Shown in pieces: positions 1-46,523 of a DNA stretch of 46,523 bases. The position numbers and the translations under genes were made by a program. The first letter of the stretch is position 1, and the number at the start of each line of letters is the position of its first letter. The notes beneath the pieces were generated by a model. The model saw nothing but the letters and a program-made list of their open reading frames with translations. It searched no databases and was not told the origin of the DNA. Source of the stretch: a virus; the IMG/VR virus record IMGVR_UViG_3300023178_000083, positions 1 to 46,523 of that record; one strand, 5' to 3'.

Positions 1-1
1 C

Positions 2-178
2 AGTGGCATGACTAGTTCTGGCCAAGGATTGATGGAGTTCCTCGCAAGTGTCCTTGAAGACGCTGGATGCACACTTGACCCTGAGACTTGGTCCTATATC
101 GAAGCAGGAATAAATGATGTTGAATATGAAGCCCACCAAAAAGGAATGGACGACGGCCAAGAGGGCCATCTTACTTAG
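2..178 (+). CDS. Unknown protein, 3' end only
   Basis: An open frame runs in from the window edge and stops with TAG at 176-178, ten bases before the next gene's ATG. The 58 visible residues are acidic and end GMDDGQEGHLT. No family is recognised. The true start lies upstream of the window or at the ATG at 8. It reads in the same direction as the next gene, and the stop is followed at once by that gene's ribosome binding site (TTAGGAGAAATCA). Confidence 0.6.
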   Translation, partial: SGMTSSGQGLMEFLASVLEDAGCTLDPETWSYIEAGINDVEYEAHQKGMDDGQEGHLT

Positions 179-187
179 GAGAAATCA

Positions 188-268
188 ATGCGACTTACTA
201 AAAGACAACTCAAAAGAATTATTCGGGAAGAGTATTCACGACTCAAGCGTCGTGGACTCATCCGAGAG
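188..268 (+). repeat. Long-form tag, copy 1
   Basis: Codons 1-27 of the tagged protein. The first 24 residues are the same as in the copies at 37796 and 38186, although many codons differ, so conservation is at the protein level. Confidence 0.8.
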
Positions 269-523
269 ATGGCAGGCGGCCCAGTCACGGTCACCTTCGA
301 GGATTACGAAAATGGTGGAGAGTTCACTTGCACGCTCGATCCAAATCTGTATAGTGCAATCATGAGCGAGACAGACGAAGAAGAACAGATGTACTTGATG
401 CAAGACTTGTACACCATGTGTGAAGAAGAAGCAGGCGCAGCCGGCGTCATGCTCGGTGCACCTTTAAGTTGCAGCTGTCCTGAATGTTGGTCATTGATTC
501 AAAAAGCTGCATCATATTTTTAG
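188..523 (+). CDS. Tagged small protein (long-form N-terminal tag)
   Basis: A 111-residue protein. Residues 1-27 are a strongly basic, amphipathic segment (MRLTKRQLKRIIREE, then YSRLKRRGLIRE) that recurs almost unchanged at 37796 and 38186. After the I-R-E tripeptide at 25-27 the sequence changes abruptly to an acidic, Cys-containing domain (CTLDP, MCEEE, SCSCPECW) with no family I recognise. The start is supported by TAGGAG seven bases upstream. I infer a capsid-directed protein whose basic leader is removed at the (I/L)-x-E site; no function is known for the mature part. Confidence 0.8.
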   Translation: MRLTKRQLKRIIREEYSRLKRRGLIREMAGGPVTVTFEDYENGGEFTCTLDPNLYSAIMSETDEEEQMYLMQDLYTMCEEEAGAAGVMLGAPLSCSCPECWSLIQKAASYF

Positions 524-541
524 ATTCTTTCGTAATTAATT

Positions 542-580
542 TTGTAAAACCAACCGCCTCCGAGTACGTTATATACATAA
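542..580 (+). promoter_or_regulatory. Probable promoter for the recombinase gene
   Basis: TTGTAA at 542-547 matches the -35 used at several other gaps here. The best -10 is unclear: TACGTT at 565-570 gives a 17 bp gap, TATATA at 570-575 gives 22. The TTATATACATAA segment also occurs in the leader at 46129. Confidence 0.45.
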
Positions 581-595
581 CCAAAGGAGGCTATA

Positions 596-1831
596 ATGGC
601 TAAGAAAAAGAAAACAACAAAGACTAAAGCATCGTCAGGTACCGGTGACTTTACGAGTTCATTGATTAGTGCCTTGAACAAAGAACATGGTTCTCGTGTA
701 GCGTACAACCTCGCAGTAGAAGATTCGCCCACCCACGTCAATAGATGGATTAGCACTGGCTCAGACCAACTTGACTATATCGTAGCAGGTCGACCTGGTG
801 GCGGTCTTCCAGAAGGTCGCATTGTGGAAATCTTCGGCCCACCGTCTATTGGCAAATCCCACATAGCGATTCAGGTGTGTAAGGCTACACAAGAAAGCGG
901 TGGTATCGTGGTATATATCGATACAGAGAATGCAACGTCTGTAGAGAACCTTCAGTTACTCGGAGTCGACATCACTCAACGATTCGTATATGTCGACACA
1001 CATTGCACAGAAGAAGTATTATCAATTGCCGAGAAGACTATACTTAGAGCGAAGGAACTTGACAAAGATGTTCCGATCACCATCATCTGGGATTCTGTGG
1101 CGGCAACCTCGCCCAAGGATGAACTCTTAGGTGATTACGATAAGATGACGATTGGCTTGAATGCTCGTGTTATCTCAAAAGGTATGCGAAAGATCACGGG
1201 ACTGATCGCAAATGAGAAAGTGCTTCTTATCTGTCTCAATCAAATCAGAACAAAAATTGGAGTTATGTATGGAGATCCTACTACTACACCCGGAGGTAAG
1301 GCAATCCCTTTTCACTCATCTGTACGAATCAAACTGGACTCAGGCAAGCAAATCCTCGACAAACAAGGATCGCCCATTGGCATCAGGGTTATTGCGAAGA
1401 CTATTAAGAATAAAGTAGCTGCGCCATTCCGTCGTTGTGAGTTTGAGATTCACTTTGGCAAAGGTATCGTAGAACACGAATATGTCTTCGACCTTCTTCG
1501 CAAGTACTGTGCAGATAACGGACCTGTTGACTACGATGATGACCTTGCAGTTGAACTGTCTGGCACTGGTGCGTGGAAGACGATATGTCTTATCAAGAAG
1601 GATACAGGCGAAATCATCGAAGAGAAGAAGTTCTACAAACCTGAGTTCAATCAAATCTACAAAAGTCCTCAGTGGAACACCTATTGTATGAAGGTATTCA
1701 ACACGTGTTATGCCGAGTACATGGGTAGAGCTTTAGAGGATGCAGCAGAAATCAATCCCGAGTCATACGAAGAAGTGAGACAGATTGCTATGGACTTGAC
1801 CGGGCCTGACGACGCATTCCAAGATTTGTAA
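596..1831 (+). CDS. uvsX: UvsX/RecA-like recombinase
   Basis: Strand-exchange ATPase that would coat single-stranded DNA for recombination-dependent replication and repair. The 411-residue length suits phage UvsX. A Lys-rich leader is followed by the RecA core: Walker A GPPSIGKS at about 81-88, VVYIDTENA, Walker B-like IIWDSVAA with Asp near 166, and the LNQIRTK-GDPTTTPGG DNA-binding-loop region. The C-terminus is acidic, as in RecA/UvsX. The start is fixed by AAAGGAGG 583-590. The gene is the first of a replication block (exonuclease and helicase follow) and is bounded downstream by a hairpin. Bacterial RecA is a less likely reading because the flanking loops are divergent. Confidence 0.9.
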   Translation: MAKKKKTTKTKASSGTGDFTSSLISALNKEHGSRVAYNLAVEDSPTHVNRWISTGSDQLDYIVAGRPGGGLPEGRIVEIFGPPSIGKSHIAIQVCKATQESGGIVVYIDTENATSVENLQLLGVDITQRFVYVDTHCTEEVLSIAEKTILRAKELDKDVPITIIWDSVAATSPKDELLGDYDKMTIGLNARVISKGMRKITGLIANEKVLLICLNQIRTKIGVMYGDPTTTPGGKAIPFHSSVRIKLDSGKQILDKQGSPIGIRVIAKTIKNKVAAPFRRCEFEIHFGKGIVEHEYVFDLLRKYCADNGPVDYDDDLAVELSGTGAWKTICLIKKDTGEIIEEKKFYKPEFNQIYKSPQWNTYCMKVFNTCYAEYMGRALEDAAEINPESYEEVRQIAMDLTGPDDAFQDL

Positions 1832-1849
1832 TCCTTTGGTTAGGAAAGG

Positions 1850-1879
1850 TTGTAAAACCTGAGGGTACACCGGTATAAT
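1850..1879 (+). promoter_or_regulatory. Sigma70-like promoter inside a terminator
   Basis: TTGTAA (1850-1855), 18 bp gap, TATAAT (1874-1879). The -10 lies in the loop of the hairpin 1861-1893, so transcription would begin at about 1886, within the right arm. Confidence 0.65.
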
Positions 1880-1897
1880 GCTAGTGTACCCTCTTTT
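1861..1897 (+). terminator. Terminator hairpin after the recombinase gene
   Basis: GAGGGTACAC (1861-1870) pairs perfectly with GTGTACCCTC (1884-1893) and is followed by TTTT. It would stop read-through from the recombinase gene while the promoter in its loop starts the exonuclease mRNA. Confidence 0.65.
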
Positions 1898-1920
1898 CAT
1901 TTTCACACACAGGAGTCTCT

Positions 1921-2892
1921 ATGACAACACGCGGACCAGTACTTCTTATCGATGCTTACAACATCTTTGCCAAGAACTACATTGTAAATCCTTCACTTTC
2001 ATCTAATGGCGAACCCATCGGTGGTGCCACTGGCTTTATCAAATCACTTGGCGTCCTTGCCGACACCCATCGACCATCCGAAATTATTGTATGCTGGGAG
2101 GGCGGCGGAGCCAAACGAAGACGTGATCTCCTGCCGACTTACAAAGCAGGTCGTAAACCACTTCGGCTCAACCGATCAGAACTGTACAAGAAGGATCTGG
2201 ACTCGCCAGAAAACTTTATGTGGCAGGTTGCGTTGGCATGTCGGATGCTCGAACAACTTCCTATCAAACAAATGTATGTGGATGACTGCGAGGCCGACGA
2301 TCTTATTGGTTGGTTCTGCAGGCACCGTTTGCGAGACGACGAAAGACAAATTGTTATCTGTTCTGCTGACCAAGACATGCATCAATTGCTTCGCCCTGGT
2401 GTTATTCAGTACAACGCAAAGAAGACAATAACTCACGAAGATGTCGTAGCCAAATACGGTATCACTCCAGAAAACTTTGTAACAGCTCGTGCATTTATCG
2501 GAGATAAATCGGATCGTATCAATGGTATCAAAGGCGTTGGTTTCAAAACTCTGGCACGCAAATTCCCGCAACTTGGCGAAGAGTCATTTGTTTCAATTGA
2601 CGACATACTTACAGAATGCAAGTTAAGGAATAGTCAAAAGAAAATGAAATTATACGAATCGATCCTCGCCGAACCCGATACAGCCAAACTCAACTGGCGA
2701 CTCATGTATCTGGACATCAGTAATCTCAGTGCCGAGCATGTAAAACAACTGAATTACCGATATGATAATGCACAAGTAGGCCGGAATAAATTTCAGTTTA
2801 TCAAGACTATGGTACAAGAAGGACTACACGTCCCGGGCCATATCAATGCTGACTTAGTCTGGCTTCGCTTATCATCAATAGAACAGGAGTAA
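1921..2892 (+). CDS. 5'-3' exonuclease (FEN/T4 RNase H-like)
   Basis: Flap/5'-3' exonuclease that would remove Okazaki-fragment RNA primers or resect ends. The 323 residues fit the PIN/FEN fold of T4 Rnh and the PolI N-domain: LLIDAYNIF near residue 8, then LPTYKAGRK, the acidic metal cluster DDCEADDLIGWF, VICSADQDMHQLL, and the helix-hairpin-helix DNA-binding stretch GDKSDRINGIKGVGFKTLA. All the acidic cluster positions visible by eye are present. ACAGGAGTCTCT lies before the ATG. It is followed after two bases by the helicase gene, so the two are probably cotranscribed. Confidence 0.88.
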   Translation: MTTRGPVLLIDAYNIFAKNYIVNPSLSSNGEPIGGATGFIKSLGVLADTHRPSEIIVCWEGGGAKRRRDLLPTYKAGRKPLRLNRSELYKKDLDSPENFMWQVALACRMLEQLPIKQMYVDDCEADDLIGWFCRHRLRDDERQIVICSADQDMHQLLRPGVIQYNAKKTITHEDVVAKYGITPENFVTARAFIGDKSDRINGIKGVGFKTLARKFPQLGEESFVSIDDILTECKLRNSQKKMKLYESILAEPDTAKLNWRLMYLDISNLSAEHVKQLNYRYDNAQVGRNKFQFIKTMVQEGLHVPGHINADLVWLRLSSIEQE

Positions 2893-2894
2893 AA

Positions 2895-4286
2895 ATGTCA
2901 AACCTAGCAATCAAGGAGACGGGTCCCGCGTTGTTTCAACAATACGGGAAAGCTTTCCAAGAGAAGATCTTCCAAGGTCTTGCAATCGATAAAGATTGGG
3001 CACAGCAGATGCACGAAGTGATGCGTCCTCATTATTTTGAACTTAAGTATCTTCAATACTTGTGCGAAAAATATTTCGAATACTTCGACAACTATCGTTG
3101 TTTTCCCACAATGCAACTTCTCATCCAAATGGTTGGATCAGAATTAACCGGTGAAGGAAGCGATGGTATTTTAAGAAATCAAATCGTACAGTTTATTCAT
3201 CGCATGCGAGGCAACCCTCATCCAGAAGATCTTCCTTACGTGAAGGACAAAGCACTTGACTTTTGTAAACGTCAAGCATTCAAAGATGCGTTGACCACCG
3301 CTGTTGAATTGGTACAAGGTGACAAGTTCGAATCAGTCGTAGATCTTATGAAGAAAGCAGTATCTGTTGGCATGCCTCATTCCGTAGGTCACGATTTCTT
3401 TGAAGACATTGAGGCTCGTTTCCAAGAGATTCAAAGAATTACGACTCCAACTGGATTAGATTTCTTAGATGCGAAAGACATTCTAGATGGCGGACTAGGT
3501 CGTGGTGAACTTGGGGTGGTCGTTGCTCCAACTGGTTGTGGTAAATCACACTGGCTCGTACAAGTAGGTGCGGCTGCCTTGAAACAAGGAAGAACTGTAG
3601 TTCATTACACGTTCGAATTGAGCGAAGTGTTGGTCGGTAAACGATATGATGCGAATCTTACGAATATATCGGTGAATGATCTTATTGAAAATAAAGATCG
3701 AGTTAAAGATTTTTACGAAGACAACGAAATGGGTAATCTTATCATCAAGTACTACCCCACGAGGACCGCATCTGTGAATACCATTCGGAATCATCTTGAA
3801 AAACTTAAGTTTCGAGGACATATTCCTTCACTCGTCATTATCGACTATGCAGATGTGATGCGATCCACTAAAGCGTATGAAGCGTTAAGGCACGAACTTA
3901 TGTTAATCTACGAAGAGCTACGACAACTAGCGGGTGACTTCAACGTACCTGTTTGGACAGCTTCTCAATCAAACCGTGCGGGTGCCAACGCAGATATGGT
4001 AGGACTTGAAAACATGGGCGAAGCCTATGGTAAAGCACAGGTGAGTGATTTCGTTCTCGGTCTCTCTCGTAAACCCGAAGAGAAAGACAAAGGTTATGGA
4101 AGGTTATTTGTTGCAAAGAATCGATCCGGTCGTGATGGAATGCAGTTCCACGTGAAGATAGACACCGCAAGGTCTAAGTTCGCTAAGATGGACATGCAAG
4201 AAGTTGCAGATATGGATCCAAAAAATATAATGAAGAAGACATGGAATGAAGTCCAAAAAGCTAAGAAGGAGCTAGACAATGAGTAA
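2895..4286 (+). CDS. Replicative DNA helicase, DnaB/T4 gp41 family
   Basis: Hexameric 5'-3' fork helicase. The N-terminal 150 or so residues are helical (primase-binding type). The RecA-like motor carries Walker A APTGCGKS at about 211-218, Walker B LVIIDYADVM, and WTASQSNRAG in the H3 region. The 463-residue size suits gp41/DnaB. ACAGGAGTAAAA precedes the ATG. The 3' end overlaps the reductase gene by eight bases, tying fork progress and dNTP supply into one transcript. I see no separate primase in the window, so one should lie elsewhere or be supplied by the host. Confidence 0.88.
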   Translation: MSNLAIKETGPALFQQYGKAFQEKIFQGLAIDKDWAQQMHEVMRPHYFELKYLQYLCEKYFEYFDNYRCFPTMQLLIQMVGSELTGEGSDGILRNQIVQFIHRMRGNPHPEDLPYVKDKALDFCKRQAFKDALTTAVELVQGDKFESVVDLMKKAVSVGMPHSVGHDFFEDIEARFQEIQRITTPTGLDFLDAKDILDGGLGRGELGVVVAPTGCGKSHWLVQVGAAALKQGRTVVHYTFELSEVLVGKRYDANLTNISVNDLIENKDRVKDFYEDNEMGNLIIKYYPTRTASVNTIRNHLEKLKFRGHIPSLVIIDYADVMRSTKAYEALRHELMLIYEELRQLAGDFNVPVWTASQSNRAGANADMVGLENMGEAYGKAQVSDFVLGLSRKPEEKDKGYGRLFVAKNRSGRDGMQFHVKIDTARSKFAKMDMQEVADMDPKNIMKKTWNEVQKAKKELDNE

Positions 4287-6753
4287 GTACACGTATGACG
4301 ATGTGTTCGAGGCCTCACTAGAGTATTTCGGTGGAGATTCTCTAGCCGCCTCTGTATTCGCAGGCAAGTATGCACTGCAAGATGAAGATGGAAATTATCT
4401 GGAGCTTACGCCAGATGATATGCACAAACGATTGGCCGATGAGTTCGCCAGAATCGAATCAAAATATCCTAATTCAATGGATCGTCATGAAATCTACAGC
4501 CTGTTCCAAGGTTTTAGATACGTTGTTCCTCAAGGTTCACCCATGTCTGGTATCGGCAACGAAGCTAAGATCCAGTCTATCTCCAACTGTTTTGTGATCG
4601 AGGCTCCCGAAGACTCCTATGGTGGTATCTTGAAAACAGATCAAGAACAAGTACAGATTATGAAGCGAAGAGGTGGCGTTGGATTCGACATCTCCACGAT
4701 TCGGCCAAAAGGTATGTCTACTTCTAATGCTGCTAAGACTACCGATGGTATCGAAGTCTTTATGGATAGATTCTCTAATTCATGTCGAGAGGTTGCGCAA
4801 GGTGGTCGCCGTGGTGCCCTGATGCTTTCTATCTCGGTGCATCACCCACAAGTGATGGAGTTCATCAAGATCAAAAGAGATCTCACAAAAGTGACAGGTG
4901 CGAACATCTCAGTACGAGTCTCCGATGAGTTTATGTTTGCTGTGAAGAATAACGATGCCTACGAACAACGGTGGCCTGTTGATTCTGATAATCCTGAGAT
5001 TAAGAACACTGCTGATGCTACCGAAGTTTGGAACGAACTCATCGAAGGTGCACATGCATCGGCGGAGCCGGGTGTTCTTTTCTGGGATACAGCTACACGG
5101 ATGACACCGTCGGATGCGTATGCAGATCAAGGATTTGGTTCTGTTTCGACCAACCCGTGCGGAGAGATTATTCTTTCTCCATACGATTCATGCCGACTTA
5201 TGTTAATGAACCTCACTTCTTTCGTAGACAATGCATGGACAGACAAGGCCTCCTTCGATTGGGGCAAGTTCCGTATCATGTCTAGAAAAGCACAACGATT
5301 GATGGATGACATGATCGACATTGAAATCGAACAAATCGATAAGATCCTTGCGAAAATCGACAACGATCCAGAGACCGATGAGACCAAATACTACGAACGC
5401 AATCTGTGGCATACGATAAGACAGGTGGCTGTCAATGGTAGAAGAACAGGATTAGGCGTCACAGGCCTTGGAGATACGATTGCTATGTTAGGCCAAACCT
5501 ATGGAGATGACGATTCAATCGAAACAGTTGAAGAGATCTATAAGTGGTTATCTCTCGCTTCTTACGAAGAGTCTATCCAGCTTGCAAAAGAACGAGGAGC
5601 ATTCCCAATCTTCGATGCATCCAAAGAAGAAGGCCACCCATTTATCAGCCGTGTTGTCAACGAACTTGTAGATCCTGTCCAAGCTGACTATAGGCAATAC
5701 GGCCGTCGCAACATTGCGAACACAACGACAGCGCCTGCAGGCTCAGTTTCGTGTCTTACTCAAACTACGTCAGGTATCGAACCTGCTTTCATGTTATACT
5801 ACAAGCGTCGTAAGAAAGCTGTCAATGGTGAAGAGGTAATGTTCGTAGATGACCTTGGGGACGAATGGACAGAGTTCAACGTGTATCATCACAAGTTCAA
5901 AGAATGGATGGCCGTGAACCACGTTTCTGACGAGGAAGTAGATACAGCCATCGAACACTCCCCATATCACGGTGGTACTGCAAACGAAATCGACTGGCGC
6001 GCAAAAGTCAAGCTTCAATCAGTTGCGCAAAAGTGGATCTGTCATGCTATCTCGAATACAACGAATCTTCCAAATGACATCGATGTTGACACAGTAAAAG
6101 ACATCTACATGCTCGGCTGGGAATTAGGATGCAAAGGTGTGACTGTTTATCGAGATGGTTCACGTTCTGGTGTCCTCGTATCTACCGATGACAAGAAAGA
6201 AGAGACATTTGGCGAAAGACATGCGCCGAAAAGACCCGAAACACTCGACTGTGACATATTTCATACTTCTGTCAAAGGCCAAAAATGGGTTGTACTCGTT
6301 GGCTTGATGGATGGCAAACCCTACGAAGTAATCGGAGGGGAAGCTGAGATGATCGAACTTCCACGGAGAATTAAAAATGGCACTCTTACTAAGAGAGCGT
6401 TCAAGACGACTAATTCAAAATACGACCTCTCGATTGGCGACACTGAAGACACGCTTAATATCAAAGATGTCGTATCCGTCTTTGCTAATGCAAATCATGC
6501 AGGATACACTCGAACTATTTCTTTGGCTCTGCGTCATGGCGTACCTGTACAGTATCTGGTAGAACAGATGCAAAAAGATCGTGAGGCTGATCTATTCTCG
6601 TTTTCTAAAGTGATTGCACGGTGTTTGAAAAATTATATCGTGGACGGTACAGAAGTTGACAAGACTTGTCCATCCTGTGGTGCAGAAGGATCACTTGTGT
6701 ATCAAGAAGGGTGTGTCACGTGTAAATCGTGCGGACATGGTAAATGCGGATAA
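4279..6753 (+). CDS. nrdJ: Class II (B12-dependent) ribonucleotide reductase
   Basis: Reduces ribonucleotides to deoxyribonucleotides using adenosylcobalamin; a single 824-residue chain with no small subunit nearby. Visible signatures are SNCFV (first redox Cys near 104), NPCGE at about 292-296 (radical Cys and its Asn/Glu), NTTTAPAGSVSCLTQTTSGIEPAF (the phosphate-binding region), GCKGVTVYRDGSRSGVL, and a C-terminal Cys4 zinc ribbon (CPSCG ... CVTCKSCGHGKCG), typical of NrdJ-type enzymes. SD AAGGAG lies inside the helicase 3' end. Activity would depend on host cobalamin, so the host likely makes or imports B12. Class I and III signatures are absent. Confidence 0.9.
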   Translation: MSKYTYDDVFEASLEYFGGDSLAASVFAGKYALQDEDGNYLELTPDDMHKRLADEFARIESKYPNSMDRHEIYSLFQGFRYVVPQGSPMSGIGNEAKIQSISNCFVIEAPEDSYGGILKTDQEQVQIMKRRGGVGFDISTIRPKGMSTSNAAKTTDGIEVFMDRFSNSCREVAQGGRRGALMLSISVHHPQVMEFIKIKRDLTKVTGANISVRVSDEFMFAVKNNDAYEQRWPVDSDNPEIKNTADATEVWNELIEGAHASAEPGVLFWDTATRMTPSDAYADQGFGSVSTNPCGEIILSPYDSCRLMLMNLTSFVDNAWTDKASFDWGKFRIMSRKAQRLMDDMIDIEIEQIDKILAKIDNDPETDETKYYERNLWHTIRQVAVNGRRTGLGVTGLGDTIAMLGQTYGDDDSIETVEEIYKWLSLASYEESIQLAKERGAFPIFDASKEEGHPFISRVVNELVDPVQADYRQYGRRNIANTTTAPAGSVSCLTQTTSGIEPAFMLYYKRRKKAVNGEEVMFVDDLGDEWTEFNVYHHKFKEWMAVNHVSDEEVDTAIEHSPYHGGTANEIDWRAKVKLQSVAQKWICHAISNTTNLPNDIDVDTVKDIYMLGWELGCKGVTVYRDGSRSGVLVSTDDKKEETFGERHAPKRPETLDCDIFHTSVKGQKWVVLVGLMDGKPYEVIGGEAEMIELPRRIKNGTLTKRAFKTTNSKYDLSIGDTEDTLNIKDVVSVFANANHAGYTRTISLALRHGVPVQYLVEQMQKDREADLFSFSKVIARCLKNYIVDGTEVDKTCPSCGAEGSLVYQEGCVTCKSCGHGKCG

Positions 6754-6783
6754 TCTGAAAAATAAATTAAAGTTTTTACTCCT

Positions 6784-6813
6784 AACGGCGGCTCTTACGA
6801 GTCGTCGTTTTTT
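6784..6813 (+). terminator. Terminator after nrdJ, T-tract shared with the next promoter
   Basis: AACGGCGGCTC (6784-6794) pairs with GAGTCGTCGTT (6799-6809), with two G-U pairs and a TTAC loop, followed by TTTTTT. The end of the T run forms the start of the next -35 box (TTGTAA 6812-6817). Confidence 0.7.
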
Positions 6814-6840
6814 GTAAAATCTGGCTGAACAGAGTATAGT
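6812..6840 (+). promoter_or_regulatory. Sigma70-like promoter for the clpP-like gene
   Basis: TTGTAA (6812-6817), 17 bp, TATAGT (6835-6840), followed by AAAGGAG before the ATG at 6886. Confidence 0.65.
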
Positions 6841-6885
6841 AATAATACAACACTACTACACAATAACTAACCCAAAGGAGCATAT

Positions 6886-7503
6886 ATGCACTGGACAACT
6901 AAAGTATCACCACTTATCAAAGACATCGAATTAAAACACTCTCCCGTTATGATTCGAGTAAATGATTTCACCGAGGAAGCCGCGGCCGACTTTGCTGCAA
7001 AAATGGGAGTAGCTCAAAACACTGGACAGCCTGTCATTCCCGTGATCATCGATTCTTATGGAGGTCAAGTATATTCGCTTATGTCTATGATTGCTGCGAT
7101 TAAATCTTCTAAGGTACCTGTTGCGACTATCGTAGAGGGCAAGGCCATGTCGTGTGGTGTTATTCTTGCTTCGTGTGGAGCGAAAGGAATGCGATATATC
7201 TCAGAAGACGCTACATTGATGATTCACGATGTGAGTTCAGGTGCTTGGGGCAAAAACTCTGAGATCCAAGCAAGCGCAGATGAAACGAAACGTTTGAATG
7301 AAAAGATCTACCAGATTCTTGCAGAAAATACTGGTAAAACAGCGAAGTGGTTTCACAAGAAGATCAACAAGCGCGGACGTGCCGACTGGTTCGTAGAACC
7401 TGAAAGAGCAATCGAAATTGGTATTTCTGACAAAATTGGAGTTCCAACTCTAGACATTAAAGTTGATGTGTCTATCAATTTCGTAGAACCCGAAACAAAA
7501 TAG
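6886..7503 (+). CDS. clpP: ClpP-like serine protease
   Basis: A 205-residue ClpP-fold peptidase. The nucleophile is Ser89 in GKAMSCGVIL, and the base is His114 in ATLMIHDVS. The 25-residue gap is the same as between Ser97 and His122 in E. coli ClpP. The acid is probably Asp167 in ADWFVEP, with AIEIGISDKIG matching the family's C-terminal block. It could pair with a host ClpA/X unfoldase, especially as this phage also has a ClpS homologue at 14579. A second reading is a ClpP-type prohead protease, but it has no fused scaffold domain and is not next to recognisable portal or capsid genes. It has its own promoter and ribosome binding site. Confidence 0.85.
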   Translation: MHWTTKVSPLIKDIELKHSPVMIRVNDFTEEAAADFAAKMGVAQNTGQPVIPVIIDSYGGQVYSLMSMIAAIKSSKVPVATIVEGKAMSCGVILASCGAKGMRYISEDATLMIHDVSSGAWGKNSEIQASADETKRLNEKIYQILAENTGKTAKWFHKKINKRGRADWFVEPERAIEIGISDKIGVPTLDIKVDVSINFVEPETK

Positions 7504-7513
7504 ACTTCTTCTG

Positions 7514-7519
7514 TATAAT
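7514..7519 (+). promoter_or_regulatory. Possible -10 box before the Dps-like gene
   Basis: TATAAT at 7514-7519 in the 45-base gap, without a convincing -35 box. TTTTGGAGAAAG then precedes the ATG at 7549. Confidence 0.3.
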
Positions 7520-7548
7520 TAGAATGGAGTTTATTTTGGAGAAAGTCT

Positions 7549-8439
7549 ATGGAACACATATTCCGACAATGGATTGGTATGCATCGTGCAATGATTGCAT
7601 GGTTTCATGCTGCACATCATGTCACAAAAGGAACAGGGTTCAGTGGCGATCACGTTAATTTATATGGCGAGATCTACACTCAGTTAGACGAAGATCTAGA
7701 CGGCATCGTAGAAAAAGGAATAGGATTGACTGGTGATGAAACACTGGCCGATCCTGTTTCGTCATTATCGATGGCAGCCGGTCTTCTCGCACAGCAACCT
7801 GCATCTGCAAATCAAGATGCTGAAACGATTGCTGCGAATGGTCTAATAGTTATGAAATATTATGTCGAGTTTATCGAAGCAATATATCGGCAGTTTGAGT
7901 CTCTTGGCATGTCTCTCGGTTTGGATGATCTTTTGCAGGGACATGCAAATCAATATGAAACGTACGTGTATCTTCTTCAACAACGAGCGAGAACCGGTTT
8001 ACTGCAAAAGGAGAATAAAATGAGACTAACAGAATCACAATTGCGAAAAGCAATCCGATCGACTATTTTAGAAGCAAAAGCTGGCGACCCATTCGGTGAC
8101 AAGACGTATTCGATATGGAGTCACATCAAACACTTATCTGCTAGATTCGGAAAAGGCCAAAGAGACGAACCATCTGTAACAAAAGCAATGGAATATATTG
8201 CTAACACCGCTGGTTACGTAATGAGAGGAAGGGAAATGCCTGATGGTCGAGACCCTGAATTTTTTGGTGGAGAGTTCGTTATGGACTATGCTAAATCGAA
8301 TAGAAAGAAATCAATAAAGTCCTACTGTTGGGCGTTCATGACGGGACTACACCAATTACTTTCGTTAGAAGGAGAAGACCCAATGAGCAATTACTTCGAT
8401 GAAGTCTTCAGAATCCTCAGACAAGATGGAGTAATCTAA
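7549..8439 (+). CDS. Dps/ferritin-like domain fused to an internal tag
   Basis: A 296-residue two-part protein. Residues 1-155 resemble a Dps/bacterioferritin four-helix bundle: FHAAHHVTKGTGF, DHVNLYGEIYTQLDEDLDGIVEKGI. The H...G.xF..DH...D.xx.E pattern recalls Dps ferroxidase ligands, but the Asp four residues after the second His is replaced by Tyr, so iron oxidation is uncertain. At residue 158 a short-form tag begins (MRLTESQLRKAIR, then STILEA), followed by a 120-residue domain of unknown function. AAGGAG stands just before the internal ATG, so two products from one frame are likely. Confidence 0.7.
   Translation: MEHIFRQWIGMHRAMIAWFHAAHHVTKGTGFSGDHVNLYGEIYTQLDEDLDGIVEKGIGLTGDETLADPVSSLSMAAGLLAQQPASANQDAETIAANGLIVMKYYVEFIEAIYRQFESLGMSLGLDDLLQGHANQYETYVYLLQQRARTGLLQKENKMRLTESQLRKAIRSTILEAKAGDPFGDKTYSIWSHIKHLSARFGKGQRDEPSVTKAMEYIANTAGYVMRGREMPDGRDPEFFGGEFVMDYAKSNRKKSIKSYCWAFMTGLHQLLSLEGEDPMSNYFDEVFRILRQDGVI
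8020..8439 (+). CDS. Internal-start tagged protein (C-terminal product)
   Basis: ATG at 8020 with a strong site AAAGGAGAATAAA directly upstream opens the 139-residue C-terminal part of the 7549 frame. It starts with the short tag, in which I-L-E occupies residues 16-18, exactly as in stand-alone tagged proteins. The tag and its ribosome binding site look like one cassette placed behind the Dps-like domain after loss of the stop codon. The rest contains WSHIKHLSARFGKG and a hydrophobic helix near SYCWAFMTGLHQLL; no family recognised. Confidence 0.5.
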   Translation: MRLTESQLRKAIRSTILEAKAGDPFGDKTYSIWSHIKHLSARFGKGQRDEPSVTKAMEYIANTAGYVMRGREMPDGRDPEFFGGEFVMDYAKSNRKKSIKSYCWAFMTGLHQLLSLEGEDPMSNYFDEVFRILRQDGVI

Positions 8440-8657
8440 TGAACAAACGACAATTAAGAAAAACACTGAGAAGAGTAATCAACGAAGCCATGAAATTAGG
8501 CTGGGGTTCTGGCAGCGTACAAGCTGACTATTCTGATCACCTCCTAGAAGGAACGATCATTGCCATGCAACAAGGACTTTCAGAAGCAGAAGCTCGCGCT
8601 TTGGGCCAAAGATCTATCGAAGCTGGCATCCAAGAATACAACCGGTTGAATCGATAA
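8439..8657 (+). CDS. Tagged small protein
   Basis: A 72-residue protein starting in a TAATG overlap with the preceding stop. Residues 1-16 are a shortened tag (MNKRQLRKTLRRVINE), ending in I-N-E before Ala17. The mature part would be about 56 residues (GWGSGSVQADYSDHLLEGT...), helical with many Ala and Glu. No family recognised. It belongs to the same transcript as the flanking tagged genes. Confidence 0.75.
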   Translation: MNKRQLRKTLRRVINEAMKLGWGSGSVQADYSDHLLEGTIIAMQQGLSEAEARALGQRSIEAGIQEYNRLNR

Positions 8658-8677
8658 GCAGCTAGTGGAGCATGCAG

Positions 8678-9145
8678 ATGAATTTATCAGGAAATCAACT
8701 CCGGAAAATTATTCAAAAAGTCATTTTAGAACATGAACATTACGAGAACGAATATGGTGACATTCATCCAGATTGGATGGAGATGTACGAATGGTATCAA
8801 TGGGCCATTATTAATGTTTTAGAATACTGGGAGGGATGGAATGGCTTGGATTACAAGTTCATAGAGGGCCAAGTTAAGGAGGCTTTTCCTCGAGATGACA
8901 TCTCACAAGATGTAGCCTTCGAAAAGAAGCATGATCACGATCTGTTCGACAGAGCTCTGTTTGAGTTGGTTGGTTCAGAAACCATTGATTCTTTCTATGG
9001 AGACTGGCACCCAAAGAACGATCTAGATCATGATCATTCGAAACCTGATTGGATGACCCCAAAAGAAACACGAGAGCTATATGCTCTTCCGAAAGGGCAC
9101 AAATACCAAGATGATTTTGTTCCTTACGTTAGACGAAAAAAATAG
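8678..9145 (+). CDS. Tagged small protein, aromatic and acidic
   Basis: A 155-residue protein. I place the start at the second ATG (8678), because GTGGAG is seven bases from it and only about one from the ATG at 8672. Residues 1-18 (MNLSGNQLRKIIQKVILE) are a short tag with I-L-E at 16-18. The rest is rich in Trp, Tyr, His and Asp (HPDWMEMYEWYQW, WHPKNDLDHDHSKPDW) and ends in RRKK. No family recognised. Confidence 0.75.
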   Translation: MNLSGNQLRKIIQKVILEHEHYENEYGDIHPDWMEMYEWYQWAIINVLEYWEGWNGLDYKFIEGQVKEAFPRDDISQDVAFEKKHDHDLFDRALFELVGSETIDSFYGDWHPKNDLDHDHSKPDWMTPKETRELYALPKGHKYQDDFVPYVRRKK

Positions 9146-9157
9146 ACGGAAATAGAC

Positions 9158-10054
9158 ATGGCAGTAGACAAAGACTTCTATAACGAGGCAAGCGCAGCGA
9201 AATTAGGATGGGAACCGTCATGGTTCTTGCCCGGCCATACTATGTTCGATCGAAAGCTGCAGAATGCGATCCGAGCATTCCAACGAGAATACAGGTTATC
9301 TGCAGATGGCATGTGTGGTCCTACAACTTATCGTAGACTAGTCGCGAAGATGGAAGCCGAGCATCCTTTCGTAGGACCCGAATGGAACCCGAATGATTCA
9401 GATGTGCTTTGGTATAAAGACCAACCCATTCGTATCGATTGGCCCGCTGACAAAGTACACACATTTAAGGATGCGGGTTTCCCGTATGCTATATCGAAAG
9501 GCTTGACTCCGTACTCTAAGAAACGAACCATACGTTCTTTTGTTAATCATTGGGATGTATGTTTGAATAGCACATCATGTGCGAAGGTTCTAAAACAACG
9601 CAATGTGTCCGTACACTTCTGTATCGACAATGATGGAACAATCATTCAACTTCACGACATCAACGATGCTTGTTGGCATGCTGGGAATCGCAATGTGAAT
9701 CATTCGTCTGTAGGTGTAGAGATAAGTAATGCATACTATCCGAAATATCAATCTTGGTACAAAAGGAATGTAGGCAAGGAACGACCAATGATGGAAGGTG
9801 CATTGGCACAAAACAAAGAGCTTGATCCTTTCACTTGGTTCTATCCCGAACAAATCAATGCTCTTAAAGCATTGTGGAAAGCAATCCACGAAGGTTGTGG
9901 TGTTCCTCTCGAGGCACCAGCCGAACAATGGGCTTACGATAAAATCGCCGCTTCAGGTAAGTTTAAAGGGTTTATGAATCATTTTCATTGCTCTAAGAAA
10001 AAGATCGATTGTGGCGGCCTAAATATACAAAAACTATTAGGAGAAATAAAATGA
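9158..10054 (+). CDS. Endolysin: N-acetylmuramoyl-L-alanine amidase
   Basis: Cell-wall hydrolase for lysis. Residues 1-65 form a peptidoglycan-binding domain (NAIRAFQREYRLSADGMCGPTTYRRL, split here by its conserved pattern AFQ...DG..GP.T). An Amidase_2 (T7 lysozyme/PGRP) zinc domain follows: His131 in VNHWD, His174 in ACWHAGN, VGVEISN, and the C-terminal HCSKKKIDCGG supplying the third ligand. There is no signal peptide, so export would need a holin; a candidate is at 30346. The ribosome binding site is weak. The 298-residue length suits this two-domain architecture. Confidence 0.85.
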   Translation: MAVDKDFYNEASAAKLGWEPSWFLPGHTMFDRKLQNAIRAFQREYRLSADGMCGPTTYRRLVAKMEAEHPFVGPEWNPNDSDVLWYKDQPIRIDWPADKVHTFKDAGFPYAISKGLTPYSKKRTIRSFVNHWDVCLNSTSCAKVLKQRNVSVHFCIDNDGTIIQLHDINDACWHAGNRNVNHSSVGVEISNAYYPKYQSWYKRNVGKERPMMEGALAQNKELDPFTWFYPEQINALKALWKAIHEGCGVPLEAPAEQWAYDKIAASGKFKGFMNHFHCSKKKIDCGGLNIQKLLGEIK

Positions 10055-10527
10055 GTAATTTACTAAAAGAATGGAATCATCTAGCTTTTGGAAAGAAGAA
10101 TACTAGTATCAACGAAAGACGCAAAGCAAAACCATACACTGGTCCGGATCTTATCGAAACATTGAAGGAAGTAGATCCTCAACTTAAGAAGTATCATTGG
10201 CATATCACTTTGGAAAACTTTGATGCGAGAAGTATCTTGATGTCGATGGAGAACCCTTATGCGCAACATACAGACGATCCCTCGGTTGGTTTAGTCACAT
10301 CAGGTCGTGATGAGGGTGAGCAAAGTATCTCAGTCACTGTTCCCGGAACTGTCGAAGCCGGACTTGGAATGAAGAATGTCCAAACTGGAAGAAATATTGG
10401 TCTTACAGTTGGCGGATACTTCGAGGAGAACCCTGACCAAGGATTCTTATTTCTAGAACGAATGAAAGAAGAACTTCCTGATGTGTATTCTGCTTTATCA
10501 GCTACTGTAATGCAAAGGATGAAATAA
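10051..10527 (+). CDS. Unknown 158-residue protein
   Basis: The start is set by AGGAGAAATAAA before the ATG at 10051, although the frame is open from 10009. It overlaps the endolysin stop by four bases. The N-terminus (LLKEWNHLAFGKK) faintly recalls the RW..LAG C-terminal motif of the 26-36 kb proteins. The centre (SISVTVPGTVEAGLGMKNVQTGRNIGL) looks beta-rich. No family recognised. Confidence 0.7.
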   Translation: MSNLLKEWNHLAFGKKNTSINERRKAKPYTGPDLIETLKEVDPQLKKYHWHITLENFDARSILMSMENPYAQHTDDPSVGLVTSGRDEGEQSISVTVPGTVEAGLGMKNVQTGRNIGLTVGGYFEENPDQGFLFLERMKEELPDVYSALSATVMQRMK

Positions 10528-10534
10528 ATAAGTT

Positions 10535-10906
10535 ATGGATAGAAGAAAATTAAGAAGGCTTTTACGAGAAGCCCTTGACCAAGTACCGGCATTTGACAAA
10601 TTGCCAGAAAGTGCATTACAAGGTGATACGTTTATTCCTGCCGGCACCCTTAAAGAAATCTTGGATGTAGATGGATTCGCTGAATTCAAAGAAGAACTAG
10701 CAATGATGTGTGAAATGTTGGAAAACGGAGATCAAGTGTATCACGTGATGGAACCTGCAGAACATCAGTTCATCCGAAACTCCATGTTGGAAATAGCCCA
10801 AGATGGCGATATGGATTTCGACAACTGGTTGACAAAGTCTGCATTTGAAAGAGTATTCATTGGTGATGAGCCGAATCCATCGATGATTCGTTGGACTATG
10901 CCCTAA
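10535..10906 (+). CDS. Tagged small protein
   Basis: A 123-residue acidic protein whose first 12 residues (MDRRKLRRLLRE) are a very short basic tag ending in L-R-E before Ala13. The body (DGFAEFKEELAMMCEMLENGDQVYHV...) is helical and carries no recognised family. The ribosome binding site is weak. Confidence 0.65.
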   Translation: MDRRKLRRLLREALDQVPAFDKLPESALQGDTFIPAGTLKEILDVDGFAEFKEELAMMCEMLENGDQVYHVMEPAEHQFIRNSMLEIAQDGDMDFDNWLTKSAFERVFIGDEPNPSMIRWTMP

Positions 10907-10925
10907 TCAAATTAGATGATCTATG

Positions 10926-10931
10926 TATAAT
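10926..10931 (+). promoter_or_regulatory. Possible -10 box before the adenine methylase
   Basis: TATAAT at 10926-10931 in the 47-base gap, with only a poor -35 (CTAATC). AGTAGGAGA precedes the next ATG. Confidence 0.3.
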
Positions 10932-10953
10932 GTCTCTATAGTAGGAGACTTAT

Positions 10954-11940
10954 ATGATTATCGATGTACCCGTATCTCTAGATACAAAGAAAATGGAAAC
11001 ACCCAAGAAGCCACCGTTTAAATACGCAGGCTCGAAAGCCCGAATGCTCAAGAAATATGAGTTATCGGGCTTCTTAGTGCAAGAACCAAAGATGTTTGTC
11101 GACATGTTCGCAGGTTCCACACAGGTGGCATACTGGATCAGACAACTATATCCAGAGCTTCCCATTGTGATTAACGATTTAAACGATGAATTAAATCAGT
11201 TATATCACGTGATGATGAATCACACAGCCGAGTATCAGAAGTGGGGACGTAAGTTCTTACAACCATACCTTGCAATCACGCCTCCACCGAAACCTCAGAT
11301 CTCTCCGGAGCGCAAAGAATACTATTATGAACTGCGACAGAAGTATTGGGATCGTGACTTTTCGAATGAAGTGGAAGAAAGCGCATTGTTGATGTTTATG
11401 ATGCGAATTAATTTTAATGGGTTCTGGGGTCAATCAAAAAAGTATCCCGGCAGATACGGAACATCCGCGGGAAACATGTGGTGGAAGAAGTCGTGGTTCG
11501 AAAAGCTCGAAGTGGAAGAGCTTGATTTCATTGAGTTCTTAAAATCATGCGTAATTACGAAAGAATCGTATGAAGACACAGCAAAATGGGTTGACAAAGG
11601 AGTTTGGATGTACGCAGATCCACCGTATAGGCTTTCACATGAAAATTATCGTGCTGCAGGCGAATTTGACGACACTTGTCAAGAACAACTGTGCGATTTC
11701 ATGAAAGATGTCCACAGACTCGGTGGATACGCGGCGCTTTCGAATAGAGAACACCATGAAGGCGAACAAATCAAGTGGGTCTTCACTCCTCGAGGAAGGT
11801 CACATTCGCAAGGTGGATGGTTTGGCGACAAGTTTAACGACGATTGGACAATGCACATGTACATGGGCCACAAATATACGTCTGGTCGTAAAGACAAAGA
11901 AGGTTGCCTTGCTACCGAAATACTTATTAAAAATTACTAG
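10954..11940 (+). CDS. dam: DNA adenine-N6 methyltransferase (Dam/D12 class)
   Basis: Methylates adenine-N6 in DNA using S-adenosylmethionine. The 328-residue chain has the D12-class order: PPFKYAGSKARM at the N-terminus, the SAM-binding motif FVDMFAGSTQVAYW, INDLNDELN, and the catalytic motif YADPPYRLS (DPPY). The target sequence cannot be read from the protein, so GATC is only a possibility. It could protect phage DNA from host restriction. The gene has its own -10 box and is followed by a small gene and thyX. Confidence 0.85.
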   Translation: MIIDVPVSLDTKKMETPKKPPFKYAGSKARMLKKYELSGFLVQEPKMFVDMFAGSTQVAYWIRQLYPELPIVINDLNDELNQLYHVMMNHTAEYQKWGRKFLQPYLAITPPPKPQISPERKEYYYELRQKYWDRDFSNEVEESALLMFMMRINFNGFWGQSKKYPGRYGTSAGNMWWKKSWFEKLEVEELDFIEFLKSCVITKESYEDTAKWVDKGVWMYADPPYRLSHENYRAAGEFDDTCQEQLCDFMKDVHRLGGYAALSNREHHEGEQIKWVFTPRGRSHSQGGWFGDKFNDDWTMHMYMGHKYTSGRKDKEGCLATEILIKNY

Positions 11941-11955
11941 GCCATTGAGTATAAT
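11927..11955 (+). promoter_or_regulatory. Promoter at the end of the adenine methylase gene
   Basis: TTAAAA (11927-11932), 17 bp, TATAAT (11950-11955) followed by GCTAG. The -35 lies inside the methylase coding region. AAAGGAGA precedes the next ATG. Confidence 0.5.
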
Positions 11956-11972
11956 GCTAGAAAGGAGACAAT

Positions 11973-12104
11973 ATGAAAAGGTTTAGGTATTCATTCCATA
12001 ACATCGTTGGTCACCCAATGATGGAAGTATTCAATCTTCTTGGTATGAAAAGAACGGCCAAGAAGATTCATGATATAACGCTACCAAGAAAGGTGAAGGA
12101 GTGA
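11973..12104 (+). CDS. Small basic protein upstream of thyX
   Basis: 43 residues, beginning at an ATG with AAAGGAGA upstream and ending in TGA at 12102-12104. Residues (FHNIVGHPMMEVFNLLGMKR, then TAKKIHDITLP) resemble a small conserved protein I associate with phage nucleotide-metabolism genes, where HP, G and a final H-D-T-LP pattern recur. The function is unknown. It ends three bases before the ATG of thyX. Confidence 0.6.
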   Translation: MKRFRYSFHNIVGHPMMEVFNLLGMKRTAKKIHDITLPRKVKE

Positions 12105-12106
12105 GC

Positions 12107-12808
12107 ATGCAACCAATCTATCTATACGGCGATGACGTAGGCAAAGTAGAATACGTAGAACACATGGGCTCAGATCTTTCGATCGTTAATAGTGCGCGTG
12201 TGTCGTTTGGAAAACATAAAGAAGAGCTTGATGCAAAAGACAAAAAGCTTATCAAGTATTTAATCAAGCACAGACACACTTCTACGTTAGAGCATTGTCT
12301 AGTAACATTTCGTTTCAAGGTTCCCTTATTCATTCGTTCACAACATCATCGCCATCGTACTTGGAGCTACAATGAAATCTCAAGAAGATATACCGAAGAA
12401 AACTTACAGTTCTACGAACCCAAAACATTTCGTACCCAGCATAAGTCTAACCGACAAGCTTCTAATGTCGATGAACTCGATCCAATCATGGGTTACTTCG
12501 AAGATGGCGGACCCAATTATGCTAGCGCTGTGGTTAGAACTCATCATCGTCAGTCTGTTAGTTTATACAACGATCTAATGAGTAAAGGCGTATGCCGCGA
12601 ACAAGCAAGAGGTGTGCTTCCACAAAATCTGTACACCGAATATTACGGGACAGTAAACCTCAATAATTTAATTAAATTTATAGAGCTCAGAACACACGAT
12701 GGTGCGCAGTGGGAGATTCAACAAGTTGCGCGTGGGTGTCTCTCAATCGTAGAAGAGTTATGGCCAGTTGCGATCGCCTCGTATCGAGAAATACGAGGTT
12801 TATCTTAA
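12107..12808 (+). CDS. thyX: Flavin-dependent thymidylate synthase ThyX
   Basis: Makes dTMP from dUMP using FAD, NADPH and methylenetetrahydrofolate. The ThyX signature RHRxxSxNExSxRY is present as RHRTWSYNEISRRY, followed by the YTEENLQFY block, and the C-terminal ELRTHDGAQWEIQQVA fits the family. 233 residues from ATG 12107, chosen over GTG 12101 because AAGGAG lies five bases upstream of the ATG and overlaps the GTG. A second, ThyA-family gene lies at 21989, so that enzyme may serve another nucleotide. Confidence 0.92.
   Translation: MQPIYLYGDDVGKVEYVEHMGSDLSIVNSARVSFGKHKEELDAKDKKLIKYLIKHRHTSTLEHCLVTFRFKVPLFIRSQHHRHRTWSYNEISRRYTEENLQFYEPKTFRTQHKSNRQASNVDELDPIMGYFEDGGPNYASAVVRTHHRQSVSLYNDLMSKGVCREQARGVLPQNLYTEYYGTVNLNNLIKFIELRTHDGAQWEIQQVARGCLSIVEELWPVAIASYREIRGLS
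12777..12806 (+). terminator. Terminator-like hairpin at the 3' end of thyX
   Basis: CCTCGTAT (12777-12784) pairs perfectly with ATACGAGG (12791-12798), followed by TTTATCTT. It lies within the last codons of thyX. Confidence 0.5.
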
Positions 12809-12886
12809 AGTTTCCCATACTTATTTGTTGAGTTTATGTTAATTTAGAGTGGGTTCCAAAAGTGCGCATATTTACGGAGACCTACG

Positions 12887-13213
12887 ATGACCGGTGATAA
12901 TAATGGTTGGGGCGAATACTCTCGTCTCGTATTGAAAGAATTAGAAACGCTTGCCAAAGGCATAGAAGGACTTAAAGTCCAGATTGGCGATCTCAAATCG
13001 GAGATAGCTGAATTAAAAGCAAAAGAAGATAAAGTAAAAGAACTTTCAGCTTGGAAAGAAAGGATCGACGAAGTCGCATCACCTACGCAGCTCAAAGAGA
13101 TGCAAGATATGGTGAAAGCACATGAGCTTTTCAAGACGAAGGCGATCACGATGTTTGCGGTGGTGCAAATTATGATGGCTGGATTAATGGGAATTCTTAA
13201 GTTCTTTATGTAA
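12887..13213 (+). CDS. Coiled-coil protein with C-terminal membrane segment
   Basis: 108 residues. A long heptad-rich helix (VLKELETLAKGIEGL, QIGDLKSEIAELKAK) is followed by a single hydrophobic segment at the C-terminus (ITMFAVVQIMMAGLMGILKFFM). This layout recalls XhlA-type lysis accessory proteins and tail-anchored phage proteins, but I cannot assign it. GGAGACCTACG precedes the ATG. Confidence 0.65.
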   Translation: MTGDNNGWGEYSRLVLKELETLAKGIEGLKVQIGDLKSEIAELKAKEDKVKELSAWKERIDEVASPTQLKEMQDMVKAHELFKTKAITMFAVVQIMMAGLMGILKFFM

Positions 13214-13267
13214 TGAACAACATAATTAGAATTGTGAGAATTGCAGGTGACACCATACTTAATTATC

Positions 13268-13284
13268 GTCCTATGCGATAGGAC
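13268..13284. repeat. Short inverted repeat
   Basis: GTCCTAT / ATAGGAC with a GCG loop, in the 182-base gap between the coiled-coil gene and the Fpg gene. No T run follows directly, so its role as a terminator is doubtful. Apart from this and the promoter at 13331 I see nothing in the gap. Confidence 0.4.
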
Positions 13285-13330
13285 AACGAACCTCATCTGG
13301 CAGTTAGCAATCTCCTCCTTCTTTTATGTT

Positions 13331-13359
13331 TTGTAAAGTTTTCAGCTTCTGTATATAAT
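13331..13359 (+). promoter_or_regulatory. Sigma70-like promoter for the Fpg gene
   Basis: TTGTAA (13331-13336), 17 bp, TATAAT (13354-13359); CGGAGG follows before the TTG start. Confidence 0.7.
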
Positions 13360-13395
13360 TGTACTATACACACAAAACAATATACGGAGGTAATT

Positions 13396-14202
13396 TTGCC
13401 TGAAGGTCCTGAAGTAAAACGCACAGCAGAAGGTCTTGCTCGTGCAATGACAAACAAAACAATCACTAACATAGAGATCCTATCTGGACGATACACAAAA
13501 GAAGCTCCAGGTGGCATCGATGATTTCAAGGCATCACTGCCTATCAGAGTCGTAGGAGCTGGCTGTCACGGAAAGTTTATCTTTGCGCTATGTTCGGAAG
13601 AATCTTACATCTGGTCGACGCTTGGCATGACAGGTTATTGGAATACAGATGGTGGCAAGTACGCTCGCATACGATTTGATTTCAGTGATGGAACTTACAT
13701 TCATTTCAATGACATGCGAAACTTTGGTACGCTGAAGTTTGTGAAAGGCAAACACGAGATGCTGAAGAAATTAAAGACCCTTGGTCCAGATATGCTCGCA
13801 CAAGACGTGCCAACACATGTGTTCAAAGAAGCTTTGATGAAAAAGCCCGAATGGTCTATCGCAAAAGCACTGATGAAACAATCTCTCGTCTGTGGCGTAG
13901 GCAACTATATCAAAGCTGATTCATTGTGGCTTGCGAAGATCTCGCCAAAAAGAAAAGTGAAAGATATCACAGATGTAGAGTTCGCCGATCTTAACGAAGC
14001 AATTAAACGAGTGATGCGTACGTCATACGAATCAGGTGGTGCCACAATTGCATCGTATCAGTCGTTCGATGACCAACCCGGATCATACACACAGAAGATG
14101 GTTGTGTACGGACAGAAACAAGATCCCGAAGGCAATCCCGTGATCAAAGAAAAGACTGATGATGGTAGATCCACGCATTGGGTGCCTGAGGTACAAAAGT
14201 GA
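13396..14202 (+). CDS. mutM: Formamidopyrimidine-DNA glycosylase (Fpg/MutM/Nei family)
   Basis: Removes oxidised bases such as 8-oxoguanine and nicks the abasic site. The start is TTG at 13396, giving the invariant MPEGPEV N-terminus (catalytic Pro and Glu), with CGGAGGTAATT upstream. Other blocks are GCHGKFIF (DNA-binding Lys), LGMTGYW, FNDMRNFGTL, and CGVGNYIKADSLW with its helix-two-turn-helix. At the C-terminus, where most relatives have a Cys4 zinc finger (YGR...C..C...GRSTxxCPxCQ), this one reads VYGQKQDPEGNP...GRSTHWVPEVQK: the finger's Arg loop is kept but all four Cys are lost, so it is a zincless-finger type. 268 residues. Confidence 0.9.
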   Translation: MPEGPEVKRTAEGLARAMTNKTITNIEILSGRYTKEAPGGIDDFKASLPIRVVGAGCHGKFIFALCSEESYIWSTLGMTGYWNTDGGKYARIRFDFSDGTYIHFNDMRNFGTLKFVKGKHEMLKKLKTLGPDMLAQDVPTHVFKEALMKKPEWSIAKALMKQSLVCGVGNYIKADSLWLAKISPKRKVKDITDVEFADLNEAIKRVMRTSYESGGATIASYQSFDDQPGSYTQKMVVYGQKQDPEGNPVIKEKTDDGRSTHWVPEVQK

Positions 14203-14354
14203 GAATAGGGTCTCGAGTGAAACATGTTCGATTGGGTGAAGGTACTATCGTAGCCTTTTGCAAGTACGATGGGGTTCTTGTGGACTATACCAACGACAAA
14301 GGCGTGTTGGTTCGTGTTTCACATCGAGACACTCTAGAGGTGATTGATGAATAA
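14199..14354 (+). CDS. Small Tudor/KOW-like domain protein
   Basis: 51 residues starting at GTG 14199, which overlaps the mutM stop, with CTGAGGTAC upstream. The sequence GSRVKHVRLGEGTIVAF...VLVDYTNDKGVLVRV has the G-x-x-V-x-H-x-x-x-G-x-G-x-I-V pattern of the small Tudor-like fold at the C-terminus of UvrD/PcrA helicases, which contacts RNA polymerase. A role in binding polymerase is speculative. Confidence 0.6.
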   Translation: MRIGSRVKHVRLGEGTIVAFCKYDGVLVDYTNDKGVLVRVSHRDTLEVIDE

Positions 14355-14604
14355 GAAACAAAGGGAAGAAATGAAAAAGAAGATCGTGTCTGTCGAGGAA
14401 ACAGTAAAGGTTCTAAAATTACAAGAAACAAATCTGTTGGAGGCCATCAGGCTTCATCCAGAAGACCATCCAGAAATCCAACGATGGGTGCACGAGGTAT
14501 TTATCGGAGCCGACTATATCGTTAGATTGGAAAACTCTATCAACATAATGAAAGAAGCATTGAAGACTAGGAGGAAACGTGGCGGAAAAGAAGAAGACGA
14601 ATAA
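14347..14604 (+). CDS. Small helical protein, unknown
   Basis: 85 residues from ATG 14347, which overlaps the previous stop by eight bases and has AGAGGTG upstream. Highly charged and largely coiled-coil (KKQREEMKKKIVSVEETVKVLKL split across the heptads); ends in RRKRGGKEEDE. No family recognised. Its 3' end overlaps clpS by 26 bases. Confidence 0.65.
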   Translation: MNKKQREEMKKKIVSVEETVKVLKLQETNLLEAIRLHPEDHPEIQRWVHEVFIGADYIVRLENSINIMKEALKTRRKRGGKEEDE

Positions 14605-14920
14605 AGATGGCGGTTCTGGCGTAGATCTCTTAGATAAAGAGAAAGCAAAGAACAAAGTGAAACCGCCGAAAAAATACAAAGTTGTCTACCATAACGACGA
14701 CTACACGCCTATGGACTTGGTAGTATTTTCGCTGATGCATTTCTTTCGTAGAGATGCGCAAGCTGCATATCAAATCATGATACATGTCCATGAAAAAGGC
14801 AAAGGCATCGCGCAAGGCGGGTTATCCAAAGAGATAGCCGAAACAAAATGCAATCGTGTGGTACAATTCTTTAGAGAAAATGGGTATCCATTGCTCGCAA
14901 CATTCGAACCGGAGGAATAA
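14579..14920 (+). CDS. clpS: ClpS-like adaptor
   Basis: Adaptor that delivers proteins with destabilising N-terminal residues to ClpAP. GTG start at 14579 after TAGGAGGAAAC. A charged leader is followed by the ClpS core: YKVVYHNDDYTPMDLVVFSLMHFF (the NDDYTPM signature), then the A-xxIM-xVHxKGKGIA stretch and the C-terminal ETKCNRVVQFFRENGYPL region. The 113-residue size is normal. With the ClpP-like protein at 6886 it suggests the phage steers host N-degron proteolysis; ClpA itself is not seen here. Confidence 0.88.
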   Translation: MAEKKKTNKDGGSGVDLLDKEKAKNKVKPPKKYKVVYHNDDYTPMDLVVFSLMHFFRRDAQAAYQIMIHVHEKGKGIAQGGLSKEIAETKCNRVVQFFRENGYPLLATFEPEE

Positions 14921-15202
14921 ATGAGCGACAAAACATTCAAATTCGATGACTCAGTCATCTCAACAATCGCAAAGACTTTGCAACTTGCACTTCTTACAGG
15001 AACTGACGTAGTCGACAATCTAAGACAAATCGAAGTTACAGAAACTACAGAAGGATTACTAGGGATCACCCCTAATTACAATAGCCAGTTCGAACATTGG
15101 GTGGCAAAGTTATTGGAAGAGTTAGAGGCGCACCAGTCGAGTGAAAACTTTACAGAAGAAGAGTTCGAAAAAGCCGAGGAGGTTAAAGGTCTCTTCGAAT
15201 AG
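14921..15202 (+). CDS. Small acidic protein, unknown
   Basis: 93 residues starting right after the clpS stop (CGGAGGAATAAATG). The sequence FKFDDSVISTIAKTLQLAL, LTGTDVVDNLRQIEV looks like a compact helical protein with an acidic tail. I do not recognise the family. Translational coupling to clpS is likely. Confidence 0.7.
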   Translation: MSDKTFKFDDSVISTIAKTLQLALLTGTDVVDNLRQIEVTETTEGLLGITPNYNSQFEHWVAKLLEELEAHQSSENFTEEEFEKAEEVKGLFE

Positions 15203-15211
15203 GAGATCTTA

Positions 15212-15931
15212 ATGCCACTTACGAAACGACAAAAGCGAAGACTTTTAGAAGTTTCAAAAATGATTGAATCTGTCATAATAGTCCATAAAGAGCTATCAGA
15301 AATTCAAACAGAGTATATATCAGAAATTGAAGAAGTCATTGACATGATCCGTCAAGAAAAATCCGCACCAAATAAAGGCGGACAATCTTCGACGGATCTT
15401 TCTTTATACGAAGAAAGCGCCCAATCAAATTCGAATAAAACTGAGAGTTCCACGAATGAACACCAATCTGAAACGAATTTTGAGCCTCCAGAAATTAACG
15501 ATGGACCCGAAGCTCCTGAATGGGCGAAGAGATTATGGAAGGGGATAGCGAAGAAATGTCATCCAGACCGATTGTCATTCCAAGAACTTACAGCAATCGA
15601 AATAGCTAGGCGGCAGACGTGGTTCTTGGAGGCCAGAAGCTTGTATGAGCTCCAGCAATGGAGCAGATTGTTACATATCGGCATCCAAGTTGACGAATAC
15701 GTTGATGAACTTCAAGCCAATAGTCAGTTAAAAATGATAAACGACGAATATAACATAATGTCTAGAAAAGTATCGGAGATACAAGATTCTTTAGCGTGGC
15801 AATGGGGAACAAATTGGGACAATCTAGAATTAAGAGTCAAAATACTTACTGCGTGTCTTACGAAACAGGGTATAAAACTGCCGCCTAAGATAGAGATGAT
15901 CAAAATTTTAGTTAATCTCGAGACAGAATAA
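15212..15931 (+). CDS. J-domain-like protein
   Basis: 239 residues. A basic leader (MPLTKRQKRRLLEVSK) loosely recalls the tag family. After a coiled coil and a Ser/Asn-rich linker comes a J-domain-like stretch: LWKGIAKKCHPDRLS with the H-P-D tripeptide at 117-119, then helix III-like ARRQTWFLEARSLYEL. Such domains stimulate DnaK-type Hsp70 ATPase, so it may recruit host DnaK. The C-terminal 80 residues are helical and unassigned. AGGAGATCTTA precedes the ATG. Confidence 0.65.
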   Translation: MPLTKRQKRRLLEVSKMIESVIIVHKELSEIQTEYISEIEEVIDMIRQEKSAPNKGGQSSTDLSLYEESAQSNSNKTESSTNEHQSETNFEPPEINDGPEAPEWAKRLWKGIAKKCHPDRLSFQELTAIEIARRQTWFLEARSLYELQQWSRLLHIGIQVDEYVDELQANSQLKMINDEYNIMSRKVSEIQDSLAWQWGTNWDNLELRVKILTACLTKQGIKLPPKIEMIKILVNLETE

Positions 15932-15938
15932 GCACATC

Positions 15939-15970
15939 TGTACAAATACTCCTGAAAATGAATTAAATTA
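15939..15970 (+). promoter_or_regulatory. TGTACAAA-class promoter/operator, copy 1
   Basis: GCACATC precedes TGTACAAA (15939-15946); 13 bases later comes GAATTAAATTA (15960-15970). The same parts and spacing occur at 36455, 43314, 46099 and, on the minus strand, 39082. Confidence 0.65.
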
Positions 15971-15996
15971 ATAGTGTAACACTATTAATCAGGAGT
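15948..15996 (+). promoter_or_regulatory. Inverted repeat that can mask the ribosome binding site
   Basis: Outer arms ACTCCTGA (15948-15955) and TCAGGAGT (15989-15996) pair perfectly; inner arms ATTAATAGTG (15967-15976) and CACTATTAAT (15980-15989) flank TAA. The right outer arm contains the AGGAG of the gene at 16001, so read-through mRNA could fold over it. Confidence 0.6.
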
Positions 15997-16000
15997 CAAA

Positions 16001-16300
16001 ATGACAGAATACGAAAAATTGCTCGACAAGATGCACTTCACGATTGGATCAACACTCATGGATAACGATTTCTCTAGAAAGATCGACAACGCCGAAGAAT
16101 CCGAAATCTTACGATCTAATCGAAAGACATTTATGGAGCTCAAAGTTATGATGATGCGTCTAGAGCGTGAATTATTCGGAGAAAAGAATTATGAAGAAGA
16201 TGAAACGGAAATTTCCGATCGGAACGTTGGTCCAAGTAAGAATACCGAGAATGGGAGAAGAGCCACACGTTCTCCTCGGGTTGGTGATTTCTCATGTTGA
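16001..16300 (+). CDS. Small acidic protein, unknown
   Basis: 99 residues, ATG five bases after AGGAG. Residues 1-65 are helical and acidic (LLDKMHFTIGSTLMDNDFSRK...). The last third is low in order, rich in Arg, Ser and Asn, and overlaps the next gene's frame by 110 bases, so this tail may be an overprinted extension. No family recognised. Confidence 0.6.
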   Translation: MTEYEKLLDKMHFTIGSTLMDNDFSRKIDNAEESEILRSNRKTFMELKVMMMRLERELFGEKNYEEDETEISDRNVGPSKNTENGRRATRSPRVGDFSC

Positions 16301-16445
16301 ATACGACCTACGCATGCAACCCAAAGAAACCGAACCACGATGCGAAGTTTTCTTCGGCCCTAATCCCTGGCTGCCTCACATGCATGTCATCCCAGTTGCT
16401 GTGGGTCATCTTAAATCCATCTCACGACACTACACAAAAAAATAG
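16191..16445 (+). CDS. Small basic beta-rich protein, unknown
   Basis: 84 residues from ATG 16191, with CGGAGAAAAGAATT upstream. The pattern FPIGTLVQVRIPRMGEEPH, VLLGLVISHVEYD, HVIPVAVGHLKSISRHYTKK suggests a small SH3/KOW-like barrel. Its start lies inside the gene at 16001 in another frame. Function unknown. Confidence 0.6.
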   Translation: MKKMKRKFPIGTLVQVRIPRMGEEPHVLLGLVISHVEYDLRMQPKETEPRCEVFFGPNPWLPHMHVIPVAVGHLKSISRHYTKK

Positions 16446-16453
16446 GAGCTAAT

Positions 16454-16708
16454 ATGTCACAAGAGTATTTCATACCCGTACCTCTCACGCAGGCCATCAA
16501 AGAATGGTCAGACCAAGAATTGGTCGAACTTATCTCGAACACTGAACATCGTCTAGAAAAGAACAAGTACGATGTGAACGAAGCAGCCTTATGTTTATAT
16601 GACACCGCCAAGACGGAATGGGTTGCCAGACATGGAAACAAACCGTGTCCAAAAGTAATCGCACCCACCGAGTTTGTGTTCGAAGGAGACACCTATGACA
16701 CCTTTTAA
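16454..16708 (+). CDS. Small helical protein, unknown
   Basis: 84 residues; ATAGGAGCTAAT precedes the ATG. LTQAIKEWSDQELVELISNTE forms an amphipathic helix, and the C-terminus is FEGDTYDTF. No family recognised. Confidence 0.65.
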   Translation: MSQEYFIPVPLTQAIKEWSDQELVELISNTEHRLEKNKYDVNEAALCLYDTAKTEWVARHGNKPCPKVIAPTEFVFEGDTYDTF

Positions 16709-16844
16709 GATCAGAAGGAAATTACGATATACCACGAAAGGACTGGCACTCGGTGCAAGTTGTTGTCTATGTATTTACGGGACACTCCTTCTTTGCACAG
16801 CGAAATCTATTTTACGAATGCAGACAACCCGGGTGGATATGTGA
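16695..16844 (+). CDS. Small hydrophobic peptide
   Basis: 49 residues from ATG 16695, five bases after a strong AAGGAG. Basic N-terminus (KIRRKLRY) then a hydrophobic span GLALGASCCLCIYGTLLLCTA, so it could be a membrane peptide. It overlaps the previous gene by 14 bases and the frame of the 16769 gene by 76, so one of the two frames may be only a by-product. Confidence 0.35.
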   Translation: MTPFKIRRKLRYTTKGLALGASCCLCIYGTLLLCTAKSILRMQTTRVDM

Positions 16845-17038
16845 TAGGACAGTTATATCGACACACAGGCAGTACCCTCACATTCGTAACCACAAGTCTT
16901 GCGAAAGTAGAGGTGTACCCAGGCGTAGGAGATTACGTCTGGTGGTACGAAGTCTTGCAAGAAGGCGTCATCAAGGGTATTCGCAAGGAAGACTTTGATC
17001 TCGCACTCGAGTTAGGCAAGATCGAGCTTGTAAAATGA
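16769..17038 (+). CDS. Unknown 89-residue protein, start unclear
   Basis: The frame is convincing (LRDTPSLHSEIYFTNADNPGG, WWYEVLQEGVIKGIRKEDF), but the first ATG (16769) has no ribosome binding site. The frame remains open back to 16709, immediately after the previous stop, and the upstream residues (IYHERTGTRCKLLSMYL) look like real protein. A non-AUG start after AGAAGGA (16714-16719), or a frameshift from the ATG at 16695, would explain this. Confidence 0.5.
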   Translation: MYLRDTPSLHSEIYFTNADNPGGYVIGQLYRHTGSTLTFVTTSLAKVEVYPGVGDYVWWYEVLQEGVIKGIRKEDFDLALELGKIELVK

Positions 17039-17056
17039 ACAAACACACAGTACAAT
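17028..17056 (+). promoter_or_regulatory. Sigma70-like promoter for dnaE
   Basis: TTGTAA (17028-17033), overlapping the end of the previous gene, 17 bp, TACAAT (17051-17056); AAGGAG follows before the ATG. Confidence 0.65.
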
Positions 17057-17080
17057 ACTCATTGACCAAGGAGAAATTAT

Positions 17081-20000
17081 ATGAGTAGAACACCAAAACA
17101 TTTCGTAGGACTCCACGCACACGACGGTTTTTCAACCTTCGATGGCTTGGACTATCCTCAAGACCATATCGACTTCGTAAGAGAGAACGGTATGAACGCA
17201 CTGGCCATCACAAATCATGGCCACATGAACTCTTTCGCACATGCGTACCTTCACGTACAAAAGCTAAATGCGCAAGGAGCTAATTTCAAGTTTATCCCAG
17301 GTTGCGAGATGTACGTACATCCTGACCTGCAAACTTGGCAACTTCAATACGATCTTGCTAAAGCAACAAAGAAAGACGACAAGATCGAAGTGATGCGAAT
17401 CAAATCTTTGTTGACTAACCTAGACACACCTCTCTCCGCTTCGATTGCCAACGACATGGTCGAAGCTTCCGATGAAGATGAAGGTCTTACAATCGAGAAC
17501 GAAGAGGAAACAAAATCTGGCAAGTTTTATGACCCAATCAAAAGACGCCACCACCTTGTTGTCCTCCCGACTACATCGACAGGTTTACAAAGATTGTTCC
17601 ATCTTGTCTCTCGTGGCTATAACGAAGGTTTCTATCGCTTCCCTCGTGTAGACTATAAGATGTTACGAGAAGCAGCCAAAGGTGGCCACATCATCGTATC
17701 TAGCGCATGTCTGGGTGGCCCGTTATCCTATGAAGTGTTTCGTCACTTCCAAGACAAAGGTTTCGATGATCTTGTCCCCGAGTTGTTGGATGATCCCGAC
17801 ACACTCGAACGAGTCCTCGAATCTGTTGGCAACGGTTATCGTGACCTCGTCAATGCCGTTGGAGTCGATGGTGTTTTCTTAGAACTACAATTCAATAAAC
17901 TCAACGCACAACACCTTGTGAATCGTGCACTTATCGAGTTTGCCAAACGCAACGATCTCAACGATAAACTAATCGTCACATGTGACTCTCACTATTCACG
18001 CCCAGGTCATTGGAAAGAACGAGAGTTGTACAAGAAGCTTGGTTGGTTAGGACATACAAACTTTGATCCTTCGCAGCTCCCGCAATCTATCGAAGATCTC
18101 AAATGTGAGTTGTACCCAAAGAATGCAACACAAGTATGGGATTCATATAAGACTACCACTGTAAACTACGATTGGTACGACGATGACCTTGTTTGTGACG
18201 CAATCGAAAGAACACATGAGATTGCTTACGAAAGAATCGAAGACATCCATCCAGATACGAAGATGAAACTTCCATCGTACACTATTCCAAAAGGTAAGAG
18301 TGCGAACCAAGCGTTAATCGAAGCAGCTAAGAAAGGCCTCGTCGCTAAAGGACTTCATACGCAAGAGAAATATGTGACACAACTGAAACACGAGTTACGA
18401 ATCATCTTCGAAAAAGAGTTTGCTGAATACTTCCTTACGACCAAAGCGATCATCGACTTGGCTAAGAAACACATGTTTGTCGGTCCGGGTCGTGGTTCTG
18501 GTGCAGGTTCCCTTGTGAACTACGTCCTTGGCATCACCGATGTAGACCCGCTCAAATATGGTCTTCTATTCTCAAGGTTTATGGATCCTAACCGTTCCGA
18601 CTATCCCGACATCGATACAGACATTGGTGATCGTGATAAATTACTTCACCTCATGCGAGAAGAGTTTGGCAACGACAACATCGTACCTATCTCGAACTAC
18701 AATCGTTTCCAACTTAAATCGTTGGTGAAAGACATCTCCCGATTCTATGGTCTAGACTTCTCGTATGTGAATAAACACCTCGCACCTCTCGAATCAGATG
18801 TGAAACAAGGTCTACGTGCGAATGGTATCGAAACCAACGGTCCTGTACAGCCTACCCTCGAATGGGCGATGGAGTATTCACCCTCATTCCAACAACTCAT
18901 CACCGAGCATCCTGAGATTGCCGAACCAATCGATGTTCTATTCAAACAGAATAAAGCACTTGGTCGGCACGCTGGTGGCGTTATTGTTTCAGAGAACATC
19001 GCAGAGCGCATGCCTCTTATCAAAGCACGTGGTGAACTACAAACACCGTGGGTTGAAGGTGCGTCATACAAACACCTCGAACATTTCGGTTGGGTAAAGT
19101 TTGATTTGCTCGGTTTGGAAACCCTTCGTATCATCGAGCGCACGATCGAGCTTATTCTGAAAAGACGCAAAGGTCGTAAAGAAGTGACATTCGGTATGAT
19201 CAAACACTGGTTCGACGAGAACATGGGTAATGACGTGATTGACTGGAATGACCAAAGCGTATACAAAGTGTACGAAGAGGGTCGATGGGCTGGTATCTTC
19301 CAATGCACAAACAATGGTGCACAACGAATGTTCCAGCGAGCTAAACCCCAATCAATCCTTGACATTGCGGCTCTTACGTCAATCTATCGGCCTGGTCCTC
19401 TTGCGATGGGTATCGATAGAAAGTACACCAAAGCAAAAGCTGACCCACAATCGATCACCTACGATCATCCGATCCTCGAGGAGATCCTGTCTGAAACGTA
19501 TGGTATGTTGGTATTCCAAGAACAAACGATGGCTATCGTAAATCGTCTTGGTCAAATACCCCTCGATGAATGTAATGCCATTCGTAAGATGATGAAGCCT
19601 CAACAATCCTCGGGTGATGCGAAGAAGAAAGCGAAAGCTCTTAAAGATCGTATCATGACAGGTTTCAAAGCTAGTGGTCTTCGCCACGATCAAGCCGATA
19701 AACTATACGAGAACATCATGAAGTTCACTGCCTATTCTTTCAATAAGTCTCATGCGGTTGCTTATGCGATGGATTCGTATTACTGTGCATGGTTAATGAC
19801 ATACTATGAAGAGGAATGGTTGTGCGCATACCTCGAATCTATGGAAAAGAATGCCGACAAACGAAACAAAGCATTCTCCGAGGTGAAAGCGCTTGGTTAT
19901 GAAATCGTACCAATCGACATCAATTATGCTACAGATTCATGGGCTATCCTCGAAGGCAAGAAGTTTATGCCATCGTTTGCATCGTGCAAAGGTATTGGTC

Positions 20001-20692
20001 AGGCGGCCATCGATGAAATCATCAAGTTTCGCAATAGACTTAAAGACAAGAAATTCACAACGATCGAATCGCTTCTCTTTGATTCACAAATGAATTGGAA
20101 GGTGAGTAAATTCAATAAGAAAGCGATGGAGTCGTTAATCCATATCAAAGCTTTCGAATCTATGGACATCGTCGGTCCCGGTAAGACATTCGCTAACTAC
20201 CATCACATGGAGCAAGCTCTTATCCCGGGTTGGTCGAAATGGAAGAAGAAGCTCAAGTCAGATCCTTCTAGAGGATACAACGACATGCTCCTATCCATTG
20301 CCGATACAGTCGACACTCTTCCATACAATCGAAAGCAAATCATCGAAAACGAAATGAATCATCTTGGTTCTGTCAACATTGGTACAGTTATTCCTCCTCG
20401 TTACGCTCGTGTATTCGAAGAGAAGAACTTCAAGCCAATCGATGAATACGAAGATCCTACAGATGCATACTGGTGGATTGTCGTCAAAGCCGTAAAGAAG
20501 AAGACTAAGACAGGCAAACACTATCTACGTCTACGTGTGATGGGATCTAACGGTAAGCAAGAGTGGATGAACTGTTGGGGCTGGAATGGTGAGGAAAATG
20601 TCGCACCATACACAGTGTGCGTTGGCATCGTATCTTCCAACCACTATGGAAAATCAACAAAATGGTCGAAGATGCGTATCTTCTTAGGATGA
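17081..20692 (+). CDS. dnaE: DNA polymerase III alpha subunit (C-family, DnaE type)
   Basis: Replicative polymerase, 1203 residues, a little longer than typical DnaE. The N-terminal PHP domain is clear (FVGLHAHDGFSTFDG, ITNHGHMNSF). The palm has GPGRGSGAGSLVNY and the catalytic PDIDTD with Asp at about 510, 512 and 514. Later blocks include ALTSIYRPGPL, MLVFQEQTMAI and SFNKSHAVAYA. An OB-like C-terminal segment ends the protein. Together with UvsX and gp41-type proteins this is a mixed replisome: T4-like recombination parts but a bacterial-type polymerase instead of family B. No clamp or proofreading subunit is visible in the window; the PHP domain may supply an editing activity. Confidence 0.93.
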   Translation: MSRTPKHFVGLHAHDGFSTFDGLDYPQDHIDFVRENGMNALAITNHGHMNSFAHAYLHVQKLNAQGANFKFIPGCEMYVHPDLQTWQLQYDLAKATKKDDKIEVMRIKSLLTNLDTPLSASIANDMVEASDEDEGLTIENEEETKSGKFYDPIKRRHHLVVLPTTSTGLQRLFHLVSRGYNEGFYRFPRVDYKMLREAAKGGHIIVSSACLGGPLSYEVFRHFQDKGFDDLVPELLDDPDTLERVLESVGNGYRDLVNAVGVDGVFLELQFNKLNAQHLVNRALIEFAKRNDLNDKLIVTCDSHYSRPGHWKERELYKKLGWLGHTNFDPSQLPQSIEDLKCELYPKNATQVWDSYKTTTVNYDWYDDDLVCDAIERTHEIAYERIEDIHPDTKMKLPSYTIPKGKSANQALIEAAKKGLVAKGLHTQEKYVTQLKHELRIIFEKEFAEYFLTTKAIIDLAKKHMFVGPGRGSGAGSLVNYVLGITDVDPLKYGLLFSRFMDPNRSDYPDIDTDIGDRDKLLHLMREEFGNDNIVPISNYNRFQLKSLVKDISRFYGLDFSYVNKHLAPLESDVKQGLRANGIETNGPVQPTLEWAMEYSPSFQQLITEHPEIAEPIDVLFKQNKALGRHAGGVIVSENIAERMPLIKARGELQTPWVEGASYKHLEHFGWVKFDLLGLETLRIIERTIELILKRRKGRKEVTFGMIKHWFDENMGNDVIDWNDQSVYKVYEEGRWAGIFQCTNNGAQRMFQRAKPQSILDIAALTSIYRPGPLAMGIDRKYTKAKADPQSITYDHPILEEILSETYGMLVFQEQTMAIVNRLGQIPLDECNAIRKMMKPQQSSGDAKKKAKALKDRIMTGFKASGLRHDQADKLYENIMKFTAYSFNKSHAVAYAMDSYYCAWLMTYYEEEWLCAYLESMEKNADKRNKAFSEVKALGYEIVPIDINYATDSWAILEGKKFMPSFASCKGIGQAAIDEIIKFRNRLKDKKFTTIESLLFDSQMNWKVSKFNKKAMESLIHIKAFESMDIVGPGKTFANYHHMEQALIPGWSKWKKKLKSDPSRGYNDMLLSIADTVDTLPYNRKQIIENEMNHLGSVNIGTVIPPRYARVFEEKNFKPIDEYEDPTDAYWWIVVKAVKKKTKTGKHYLRLRVMGSNGKQEWMNCWGWNGEENVAPYTVCVGIVSSNHYGKSTKWSKMRIFLG

Positions 20693-20698
20693 TCGTGG

Positions 20699-20704
20699 TA
20701 TAAT
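20699..20704 (+). promoter_or_regulatory. Possible -10 box before the cytosine methyltransferase
   Basis: TATAAT at 20699-20704, without a good -35. ACAGGAGAG precedes the ATG at 20725. Confidence 0.3.
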
Positions 20705-20724
20705 AATCCAAAACAGGAGAGACT

Positions 20725-21921
20725 ATGTCTGAAACAAACGAGCCCAAGTGGGCAACGATGGTTCCTCTTATCGGAGGATCCGCCTTTGGTTGTCACAAGG
20801 CAACCGGTACGAAACCCCTATACAACATGAGTTATACACCTTTTGCAGCGAACGAGGCGTTCTTCTATCGACACTGGGATGAGATACCCGTATTCCTTAT
20901 CGATGAGGGCAATGACCCAAAGGAATCGTTTCCTGAACAGCTTGATTTCGTAAACTCGGTGTGCCCGTGTGCCGGATTATCACAATTGTCTACTGCCAAA
21001 TCTGGTAGTGCACAACGAGACAGTATGAACAAGTGGATGTTCGAATCTGCCGAGTATGTGCTAGGCTATGTGAAACCACGAGTGTTCTGGGGTGAGAATG
21101 CACCTGCGTTATTCACGAACTCTGGCAAAGATGTTCGTGAGAAGCTACGAGAGATCGGGACTAAACATGGTTATTCATTTTCATTGTATAAGACGAGCAC
21201 ATCGAAACATGGTGCACCTCAACACCGAGATCGTACATTCTATTTCTTTTGGGATTCAGAGCACGCACCGATCATGAACTGGTACGACAGGTACATGCCA
21301 GAACTCGAAGACTTTTTGAATCAAATCCCGGCGAGCGCATCGGGACAAGATGAGTTCATTTCAAACAAAGACGTCAATGATTCTCTTATTCGCAGGTTCG
21401 TACAACAGAAGACTATGCAGAGACACGAACTTTTCATCAAATCAGAAGGAAACTCAAAAAAGCCAAAGCATTCGTATTGGCGATGGTTAGAGAAAAAAGA
21501 CTTGATGAACGAATGTCTCCAATGGATCGAAGAGAAATACGGGAAAGACGAAAAAGATTACAAGAGACTTCTAAACGCAAAGACAAAACTTGACAATGGC
21601 AAAAATTATATGGTCCCAGGCCCGTTCTTCTTCGATAAGAAGGTGAATGCGATGGTCGGCCGTACAATCACATCCACGATGCATCCAATAGAAGAAAGAT
21701 ATTTGAATATACGAGAAGTGATGCACTTGATGGGCATGCCTCATGACTTTGAGTTTTCACCGTCTGAATCGGGTGCAGCGTTGAACATGCTAGCACAGAA
21801 TGTACCTTCGTTCACAGCGGCAGACATGACTACTGAAGTGCTTAAGTACCTTCGTGGTGAACTCGAGATGAGCGAACAATCATTCCTCATGCAAAACAAT
21901 TTCAAACAGAAAACAATTTGA
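20725..21921 (+). CDS. DNA cytosine-C5 methyltransferase-like enzyme
   Basis: 398 residues. The C5-methyltransferase motifs appear in order: motif I-like PLIGGSAFGCHKATG, motif IV CPCAGLSQ with the catalytic Cys near 82 (PCxG), motif VI GENAPALF (ENx), motif VIII QHRDRTFYF (QxRxR), then IREVMHLMGMPHDF and LAQNVP near the C-terminus (motif IX-X region). The target recognition region in between is divergent. Possible roles are self-protection from restriction or DNA modification. It lies just before a ThyA-family gene that may act on dCMP. Confidence 0.78.
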   Translation: MSETNEPKWATMVPLIGGSAFGCHKATGTKPLYNMSYTPFAANEAFFYRHWDEIPVFLIDEGNDPKESFPEQLDFVNSVCPCAGLSQLSTAKSGSAQRDSMNKWMFESAEYVLGYVKPRVFWGENAPALFTNSGKDVREKLREIGTKHGYSFSLYKTSTSKHGAPQHRDRTFYFFWDSEHAPIMNWYDRYMPELEDFLNQIPASASGQDEFISNKDVNDSLIRRFVQQKTMQRHELFIKSEGNSKKPKHSYWRWLEKKDLMNECLQWIEEKYGKDEKDYKRLLNAKTKLDNGKNYMVPGPFFFDKKVNAMVGRTITSTMHPIEERYLNIREVMHLMGMPHDFEFSPSESGAALNMLAQNVPSFTAADMTTEVLKYLRGELEMSEQSFLMQNNFKQKTI

Positions 21922-21946
21922 AAATATTCCTTGGTCGGAGTATAAT
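21918..21946 (+). promoter_or_regulatory. Sigma70-like promoter for the ThyA-family gene
   Basis: TTGAAA (21918-21923, overlapping the upstream stop codon), 17 bp, TATAAT (21941-21946). Confidence 0.7.
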
Positions 21947-21972
21947 GCTAGTGGGTAACCGCTAGCATTTTT
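21945..21972 (+). terminator. Hairpin with T run, overlapping the -10 box
   Basis: ATGCTAGTGG (21945-21954) pairs with CCGCTAGCAT (21959-21968) around a GTAA tetraloop, with one G-U pair, then TTTTT. It would end methyltransferase mRNA; transcripts from the overlapping promoter would begin near 21953 and lack most of the left arm. Confidence 0.6.
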
Positions 21973-21988
21973 CATTTATGGAGTACAC

Positions 21989-22855
21989 ATGGACACATTC
22001 AAAGATCTTAATTCCGCCTTCTGCGAATCACTTGCAAAACTTAAACGCAAAGGCTCAAACGTATCATCCCGCGGATCGAATCAAAGAGAGATGTTGTTTC
22101 ACAACATTTGTATCCTCGATCCCACCGCACTCACAATCGCACCTCCTATTCGTAAGTTCAAACCCACGTATGCAATCGCCGAATGGCTTTGGTATCTCAG
22201 TCGTGACAGACAGGTCAAGAACATCGGTAAGTTTGCCGACGTATGGAATCAAATACAAGATTCAAAAGGAGAATGTGAATCGAACTATGGCGAATACATG
22301 TTCAATCAACAACATGGAATGAAAACGAACACCACGCAGTGGGAATGGGTTCGAACAGAACTTCTATCAGATCGAGACACCCGTCGTGCAACAATAGCGA
22401 TTAATCAACCTCGACACAAACATGCTAATACAAAAGACTACACTTGTACGCAATATATTCACTTCTTTATCCGAGACAACAAGCTACACCTCGGCGTGAA
22501 TATGCGTTCTAACGATGCAGTGTTTGGTTTTTGTAATGATGTATGGACATTCTGTATGTTTCAACAACTGATGCTTAATGAGCTCAACATGCTCGGTGCA
22601 AACGTAGAACTTGGTCACTATTATCATCAAGCTGGTTCCTATCACGTGTACGAGAAACATTGGCGAATGATGGATCTAATCATCAACAATTATCGTAAGA
22701 CGCATCGAAAGAATTATCCAGATTTGAAAAAATACAAATTAAAAGATACAATAACAACTGAGGCAATCATGCCTCATGCGTTACCACATACAGATATCAC
22801 CCTTGACCAAATTAAACAACACACAAACGAAATTATGGAGTTAATCTATGTCTAA
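21989..22855 (+). CDS. ThyA-family enzyme: possible dCMP hydroxymethylase or dTMP synthase
   Basis: 288 residues of the thymidylate synthase/dCMP hydroxymethylase family: catalytic Cys near 153 (YTCTQY), NMRSNDAVFGFCNDVW, and the C-terminal LGHYYHQAGSYHVYEKH. Aligned by eye without gaps to E. coli ThyA (RSCDVFLGLPFNI), the base-reading Asn177 falls on Asp184 here, the change that marks dCMP-specific enzymes such as T4 gp42. The neighbouring Asn183 leaves room for a shifted alignment that keeps Asn. Because ThyX at 12107 can already make dTMP, a dCMP-modifying role is attractive. It overlaps the next gene by eight bases. Confidence 0.7.
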   Translation: MDTFKDLNSAFCESLAKLKRKGSNVSSRGSNQREMLFHNICILDPTALTIAPPIRKFKPTYAIAEWLWYLSRDRQVKNIGKFADVWNQIQDSKGECESNYGEYMFNQQHGMKTNTTQWEWVRTELLSDRDTRRATIAINQPRHKHANTKDYTCTQYIHFFIRDNKLHLGVNMRSNDAVFGFCNDVWTFCMFQQLMLNELNMLGANVELGHYYHQAGSYHVYEKHWRMMDLIINNYRKTHRKNYPDLKKYKLKDTITTEAIMPHALPHTDITLDQIKQHTNEIMELIYV

Positions 22856-23318
22856 CATACTCGAACAAGCAAATAACATTATCAACAATAGAAGTGAAGA
22901 GAAAGAACGCCAATATGGCCCAATGGGCGAAGGCTTTGAACGTGCAGCAATGATCGCATCTGGAATGTCTGGTAAAGAATGGACTGCCCATGACATGTTC
23001 ATCGCTATGGTCGCACTCAAATTCTCTCGACAATCATATAACTTTAAAGAGGATAATCTCCTCGATGCCGTCGCCTATATTGGTGCTTGGCAAAATTACA
23101 TCAATGACACAGGAGCGAAAAATGCGAAGAGCGAGAAAACTCTTCTCACAGAGGAAGAGAAGAAACATTTCGAAGAAGAGGATACGCAGGACCCGGACTT
23201 TGCGGACCAATCGTTTCACGGGCAGGAAGTCACTGCGTCATCCCCTTACGAAGAAACTTTCACGACGTCTCACCCGAGACATTTCTTAGACACGCTTATC
23301 AACTTAGGAGAAAAATAA
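22848..23318 (+). CDS. Unknown protein with a nucleotide-metabolism-type N-domain
   Basis: 156 residues. Residues 15-90 (RSEEKERQYGPMGEGF, ...AHDMFIAMVALKFSRQSYNFKEDN, LLDAVAYIGAW) match my memory of small phage domains (DUF6378-like) with an E-R-xx-YG start and K-xxR...DN-xD-xxxY end. The C-terminal 65 residues are acidic and probably disordered. Its place between ThyA-family and dUTPase genes fits a nucleotide-related role, but that is inference. Confidence 0.65.
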   Translation: MSNILEQANNIINNRSEEKERQYGPMGEGFERAAMIASGMSGKEWTAHDMFIAMVALKFSRQSYNFKEDNLLDAVAYIGAWQNYINDTGAKNAKSEKTLLTEEEKKHFEEEDTQDPDFADQSFHGQEVTASSPYEETFTTSHPRHFLDTLINLGEK

Positions 23319-23761
23319 TGAAGATTGCAAAAATACGTGATGTGAAAACACCAACAAGAGGCACCCAAGGATCTGCTGGTATTGATTTCTACGTGCCAAA
23401 CGATTACCCTAATTCCTTACGCAGAGTTGCGCCTGGTGAACGATACTTCATTCCATCGGGTATCAAGGCGAACGTACCAGAAGGATTCGCTCTGATCGCA
23501 ATGAACAAATCTGGTGTAGCACTGAAGAAAGGCCTGATGGTTGGCGCATGCGTCGTAGATTCAGATTACCAAGGAGAGATCCATCTCCATCTAGTCAACA
23601 CAGGCACTGCAGACGTCACAATCGAAGCTGGTGAAAAACTGACTCAATTTCTGCTTATTCCCGTTGACCATTGTCCTGTTGAGGTAGTTGATGAAAACGT
23701 TCTTTTCGAGACAGAGACAGATAGAGGAGCTGGCGGGTTTGGATCCACAGGCATCAAATGA
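23318..23761 (+). CDS. dut: dUTPase
   Basis: Hydrolyses dUTP to dUMP and pyrophosphate, limiting uracil in DNA and feeding thymidylate synthesis. All five motifs of the trimeric family are present: SAGIDFYV (1), NKSGVALKKGL (2), GACVVDSDYQGEIHLHLVN (3), AGEKLTQFLL (4) and RGAGGFGSTG (5). 147 residues is standard. TAGGAGAAAAATAATG couples it to the previous gene, and its stop overlaps the next start. Confidence 0.95.
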   Translation: MKIAKIRDVKTPTRGTQGSAGIDFYVPNDYPNSLRRVAPGERYFIPSGIKANVPEGFALIAMNKSGVALKKGLMVGACVVDSDYQGEIHLHLVNTGTADVTIEAGEKLTQFLLIPVDHCPVEVVDENVLFETETDRGAGGFGSTGIK

Positions 23762-24003
23762 AATGTTATCTCGTATGGTATCGATTGATTGGAGATGATC
23801 GTGATTATATTAGCGGTGTAGCACGTAATTACGAGAGAGCCGAAAGAATGGCAGAAACTCTTGAATTGCATCTCCAATCAATCGATCTGAACGTAGAATC
23901 CGTGGGTGTCAAAAGTGGCATTCACGGAGAACTTTATCTAGACGAAGAATTTCACATGAGGTGGTCAGTGATACCGCCAGAATCGGAGGAAGAAGATGAA
24001 TAA
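23758..24003 (+). CDS. Small acidic protein, unknown
   Basis: 81 residues overlapping the dut stop (ATGA) and the epimerase start by eight bases. N-terminus CYLVWYRLIGDDRDYISGVA suggests a strand-rich small domain; the C-terminus is EEEDE. No family recognised. Confidence 0.65.
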   Translation: MKCYLVWYRLIGDDRDYISGVARNYERAERMAETLELHLQSIDLNVESVGVKSGIHGELYLDEEFHMRWSVIPPESEEEDE

Positions 24004-25021
24004 TTATTTAGTAACCGGTGGACTCGGTTTTATCGGGTCTCATCTGGTGGAGGAGTTATTGAAAGATGAAAACAACAGAGTCTGGGTCATCGACGACGGA
24101 TCCAACGCATGCTGGAACCCAAGAAGAGGAAGACTCGATGCAGACGAACACATCCGAGAGCTTTTGGTCCAACTTATGGGAGCTTACGAAGTTGAGCATG
24201 ACAGTCGTAATCCTCGGTTGGTTTGTATTAGCGGTGATTGTGCCCATTCTAACATCCTTGATCTCATTCGGCATGCTCGGTTTACTTGTGTGTTTCATCT
24301 GGCTGGGTCTTGTAGTGTAGCTGGCTCTATTAACGAGCCACTCGATTATCTTGAGCAGAACATGGCGAAAACATTGAAGATAGCGAAGGCATGTGCAGAA
24401 GGACATACGAGATTAATTTATTCTTCGTCGGCAGCAGTTTATGGAAATCTGGATACAGCCTTGCCAATCTGCGAATCTACATCGATGTACCCGATTAATC
24501 CGTATGGTGCATCGAAGATGTCATCTGAAAATTGGTTTCGCATCTATAAAGACCTGTACGGCTTAGATTACGTATGTCTTCGATATTTCAATGTGTATGG
24601 ACCTAGACAGAGAGCAGGTTCTCCGTACTCAGGTGTCATCGCTAATTGGGTACATTCTTTATGGATGAAGAAGCCTTTGATCGTCTATGGCGATGGAGAA
24701 CAAACAAGAGATTTTGTTCATGTAAAAGATGTCGCTAGAGCGAACGTGAAAGCGATTCATGCTCCTACAACAAGGTTTCATACGTATAACGTTTCGGCCG
24801 AGGATAGAACATCGCTCAATACGATTATAGCAATGTTAGAGCAAATGACAAGACACACATTCTCGGTGAAATACGAAGATGCTCGTAAAGGCGAAGTCAA
24901 AGATTCTATTGGAAATAATGTTCGTGCTAAAGTTGCGTTAGAGTGGGAACCAGACATAACTCTTTATGGTGGTCTTCTGTCTTTACTCAAGTGGCGTGGC
25001 GTAGAATGTAAAATCGATTAA
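23996..25021 (+). CDS. NAD-dependent sugar-nucleotide epimerase/dehydratase
   Basis: 341-residue extended short-chain dehydrogenase of the GalE/WcaG type, which would epimerise or dehydrate an NDP-sugar. Features: VTGGLGFIGSHL (the NAD-binding GxxGxxG), FHLAGSCSV, the catalytic YSSSAAVYG with YGASK (YxxxK), RYFNVYGPRQ and DFVHVKDVARA. Residues 40-85 are longer than usual between strand 2 and strand 4. It may supply a sugar for DNA or virion glycosylation or alter host surface polysaccharide; no glycosyltransferase is seen here. CGGAGGAAGAAG lies upstream. Confidence 0.88.
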   Translation: MNNYLVTGGLGFIGSHLVEELLKDENNRVWVIDDGSNACWNPRRGRLDADEHIRELLVQLMGAYEVEHDSRNPRLVCISGDCAHSNILDLIRHARFTCVFHLAGSCSVAGSINEPLDYLEQNMAKTLKIAKACAEGHTRLIYSSSAAVYGNLDTALPICESTSMYPINPYGASKMSSENWFRIYKDLYGLDYVCLRYFNVYGPRQRAGSPYSGVIANWVHSLWMKKPLIVYGDGEQTRDFVHVKDVARANVKAIHAPTTRFHTYNVSAEDRTSLNTIIAMLEQMTRHTFSVKYEDARKGEVKDSIGNNVRAKVALEWEPDITLYGGLLSLLKWRGVECKID

Positions 25022-25034
25022 TGATGAGTACAAT
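25006..25034 (+). promoter_or_regulatory. Sigma70-like promoter for the DHH gene
   Basis: ATGTAA (25006-25011, inside the epimerase 3' end), 17 bp, TACAAT (25029-25034). Confidence 0.5.
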
Positions 25035-25064
25035 AATTACATTGTTCTTAAACGGAGATTTATT

Positions 25065-25943
25065 ATGATGGATCCACAATCAGTTAACGTAGTGATATAC
25101 CATGCGAATTGCAACGATGGTTTCGGCGCAGCTTACAGTGCTTGGAAGCTATTAGGTAATAGAGCCGAGTACCACGCAGCTTCACATGGTTCACCTCCTC
25201 CCGATGTATCTGGAAAGAGAGTTGTTATTCTTGATTTTTCGTATGACAATGCCACAACCAAAGCAATGATCGAACAAGCCGAAGAATTATGGGTGATTGA
25301 TCATCACAAATCAAACATGGTCGAACTCCACGACATTGGCAATACTCATTTTGACATGACCAAGTCAGGTGCGATGTTAGCGTGGGAGTTTTTTCACCCA
25401 GGCAAAGAGTCACCGAAGTTTATTCAATACATTCAAGATCGTGACCTATGGCAATGGGAACTTCCTTATTCGAAAGAGTTCTCCGCCGCATTCGACATGG
25501 TAGGATGGGACTTCGATGAGTACGAAAAGTTTGAAGACGATTCGGTATTCGATGATGCCGTAAAGAGAGGATCGTATATTCTTGCATATTCTAAGACTGT
25601 TATCAAGAAAGTGTGTGACAAAGCTTCCAAAAGAAAATATGGCGAGTTTGACGTGATGGTCGTAAACTCCTCTCACTGGATGTCCGAGATTGGTGCGTCA
25701 CTTGCGAAAGATTGTGATTTTGCTATGATCTGGTACTATGACCACGATAACTGTAATTATAAATGTTCTCTTCGTGCTTTTCATGACAAAATGGATGTAT
25801 CTGAGATCTCTAAACAATTTGGCGGCGGTGGACATAGGAAAGCTGCAGGTTTCGTGTTACCAAATGACATCCACCCGGACTCGATCTTTACGAAAGAAGA
25901 AGACCAACAATCTATTGATGAGGATCACTTTGGAACAGACTAG
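25065..25943 (+). CDS. DHH/DHHA1 phosphoesterase
   Basis: 292 residues of the DHH superfamily (RecJ/NrnA/Pde type), Mn-dependent hydrolases of short oligonucleotides, cyclic dinucleotides or similar. HANCNDGFGAA (motif I), VVILDFSY (motif II), VIDHHKSN (the DHH triad) and the DHHA1 motif GGGGHRKAAGF are all intact. Length suits NrnA-like enzymes more than RecJ. It could recycle RNA/DNA fragments or degrade host signalling nucleotides; the substrate cannot be told. CGGAGATTTATT precedes the ATG pair. Confidence 0.82.
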   Translation: MMDPQSVNVVIYHANCNDGFGAAYSAWKLLGNRAEYHAASHGSPPPDVSGKRVVILDFSYDNATTKAMIEQAEELWVIDHHKSNMVELHDIGNTHFDMTKSGAMLAWEFFHPGKESPKFIQYIQDRDLWQWELPYSKEFSAAFDMVGWDFDEYEKFEDDSVFDDAVKRGSYILAYSKTVIKKVCDKASKRKYGEFDVMVVNSSHWMSEIGASLAKDCDFAMIWYYDHDNCNYKCSLRAFHDKMDVSEISKQFGGGGHRKAAGFVLPNDIHPDSIFTKEEDQQSIDEDHFGTD

Positions 25944-26349
25944 ACCAAACTGGGATGAGATATGGATGGACTTCGCTGGCAACATAGCTAGACGAAGTCC
26001 AGATCCTAATTTCAAAGTGGGTTGCTGTATCGTATCTCAGGATAATTGCCAAGTACTTGCCATAGGCTACAATGGTGATCATAAAGGCGGCTCAAACCGT
26101 CGAGAATCGATGGAGCCTGGGTGTTCCGGGTTTATACACGCAGAAATAAATGCATTGATCAAACTCGATTATAATAACCCTAAGAAGAAGACACTGTATA
26201 TCACGTTGTCTCCATGCCCTCAGTGTGCGAAAGCTATTATTAACGGAGGCATCGACAAAGTCGTATACAGAGACATATATAGAGATACCTCAGGAATAGA
26301 ACTGCTTCGTGAACATAAAATTGAGACAATTCACTACAGTTCGTTATAA
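25918..26349 (+). CDS. dCMP deaminase-like zinc enzyme
   Basis: Deaminates dCMP to dUMP, the ThyX substrate. 143 residues from ATG 25918, overlapping the DHH gene by 26 bases; a TTG at 25930 is an alternative start. Motifs: FIHAEINAL (His and catalytic Glu) and LSPCPQCAKAI (PCxxC zinc ligands), with WMDFAGNIARRSPDPNFKVGCCIV at the N-terminus as in dCMP deaminases. The frame is open further upstream, but that part lies in the DHH gene and has no good start. If the enzyme at 21989 uses dCMP, the two would compete for it. Confidence 0.85.
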   Translation: MRITLEQTRPNWDEIWMDFAGNIARRSPDPNFKVGCCIVSQDNCQVLAIGYNGDHKGGSNRRESMEPGCSGFIHAEINALIKLDYNNPKKKTLYITLSPCPQCAKAIINGGIDKVVYRDIYRDTSGIELLREHKIETIHYSSL

Positions 26350-26350
26350 T
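26321..26350 (+). promoter_or_regulatory. Sigma70-like promoter at the head of the 26-36 kb block
   Basis: TTGAGA (26321-26326), 18 bp, TATAAT (26345-26350). It overlaps the end of the deaminase gene and precedes the long block of candidate virion proteins. Confidence 0.55.
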
Positions 26351-26373
26351 TATCTGTTGTTGGAGTTTGTCTT

Positions 26374-27870
26374 ATGTTAATTAGTCGCATACATCGAAGT
26401 ATGAATAGAGTCTTAGAGGGCATTGATAGATGCGATCCACAATTAATTTTGGAAGCTTCAAAAGAGTTCGAAGGGGCCGCAGAAGAATTAAAGAAAAATA
26501 TGGAAGCATTCGTTAATCTCGGAAAACCTTTCATACCGATGTCTGCTTTCTTTAGTATGATCGACGTTTGGTTGGATGATCTTAAGAAAGTAGACATGTC
26601 AAAAATCAGTGATGAGTATAGTTTCAAAGATCACGTAAAGATGTTGAAAAGTCAAGAAGATGAATCACCCGAGCGTGCTATCTCGAAAGCAGCTACTGAG
26701 TATCCTATATACGTCAATGCATTGAAGAACGGGATCATGGCAATCGCGAAATGGGCGGAACAATTCCCAGAAGTGTTCTCCGTTGGGAAGAATGGCATCG
26801 TATTTCAAAAACAATTTGGAGACATCGTATCTGCGAAGAATCCGGAACTAAAGATAAAGGACATGTGTGGTGCCGACCAAATCGGTATTCTCAAAGCGAT
26901 GTCTGCTGCTGCAAATGAGGAAGAAATAAAAGAGACTTTCAAAAGCATTTGGCTACCCGAAGGTACCGAAGCAGAAAAGGAAGATGAAGCATGGACCAAG
27001 TTCACGGGTGGATTCGAAAAATTAGGCCAAGCAGGCAAAGCAGCGTATGATACCGCGAAGAAAGAGATTAATGATACGGAACCTCCTGACGAAGTTAAGA
27101 GTGCAGGAAATAAGAGTGGTGGTTTTCTAAAATCACTTCTGTCAAGTGTAATTGGAGAAGGTCTCGATGACAAGATGGATATTTCCCTTGTGACAGAACA
27201 GCTTCTTGGCCAGCAGCTCGAAGGTGACCAAGGCCTGTTCGCTTTGACATTTCCGGAACTGCAGGAGCTCATCACCAAAGTTTTAGAGTTCGTCGGTGCA
27301 GCATCTGCGAAATCCGCTGCAGCTCTTCAGGCTGTCAACAAACAGACGGAAGAAACGATGCAACCAGAGGAGAATCAGGGGAAACTTTGGGATCTTTTCA
27401 ACGATTCAGAACTCAAGATGGGAAAAGACGATATCGCATTGGTCGGTGCTGCGCTCGAGGAAGTTGGTTGGGACAAAAATAAAGATTGGAACTCATTGGA
27501 CAAGACAAAAGTGAAAGAATCCTTGATGAAAGTCTTCAAAAATGACGAAGCAAAGACGAAAGCTGTGATGGAAGAACTGTACGGACCAGAAGAAAACGAA
27601 TCAGTCGAAGAGCTACAGGATTATGTATCAGATATAGATGCATCCGATGATGTAGAGACTGCACTTCAAAAGCTGATAGATAGAATGGATTCTAACAAGG
27701 AAAAATACGAAGACATGTCCGAGCAAGAAATCGAAGAGGTCGTCGAAGAAGCTCTTCCAGATGAGGATGTTCCGGAGGAGATTGCGTCTCGGTTTTGGAA
27801 TGCTTTCGGAGACACTAATGAAAACCTTTATCGTCGATGGGGACGAATTGCAGGTATCTTAAAAGATTAA
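26374..27870 (+). CDS. Large acidic helical protein with the C-terminal LAG motif
   Basis: 498 residues, almost wholly helical and acidic, with Glu/Asp-rich stretches (ESVEELQDYVSDIDASDD, EQEIEEVVEEALPDEDV). It ends NENLYRRWGRIAGILKD, a motif shared with the proteins at 34364 and 35600. No enzyme motif is visible. Its composition resembles phage scaffold or prohead-core proteins; I infer a virion-assembly role from this, from the shared C-terminus and from the neighbours. Confidence 0.7.
   Translation: MLISRIHRSMNRVLEGIDRCDPQLILEASKEFEGAAEELKKNMEAFVNLGKPFIPMSAFFSMIDVWLDDLKKVDMSKISDEYSFKDHVKMLKSQEDESPERAISKAATEYPIYVNALKNGIMAIAKWAEQFPEVFSVGKNGIVFQKQFGDIVSAKNPELKIKDMCGADQIGILKAMSAAANEEEIKETFKSIWLPEGTEAEKEDEAWTKFTGGFEKLGQAGKAAYDTAKKEINDTEPPDEVKSAGNKSGGFLKSLLSSVIGEGLDDKMDISLVTEQLLGQQLEGDQGLFALTFPELQELITKVLEFVGAASAKSAAALQAVNKQTEETMQPEENQGKLWDLFNDSELKMGKDDIALVGAALEEVGWDKNKDWNSLDKTKVKESLMKVFKNDEAKTKAVMEELYGPEENESVEELQDYVSDIDASDDVETALQKLIDRMDSNKEKYEDMSEQEIEEVVEEALPDEDVPEEIASRFWNAFGDTNENLYRRWGRIAGILKD
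27817..27867 (+). repeat. C-terminal RW-LAG motif, copy 1
   Basis: Encodes NENLYRRWGRIAGILKD at the extreme C-terminus. Compare 35540-35593 and 36383-36433. Confidence 0.65.
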
Positions 27871-27892
27871 TTAAAGTATAATGGAGTATATG

Positions 27893-28372
27893 ATGAAACG
27901 TAATGAACGAAGAATGGTGCAACTAATAAAAGAGGAATACTCTCGTCGTATCCTTGAGTTGTTTAGAGAAAATGTCAAAGACATTTTCGAAGCCGACATG
28001 TTCGATAAAGAAGGGAATCAACTTCTTTCTCAGGGTTTGAAAGTGCGACACAAAGGAAGTGGCTACGAATACACAGTTGACCATGTTGAAGGCGATGGGG
28101 AAAATGCAACAGTGTTTCTTCGACATCCGGAGGCGCCTCGATTCAAGCCCGGCTCTAGCGAGGCGCAATTGACCGAAGCTGACGAAGATGAAGAATCACG
28201 TATATCTGTGGATCAAGTGGATCTTGCAAAAGTATCTGATGACGAAACGCTGGACATGCAAGTTGCTGCCGATTCGACACAAGATCCGATGGATACGATG
28301 AAGCAGATGGGAAAAGGTTCTCTCCTCAAGATTACGAAATCAGAATTTGAAAAAGAATACGAGGTGAAATAA
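27893..28372 (+). CDS. Small acidic protein with a divergent tag
   Basis: 159 residues from the ATG at 27893; ATGs at 27881 and 27890 are closer to TGGAG (27882-27886) or overlap it. The N-terminus MKRNERRMVQLIKEEYSRR resembles the long-form tag (shared [RK]-E-E-Y-S-R) and contains I-K-E and I-L-E sites; another, I-F-E before Ala, follows at FEADMF. The middle (GLKVRHKGSGYEYTVDHVEGDGENATVFLR) looks like a small beta barrel. TATAAT at 27875 may serve as a -10. No known family. Confidence 0.65.
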   Translation: MKRNERRMVQLIKEEYSRRILELFRENVKDIFEADMFDKEGNQLLSQGLKVRHKGSGYEYTVDHVEGDGENATVFLRHPEAPRFKPGSSEAQLTEADEDEESRISVDQVDLAKVSDDETLDMQVAADSTQDPMDTMKQMGKGSLLKITKSEFEKEYEVK

Positions 28373-29049
28373 TGAACGACAAAACTTTGAAAGAAATAAT
28401 TCAAGAAGAACTTGGACTTAAGAAACAATCTTTGAAAGAAAGTTATGTGACTCAAGCGAAGAAATACGACCTTTCCACAGAGCTTCTTTCTGACAAGAAC
28501 AAAGCAGCGCACCAGGAGCTCCTTGAGAAATACGTAGAGTCTTTGAATGAAGTGAGTACAAAACTCGATACTGCCGACCTTGAGGCGGCCAATCCAAATT
28601 TTTGTGATTTTCGTAGTCTTAAAATTGACGAAGTTTACAATATGAATGCAGCTTACTTGCATGCGTTGTTTTTCGAGAACATCTCAGATCAAAGATCTAT
28701 TATCACGATGGACTCGATGGCATTTATGAGATTGGAAAGAGATTTCGGATCATTCGATAAATGGCAAAAGGAATTTGTTGCTTGTGCATTAAGTGCGAGG
28801 AACGGATGGGCTGTGACTGTATTCTCTCACATGCTTAAAAGATACATCAACGTTGTTGTCGATTTACATTCGCAACAAATTCCTATTGGGTGCACCCCAA
28901 TCATCGTTATGGATTGCTGGGAACATAGTTACTATCGTGACTATCTTTCAGATCGAAAGACATACGTATATGGCATGATGAAAGAATTCGATTGGAATCA
29001 AATCGAAGAAAGATTCAAGAAAGCCGAGAAGATCGCTAAAATCGTATAG
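28372..29049 (+). CDS. Fe/Mn superoxide dismutase-like protein with N-terminal leader
   Basis: 225 residues. After a helical leader (MNDKTLKEIIQEELGLKKQ, with I-Q-E and L-K-E sites) comes a clear Fe/Mn SOD fold. The four metal ligands by position are His47 (AAHQELLEKYVESLN), His97 (NAAYLHALFFENI), Asp181 and His185 (IVMDCWEHSYYRDY, the DxWEHxYY signature). Ligand spacings match bacterial SodB. FGSFDKWQKEF and the SARNGWAV block are also present. It would convert superoxide to peroxide and oxygen if active; some usual active-site residues such as the NHxxYW context are altered, so activity is not certain. Its position among candidate virion proteins suggests packaging. Confidence 0.8.
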   Translation: MNDKTLKEIIQEELGLKKQSLKESYVTQAKKYDLSTELLSDKNKAAHQELLEKYVESLNEVSTKLDTADLEAANPNFCDFRSLKIDEVYNMNAAYLHALFFENISDQRSIITMDSMAFMRLERDFGSFDKWQKEFVACALSARNGWAVTVFSHMLKRYINVVVDLHSQQIPIGCTPIIVMDCWEHSYYRDYLSDRKTYVYGMMKEFDWNQIEERFKKAEKIAKIV

Positions 29050-29059
29050 GAGAAAAACA

Positions 29060-29845
29060 ATGGATTGGGAATTGCGCAGATTATTGGAACATGCCGGCAT
29101 ACTTCGTAGAGGTACTCCTGCACGATTACTTCTAGAAGAAGAAGACGATGATGCAGGAGGAGATGATCTCGGAGGAGACGACGATCCATTCGGTGGTGGA
29201 GATGACTCCGATCCTTTTGGAGACGATGGTGGAGACGATGCTGAAGGTGACGGTGACGGAGAATCTAATAGAGAGCCTCCTGAAGAATTGTCTCCAGAAG
29301 ACATTGGAAATTACGGTTCTCCTCGATTCTTAGATATGGAAATGAATCTTAAGAACATGTACAACAATTCTGTCACGTCAGCGTCGGCTGGTGCACAACA
29401 TCTGGAAGTGTATCCCGGACAAGCGATGCAAGAAGAGCCAGATGATACTCCTGCCAAAAGTGAAGAACCAGAAGATGACGAAAAGAACGAATCATTTTAC
29501 CGATATGGGAATCGTAGGGATAAATGGCTAATTGCTGAAGCCAATCGTTTACTTTTAGAAGCAGAAGACGAAGGCAGCGCGGCAGACGAATTTGACATGG
29601 AAAGATTCGCAACAGAATTAGCAAATTATTTGGATACTGTCACACAGACGCAGGATGTCGAAGCAGGTATCTTTAATGCTGCAAGACAGATGATCTTAAA
29701 TAACCACGGGCCTGAGACTGAAAAAGAGTTCACGGCCATGTTAGACTCGGTTTCAGATGGAAAGTGGAGTTTTATCGAAGATGGTTTTGATGACACACCA
29801 GAGACCCCCGTGGCTGTGGGTGCATCTGGTGATGGTGGAGCGTAA
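29060..29845 (+). CDS. Very acidic, disordered protein with LxE sites
   Basis: 261 residues. A short basic leader (MDWELRRLLEHAGILRRG) ends at RLLLEE, then about 45 residues are nearly all Asp, Gly, Glu and Ser. Residues 140-170 hold NESFYRYGNRRDKW, related to the LAG-motif region, followed by WLIAEANRLLLEAED, which contains I-A-E|A, the same cleavage context as in the T4 internal-protein leader, and L-L-E|A. Likely a core or internal head protein; the acidic part may mimic DNA. AGGAGAAAAACA precedes the ATG. Confidence 0.7.
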   Translation: MDWELRRLLEHAGILRRGTPARLLLEEEDDDAGGDDLGGDDDPFGGGDDSDPFGDDGGDDAEGDGDGESNREPPEELSPEDIGNYGSPRFLDMEMNLKNMYNNSVTSASAGAQHLEVYPGQAMQEEPDDTPAKSEEPEDDEKNESFYRYGNRRDKWLIAEANRLLLEAEDEGSAADEFDMERFATELANYLDTVTQTQDVEAGIFNAARQMILNNHGPETEKEFTAMLDSVSDGKWSFIEDGFDDTPETPVAVGASGDGGA

Positions 29846-30148
29846 ATGAGTGATGCGAAAAGAAAATACTACACAGAGAAATCAATCCATATTAAAACGA
29901 CACTTGCGCAGCATGCGGCTCTCAAGAAGCGTTTGGCAGATTATGGATTGGCTATGCGTGAAGTATTATCAGAATGCATTGAGCGTATCTGTGATCCAAA
30001 CAACGAATACATGCAGGAGTTATTAAATGAGTGCGTCGAAAACAAACTTCTTCCAAGGAATCGTATCACTCTTGACGGAGATGTCGAAAACCTTTACAAG
30101 CTTATCGAAGAGAGTCGAGAAGAACGAAGAGAAACTCCAGAAGACTGA
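29846..30148 (+). CDS. Small helical protein, unknown
   Basis: 100 residues, starting right after the previous stop with GTGGAGCGTAA. KYYTEKSIHIKTTLAQHAALKKRLADYGL followed by MREVLSECIERI suggests a ribbon-helix-helix-like or helical-hairpin protein. No firm family. (Motif given in parts; helix boundaries are by eye.) Its 3' third overlaps the next gene by 122 bases. Confidence 0.6.
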   Translation: MSDAKRKYYTEKSIHIKTTLAQHAALKKRLADYGLAMREVLSECIERICDPNNEYMQELLNECVENKLLPRNRITLDGDVENLYKLIEESREERRETPED

Positions 30149-30344
30149 AGCTCAACTGGACATCATAATTAAACAGCACGTCGATCTCGTTAAGCAGATC
30201 AAAATGATCAGTATGTTACAGACTGACATTGCAAATCAAATCCTACAACAACACGAATCAGTCGAAGAATTATACAAAGCACTAGGACTCAAAAAAGATC
30301 TTTCGTATTATTCGTTTGACTTGATGAATCAAGAGGAGCACTAA
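30027..30344 (+). CDS. Coiled-coil protein, unknown
   Basis: 105 residues. ATG 30027 has CAGGAG eight bases upstream, so the unusually long overlap with the 29846 frame seems real. Residues 20-75 form a coiled coil (LSKRVEKNEEKLQKTEAQ, LDIIIKQHVDLVKQI). It is followed at once by the candidate holin, so a spanin-like or holin-partner role is possible but unproven. Confidence 0.6.
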   Translation: MSASKTNFFQGIVSLLTEMSKTFTSLSKRVEKNEEKLQKTEAQLDIIIKQHVDLVKQIKMISMLQTDIANQILQQHESVEELYKALGLKKDLSYYSFDLMNQEEH

Positions 30345-30345
30345 A

Positions 30346-30576
30346 ATGGAAAAACACGAACATACCAACGAATGCTGTATACAGCATCTTAAAGAACAAC
30401 AAGGTTTTGTCGACAAAGTTCTGGAGAAGACAGTATCTAGAAAATTATTAGTCTTTGTGACGGCCACTACGCTTATGTGGTTTGGTTTAGATTCAGACAC
30501 ATGGGCCATGATCGCAGCGATGTATATCGGTGGTCAGTCAGTCATCGACGTTGCTAAAGTCTGGAAGGGGATGTAA
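30346..30576 (+). CDS. Small membrane protein, candidate holin
   Basis: 76 residues: a polar N-terminus with His and two Cys (HEHTNECCIQHLKEQQ), a hydrophobic segment (RKLLVFVTATTLMWFG), a short turn (LDSDTW) and a second segment (AMIAAMYIGGQSVIDVAKVW). The RK-xxVF...W..IA..YIGGQ..VD.. pattern recalls small phage membrane proteins often labelled holins. It lies far from the endolysin at 9158. Confidence 0.5.
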   Translation: MEKHEHTNECCIQHLKEQQGFVDKVLEKTVSRKLLVFVTATTLMWFGLDSDTWAMIAAMYIGGQSVIDVAKVWKGM

Positions 30577-30578
30577 AT

Positions 30579-31319
30579 ATGAGCACAATGCCTCCAGCAG
30601 AAAAAGAATATATACTGAATGCCATGCCCGGTTTTGACGATCATCTCTTAAAAGTATTATGGGAAACGATGACCAAGAATGGAGGGCTACAAACGATGGA
30701 CCCTGATGTTCTGAAAGCATTCTACGATGAGTTCGAAAAAAGACCCGGGTTACTCGAATCAATGGCGAACGAATCGAAAAGGAGAAACAAAATGAAATTA
30801 ACAGAATCACAATTACGAAAAGCTATTCGAAAAACAATCGTTGAAGCAAATAATGACCGACATAATCACGTTCACAACGGAATACAGTTGCAGCATGGAG
30901 ATTTGGATTCAGCAGATACAGATTTCCACGATTACGGCGCCGTTTCACATAGGATGATCTCGAACGGTGTTTGGCCAAAAATGTCGACAGAGCTGAAAAA
31001 TGCCGGTGATTGGCAATTTTACGATTGTGGCGACGGATACAGATTTATTCACCATTGCATGGCATGCAAAGACGAAGAGGGTCGAATCATGATGGCTATC
31101 TTCTGCAGAGATAGACAAAATTCTTCTAATGCGACTGCAACGTCTTATGATTGTTATGTTTTAGACTGCGTTCTCATCGAAGAAAAGGGAAAAGGTAAAG
31201 ATCCAAGTTCTTGGTGGTCAGATTTTGCTCCTAAAGGCGAATACTGTGTGAACACTCGGCAGATTGTAGATACATTAGAAGAAGCGTACGATCAATACAT
31301 AGCAAGGTGGGTAGAATAA
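30579..31319 (+). CDS. Helical domain fused to an internal tag and a C-domain
   Basis: 246 residues. Residues 1-70 are a helical domain (YILNAMPGFDDHLLKVLWE, DPDVLKAFYDEFEKRPGLLESM). At residue 72 a complete short tag starts (MKLTESQLRKAIR, then KTIVEA), then an alpha/beta domain with WQFYDCGDGYRFIHHCMACKDEEG. As at 7549, the linker codes for a strong ribosome binding site just before the internal ATG. No family recognised. Confidence 0.7.
   Translation: MSTMPPAEKEYILNAMPGFDDHLLKVLWETMTKNGGLQTMDPDVLKAFYDEFEKRPGLLESMANESKRRNKMKLTESQLRKAIRKTIVEANNDRHNHVHNGIQLQHGDLDSADTDFHDYGAVSHRMISNGVWPKMSTELKNAGDWQFYDCGDGYRFIHHCMACKDEEGRIMMAIFCRDRQNSSNATATSYDCYVLDCVLIEEKGKGKDPSSWWSDFAPKGEYCVNTRQIVDTLEEAYDQYIARWVE
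30792..31319 (+). CDS. Internal-start tagged protein
   Basis: ATG 30792 follows AAAAGGAGAAACAAA and opens a 175-residue product that begins with the short tag; I-V-E falls at residues 16-18 before Ala19. This is the second in-frame tag cassette in the window. Either the full-length fusion, this shorter form, or both may be made. Confidence 0.55.
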   Translation: MKLTESQLRKAIRKTIVEANNDRHNHVHNGIQLQHGDLDSADTDFHDYGAVSHRMISNGVWPKMSTELKNAGDWQFYDCGDGYRFIHHCMACKDEEGRIMMAIFCRDRQNSSNATATSYDCYVLDCVLIEEKGKGKDPSSWWSDFAPKGEYCVNTRQIVDTLEEAYDQYIARWVE

Positions 31320-31645
31320 TGAAACTAACAGAATCACATTTGCGACGGGCCATTCGAAAGAGTATACTCGAAATGAGTACTTCGGGCATTCAATTAACTC
31401 GAAAAGAAAGAGAATTGGAAGAGAAAGCAGGTGCAATGATGGCGGATGTCGCGAGCAATCCACAGCTTGCTGCTCGAAACCTCACAAATGATTTCCGTTG
31501 GGGAGATTCTCGTCACTTGGAAACTTGGATGGAAAAATGTGATCAAGGATACGTTTGTTCGAACCCAGAAATTGATGCTGTACTTAAAGCAGCGTATGAA
31601 ATAATGTGGAAAGAAGGCAGAATCGACAACATAAGAGGACTATAA
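31319..31645 (+). CDS. Tagged small protein
   Basis: 108 residues; ATG in a TAATG overlap with the preceding stop (the frame is open from a GTG at 31307, which is less likely). Tag MKLTESHLRRAIRKSILE ends with I-L-E at 16-18 before Met19. The mature part has a basic-acidic helix (LTRKERELEEKAG) and DFRWGDSRHLETWMEKCDQGY. No family recognised. Confidence 0.72.
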   Translation: MKLTESHLRRAIRKSILEMSTSGIQLTRKERELEEKAGAMMADVASNPQLAARNLTNDFRWGDSRHLETWMEKCDQGYVCSNPEIDAVLKAAYEIMWKEGRIDNIRGL

Positions 31646-33087
31646 TGAAATTAACAGAATCACAAGCAAGACGAGCGATACGCAAATGGTTATTTGAGTT
31701 CGCAACAGATTCAGGAGTATCGCACAGAGCGAGTACTGATGACAAGATCGCAGGTAAACTCGGTGATGACCGTGAAGATCAACCAGCGTCGACTATCCCG
31801 CAGGAAATACCTATCATTGCGACATCTCAGATGAGTACGCAATTAACAGTTGACATGCCTCCAATCGAAGATCCCGATTTCATTCCGGGAACAGTACAAG
31901 AACTCGGCCGTAGCGTAGATCTTCTTTCACAGCAAATACCTCACGAAGAGATCGAATGGTTTTATTCTAAAATGCAAGAACTTGCAGATGAAGCTATCGA
32001 AAAAGGAAATGCAGTTGATCTCACTCCTCTAGGTGATTCTACTGACGGGCCTATCGAAGATGTGATCAGACCATCGCAAAAAGCTTCGCAAGAAGCGGCC
32101 GAAGCAACGAACGAATCTTGGAAACGATGGAGTCGGATGTTGTCTAACACATTGAGAGAAGCGAAGAGCAAAAAGGATCCGTTGAATCTTCGAAGAAGAC
32201 AGTTAAGTCGACAGGACATGAGACTATACAGGCCAAACGAAGAAGACGAATGGACATCAATGGCAGATAGCACCGGCGATGGACAAGTGGATCGAGATGG
32301 AATGGCCGCGGCTACAAAAAGAGAACCGGTTGACATGCAAGGCGAGGTCGTGGGAGGAGAGTATCTACCAACACAAGACGAAATGGAAATGATGGCCGAT
32401 GAGCTCGGAATGGAACTCGATGAACTTCCAGGATACGATCCCAGACGACATATCACGCCAGAAGAACGCCAAGCTAATCTTGCCTCGGGTGATTTCGATG
32501 GGGAAGCAAAGCTTCGTGAACTTGTCGCCATGGGTATCTACCCAAGTGTACGAACTCTATCGGGCATGAAAAAGAAAATCTCTGCAGAGATCGATCCACT
32601 CGTACAAATGTGGGCAACAGCTCGTCCAGCATTCGATTGGCTCACTGGATGGTTGGAAGACGATTACCAATTGTCTTGGAATGGTCAACAGATTGCAGGT
32701 CCTGACGTTTATCAGATGGCGTTGGATGCATACCAGAAATTCAACAAGAAGAATCAGGCGAAATTAGATCAATTGGCCGATGCACTCGAGTCAGGCGCAT
32801 TCTATAAAGAGGCTATGGCCGAAATTGTATTAGCTCCCGTTATTCGAAAGTGGGTACAAGAAGTGAAGGCCGGAAACATGGATGTGTCATCGTCTAAGGC
32901 GAGAAACAATTTCACAATGTCTGACTGGATTCTTGAAACTGTGCTTAATTCTGGATTTGGAAAGAGCGGGAATAAACGAAGAGCAGCAAAACTAGACAAT
33001 GCTATGCAAGGCATGGCAGAGTTTAAACAAGCAATGCAAGTTGCGATGACAAACGACCCAATGGAAGAAGAAGGAGCTGACTCATAA
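31645..33087 (+). CDS. Large tagged protein, likely internal virion protein
   Basis: 480 residues from ATG 31645 (another TAATG overlap; not the upstream start at 31606, which extends into the previous gene). Tag MKLTESQARRAIRKWLFE with L-F-E at 16-18. Residues 150-175 hold NESWKRWSRMLSNTLREAK, a variant of the RW motif followed by an L-R-E|A site. The C-terminal 170 residues (MWATARPAFDWLTGWLEDD..., MSDWILETVLNSGFG) are a separate helical domain. No enzyme motif. It is the largest protein carrying the N-terminal tag here. Confidence 0.7.
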   Translation: MKLTESQARRAIRKWLFEFATDSGVSHRASTDDKIAGKLGDDREDQPASTIPQEIPIIATSQMSTQLTVDMPPIEDPDFIPGTVQELGRSVDLLSQQIPHEEIEWFYSKMQELADEAIEKGNAVDLTPLGDSTDGPIEDVIRPSQKASQEAAEATNESWKRWSRMLSNTLREAKSKKDPLNLRRRQLSRQDMRLYRPNEEDEWTSMADSTGDGQVDRDGMAAATKREPVDMQGEVVGGEYLPTQDEMEMMADELGMELDELPGYDPRRHITPEERQANLASGDFDGEAKLRELVAMGIYPSVRTLSGMKKKISAEIDPLVQMWATARPAFDWLTGWLEDDYQLSWNGQQIAGPDVYQMALDAYQKFNKKNQAKLDQLADALESGAFYKEAMAEIVLAPVIRKWVQEVKAGNMDVSSSKARNNFTMSDWILETVLNSGFGKSGNKRRAAKLDNAMQGMAEFKQAMQVAMTNDPMEEEGADS

Positions 33088-33437
33088 TGTGGAAATTGGC
33101 TGACCTAATTGGTGATTACGTAGAACAAGAGCCGGTTCAAGGGCATATCAACACAAGAGATGTTCCTATCCCGACTCCTGCGAAATTAGATTGGAATTAC
33201 CAAAATGATCCGAGAAGATTATCGAAGATGTTCAAGTTTTCAGATGAAACAAAGTTTAATTCTTTTATCATGGATTTGCTCGAGCATCAAGCAGAAACTT
33301 CACATCACGGACGAATCACGATACAATGGCCACAGATTAAAATCGAAGTTTGGACTCATTCACTGAACGACGTCACAGAGATTGATGTCGAATGGGCGAT
33401 CGCTGTAAACGAGATCTACGAGGGCTATCATGGCTGA
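33087..33437 (+). CDS. Pterin-4a-carbinolamine dehydratase-like protein
   Basis: 116 residues. Residues 45-112 resemble the PCD/DCoH fold: F-x-F..., then ETSHHGRITIQW with His73-His74, IEVWTHSLNDVTEID with His91, and AIAVNEIY. The His pair and third His are 17-18 residues apart, as in human DCoH (61/62 and 79). The usual Pro after HH is Gly. PCD recycles oxidised pterins or acts as a dimerisation cofactor. It is surprising among candidate virion proteins; it could serve folate/pterin use or be only a structural reuse of the fold. Confidence 0.6.
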   Translation: MWKLADLIGDYVEQEPVQGHINTRDVPIPTPAKLDWNYQNDPRRLSKMFKFSDETKFNSFIMDLLEHQAETSHHGRITIQWPQIKIEVWTHSLNDVTEIDVEWAIAVNEIYEGYHG

Positions 33438-33750
33438 GAATAATTGGATGGCGTCAGAAGGTCTTGATTTCGATATGAGCGTTCTAGGTATCAAATCAGA
33501 AAATAAAATGTATGTAGTTTGGGGCGATTTCAAAGGAGACTTTGTTTCTTATAGTTCTAAAGATAAGAAGCTTCAATTCTCTTTGTCTGAGTCGATTGGG
33601 TTATTCACGAACCTCACGACAGCCCCGAACACGGCACAGATAGTTTCTGGAGAAGAAGTGTATACAATTGACTGGGTATCGTATAATTATGTGGTGACTA
33701 ACATTGGTGGTGGCCACGTGACTCTTACGGTTCAGGAGAAAGAAGTATGA
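33430..33750 (+). CDS. Small beta-rich protein, unknown
   Basis: 106 residues, overlapping the preceding gene by eight bases and the next by four. The sequence (KMYVVWGDFKGDFVSYSSKD, YVVTNIGGGHVTLTVQEKEV) has repeated strand patterns. No family recognised. Confidence 0.65.
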   Translation: MAENNWMASEGLDFDMSVLGIKSENKMYVVWGDFKGDFVSYSSKDKKLQFSLSESIGLFTNLTTAPNTAQIVSGEEVYTIDWVSYNYVVTNIGGGHVTLTVQEKEV

Positions 33751-34364
33751 AAAAGAAAAAATTACTCGGTTTCGATTTAGACGAACTTTTGAATGAATCA
33801 TTAGCCCATCTATTCGAAGTTTCAACTGATGAATCAACAGCGAATATGAAAGAGAAATTGGCTCAAGAAGAAGCAAAGGCAAAGGCGAAACAACGAAAGA
33901 AAGTTTATTCTAAGAAAAAAGAAGACAATGCTGGTGACGAAGGAGCAGAAGCTCCGACTAAACCAGTCAAGGTGAAACAAGAAAAACTTCCCGACATCAA
34001 TGCCCAGGCAATCGCAGATAAACTAAATGCGATTCGAGCAGGAAAATCTTTAAAAGACAAAGATACGATGTCTTCCCTTAAGGCCTACTTCGAGAAATTA
34101 AATGGACCGGAAAGAATCGCACTGTTCGCATTTCTTGCAGGGCTAGAAAAAGTTCTAGGTGATGGTTCTAAAGATGTGAAGACGCCACACTCGAAACCAT
34201 TTAACATTGATATGGATCAGGAAAAACCAACAGAGAAAAAAGTGCAGCCTGCAGGTACTAAAGATCCTTCTCTTAACGACGCTGGTGAAACTCCCATCGT
34301 GGTAGGAGAATCTGCGAACAAATCAAACATACTTAAAGTTATCAAATTAAATAGGAGATTGTGA
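33747..34364 (+). CDS. Lys/Glu-rich protein, possible core protein
   Basis: 205 residues; CAGGAGAAAGAAGT precedes the ATG. The leader MKKKKLLGFDLDELLNESL carries L-N-E|S, and L-F-E|V follows, both (I/L)-x-E sites. A Lys/Ala/Glu-rich stretch (EEAKAKAKQRKKVYSKKKED) and a compact domain (MSSLKAYFEKLNGPERIALF) follow. Probably disordered at both ends. No family recognised. Confidence 0.62.
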   Translation: MKKKKLLGFDLDELLNESLAHLFEVSTDESTANMKEKLAQEEAKAKAKQRKKVYSKKKEDNAGDEGAEAPTKPVKVKQEKLPDINAQAIADKLNAIRAGKSLKDKDTMSSLKAYFEKLNGPERIALFAFLAGLEKVLGDGSKDVKTPHSKPFNIDMDQEKPTEKKVQPAGTKDPSLNDAGETPIVVGESANKSNILKVIKLNRRL

Positions 34365-35596
34365 TGGCAAGAAATATTAGAATAAACGAATTGAAATCAT
34401 TGGTCAAGTCTACGATCAATGAGATCAAATCAGAAACAGTTAGAATGCACGAAACCAAGATGTCTTCTAAAGAAAGAAAAAAAGTAATTGACCGACTGGT
34501 TTCCGAAACTGTAAAAGCTGTTCTTTTAGAAGCTGAAATCGAAGGTGACGATGCAGAAACGGGTGCTAATTTTGATCCAAGCGATCAGAAAAACCACCCT
34601 TACGACAGATTTTTAGCAAATCTTTTCGGCCCAGGATTGGACGATGCTGGCGCACAGATTGACCTAACCAATGCGAAAAATGTTATCAAACAATTCGTGA
34701 AGAAGATGGTTCCAGAAGAAGACGCTGGTGGCGGGCAACCTTTTGGGGCACTTGTCACAGGCGGCGATGGTTCTGCCGAAGATAAACAAATCACTTTGAA
34801 AGAAGATTCTCCAGCTGGTGCTGCGTCTGGGTTAAAACCTTCACAATTGGAAGTATTCTTGCCACAATCCATCGATGGATACCTTACGAGAGGCGTGGAT
34901 TTCACAAAAGACATCATGAATGGAGCGTACGATTCGAAAAATTCTATCTTCTTCTCAGAAGACGGATACATCATCGATGGCCATCACAGATGTTCTTCAA
35001 TCAATGGTCTTAATCCTGCATGTACAGTTAAAGGTATCATGATGACCGCGAAGATCGAAACTTGCCTCAAGCTGTTGAACTTGATCCTTGAAGCTTACGA
35101 AAACGGTTCGGCAAAGGTTGCAAGTGGTGACGCAGCCAAATCGATCTGGAACAATGCTCCAACTCCTGAATCGGTGAAAGCGACTCTTTTAGAAGTGACT
35201 CAACGAGAAGGAAAATATCCTCCTCACCCTCCTTGGTCTGCAAAAGAAAACGACGGTGATCCTGAGAAAGCACTTCAAGTGTTTGTCAATGCTATGGGCG
35301 ATTTGGGTCACGAATCCGCTGGTGACGTTGATAAATTTTGTGAATCTGTCGCGACCAAATATTCACAATGGGCCAAACCCGAAGGTAAATTTGGAAAACG
35401 AGATCAGATGCCCCAGCTGGAAGACGAATGGACCGATGATTCCAATGTCCCAGAGAGTGAAAGAACTCTTAAGTATTCAGAATTTATCAAAGGCGGACTT
35501 GAAGGGGGTGAATTCGATTATGCACGAGCTCACAATTATAACGAATCTGTCGATCTTAAAAGATGGGAAAAACTAGCTGGTATTCTCAAGGACTAA
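34364..35596 (+). CDS. ParB/sulfiredoxin-like domain protein with the C-terminal LAG motif
   Basis: 410 residues; ATG 34364 is chosen over GTG 34361 for spacing to AGGAG and overlaps the previous stop. A basic helical leader (NELKSLVKSTINEIKSE) leads to AVLLEAEIEGDD with an L-L-E|A site. Residues 165-225 resemble a ParB/Srx fold: QLEVFLPQSIDGYL, IFFSEDGYIIDGHHRCSSI with DGHHR at about 205-209, the nucleotide-binding signature of that fold. The C-terminus is NESVDLKRWEKLAGILKD. Possible roles are a packaged NTPase or nuclease, or assembly; unproven. Confidence 0.68.
   Translation: MARNIRINELKSLVKSTINEIKSETVRMHETKMSSKERKKVIDRLVSETVKAVLLEAEIEGDDAETGANFDPSDQKNHPYDRFLANLFGPGLDDAGAQIDLTNAKNVIKQFVKKMVPEEDAGGGQPFGALVTGGDGSAEDKQITLKEDSPAGAASGLKPSQLEVFLPQSIDGYLTRGVDFTKDIMNGAYDSKNSIFFSEDGYIIDGHHRCSSINGLNPACTVKGIMMTAKIETCLKLLNLILEAYENGSAKVASGDAAKSIWNNAPTPESVKATLLEVTQREGKYPPHPPWSAKENDGDPEKALQVFVNAMGDLGHESAGDVDKFCESVATKYSQWAKPEGKFGKRDQMPQLEDEWTDDSNVPESERTLKYSEFIKGGLEGGEFDYARAHNYNESVDLKRWEKLAGILKD
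35540..35593 (+). repeat. C-terminal RW-LAG motif, copy 2
   Basis: Encodes NESVDLKRWEKLAGILKD just before the stop. Confidence 0.7.
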
Positions 35597-35599
35597 AGT

Positions 35600-36436
35600 A
35601 TGGCCGAATCTGCAGCCAAAGCCAGTTTTCGAAACAAGCTAGAAAATAGTGGATACGTTCCAACCGAAAACTACCGAAACTCAAAGGAAGATGTCAAGAA
35701 GAAAGGCAACAAGGGTACAATAAACCCGCTTTCCACGACATCTCCTGTTATCTCTCATTATCAAGATGACATAGAGGGTCGTAGGAAAATAAAGCGTGCT
35801 TGGCGAGAAACTTACGAATCAGAAGGAAGCCGTTGGGTGGGTTCAGTTTCGAAGGTCTTCTGGCTCGGGTGGGCACAAGATATTGATTATGAAATGCTTC
35901 CCGTCGAAGTAGACGAATTCTTAGAACGATCTTCTGGAACGAACGGTGATGAATTTTCCTGTGTTGGATATCCCGGTGGAGTAGGATTTGTTGATGGTTA
36001 TTCACTAGCTTTCGGTTTTGTAGTTGAAGGAGAGCCCACTTATGCTGTGTCCTCTGACGCGTGGTCACAGGAAGGATGGAGGATCCATCAGCGTGTAAGA
36101 GATTGGTATGCATCTGTTGGTGCCACAGGAGTTCCAAGAAGACCGATGTCATTATCCATTGATGACCTCGTTAATCACGTTGTCTTCACCCAAGAGGACA
36201 CCGTGGATGGAGTCATCGGAGAAGTTATCATTGATCATTGGTCAGTCACTGGGATTGTTGTAAATGATCGAGTCATTCGATCTGTTTTAGACATCGATGA
36301 AGAATTCAACAAAGAAGCTCTCGATTGGCTCGCAAACCTTGAGACAATCTATTCTAACTTGGACATCATTCGGATTGGCAAAGTCAACGATTCCATCGAC
36401 TTAAGTCGATGGCAAGTTTTGGCAGGATTAAAATAG
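35600..36436 (+). CDS. Unknown protein with the C-terminal LAG motif
   Basis: 278 residues beginning three bases after the preceding stop. A basic, disordered N-terminus (KGNKGTINPLSTTSP) leads to an alpha/beta domain (WVGSVSKVFWLGWAQDID, EVIIDHWSVTGIVVNDRVI). It ends VNDSIDLSRWQVLAGLK, the third copy of the LAG motif. No family recognised; I group it with the virion-core candidates. Confidence 0.68.
   Translation: MAESAAKASFRNKLENSGYVPTENYRNSKEDVKKKGNKGTINPLSTTSPVISHYQDDIEGRRKIKRAWRETYESEGSRWVGSVSKVFWLGWAQDIDYEMLPVEVDEFLERSSGTNGDEFSCVGYPGGVGFVDGYSLAFGFVVEGEPTYAVSSDAWSQEGWRIHQRVRDWYASVGATGVPRRPMSLSIDDLVNHVVFTQEDTVDGVIGEVIIDHWSVTGIVVNDRVIRSVLDIDEEFNKEALDWLANLETIYSNLDIIRIGKVNDSIDLSRWQVLAGLK
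36383..36433 (+). repeat. C-terminal RW-LAG motif, copy 3
   Basis: Encodes VNDSIDLSRWQVLAGLK at the extreme C-terminus. Confidence 0.65.
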
Positions 36437-36454
36437 CAACAATTTGTGCACGTC

Positions 36455-36486
36455 TGTACAAATTCTCCTGTGAATGAATTAAATTA
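36455..36486 (+). promoter_or_regulatory. TGTACAAA-class promoter/operator, copy 2
   Basis: GTGCACGTC precedes TGTACAAA (36455-36462); 13 bases later GAATTAAATTA (36476-36486). Confidence 0.65.
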
Positions 36487-36515
36487 TTAGTGTAACTAAT
36501 AATCATTCACAGGAG
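36465..36515 (+). promoter_or_regulatory. Long inverted repeat that can mask the ribosome binding site
   Basis: CTCCTGTGAATG (36465-36476) is the exact reverse complement of CATTCACAGGAG (36504-36515), which holds the ribosome binding site for the ATG at 36522. Inner arms ATTATTAG and CTAATAAT flank TGTAA. Confidence 0.7.
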
Positions 36516-36521
36516 TTTTTT

Positions 36522-37709
36522 ATGGGCGGTGCTCAAAAATCAATGCTACATCCTTACGAGGATCACACTACAACATTCGGTGAACTCATCGGGTTCGCTA
36601 AAACATTCGCACGAGGTGGTACTTTCAACGAGAAAGTCGATGGTTGCAACCTCACATGGCGATTCAGAGATGACACATTCTATCTCGCACGCAACTACGA
36701 ACACTTTCGTTCAGGTGGCCAATCTGTCGAAGACTATCGTGCATACTTAAAAGGCCATCCTGCAGAAGCACAGTTCACTCGTGCACTCGACAGGCTCGAA
36801 CGCATGCGTAATGTCCTCAAAGCTACTCAGTTCTTTGACGACTATGACGACGGTGTATGGGCCAACATGGAAGTGATCGATCAGAAAGCACCACAAATGC
36901 TACGATATGATATAGATTGTTTTGTTATTCACAACCTATGTAGATTCGTTGAGAAGCCAAAGCCACACACTGAGATTGTGAAACCCACGTCTATGAGTTT
37001 AAATCGATTCTCATCGATTCTGTGCCTATCAGGCGTTCGAGTTCTTCACGCTCCTACTGTTACGATAGATCCGATGCATAAGACACACTTCTACCATTTT
37101 CGTGACTACATCATGTCTTGCATGAACTTCTACAATCTTGGACTCGAATCATCCCTACAAGATTACATCTACGCACACATCGTGGACATCTTCGAGCCAG
37201 AGAGTGTGTCAGAAGAACATGCGCAGATGATCGCTGAAAACGTCACAGGCAAAGGCAAGCATGACATACGCAAGATCCGCGAAGGATACGATACAGGTAC
37301 GCAAGAGCTTATCAACAAGATTGGTCTATCGTCCAATAGAATCAAAACGATTAATGGTGCGTTGGAACCGATCAAAGGCGCATGGCTATCTTTCGGTGCG
37401 AGAAGGCTCGAAGGTATTAAGTCCTCTCTTATCAACGATGCAGAAGCAGCAATCGAAAGGCTCGATGACATTATAGATTTCAATATAGACGTTGTCAACG
37501 AACGAAGATTGGAAAAGCCTACAATCTACAATGGTTTTCACGATCAACTCGAAAAGTTTGTATCATACAATACAGAGCCTCAAATTATCGAAGGCTTCGT
37601 ATTCGAGACCGATAGATACATCGTCAAGCTCACCGGTGCATTCCAAGCGTTAAACCGAGTATGCGGCACTGCAAGATACCAATTTGGCGAGTTATTCGAA
37701 GAAGAGTAG
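36522..37709 (+). CDS. RNA/DNA ligase-like nucleotidyltransferase
   Basis: 395 residues of the covalent nucleotidyltransferase superfamily. Motif I is NEKVDGCNLTW with Lys38 as the expected AMP acceptor (KxDG), VWANMEVID is the motif III region, EGFVFETD is motif IV (EGxV) and YIVKLTG is motif V. Ligases of this kind seal nicks or repair cut tRNA/RNA; which substrate is used cannot be read. The middle 170 residues are unassigned. Its leader carries the masking inverted repeat, so it may be timed to a particular stage. Confidence 0.72.
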   Translation: MGGAQKSMLHPYEDHTTTFGELIGFAKTFARGGTFNEKVDGCNLTWRFRDDTFYLARNYEHFRSGGQSVEDYRAYLKGHPAEAQFTRALDRLERMRNVLKATQFFDDYDDGVWANMEVIDQKAPQMLRYDIDCFVIHNLCRFVEKPKPHTEIVKPTSMSLNRFSSILCLSGVRVLHAPTVTIDPMHKTHFYHFRDYIMSCMNFYNLGLESSLQDYIYAHIVDIFEPESVSEEHAQMIAENVTGKGKHDIRKIREGYDTGTQELINKIGLSSNRIKTINGALEPIKGAWLSFGARRLEGIKSSLINDAEAAIERLDDIIDFNIDVVNERRLEKPTIYNGFHDQLEKFVSYNTEPQIIEGFVFETDRYIVKLTGAFQALNRVCGTARYQFGELFEEE

Positions 37710-37734
37710 ACATTTTCATCCTTCTTAGTATAAT
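37707..37734 (+). promoter_or_regulatory. Promoter before the tagged pair
   Basis: TAGACA (37707-37712), 16 bp, TATAAT (37729-37734). Confidence 0.45.
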
Positions 37735-37738
37735 TAAG

Positions 37739-37775
37739 GCCGTGGGATATGGCAGAGTCTGTGCCCACGGCTTAT
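37739..37775 (+). terminator. Hairpin after the ligase-like gene
   Basis: GCCGTGGG (37739-37746) pairs with CCCACGGC (37764-37771), then TTATT. It begins five bases after a TATAAT box, so mRNA from that promoter would start inside the left arm. Confidence 0.5.
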
Positions 37776-37795
37776 TCATTTAAGGAGAAAATAAA

Positions 37796-37876
37796 ATGAG
37801 ACTTACAAAACGACAATTGAAGCGAATCATTCGTGAAGAGTATTCCCGACTAAAGAGACGGGGACTCCTTCGTGAA
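37796..37876 (+). repeat. Long-form tag, copy 2
   Basis: Codons 1-27; same first 24 residues as copies 1 and 3 but with many synonymous differences. Confidence 0.8.
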
Positions 37877-38173
37877 GATGATATGTCACAAATGGTAGAT
37901 GACATGAGACTAGCTGGTATGAAACTTCCTATTGACCAAGAACCAGAGATTATCGGTTATCTCGAAGGTTTGATTGGTGCTGATCCTACAGAGATCAGAA
38001 AGGCAGGATATTCCATTGATGAATCAGAATTAGGAGAGGCACGAGCGTGGTTAGCGGCGAACCCTGACCCTGATTTGGAAGATGTTTTGATGCAATTGGG
38101 CCAATCATACATGCAGCAAATGAACTTAGAGTCCCGTCGAAGACGTAGAACACTTTCTAATCGCAGATACTAA
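37796..38173 (+). CDS. Tagged small protein (long-form tag)
   Basis: 125 residues after AAGGAGAAAATAAA. Long-form tag, with L-R-E at residues 25-27 before Asp28. The mature part is acidic and helical (DDMSQMVDDMRLAGMKLP) and ends in an Arg-rich tail (ESRRRRRTLSNRRY). No family recognised. The next gene has the same leader, so the pair probably arose by duplication. Confidence 0.78.
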   Translation: MRLTKRQLKRIIREEYSRLKRRGLLREDDMSQMVDDMRLAGMKLPIDQEPEIIGYLEGLIGADPTEIRKAGYSIDESELGEARAWLAANPDPDLEDVLMQLGQSYMQQMNLESRRRRRTLSNRRY

Positions 38174-38185
38174 GGAGAAAATAAA

Positions 38186-38266
38186 ATGAGACTTACAAAA
38201 AGACAATTAAAAAGAATTATTCGAGAAGAATACTCACGCTTGAAGCGCAGAGGATTAATCAAAGAA
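38186..38266 (+). repeat. Long-form tag, copy 3
   Basis: Codons 1-27; see copies 1 and 2. Confidence 0.8.
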
Positions 38267-38494
38267 TCTATGGCTGATGAAATCGAAGATTACATCGAGC
38301 AAGTTTCTGAATCACTTTACCACGGTGACGAAATGTCCTATATGGAGTTAGAAGATGAGCTCTCGTCGATCATGCCAAACTTTGACTCAGGCTTGTTAGG
38401 AAATGCTATCGACATTATGGTTCAAAGAGGTCAAATCGAAGCACGAACAGGTCGAGATGGACTTGGTGTTTTCATGATGCCATTCTCTGAGTAA
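38186..38494 (+). CDS. Tagged small protein (long-form tag)
   Basis: 102 residues after TAAGGAGAAAATAAA. Long-form tag ending I-K-E at 25-27 before Ser28. The mature part is acidic and ends in a winged-helix-like run (ELEDELSSIMPNFDSGLLG, NAIDIMVQRGQIEARTGRDG, LGVFM), which could bind DNA. The gene converges on the minus-strand NMNAT-like gene with a one-base gap. Confidence 0.78.
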   Translation: MRLTKRQLKRIIREEYSRLKRRGLIKESMADEIEDYIEQVSESLYHGDEMSYMELEDELSSIMPNFDSGLLGNAIDIMVQRGQIEARTGRDGLGVFMMPFSE

Positions 38495-38495
38495 T

Positions 38496-39017
38496 TCAAC
38501 TCATCAACATTTGAAGATAAGACTTCGCATGAGGTTTTAGAAACGCAGGCAGGTAGGACTTGAAAAGATTCAGGTCTCCTGCCTGTATACTATTTCGTAC
38601 CCATTCGCCTTTAGCATGCACAACATCACGAGTAAACGATTCTGGTTCGGTCTCCGCGACGTTGATCGCATTCAAGTTTGGAAAGTATTGTAGCATACGT
38701 GCGTTGGATAATCGTGCGATGTCTTCGGTACCACCGTATATTCTGTACAATATCGATGGGTCACCATTCCATTCGAGATATTCGTAGACTGAGCCAACGG
38801 GTGATCTAACTGCGATTACTTCGACATTGCCATCGAGCGCAGGAACAATGATTTCTTGCCATGCTTTGTACATGTTATCGCCTTTGATGATACCTCTGTC
38901 TTTTGTGGATGTAAAGACAAGGACTTTGTCGCACTCTTCTAGTGCTTTCTGAATAAGATGGTTGTGTCCAGCGTGGAAAGGCTTCATTGCGCCTGGGACG
39001 AAACCGATTGTGTGCAT
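38496..39017 (-). CDS. NMN adenylyltransferase-like nucleotidyltransferase
   Basis: The only convincing minus-strand gene in the window. 173 residues from the ATG at 39017, which has TAGGAG at a normal distance; the ATG at 39032 would leave that site inside the gene. The N-terminus IGFVPGAMKPFHAGHNHLI has the HxGH motif of NMNAT/cytidylyltransferases, followed by VLVFTSTKDRG. The C-terminal ISTxxR-like region reads GEWVRNSIQAGD. It could rebuild NAD from NMN in infected cells, supporting the NAD-using epimerase or countering NAD depletion, but other transferase substrates are possible. Confidence 0.75.
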   Translation of the reverse strand: MHTIGFVPGAMKPFHAGHNHLIQKALEECDKVLVFTSTKDRGIIKGDNMYKAWQEIIVPALDGNVEVIAVRSPVGSVYEYLEWNGDPSILYRIYGGTEDIARLSNARMLQYFPNLNAINVAETEPESFTRDVVHAKGEWVRNSIQAGDLNLFKSYLPAFLKPHAKSYLQMLMS

Positions 39018-39047
39018 ATTTACTCCTATCATATAAGTTGTGTGTAT

Positions 39048-39082
39048 GTATAATGTAATAACTTCAAATAATTATTTGTACA
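39048..39082 (-). promoter_or_regulatory. TGTACAAA-class promoter/operator on the minus strand, copy 3
   Basis: Read on the minus strand: GCATGCT, TGTACAAA (39082-39075), 13 bases, TTATTACATTATAC (39061-39048). It faces the NMNAT-like gene. The match in parts and spacing to the plus-strand copies supports a shared regulator. Confidence 0.65.
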
Positions 39083-39110
39083 AGCATGCTGAAATTAGGG
39101 AGAATTAATT

Positions 39111-40397
39111 ATGTCTGGTGATAAATTAACGATAGAGGAACAACTGGAGCGAGGACTCTTACTAGAAGTTGACCTCGATGGTGACGGAGCATTAGAACAG
39201 ATCTTTGCTCCTGTGAAAGCAAATCTAGGAAAATTTGGACAGATCCTCAAAGATTCTGCGAAGTTAATTGGTTCAGACATCGGATACCTCGTTAAACTAA
39301 CTTTTGGAAGACTTAAAAGTCTTTCAGAGCTTAAGCAGATGCGTGACAAAAACAACCAAAGAAGACAAAAGTATATTCAGTCTATCGCTAAGAACTCTGA
39401 CGAACTTATGAATTCGTGGCCAGACGGTAAAGTGACGTCGATGATGTTAGCACCCGGAGTTTTCTTCACTAGTACGACTCTTACGGGTGCGCAAACTCTT
39501 TTCTCATCAGAGTTTCGATCATCTCTAGGAGAATACGGGTTTGACAGCATTCCTTTCTTTGGGGGTTGGTTCAGTTCTCAAGGAGGCGAGAAAAATCAAT
39601 TTCTTAGATCAATAGAATCTTGTGAGCCCGGTGATGGTGAGTGCTTTTCGAAAGCCTTCGGCGCACTTGGCAGTGGCGGAGGCAACGAACAAGGAACATT
39701 AAGCAAGCTAGCTCATAAGATCAACGATATATTCTTATTTGCCCATCACGAACTTGAAGGCTCCCTCCTAGGAGAAGGCGATGAGAACGAACAAGAGATG
39801 GAAATCACAAAGCAACATCTAGAAATTATGGTCCCTGAAATCAGAAAGATGATAAACGATCATTTCAAAGATCAACGCTCTAAGTGGATGAAGAATCAGC
39901 TTAAGTACTGTGATAAAGTATCGAGTGAAGCGGCGACAGTTATCGGATTAAACATGGTTCTAGGTTCTACGAATGATTCGAAAGTTTTCTTCAAAACTTT
40001 ATCAGACCTTAAAGAAAAAGGTGGAGATAACGTGAAAGACTTGAATGTAGATGACATTCAAAAAGGTTTTCAAGAAATGGGCCAGAAGATGCGAGATGAC
40101 GAAGAAACTATGAAGAAGATTGAAGAAGACTTCGAAGAAAACAAAGTCGAGAAAACCGATGAAAACGTTAATAAGAAATTAGAAGAACTTGTATTGACTT
40201 CGTTCAAAGCGACATTCTTGCCAGAACTCAAAGATAATCTCACAGACTACTACGAGGCTGTATATACAGAGATTACGGGTGGTATGGACAAAGAGCAAAG
40301 GAAAGCTGTATCGAAAGACCCAGTCGCTAAAGAATTCTTGTCCAAAATTGATGACTACGAAAAGAAAATGAAGGATGCGTTGTCAAAAGCAAAGTAA
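39111..40397 (+). CDS. Large protein of unknown function, possible virion protein
   Basis: 428 residues; TAGGGAG lies upstream. A leader EEQLERGLLLEVDLDGDG carries an L-L-E|V site. Central hydrophobic and Gly-rich parts (MMLAPGVFFTSTTLTGAQTLF, split by GL loops; FGGWFSSQGG; GALGSGGGNEQG) are followed by a Lys/Glu-rich helical C-terminus. No family recognised. Composition is like the 26-36 kb proteins, so I place it with them. Confidence 0.62.
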   Translation: MSGDKLTIEEQLERGLLLEVDLDGDGALEQIFAPVKANLGKFGQILKDSAKLIGSDIGYLVKLTFGRLKSLSELKQMRDKNNQRRQKYIQSIAKNSDELMNSWPDGKVTSMMLAPGVFFTSTTLTGAQTLFSSEFRSSLGEYGFDSIPFFGGWFSSQGGEKNQFLRSIESCEPGDGECFSKAFGALGSGGGNEQGTLSKLAHKINDIFLFAHHELEGSLLGEGDENEQEMEITKQHLEIMVPEIRKMINDHFKDQRSKWMKNQLKYCDKVSSEAATVIGLNMVLGSTNDSKVFFKTLSDLKEKGGDNVKDLNVDDIQKGFQEMGQKMRDDEETMKKIEEDFEENKVEKTDENVNKKLEELVLTSFKATFLPELKDNLTDYYEAVYTEITGGMDKEQRKAVSKDPVAKEFLSKIDDYEKKMKDALSKAK

Positions 40398-40409
40398 GCT
40401 GAGTACAAT
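40380..40409 (+). promoter_or_regulatory. Sigma70-like promoter
   Basis: TTGTCA (40380-40385), 18 bp, TACAAT (40404-40409); CAGGAG follows before the ATG at 40441. Confidence 0.55.
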
Positions 40410-40440
40410 ACTCTCATAACGTTTACACAGGAGAACGATT

Positions 40441-40791
40441 ATGAGTGATAAAAGAAAATGGGTACCAGAAATTATGTACGAAGAATACGACGAAGATTCA
40501 ATCTCTGGAGGGCTTCCGTTTATTCAGGTTCCTAATGATAAAGAAATGCCAGACATCCTTTTCATGTTCGGATCCACCGAGACAGGCGAATTTGAACCAG
40601 ACCTCGAAGGAAACCCGCAACCCATCATGGAGATGGAGCTATTTCAATATGCGAACATGCACTATCTTAAAGAAGAACTTGATGCTGACACCTACGATAA
40701 AGTGAGAATAATTCTAGGCCTTGAACCTCTGAATGTTGCACGAGAAAAAGGGATGAAACAGTCAGAAAAAATATTGAACACAAAAGAATAA
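40441..40791 (+). CDS. Small acidic protein, unknown
   Basis: 116 residues with its own promoter. Rich in Asp, Glu and Pro (EYDEDSISGGLPFIQVP, FMFGSTETGEFEPDLEGNP); the C-terminal half is helical. No family recognised. Confidence 0.65.
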   Translation: MSDKRKWVPEIMYEEYDEDSISGGLPFIQVPNDKEMPDILFMFGSTETGEFEPDLEGNPQPIMEMELFQYANMHYLKEELDADTYDKVRIILGLEPLNVAREKGMKQSEKILNTKE

Positions 40792-40802
40792 CGTGGTACA
40801 AT
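40774..40802 (+). promoter_or_regulatory. Sigma70-like promoter for the groEL-proximal genes
   Basis: TTGAAC (40774-40779), 17 bp, TACAAT (40797-40802); CGGAGG precedes the ATG at 40831. Confidence 0.6.
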
Positions 40803-40830
40803 AACATAGTACGAAATTACGGAGGTACAC

Positions 40831-41046
40831 ATGAAATTACATGATACATTAGTTGAAGTATTACTTAAGACATACGAAGTTAATTCAGGTTGGACAGAAG
40901 AACGAAAATTACGTGAAGCCCTTAAGAGATTGGACCTTTCAGTCTACACCCAACAAGACGGAACACAAGTTTTGGTTTCTACTACACAGCTTCAAGAAGC
41001 TCAACGAAGAATCGAGTTGGAGCTCGCAAGACAACGAGGTAACTAA
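40831..41046 (+). CDS. Small helical protein, unknown
   Basis: 71 residues (LHDTLVEVLLKTYEVNSGW, LQEAQRRIELELARQ) with two predicted helices around a short strand pair. First gene of a run of four ending with groEL. Not GroES. Stop overlaps the next start (TAATG). Confidence 0.62.
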   Translation: MKLHDTLVEVLLKTYEVNSGWTEERKLREALKRLDLSVYTQQDGTQVLVSTTQLQEAQRRIELELARQRGN

Positions 41047-41477
41047 TGTCACAATATGAGGTCGGAGCTGTTCTTTGGATTATCCACACAGATCGTCCAG
41101 GCCTTATGGCATATCGAGTAGTCGAAGAGATTACGAAGAAAACGTTAGAAGGCGAACAGATCCAATATTTAGTACAGGCGGCAACGCCAAAATCGAAAAC
41201 AGTTAAGTTAGAGACAATCAAAGGTTTAGTCTTTGAAGATTCAGAGGAAGCGAAACAAAAGATGATTGAAAATGCAACACGAGCAATCGATGGCATGGTC
41301 GTAAAGATACAGTCAAATGTCGACAGGTTCTTCAACGGAAAAACTGAAGAATCCATTAAACAATCGACTGCATCGACATTACAATCTTCTTCAAGTGAAC
41401 TCAAGCCCGGGTATCAGTGGGTTGAATTGGAGAATGGCACCAAAGCACAAGTCAAAATACCGGAGATTATGAAATGA
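41046..41477 (+). CDS. Unknown 143-residue protein
   Basis: N-terminal half is strand-rich (YEVGAVLWIIHTDRPGLMAY, IQYLVQAATPKSKTV), possibly an SH3-like barrel; the middle is helical; the C-terminus GYQWVELENGTKAQVKIPEI is again strand-like. I considered GroES and rejected it. It is coupled at both ends by start/stop overlaps. Confidence 0.62.
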   Translation: MSQYEVGAVLWIIHTDRPGLMAYRVVEEITKKTLEGEQIQYLVQAATPKSKTVKLETIKGLVFEDSEEAKQKMIENATRAIDGMVVKIQSNVDRFFNGKTEESIKQSTASTLQSSSSELKPGYQWVELENGTKAQVKIPEIMK

Positions 41478-41659
41478 GTATTACAAACGAACAAATAGCC
41501 GCAATGCGTGCGAGCGGACAAATAACAGATCAGGAAATTGCAATCGTTGAAGGCGATCTAATCGTAGCAAAGAATGTAGTGACTGAGGCACGTAGAATCA
41601 TTGGTAGCGTAGGAGACATCCTAGTTGAATCAACAAAACGACAGGTGTTAAAAGGGTAA
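41474..41659 (+). CDS. Small helical protein, unknown
   Basis: 61 residues overlapping the preceding stop (ATGA) and ending three bases before groEL. ITNEQIAAMRASGQITDQEIAIV looks like two short helices. No family recognised. Confidence 0.58.
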   Translation: MSITNEQIAAMRASGQITDQEIAIVEGDLIVAKNVVTEARRIIGSVGDILVESTKRQVLKG

Positions 41660-41662
41660 ACA

Positions 41663-43291
41663 ATGAATTTCGATAATAGTCCACAGAAACTCTTATTTAG
41701 AGAAGACGCAAGAGCCGAATTACTAGAGGGAGTGAAACAACTAGCGGATGCGGTAAGTATCACGATGGGACCCGGAGGTCAGACTGTAGTCATTGACCAA
41801 GGTGATGACCGGTTTCCTATCTTGACAAAGGATGGAGTCACAGTTGCAAAATATGTGAACCTACCAAATCGCATGCAGAACCTAGGAGCAAAACTTGTAA
41901 AACAAGCTGCTCAGGGTGCTGCTGAGATCGCAGGTGACGGGACTACGACCAGTACGGTACTCGCTTACAATCTATTTGCCAAAGGCGTTAAGGCCGTCAA
42001 TGCAGGTGTGAACCCAGTGTTGATGCGAAAGGGAATGCAAGCGTGTGCAGAGTCGATCATCACACAATTATCGAAGACTGCAAAACCAGTGAAGACAGAT
42101 GAGGAGATCATACAAGTTGGTACGATAAGTGCCAATGGCGAACGAGAAATCGGTGAGCTATTGTGTGAAGCTATGAACGCTGTCGGTAGGGATGGAGTCA
42201 TCACAGTCGAAGAAGCCAAAGGTTTCAAGACTTCGTTGACAACTGTAGAGGGAACACGACTAGATCGTGGATTTACCTCACCCTATTTTATTAATGACGA
42301 TGGTAGAGGATGCGTGCGATACGAGAAACCCTACATTCTCCTAGCCAATCGTCGGTTTTCATCAATCAAGGAAATATTACCCGTCCTTGAGAAAGTCCAT
42401 CAAAGCGGAAAACCCCTTCTTATCGTAGCAGATGAGGTAGAGGGCGATGCACTTCAAGGACTTGTGGTGAATAACCAAAAAGGTATTCTCAAATGCTGTG
42501 TTATCCGGGCTCCTGAGTTCGGTTCCGGACGAGTACAATCGATGGAGGATCTTGCGTTCCTGTTGAAAACAAAAGTACTCACCACTGCAGACGAGACTAT
42601 CTCTCGGTTAGAGCTAAGTGACCTCGGAACTTGCGAAAGGATCGTAGTTACTAAGTCAGAAACACTTATCGTAGGTGCACCGACAAGTAAGGTTGAGGTG
42701 ACGAATTACTGTGGTAAGATTTCAGATGCTCTTTTGGAACCCGGCCTGACGAACGACGAGAAGGGAATCCTTAACCGCCGATTGGTAAGACTTTCCGGTG
42801 GTGTCGCTATTCTGAAGGTTGGAGGTTCTACCGAAGCGGAATTGCGGGAGCGTAAAGACAGGGTTGAAGACGCACTTTACGCCACTCGCGCTGCTGTTAG
42901 GTCCGGTATACTAGCGGGCGGAGGCACATCACTACTGCGAGCCTCTCGTTCAGTGAAGACCTCCGTACAAGACAATGATTTCCTCGCGGGATGGAATCTC
43001 ATGGTCGATGTCGCTTCTGCCCCTTTATACCAAATCGCCAAGAATGCTGGACGAGTGCCAGAAGTGGTGATTGAAAAAACACTAGATTCAAAGAAAGGAG
43101 ACGGCTACGATGCACGTGAAGATCGATTTGTAGATATGATTAAATCAGGTATCGTCGATCCCGCATTGGTAGTTATCTCCGCATTAAGACATGCAGTATC
43201 AGCTGCGGATAACCTCCTGTCTACGGGTTGTGCGATGCACTCAGTGGAAGAATCAAAAGCCTTGAATACTTTTGAAAATCTTTCAGAATAA
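41663..43291 (+). CDS. groEL: GroEL-like chaperonin
   Basis: 542-residue chaperonin with the family blocks: ITMGPGGQTVVID, LTKDGVTVAKYV, AGDGTTTSTVLA (nucleotide-binding), VEGTRLDRGFTSPYFI, the apical PLLIVADEVEGDALQGLVVN, GGVAILKVGGSTEAELRERKDRVEDALYATRAA and GILAGGGTSLL. It is divergent: the N-terminus is short, the EGIVPGGG motif reads SGILAGGG, and the Gly-Gly-Met tail is missing (ends NTFENLSE). No GroES is visible in the window. Phage-coded chaperonins such as that of Pseudomonas phage EL are thought to fold phage proteins; this one may act alone or with host GroES. Confidence 0.92.
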   Translation: MNFDNSPQKLLFREDARAELLEGVKQLADAVSITMGPGGQTVVIDQGDDRFPILTKDGVTVAKYVNLPNRMQNLGAKLVKQAAQGAAEIAGDGTTTSTVLAYNLFAKGVKAVNAGVNPVLMRKGMQACAESIITQLSKTAKPVKTDEEIIQVGTISANGEREIGELLCEAMNAVGRDGVITVEEAKGFKTSLTTVEGTRLDRGFTSPYFINDDGRGCVRYEKPYILLANRRFSSIKEILPVLEKVHQSGKPLLIVADEVEGDALQGLVVNNQKGILKCCVIRAPEFGSGRVQSMEDLAFLLKTKVLTTADETISRLELSDLGTCERIVVTKSETLIVGAPTSKVEVTNYCGKISDALLEPGLTNDEKGILNRRLVRLSGGVAILKVGGSTEAELRERKDRVEDALYATRAAVRSGILAGGGTSLLRASRSVKTSVQDNDFLAGWNLMVDVASAPLYQIAKNAGRVPEVVIEKTLDSKKGDGYDAREDRFVDMIKSGIVDPALVVISALRHAVSAADNLLSTGCAMHSVEESKALNTFENLSE

Positions 43292-43313
43292 TTTGCACAT
43301 TTTTGTGCACGTT

Positions 43314-43345
43314 TGTACAAACCCATCGAAAAGTGAATTACATTA
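43314..43345 (+). promoter_or_regulatory. TGTACAAA-class promoter/operator, copy 4
   Basis: GTGCACGTT precedes TGTACAAA (43314-43321); 13 bases later GAATTACATTA (43335-43345). It drives the sigma-factor gene, so autoregulation is possible. Confidence 0.65.
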
Positions 43346-43361
43346 TACATGTATGTATAAT
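43342..43361. repeat. Perfect dyad in the sigma-factor leader
   Basis: ATTATACAT (43342-43350) and ATGTATAAT (43353-43361) around GT, with outer GTGAA/TTCAC (43333-43337 and 43364-43368). Unlike copies at 15948 and 36465 it does not cover the ribosome binding site. Confidence 0.55.
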
Positions 43362-43387
43362 TTTTCACACGAACACAGGAGTAACCC

Positions 43388-44113
43388 ATGTCAACAGACC
43401 TATACTACAAGCACGTCGGCAAATTCGACTTATTAACCAAACAACAAGAATACGACCTCGCAGAGAAGGCCAAGAACGGATGTACACGATCCCGTCATCT
43501 TCTTGTCGAACACAATCTTCGCCTCGCACTTCACATTGCAAGACAGTATTCTAAAACTAAATGCCCGATGGAAGAACTCATCGCCGAAGCCAATGTAGGT
43601 TTATGTAAAGCTGTCGAAAAGTTCGATCACACCAAAGGCTTTCGTTTCTCTACGTATGCAACATGGTGGATCAAACAAGCAATCTTACGATATATCTCTC
43701 GATCAACCACTGTCAAGTTCGCATCAGGCGCTAGAAACAAGATATATAAAATCAACATCGCTCGTAAAAACTACTACGAAGAGTTTGGTTGCTATCCCGA
43801 GGATACCGAACTTGCTCATCTCCTCGATATGGACATCCGAGAACTATCCGAATTACGTTGTGCCAACCAATGGCCAATCAACCTCGATCAACCTATCAAC
43901 TCAGAAGCTGGTCGTACTTATGGCGATCTTATCGCGGATGATTCGATACAATCAGATGAAGAACGACTAGACCACCAACAGATCATCGAGGCAATCAAAG
44001 AGAAGTTATCAGAACTTAAGCCACTCGAAGAACGAGTGATGCGACTTCGCTTCGGTATCACACAAGATGCACACGACACAACTATTTTCCCAAAATCACG
44101 ATCACAACAATAA
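43388..44113 (+). CDS. Sigma70-family factor lacking region 4.2
   Basis: 241 residues. Region 2 is clear: EHNLRLALHIARQYSKTK, IAEANVGLCKAVEKFDHTKG, FRFSTYATWWIKQAILRYI (2.1-2.4). Region 3 follows, with NLDQPINSEAGRTYGDLIADD, and region 4.1 (LSELKPLEERVMRLRFGI). Then, where the helix-turn-helix of region 4.2 should begin, the frame ends in an unrelated tail (TTIFPKSRSQQ). The next gene encodes an HTH resembling 4.2. It probably redirects host RNA polymerase to phage promoters. ACAGGAGTAACCC precedes the ATG. Confidence 0.85.
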   Translation: MSTDLYYKHVGKFDLLTKQQEYDLAEKAKNGCTRSRHLLVEHNLRLALHIARQYSKTKCPMEELIAEANVGLCKAVEKFDHTKGFRFSTYATWWIKQAILRYISRSTTVKFASGARNKIYKINIARKNYYEEFGCYPEDTELAHLLDMDIRELSELRCANQWPINLDQPINSEAGRTYGDLIADDSIQSDEERLDHQQIIEAIKEKLSELKPLEERVMRLRFGITQDAHDTTIFPKSRSQQ

Positions 44114-44132
44114 TTAACACTAGGAGTATAAC

Positions 44133-44417
44133 ATGGCTAATAAGAAAAAACACGCAAACGGATACGCTACATTCGAAGATGGACTCGGTTTCCGAGAGAT
44201 TGCCGATAAACTACACGAAACAGGTGAAACACCTCGTCTCATGCGACACACATCGATTAGAAACTATTTCTTACGGGGTATGGAAAAGCTTGCCGAACCT
44301 ATCGCCAAAGAATCAGGTCGTACAGTCCGTGAAGTCGCACGTGACCCTCGGTTCCAGATGGCTTTGGCCGAGATTTTAAGGAGTCAAGAGAATGACAAAA
44401 CCGACATCGATTTATAG
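44133..44417 (+). CDS. Small protein with a sigma region 4.2-like HTH
   Basis: 94 residues, with its own TAGGAGTATAAC 20 bases after the sigma gene. FEDGLGFREIADKLHETGE, HTSIRNYFLRGMEKLAEPI has the spacing of a region 4.2 helix-turn-helix (REIAxxL...R..I...xxxxLxKL). It may complete the truncated sigma factor as a separate subunit, or be an independent HTH regulator. The C-terminus (EVARDPRFQMALAEIL) is helical. Overlaps the next gene by 26 bases. Confidence 0.6.
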   Translation: MANKKKHANGYATFEDGLGFREIADKLHETGETPRLMRHTSIRNYFLRGMEKLAEPIAKESGRTVREVARDPRFQMALAEILRSQENDKTDIDL

Positions 44418-44697
44418 TATCATCGAGAATAACTTGAAGGGACTTGCCCTTCAGACAGAATTGTTAGAAGCCTGCGATTGGGACGAAGCTCTTGTAGAAG
44501 AGTTCTCGTCCCATCTTCAGATGGCGTTTCACTACATCGCTGAAGAAGGCGTGACATTCGAAGAAGGTAAAGTTCTTCTTAAAGAGATCTTAGAACTTAA
44601 CGAATGGAGCGATACACATTACCATATTGTATTGAAGATGCTTGATTATCATGCAGAAGACATCAAACAATTTATGCTAACCGGAGAAGCACAATGA
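44392..44697 (+). CDS. Acidic helical protein, unknown
   Basis: 101 residues; AAGGAGTCAAGAGA precedes the ATG. Wholly helical (IIENNLKGLALQTELLEACDW; VLLKEILELNEWSD), Glu/Asp-rich. No family recognised. Its stop overlaps the next start. Confidence 0.62.
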   Translation: MTKPTSIYSIIENNLKGLALQTELLEACDWDEALVEEFSSHLQMAFHYIAEEGVTFEEGKVLLKEILELNEWSDTHYHIVLKMLDYHAEDIKQFMLTGEAQ

Positions 44698-45029
44698 TTA
44701 AAGTCCAATGGAATGATTTCGCTAAAAGAAGAAATCTACAATTAGAAAAATTTATCGAGTCGATGCCATACAAAGAATACGAACGATGGTGTGAGTATAG
44801 ATCAGTTGTTCCTGTACCCGAAACACATTATAGTATCGAAAAACAAAACGAAATACTCGTAGAAGCAACATCAGAAACTGAGTCTATTCCACATTACACT
44901 CGGAAAGAATTGACTAAAATGCTCAAAGCAGATGTTTCGGCACTAGCGTCAGATTTAAATATCGAGCTCGATGGTACAGAGACGAAAAAGAAAATTGTCT
45001 CATTGATCCTTAGTTTGAACAAATCGTAA
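44694..45029 (+). CDS. Small protein with a SAP/LEM-like C-terminal domain
   Basis: 111 residues. The basic N-terminus (VQWNDFAKRRNLQLEKFIE, YKEYERWCEYRSVVPV) leads to a C-terminal helix-extended-helix: YTRKELTKMLKADVSALAS, DLNIELDGTETKKKIVSLIL, whose L-x-xx-A-xx-L-x-I...DG..TK.xI.xxI pattern recalls SAP-like DNA-binding or Rho N-terminal domains. DNA or RNA binding is possible. Confidence 0.6.
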   Translation: MIKVQWNDFAKRRNLQLEKFIESMPYKEYERWCEYRSVVPVPETHYSIEKQNEILVEATSETESIPHYTRKELTKMLKADVSALASDLNIELDGTETKKKIVSLILSLNKS

Positions 45030-45043
45030 GGACCCGATATAAT
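45015..45043 (+). promoter_or_regulatory. Sigma70-like promoter for the deformylase gene
   Basis: TTGAAC (45015-45020), 17 bp, TATAAT (45038-45043), overlapping the end of the previous gene. Confidence 0.65.
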
Positions 45044-45060
45044 ATAGATACGAGGTGACT

Positions 45061-45624
45061 ATGTTTAGAAATGTCTTAATACATCCAAATAAAATTTTAA
45101 GAGCTACCAACAAGACAGTCGATTCAGTCGATGATGTCAAAGAGCTTATCATAGATTTAATCGATACCTGCAACGTCAAGATGGGAGCTGGTCTCGCAGC
45201 ACCGCAGATTGGCATTAACAAGCAAGTTGTAGTGATCAAACCAAAAGTCTTCGGAAAAGAGAATCCCGATCCCAGCGAATACAATCCAGACTATATGGTG
45301 ATCATCAACCCTGAACTAGAAAATACTGGCGACAAAATCACGTGGAAAGAGGGTTGTCTCTCGATACCCGGTATTGACGGTAAAGTTGAGAGGTCTGAAA
45401 CAACATTGATTAAATACACTAGTGAAGGAGGCGAGGTGAAACGATTAATAGCCGAATGGCCATTTAGTGGTGGACTACAACATGAGTGCGATCACCTCGA
45501 AGGAAAATTATTCATCCACAGAATGGAAAAACGAAAAGCAGCTTGGTTAATCGATCGTCTTCGTCGTAAGAAGCGCAAAGAAAAGATCAAGGCCAAACGA
45601 GCAAAGAAGGCAGCTGAGCGATGA
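45061..45624 (+). CDS. def: Peptide deformylase
   Basis: Removes the N-formyl group from new proteins. 187 residues from ATG 45061 (a GTG at 45055 is the longer option). All three motifs are intact: GAGLAAPQIG, EGCLSIPG (metal Cys) and QHECDHLEGKLF (HExxH). Unlike most phage versions, which are short, this one has a very basic C-terminal tail (WLIDRLRRKKRKEKIKAK...), possibly for ribosome binding, as in bacterial types. Stop overlaps the next start. Confidence 0.93.
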   Translation: MFRNVLIHPNKILRATNKTVDSVDDVKELIIDLIDTCNVKMGAGLAAPQIGINKQVVVIKPKVFGKENPDPSEYNPDYMVIINPELENTGDKITWKEGCLSIPGIDGKVERSETTLIKYTSEGGEVKRLIAEWPFSGGLQHECDHLEGKLFIHRMEKRKAAWLIDRLRRKKRKEKIKAKRAKKAAER

Positions 45625-45917
45625 AAGGCTTTTGGACGTGCGGCCCATTTAAAGAGATCCACGATAGAATGGAGAGAATGTCGTTTCGAGCGGAACAGAT
45701 GAAAGTCTTTATGGATATTTTGGAAGAAGATAAAGTGAATCAAGAATTACTTGTTTCTGGATCTTTAGACGAGCAACTCGTTGCAGCTATGATACAGACA
45801 GACATAGATAAGAAGATAGCAATCATATTAGGTATACCCGATGGAAACGAAGAAAAGAATGATGAAATATCTCGAGAGACACTACTCGAATCTGTCAGAA
45901 AAGGAACAGAAGAGTAA
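45621..45917 (+). CDS. Small acidic helical protein, unknown
   Basis: 98 residues, coupled to def by an ATGA overlap. KEIHDRMERMSFRAEQMKVF and LDEQLVAAMIQTDIDKKIAI are helices. No family recognised. Confidence 0.62.
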   Translation: MKGFWTCGPFKEIHDRMERMSFRAEQMKVFMDILEEDKVNQELLVSGSLDEQLVAAMIQTDIDKKIAIILGIPDGNEEKNDEISRETLLESVRKGTEE

Positions 45918-46071
45918 GCTGAACGAAATTATCGATAGACTCAAGGGTGTGAATTTTTTAGATCCTGAAACTCTCGGTGAAGTCGTCCAATCCTTAATAG
46001 ACGACGAGAAATGGCAATTATCAAGAGTCCTTGCTCATTTGGACATGATCGATTATGACGAAAGATCTTAA
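45841..46071 (+). CDS. Small helical protein, unknown
   Basis: 76 residues overlapping the preceding gene by 77 bases. The first ATG has only AGGT upstream; an ATG at 45859 is an alternative. LNEIIDRLKGVNFLDPETLG, EVVQSLIDDEKWQLSRVLAH reads like a real protein. No family recognised. Confidence 0.5.
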   Translation: METKKRMMKYLERHYSNLSEKEQKSKLNEIIDRLKGVNFLDPETLGEVVQSLIDDEKWQLSRVLAHLDMIDYDERS

Positions 46072-46098
46072 GAAAGTAAAGGTTCTTTTTTGCAATTC

Positions 46099-46130
46099 TG
46101 TACAAAAGACAAGGTTCATTTATTAAATTA
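46099..46130 (+). promoter_or_regulatory. TGTACAAA-class promoter/operator, copy 5
   Basis: TGCAATTC precedes TGTACAAA (46099-46106); 13 bases later TTATTAAATTA (46120-46130), followed by TATACATAAT. Confidence 0.6.
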
Positions 46131-46165
46131 TATACATAATCACACACAAATCTTTGGAGGCCATC

Positions 46166-46360
46166 ATGGCAAAACGTAAAAATCGCAAAAACAAGAACTC
46201 TCACCAGATCGCACATATCAAAGCCCAGCGAGGCCTTGACCGTGCACGATTCCTCGAGGAAAACGGGGACATGAAACAATGGCGTCCTCCTCGCATAGTT
46301 ATACCTGACAAGAGGAAGGCACGTGCACGTCGTGCATGTAGGGGGAGATGGAATGGCTGA
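46166..46360 (+). CDS. Small, very basic protein
   Basis: 64 residues from ATG 46166, with TTTGGAGG upstream. Lys/Arg/Asn-rich throughout (MAKRKNRKNKNSHQIAH; PDKRKARARRACRGRW), so it probably binds nucleic acid. No family recognised. Its promoter is of the TGTACAAA class. Confidence 0.68.
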   Translation: MAKRKNRKNKNSHQIAHIKAQRGLDRARFLEENGDMKQWRPPRIVIPDKRKARARRACRGRWNG

Positions 46361-46523
46361 AATCTACGATTTGGTCGCTTATCGTAAGAAAAAAGAAGAA
46401 GAATCAAAGGTCGAAGATAGTGCTATAGAAGACACTGGCCCTTCTCCCGAGGAACTCGCATCTGTGATGATAATGTCTTCGGATGAATTATTCGTCGAGC
46501 TTTTGGCTCGTGTAGAATATGGC
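46353..46523 (+). CDS. Unknown protein, 5' end only
   Basis: Starts at ATG 46353 after GGGGGAGATGGA, overlapping the previous stop by eight bases, and runs off the window after 57 codons. The N-terminus (MAEIYDLVAYRKKKEEES) is highly charged; the visible C-terminal part is helical. No family recognised. Confidence 0.6.
   Translation, partial: MAEIYDLVAYRKKKEEESKVEDSAIEDTGPSPEELASVMIMSSDELFVELLARVEYG

Follow-up and report, generated by a model that had tools for sequence, protein, structure and literature searches.

Candidate head-loading leaders on diverse proteins of an uncultured T4-superfamily phage clade

Tagged proteins of the window

The window, the whole 46,523-nucleotide stretch of viral DNA analysed here, carries ten open frames whose products start with a basic amphipathic helix closed by an (I/L)-x-E tripeptide. 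A sequence-only reading had listed these starts, their tags and the tripeptide positions, and all were found exactly as quoted when rechecked in the sequence. The closing glutamate is E18 in 8020, 8678, 30792, 31319 and 31645, E27 in 188, 37796 and 38186, E16 in 8439 and E12 in 10535 (a slash in the motifs below marks the putative cut).

188-268, + strand: long N-terminal tag, 27 aa, ending IRE at E27, of the 111-aa protein 188-523 (38.1 bits)
37796-37876, + strand: long N-terminal tag, 27 aa, ending LRE at E27, of the 125-aa protein 37796-38173 (38.1 bits)
38186-38266, + strand: long N-terminal tag, 27 aa, ending IKE at E27, of the 102-aa protein 38186-38494 (38.1 bits)
8020-8073, + strand: 18-aa tag, ILE/A, of protein 8020-8439, in frame with the ferritin/Dps-like open frame 7549; Shine-Dalgarno AGGAG, open frame upstream (30.2 bits)
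30792-30845, + strand: 18-aa tag, IVE/A, of protein 30792-31319, in frame within 30579-31319 (31.0 bits)
31319-31372, + strand: 18-aa tag, ILE/M, of a 108-aa protein (30.0 bits)
31645-31698, + strand: 18-aa tag, LFE/F, of a 480-aa protein (25.3 bits); LFE, LRE or MTE at the site in 5/5 aligned homologues
8678-8731, + strand: weaker tag, ILE/H, ending at E18, of a 155-aa protein (11.8 bits)
8439-8486, + strand: short tag-like start, INE/A, of a 72-aa protein (only 8.4 bits)
10535-10570, + strand: short tag-like start, LRE/A, of a 123-aa protein; motif of the sequence-only reading alone (below 8 bits)

Shuffling residues 14-28 of the five E18 copies placed the tripeptide at 16-18 in all five in 0 of 200,000 trials. 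A tag matrix of 14 residues, built from 47 tag 14-mers of other records with the window left out, placed seven of the ten starts far above background, at 25-38 bits (188, 8020, 30792, 31319, 31645, 37796 and 38186); the best window start after these reached 11.8 bits. The remaining three did not stand as firmly: 8678 scored 11.8 bits and 8439 scored 8.4 bits, and 10535 gave no score of at least 8 bits with the matrix. None of 21,777 non-start positions of the window reached 16 bits. A control shifted by one or two residues gave 14 matches, of which the five shown are tags read early, against an unshifted count of 0. A looser DNA pattern of the tag had no match in the window.

Two of the tagged starts lie in frame within longer open frames (8020 within 7549-8439, 30792 within 30579-31319). 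Both have a good Shine-Dalgarno sequence, and fusion proteins with the upstream frame cannot be excluded. The long copies contain a second I-x-E ending at residue 14 and so have two candidate sites each; this second tripeptide is found in many tag copies.

Only 33 of the approximately 70 called genes of the window are covered by Pfam or PHROGs. Conserved hydrophobic-x-E leaders that the sequence-only reading had missed occur on five further proteins:

28372-28440, + strand: 23-aa leader, LKE/S, of an Fe/Mn superoxide dismutase (SOD)
28441-29049, + strand: SOD body, proposed packaged cargo
27890-27991, + strand: leader, IFE/A, of a 160-aa protein; L/I-x-E in the three full-length of four aligned sequences, by inspection
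29060-29137, + strand: leader, LLE/E, of an acidic 261-aa protein; LLE, LTE and LLE in 3/3 aligned, by inspection
39111-39167, + strand: leader, LLE/V, of a 428-aa protein; LLE, LNE and LLE in 3/3 aligned, by inspection
34364-34507, + strand: N-terminal leader with hydrophobic-x-E at E48, of a 410-aa DGHHR-motif protein; E48 invariant in 15/15 aligned relatives

A viral-contig search with the 34364 protein as query returned no relative, and its structure model was poor (mean pLDDT 55) and was not used.

The tag family in relatives

Searching relatives for the tag, as the sequence-only reading had proposed, recovered 139 unique tagged N-termini with the matrix, the genes of these relatives being called by a simple script of our own. 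The 136 tagged bodies fall into 110 clusters, and a single record of 289 kb holds the maximum of 30 tagged starts. Pfam matched none of 116 tagged proteins and PHROGs at most five. Within the stretches seen, tags of at least 16 bits are present at only 19 of 80 SOD loci and 9 of 80 capsid loci.

The claim that similarity stops after the glutamate is borne out in the long copies. Twelve of them were picked by a protein pattern in which Glu 27 and a large part of residues 1-20 are set; across these, mean pairwise identity is 0.69 over the eight unconstrained positions within 17-26, against 0.30 at position 28 and an average of 0.07 at positions 29-45. Among all 17 tags that begin KRQL..EEY, picked regardless of how they end, L/I-x-E lies at 25-27 in 15 and at 20-22 in two. 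Held-out N-termini behave likewise: 27 of 34, from 24 loci, have a hydrophobic-x-E ending at residues 15-30, mostly at 18, 21 or 22, whereas shuffles of the same 34 average 14.3 and reach 27 in 0 of 1,000. These 34 are what remains of 43 after removal of nine from loci L086, L087 and L139, which belong to the training contigs G002, G001 and G004. The predicted conservation among homologues also held, the hydrophobic-x-E site being kept where the surrounding leader varies.

With the low-complexity filter switched on, tblastn of the 27-aa tag against 50,697 phage records gave no match even at an E-value of 10. Cultured relatives (immuto in two pieces, RM378 and Mel-JY01) and the T4 head region have a tagged start of at least 16 bits in none of five loci. 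In immuto there is one non-start match, within two residues of a methionine. Six spellings of the tag are absent from open-licence PubMed Central full text.

A superoxide dismutase with a leader

Frame 28372-29049 qualifies as an Fe/Mn SOD by domain (SOD C-terminal domain PF02777, 1.4e-20), by modelled fold, which matches Fe-SOD 1coj, and by four residues, H47, H97, D181 and H185, that are invariant in 50 SOD sequences; its enzyme activity is inferred. We take the four residues to be the metal ligands, from the 1coj alignment and general knowledge of the family. The phage SODs are one residue shorter than 1coj just past H47 in the alignment.

The leader of this enzyme, with its terminal glutamate, provides the best evidence for the capsid-targeting reading. 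Leader length varies from 21 to 57 residues, and the glutamate stands at the end in 69/69 unique proteins, followed in every one by alanine (48), serine (19) or asparagine (2); the third residue back from the putative cut is L, I, V or M in 68/69. Mean pairwise identity is 0.21 in the leader versus 0.57 in the body. None of 28 cellular SOD homologues has the leader glutamate, and 21 have a gap at that place. The leader is modelled as a short helix and a loose linker outside the SOD fold. The loci are the best 80 of 235 relatives; four had no open frame by pattern, and the other 76 gave 68 unique proteins, to which the window was added.

Among named phages the SOD matched 18 records, none over more than 80% of its length and all below 60% identity. 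For phrases on phage superoxide dismutase in open-licence PubMed Central, every title listed dealt with lumpy skin disease or related poxviruses. Among the papers listed there on SOD together with jumbo or T4-like phages, two name superoxide dismutase, once each.

A C-terminal tail common with the scaffold

Three proteins of the window, likewise not noted by the sequence-only reading (26374, 34364 and 35600), end in the motif RWxxLAG[IL], and the same C-terminus is found on the predicted head scaffold of relatives:

27835-27867, + strand: C-terminal scaffold-like tail RWGRIAGILKD of protein 26374-27870
35561-35593, + strand: C-terminal scaffold-like tail RWEKLAGILKD of the 34364 protein; the motif is that of the end of the relatives' predicted head scaffold
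36407-36433, + strand: C-terminal scaffold-like tail RWQVLAGLK of protein 35600-36436

The scaffold C-terminus fits [RD][WM]xxLAG in 65 of 67 unique ends (12 of the 80 capsid loci gave none). In the 80 SOD loci, where the capsid gene motif occurs in none, 29 frames end in the tail against 0.4 expected, and other leader-bearing proteins also have it. A hydrophobic-x-E lies at most 12 residues before the tail in 21 of the 23 unique tailed frames of these loci. It is found there in none of the window's three tailed proteins, which have TNE, YNE and VND instead, and in only 31 of the 67 scaffold ends. Pfam gave no match on 26 tailed proteins, and T4 gp22 is without the tail.

Head genes and protease

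The sequence-only reading had pointed to a gp21-type protease. Peptidase_S77 was indeed detected in 5 of the 11 tag-bearing records searched (15 found) and in 21/21 SOD-bearing contigs of at least 140 kb, among the best 80 of 235 relatives. The 46.5-kb window itself gave no S77 match in a search without positive control, its genes had no match to head-operon proteins of relatives G001 and G002, and a capsid gene was not found in it. Among its products is a ClpP-like protein, which has matches to head-maturation-protease PHROGs as well. Because relatives carry both the ClpP-like gene and S77, the identity of the cutting enzyme is inferred.

A gp23-like capsid gene with upstream scaffold, core and S77 genes is present in relatives G001, G002, G003, G005 and G008, the scaffold and core genes being assigned by position. 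By these sequences of its relatives the clade qualifies as belonging to the T4-superfamily (gp23-type) phages; the fragment lacks head genes. The predicted propeptide of the capsid protein ends in [ILVM]-[RK]-E in 78 of 80 loci and in LNE in the other two. These are the best 80 of at least 599, and the site was counted over all 80 (3 of 34 rows of a smaller set were parse errors). Small head-core genes close to the S77 protease often begin with the same tag. In 18 of 33 loci a start of at least 12 bits lies upstream of the capsid gene, and in 4 of 17 one lies downstream of it, in a scan that tolerates up to seven extra residues ahead of the tag, and a tagged start lies between the protease signature and the capsid gene in 8 of 13.

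The G001 capsid protein matched 2473 phage records by tblastn, all below 60% identity, as were all polymerase matches in phage records. The SOD, polymerase and G001 capsid searches turned up no close cultured relative of the clade. For immuto proteomics, open-licence PubMed Central listed no title on the virion of that phage.

Proposed mechanism and alternatives

Comparison establishes a shared tag, a conserved putative site, a conserved tail and a protease in relatives. The capsid-targeting reading that had been proposed thereby gains support from comparison (protease in relatives, tagged core genes, conserved site), not from experiment. We consider it highly probable that the tags are removable capsid-targeting leaders on head-loaded cargo; packaging, cleavage and ejection are inferred from sequence, without virion proteomics. 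During head assembly, the basic amphipathic N-terminal helix would join a protein-only prohead core, as would small core proteins that share this N-terminus. Further proteins, forming a second group, would use, instead or in addition, the C-terminal tail common with the scaffold (RWxxLAG[IL]). Once the shell is assembled, a gp21-type (S77) protease would cut after the hydrophobic-x-E, freeing the cargo from core or scaffold, and the mature protein would stay in the head and later be ejected with the DNA.

It is unlikely, though conceivable, that the tags are core-binding helices that mostly stay uncut, with SOD, capsid and core proteins as the only true substrates and the L/I-x-E of short tags as part of the helix. 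The glutamate does stand mostly at 14, 18 and 21/22, roughly at helical spacing, and the next residue is only moderately biased in short tags, where it is A, G, S, T or N in 52 of 94 against 29-38 of 94 at each of the next five places, a looser preference than in SOD. However, conservation is at background level right after the glutamate in the E18, E19, E22 and E27 classes (the glutamate itself being fixed by class definition), and the 31645 family keeps L/M-x-E in 5/5 homologues, in which the remainder of the tag is variable.

We give still less weight to a helix that serves docking or sorting unrelated to the head, for instance with the ClpP-like protein or the host membrane, its core likeness being convergence. 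The phage encodes a ClpP-like protein, basic amphipathic tags resemble many sorting helices, and the lack of any Pfam match in the 116 tagged proteins would suit such a role. Yet the tag matrix also picks out head-core proteins encoded upstream of the capsid gene, the site is common to capsid, SOD and core proteins, and other leader-bearing proteins have the scaffold tail. Least credible of all is a translated nucleic-acid element, such as a translation enhancer or recombination hot spot. Many copies do follow a ribosome-binding site and all begin at the start codon, but synonymous codon changes among tag copies outnumber nonsynonymous ones (664 versus 314), so the protein rather than the DNA appears conserved, with the reservation that selecting copies by a protein pattern biases the count. 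Homologues also keep the glutamate across deep divergence. We consider both a nucleic-acid element and a Clp-related signal unlikely. The removable-leader reading can be carried further, to a general two-ended head import code, with an N-terminal tag shared with core proteins and a C-terminal tail shared with the scaffold, both protease-released. Such a code would load unrelated, rapidly changing proteins by the dozen, among them an SOD presumed to be functional, for injection into the host at the start of infection. This extension we regard as only moderately likely.

Comparison with known systems

We read the arrangement as two-ended, protease-released head loading and as an enlarged version of the capsid targeting sequence (CTS) known from T4. 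The T4 leader quoted in the sequence-only reading, MKTYQEFIAE, differs in sequence from the present tags. In T4, IPI-III and Alt carry the CTS, gp21 cuts after L/I-x-E, and Alt is also cut C-terminally (PMC9026906, PMC3012670). Like the window tags, the T4 CTS, as far as the available text of these papers goes, is a short N-terminal propeptide on otherwise diverse, unrelated proteins; it ends at an L/I-x-E site. The S77 protease of T4 and its adjoining core, scaffold and capsid genes have their counterparts in relatives of the window, not in the fragment itself. T4 differs in that the portions available name four CTS proteins, against up to 30 tagged starts in one 289-kb phage record, and in that gp22 lacks the scaffold-shared C-terminal tail of the present clade.

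SPN3US and phiKZ, likewise large phages, package and eject many proteins, and a prohead protease takes off the propeptides of these. According to the accessible parts of the two reports, their head propeptides are cut after A-x-E rather than L/I-x-E and several exceed 100 residues; those parts do not mention a shared short tag family (PMC5694885, PMC7411985). The N-terminal signal of P1 DarB suffices to load a reporter into the head and is in this respect similar. In contrast to the recognisable family described here, the authors' BLAST gave no common Dar N-terminal sequence, in the text of that paper at hand (PMC9024508). Capsid targeting sequences are an old idea (T4 IPIII, PMC9026906; P1 DarB, PMC9024508), and the principle is not new.

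New here are the scale, the cargo and the presence of a second signal at the C-terminus. Encapsulin cargo peptides and engineered P22 scaffold fusions likewise rely on a C-terminal signal or scaffold domain to bring foreign cargo into a shell. The tail of the present clade differs in being natural and viral, and in having a possible protease site before it in most unique cases among relatives (21/23).

Significance

If the removable-leader reading is true, the tag is a sequence label that would show from genomes which proteins of large uncultured phages travel in the head, and many viral proteins, one an antioxidant enzyme, could enter together with the DNA. Proteins that are injected have early roles; that of T4 IPI, in the available part of the source, is to shield the incoming DNA against a restriction enzyme (PMC3012670). 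The tagged bodies have hardly any match among known proteins, and the label would narrow a mass of unknown genes to a short list of candidate early effectors. The leader-bearing SOD offers one definite case that can be tested. The tail at the C-terminus hints that cargo may be carried by the contact that the scaffold itself makes, which would be nature's version of an engineered scaffold fusion. Both signals might be reusable for loading proteins into phage heads.

N-terminal tags and their predicted cutting site

Ten starts in the window (188, 8020, 8439, 8678, 10535, 30792, 31319, 31645, 37796 and 38186) had been proposed from sequence to open with capsid-targeting propeptides, short basic amphipathic helices ending in (I/L)-x-E; every start and tripeptide position is correct as quoted. 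Scored with a matrix trained on 47 tag 14-mers from other records, seven of the ten reach 25-38 bits, and no score among 21,777 non-start positions is as high as 16 bits. The next best window starts are 8678 (11.8 bits) and 8439 (8.4 bits), while 10535 falls below 8 bits. The tags at 8020 and 30792 lie in frame inside longer open frames (7549-8439 and 30579-31319) with no in-frame stop upstream. The first frame is ferritin/Dps-like only by a weak match to PHROG 858 (E = 0.0054). In the environmental phage contig G001, a stop closes a ferritin/Dps-like gene and a distinct tagged gene follows. Because the two genes are separate there, either the upstream stop has been lost in the window or the tagged protein starts from its own ribosome-binding site; the two proteins may also be a single fusion in the window.

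In a set of 34 tagged N-termini drawn from 24 loci, none in training contigs, 27 contain hydrophobic-x-E ending at residues 15-30, versus 14.3 expected from shuffling (27 was reached in 0 of 1,000 shuffles). The sites end at residue 18 (11), 21 (8), 22 (7), 27 (3) or 15 (3), and never at 17, 20, 25 or 26, where 1.2 are expected at each. Similarity does break off after the Glu, as the sequence-only reading held: mean identity among twelve long copies (the type found at 188, 37796 and 38186) is 0.69 over eight free positions within 17-26, 0.30 at position 28 and on average 0.07 over 29-45. The pattern that selected these copies included Glu 27, and only positions it left free were counted. In all 17 tags starting KRQL..EEY, chosen without Glu 27, L/I-x-E ends at 27 (15 tags) or 22 (two). 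The residue following the Glu is A, G, S, T or N in 52 of 94 tags; the five positions beyond it each have one of these residues in 29-38 of 94.

Breadth of the tag family

Pattern scans of viral contigs recovered 13 and 2 stretches. Tagged starts of at least 16 bits number 30 in G002, 22 in G006 (a 50-kb record), 12 in G001, ten in G003 and seven each in G004 and the window; all these records except the window contributed to matrix training. At least one such tag occurs in 19 of 80 loci gathered through superoxide dismutase (SOD; best 80 of 235 relatives, three loci falling within training contigs) and in nine of 80 gathered through the capsid protein (best 80 of at least 599). Eleven non-start matches in the SOD loci are probably N-termini as well, since each lies a few residues from a methionine.

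With the first 30 residues cut off, 136 tagged proteins fall into 110 clusters. Pfam recognised none of the 116 tagged proteins of at least 95 aa, and PHROGs gave five matches (two unnamed families). Near one end of G006 (2804-10701, locus L069), about twenty small tagged genes stand in a tandem row with hardly a break, and comparable rows occur in G002 (52-58 kb) and G001 (162-165 kb); such rows look like cargo islands.

Gene content of the window

Two environmental phage contigs of far greater length, G001 (167 kb) and G002 (289 kb), align colinearly with the 46.5-kb record; its colinearity with G003 and G004 is more distant. INPHARED holds no close cultured phage: the G001 capsid protein and the window SOD and polymerase all show less than 60% identity to phage records. 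The window encodes UvsX/RecA, DnaB, ribonucleotide reductase and a ClpP-like protein, as well as the following:

14579-14920, frame resembling a ClpS-like adaptor by eye; relative in G002
36522-37709, conserved 395-aa protein, relatives in G001-G003; grouped with the next two entries, beside leader-bearing genes
37796-38494, two long-tag genes between the 395-aa protein gene and 38496-39032
38496-39032, reverse strand, protein nucleotidyltransferase-like by eye
41663-43291, frame resembling a GroEL-type chaperonin by eye, relatives in G001-G004; it could help fold the capsid

No capsid, scaffold or Peptidase_S77 (S77, T4 gp21-type prohead protease) gene was found among 33 window genes run against Pfam or PHROGs, the S77 model has no match in the window, and the head-operon proteins of G001 and G002 match no window gene. 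Thus, the S77 head operon lies outside this fragment, and relatives are required for testing head loading.

Protease, core proteins and capsid in relatives

The gp21-type protease that the sequence-only reading proposed looking for, although unmatched in the window, is present in relatives: S77 was found in five of 11 tag-bearing records searched and in all 21 SOD-bearing contigs of at least 140 kb (among the best 80 of 235 SOD relatives; G001 and G002 are two of the 21), and 14 control genomes gave no match. The window's ClpP-like protein, which also matches head-maturation-protease PHROGs, could be considered the cutting enzyme in place of S77; relatives encode both proteins.

G001, G002, G003, G005 and G008 share one arrangement: the protease gene comes first, small genes come next, then a long gene where the scaffold is expected, and finally the gp23-like capsid gene. 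Annotations of phage immuto and T4 show the same order. The tag of one small core protein ends in ILIE, ILVE, IIIE, ILAE or VLLE in five of five. With the same matrix, 18 of 33 loci have a start of at least 12 bits upstream of the capsid gene, versus four of 17 for an equal downstream stretch; where a protease signature is visible, eight of 13 have such a start between it and the capsid gene. Near its N-terminus the capsid protein itself carries [ILVM]-[RK]-E, the same form as the tag ends, at the same place in 78 of 80 loci (the other two have LNE a few residues further on); by analogy with T4, this is inferred to be a cutting site.

A C-terminal scaffold-like tail

RWxxLAG[IL] closes three window proteins, in one of them as RWxxIAGI. 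The long gene preceding the capsid gene has the same C-terminal motif, matched by pattern in 65 of 67 unique ends, the remaining two being near variants by eye; it also occurs in the cultured relatives immuto and Mel-JY01 and, reduced, in RM378. T4 gp22, unlike this long gene, lacks the tail. In 18 of the 80 SOD loci, which contain no capsid motif, the tail closes 29 frames versus 0.4 expected from its internal frequency (eight matches in 728,975 residues), and hydrophobic-x-E lies within 12 residues ahead of it in 21 of 23 unique tailed frames.

Several tailed proteins also carry a leader. In the DGHHR-motif family (window 34364-35596), 15 of 15 sequences have the leader Glu, and at least 90% retain RW and LAG in the tail. 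By eye, one tailed protein that aligns with this family (L145:12957-14624) has a P-loop-like GPPAAGKG, so kinase-like domains may occur among tailed cargo.

The superoxide dismutase leader

The product of 28372-29049 is an Fe/Mn SOD whose predicted model matches Fe-SOD 1coj. Its leader, of the same general kind as the tags, is regarded as the strongest single item of evidence for head loading. Across 69 unique proteins, gathered by patterns within the enzyme and not at the leader/body junction, leaders of 21-57 residues share a mean pairwise identity of 0.21, versus 0.57 for the body. Every leader (69 of 69) ends in Glu; L, I, V or M occupies the third position before the predicted cut in 68, and the residue just after the cut is A (48), S (19) or N (2). 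When 50 sequences are aligned, this Glu proves as invariant as the four residues presumed to bind the metal. None of 28 bacterial homologues from genome contigs has it; 21 are gapped at that column, and 17 begin one to three columns past it by our own count, with script-chosen start codons. The predicted model has a short low-confidence helix at residues 3-13, a loop at 14-40 and the enzyme fold from 41, so the predicted site sits in a linker. A phage-type SOD with leader (65% identity) also occurs on a 306-kb contig (NHDW01000006.1, L245) in a Methylococcaceae MAG bin, probably a phage contig within that bin that says nothing on host.

Relation to T4 head loading

According to PMC9026906 and PMC5694885, propeptides direct the T4 internal proteins to the core, gp21 cleaves behind L/I-x-E, and one protein, Alt, is processed at both termini. 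This logic fits the tags and tails described here: the tag helix or the C-terminal tail would dock cargo onto the core or scaffold, and the head protease would then free it. The tag common to core proteins, the site, and the occurrence of the protease in relatives are established at the level of sequence; head entry, cutting and injection of tagged proteins are inferred, without proteomics.

Several observations count against head loading. The fragment lacks S77, and its ClpP-like protein could be considered the cutting enzyme instead. The motif at the site is short, short tags show only a loose bias at the residue behind the Glu, and long tags have another candidate site ending at residue 14. 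Of 67 scaffold ends, only 31 have hydrophobic-x-E ahead of the tail; none of the three window tails does, and they read TNE, YNE and VND there. Most SOD loci, of which at most about 21 kb each is covered, have no tag above 16 bits.

The tag observation is real, and its capsid-targeting reading is supported, without proteomics. The open-licence PubMed Central material examined contained no earlier description of the enlarged tag system, its C-terminal counterpart or SOD cargo. The tag system is a much enlarged variant of the T4 capsid targeting sequence (CTS); it has a counterpart at the C-terminus, and superoxide dismutase is likely among its cargo.

Follow-up and report, generated by a model that had tools for sequence, protein, structure and literature searches.

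Is the gene that starts at 36522 shut off on RNA that is read through from upstream, and open only on RNA from its own promoter? Its ATG lies in a 46.5-kb virus record, which was analysed as a whole (46,523 nucleotides, hereafter the window), and it is preceded by an inverted repeat that contains a promoter-like -10 element and the Shine-Dalgarno (SD) sequence of the gene. A sequence-only reading of this DNA had proposed an early/late switch of the kind described for phage T4. We followed up this proposal by computation, at the locus itself, at other promoters of the window and in related phages.

Inverted repeat and putative promoter ahead of the ATG at 36522

The arms of the repeat were found to lie and to pair as had been described: CTCCTGTGAATG at 36465-36476 is perfectly complementary to CATTCACAGGAG at 36504-36515, which carries the AGGAG for this ATG, and the outer stem extends to 13 bp (Table 1). 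From 36436 to the ATG the order of elements is TTTGTGCACGTCTGTACAAA-TTCTCCTGTGAATGA-ATTAAA-TTATTAGT-GTA-ACTAATAA-TCATTCACAGGAG-TTTTTT-ATG. The repeat at 36465-36515 is the longest short-range inverted repeat in the whole window, and its pair of arms is unique there, with 0 expected. The MFE of the hairpin had a z score of -8.58 (116 nt) or -7.09 (75 nt), and none of 200 shuffles was equally stable. No Rfam family matched at its gathering score anywhere in the window. The promoter had been placed between the arms; this is right for ATTAAA, the -10-like element, and for the presumed start site, both of which lie inside, but TGTACA lies outside and the left arm sits in the spacer. Transcription of the gene would begin near 36490-36493, about 7 nt past ATTAAA and near the loop. 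An identical copy of the inner hairpin (ATTAAATTATTAGTGTAACTAATAA) was also observed in the relative G003 (L126 1501-1525), before an unrelated gene and without arms that pair with an RBS.

The motif TGTACAAA-N15-ATTAMATTA was found at five sites in the window (15939+, 36455+, 39082-, 43314+ and 46099+; 0 expected), all of which point towards a gene start downstream. We refer to this TGTACA/ATTAMA type as class L, and to the TGTAAA/TATAAT type as class H. A sister motif, TGTGTAGAAA ... TTAMATTA, stands upstream of many genes in G003, a 288.7-kb relative. From their recurrence, their position and the presence of a sigma-factor gene we infer that the class L and class H motifs are promoters, and on the same basis the phage sigma factor would be the reader of class L. 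No Pfam match to sigma region 4 was obtained for the product of 43388-44113. ORF 44133 adjoins the sigma gene, in a neighbourhood which is kept in G003, and has no family match; the guess that it is a detached sigma region 4 had no Pfam support and was given up.

Table 1. Features discussed in the text, in coordinates of the window
Feature	Position	Strand	Remark
mutM promoter, TGTAAA/TATAAT type (putative)	13332-13395	+	GCTTCTGTA in the spacer is the complement of TACGGAGGT at the RBS
Second copy of the architecture	15939-15996	+	TGTACAAA, then ATG 16001; without U-run
Left arm of second copy, ACTCCTGA	15948-15955	+	
ATTAAA of second copy	15962-15967	+	
Right arm of second copy, TCAGGAGT	15989-15996	+	
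Upstream codirectional ORF	35600-36436	+	source of possible read-through RNA
Near-perfect dyad, TTTGTGCA-cgtc-TGTACAAA	36443-36462	+	over the -35-like element
-35-like element, TGTACAAA	36455-36462	+	TGTACA at 36455-36460; lies 5' of the left arm and is no part of the inverted repeat
Left outer arm, CTCCTGTGAATGA	36465-36477	+	fills the -35/-10 spacer; pairs with the RBS region
-10-like element, ATTAAA	36478-36483	+	exactly the 6-nt bulge of the hairpin; putative promoter function
Inner stem, TTATTAGT/ACTAATAA	36484-36502	+	TTATTAGT at 36484-36491, ACTAATAA at 36495-36502; 8 bp, loop GTA
Right outer arm, TCATTCACAGGAG	36503-36515	+	holds SD AGGAG (36511-36515), 5' of ATG 36522
TTTTTT	36516-36521	+	directly 3' of the stem; candidate intrinsic terminator tract
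Ligase-like ORF	36522-37709	+	395 aa; motifs EKVDG, EGFVF, VKLTG
Class L promoter motif (putative)	43314-43345	+	upstream of the sigma-factor gene
Phage sigma-70 family factor	43388-44113	+	Pfam regions 1.2, 2 and 3; candidate reader of TGTACA/ATTAMA promoters

Computed accessibility of the RBS and a proposed mechanism

As a measure of the switch we used the free energy required to open the SD, computed once for RNA that includes the promoter region and once for RNA whose 5' end lies 6-7 nt past the -10 element. By this computation, opening of the SD at 36522 costs 12-14 kcal/mol in the read-through RNA and about 2.3 kcal/mol in RNA started at the putative promoter, and when the 5' half was shuffled 200 times, no shuffle matched the masking. 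T4 gene e gave 14.5 (long) and 2.9 (short) kcal/mol in the identical calculation; its longer transcripts are reported to cut lysozyme synthesis 100-fold (PMC3014915). For T4 soc the difference was much smaller, 1.6 and 0.5 kcal/mol, and the measure therefore misses some known cases.

The best explanation for 36465-36521 is in our opinion a nested promoter insulator, to which we give a probability of about two in three. RNA polymerase that arrives from the upstream genes would copy both arms; provided that this read-through RNA folds in vivo as computed, its stem would hide the SD, and the ligase-like protein would not be made from it. RNA from the TGTACA/ATTAAA promoter would start in the loop, lack the left arm and be translated. 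Since U6 follows the stem, it may also stop the transcription of read-through RNA. Genes with such nesting should then be expressed from their own promoter only.

Computed masking in related phages

Relatives with shared genes were drawn from viral contigs. The 36522 locus lies outside the coverage of the close relatives (G001, G002 and L147); further relatives were G003 (289 kb), G010 (273 kb), G011 (167 kb), G005 (293 kb) and G006 (236 kb), and others were G007 (202 kb), G008 and G004. No named phage is close, the DnaE identity being at most about 30%. Among 351 promoter-bearing genes of the family, 43 lost at least 4 kcal/mol of RBS masking from the long to the short RNA. Shuffling of the spacers gives an expectation of 12.1 (at most 16 in any of 12 rounds), and swapping of promoter halves within a genome one of 15.3; the observed counts are upper bounds on independent cases, since related genomes share loci, and they were obtained with mechanical gene and promoter calls and an assumed start point. 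A loss of at least 8 kcal/mol was seen for 12 of the 351 genes (0.7 expected), and the 36522 element ranked fifth. In unrelated viral controls (124 promoters, 115 loci) a single gene reached at least 4 kcal/mol, where 0.8 was expected, and none reached 8; the stretches of E. coli and KVP40, with 7 promoters each, were too few to serve as controls. The family-wide excess is a direct observation, as are the sequence, the geometry and the computed structures at 36522.

The excess has a defined position. Strong complementarity (<= -11 kcal/mol) was found between -35 and -10 in 30 cases against 8.7 expected, and upstream of -35 complementarity to the RBS was not enriched (11 vs 12.2). The interval from the start to the RBS showed a smaller pairing excess (10 vs 5.0 expected), which the masking reading leaves unexplained. 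We also considered a genome-wide rule and rejected it: when every gene preceded by a gap of at least 45 nt was included, pairing between upstream region and RBS was not in excess, and RBS pairing is therefore not a rule. It is confined to the promoter spacer, and there to a minority of genes. Most of the family cases are on TATAAT-type promoters, and several are replication or repair genes; the DNA-metabolism genes involved include DnaE, RecA, a 5'-3' exonuclease, a D12 methylase, a helicase and mutM. Codirectional and divergent neighbours (39/296 vs 4/55) gave no discrimination.

If the arms co-evolve, masking of an RBS should be better with the promoter half of the same gene than with that of a relative. 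At the 36522 locus (nine genomes) the mean for own halves was 5.27 and for swapped halves 3.32, a result reached by 367 of 50000 permutations (p ~0.007); G003 was represented by a small ORF ahead of the ligase-like gene, and the G004 gene, which is syntenic but no ortholog of 36522, was excluded from the final test. Masking here was strongest in G000 and G008 (0/200 shuffles), then in G010, G003 and G012, and there was little or no change of RBS accessibility in G003, G011, G007 and G013. For mutM (seven genomes) the values were 8.15 and 4.10, reached by 17 of 5040 permutations (p ~0.003); in G010 and G011 the mutM stems are long, include TATAAT and differ in sequence. The 15939 copy (four genomes) gave 5 of 24 permutations and is strong in the window only; covariation of its arms had been seen by eye in the orthologs of G001, G002 and L147, and was discarded on finding that these helices do not beat shuffles. 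The exact arms of 36522 occur in the window and in none of the relatives. The arms vary together at two loci, 36522 and mutM, and not everywhere: covariation in relatives, the lack of which would have spoken against the sequence-only reading, is supported by the swaps at these two loci but not at 15939, and several orthologs of 36522 are without masking.

Terminator-like features and alternative explanations

The T4-style switch proposed earlier holds good in its e-like geometry, in a computed strength about that of T4 e and in the above-chance nesting in relatives, but the proposal overlooked the TTTTTT 3' of the stem. The G+C-rich stem base CUCCUG/CAGGAG and the U6 directly after it have the sequence of an intrinsic terminator; a simple terminator scan omitted 36465-36521 because it allows loops of 3-8 only. 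Like an intrinsic terminator, the element closes an upstream gene array with a G+C-based stem and U6. Unlike one, it has two signals of the following gene built into its stem, the -10 of the promoter as a bulge and the RBS in the 3' arm.

It may be argued from this that the element is chiefly the intrinsic terminator of the upstream array, with a promoter packed inside, and that RBS masking is secondary or incidental in compact DNA. We consider this unlikely, yet it is the most serious of the alternatives. The 13-bp stem in the window is the strongest promoter-spanning stem before a U-run among the 351. Such stems (<= -12 kcal/mol) number 11 in the family, where 2.6 are expected, but this excess is exceeded by that of masking (43 vs 12.1), and unrelated loci show terminator-like stems as well (6 vs 1.6). 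Five or more T in a row lie between the SD and the start in 3 of the 12 strongest family cases and in 4 of 275 weak ones, which agrees with a terminator; against this, most family cases, and the 15939 copy, mask the RBS without a U-run. Promoter-containing hairpins of terminator-like form are also present at 1861-1893 and 21950-21990. The terminator explanation draws further on two class L relatives, G003 and G011, which have GGTTACAT...ATGTAACC and then a T-run at the 36522 locus, with the -10 in the left arm; their RBS lies outside the stem, and its computed accessibility is hardly altered.

Because these two relatives keep the hairpin and the U-run without masking the RBS, we read the logic conserved at this locus as probably being insulation from read-through. 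Some genomes would achieve it by masking the RBS and others by ending transcription, and the window would combine the two.

At 1861-1903, upstream of ORF 1921, the -10 of a TATAAT-type promoter lies in the loop of a hairpin with 10 bp, and TTTTCATTTT comes directly after the stem; the hairpin is kept in G001 and G002, and in G001 the outermost pair is changed on both sides (TAGGG/CCCTA for GAGGG/CCCTC). At 21950-21990, upstream of ORF 21989, TATAAT stands right at the left arm of a hairpin that resembles a terminator (AATGCTAGTG/CGCTAGCATT with a T-run after it).

The symmetry could also be that of DNA: the promoter would be overlaid by an operator to which a protein binds, and the RNA stem would be a by-product. 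Watson-Crick symmetry is complete or nearly so in the inner dyad and in TTTGTGCA...TGTACAAA, and the latter dyad, at 36443-36462 (TTTGTGCACGTYTGTACAAA), recurs nearly unchanged at 43302-43321, over the class L -35-like element of the sigma-factor gene. Nevertheless, the outer arms end exactly at the RBS, they differ among genomes without a common word, and the strong family helices contain 81 G-U pairs in 440, which DNA symmetry does not favour; moreover, an inner dyad of at least 7 is present in only 11 of 24 class L sites. An operator is thus very improbable as the main explanation. Least probable of all is RNA processing, in which a double-strand RNase would cut the hairpin of the long transcript and free the RBS: a stem of 21 paired bases, interrupted by one bulge, might be a substrate for this kind of enzyme, and a cut in the loop would give a 5' end almost identical to that of the promoter, but this leaves the promoter motifs within hairpins across the family unexplained, and many family stems are short.

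Relation to known leaders

In T4 genes e, soc, 49 and I-TevI the SD lies in a helix of the longer transcripts, and RNA from a nearby promoter lacks the 5' strand of this helix (PMC3014915). By computation, the longer transcript of 36522 likewise has its SD in a stable helix, and the putative promoter is placed within the sequence that codes for the 5' strand, so that RNA started there would lack this strand; the computed opening cost of this short RNA is low. The locus differs from gene e in the U6 after the stem and in its gene, which is ligase-like and not a lysis gene; it differs from the T4-type leaders in general in that the large-phage design is in excess family-wide, also on TATAAT-type promoters. 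Since the T4 late promoter TATAAATA is absent from 36443-36521, where TGTACA/ATTAAA stands instead, 36522 is not a strict member of the T4-type leaders. The proposed early/late timing finds no support, both for want of this late motif and because the family cases are mostly on TATAAT-type promoters. As cited in PMC3014915, the mobE leader of phage Aeh1 has a hairpin which hides the RBS of a homing endonuclease gene on longer transcripts; the RBS of a phage gene would be hidden alike at 36522, in a different phage group and gene class.

In the T4 early genes regB, modB, denV and mrh.2 we observed that the RBS can pair with the promoter spacer of the same gene, with a strength equal to that in the large-phage family, the difference being that these are early-type T4 promoters. 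Because these four genes score alike, the design may extend past the textbook cases. No paper on such pairing in the four genes was found in the open-licence literature, nor any report there of the nested design in large phages outside the T4 group. The modB, mrh.2, regB and denV cases are at L213 12507-13130 and 15026-15232 and at L284 12279-12740 and 14939-15355.

Accounts of the T4 leaders of e, soc, 49 and I-TevI usually treat each as an isolated case which bars a protein from the wrong infection stage. The kind of switch is known (T4 e, soc, I-TevI), and what is new are the promoter types, the genes, the scale and the combination with a terminator-like U-run. The same geometry was above chance in a divergent large-phage family, on two promoter types and at DNA-metabolism genes, and at one locus RBS masking seems interchangeable with termination. 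This suggests a general way to insulate genes from read-through in phages with dense, codirectional genes. It would be tempting to hypothesise, although we do so tentatively and with somewhat less conviction than for 36522 itself, that in this family of uncultured large phages the -35/-10 spacers of roughly one in ten promoters act as a built-in anti-Shine-Dalgarno, so that the gene is readable only from its own promoter, that genes for replication and repair with TATAAT-type promoters are among those so controlled, and that at one locus the device has been swapped for, or joined with, a promoter-containing terminator.

The ligase-like gene and other observations

The product of 36522 contains EKxDG, EGxVF and KLTG-like motifs, which we take to be those of covalent nucleotidyltransferases, and the key residues of these motifs are invariant in nine homologs. 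Its predicted model (pLDDT 87) had T4 RNA ligases 1 and 2 as top matches, with E ~1e-3 and low TM-scores. Pfam, PHROG and PDB sequence searches gave no match for this product, and a single-sequence scan for the protein and a phage DNA search found nothing. The earlier label is upheld by the motifs and, weakly, by the fold; ligase-like seems to us a fair name for the product, and one that assigns no substrate.

Many otherwise different ORFs, in the window those at 37796-38494, 31307-33087 and 10535-10906, have an N-terminal motif in common, for example MRLTKRQLKRIIREEYSRL or MKLTESQARRAIRKWL, and G003 has an array of ORFs with a shared N-terminal motif (L130 12500-18200). The window also encodes a Fe/Mn superoxide dismutase-like protein (28372-29049), a GroEL-like chaperonin (41663-43291), ClpP (6886-7503), ClpS (14579-14920) and a peptide deformylase (45055-45624).
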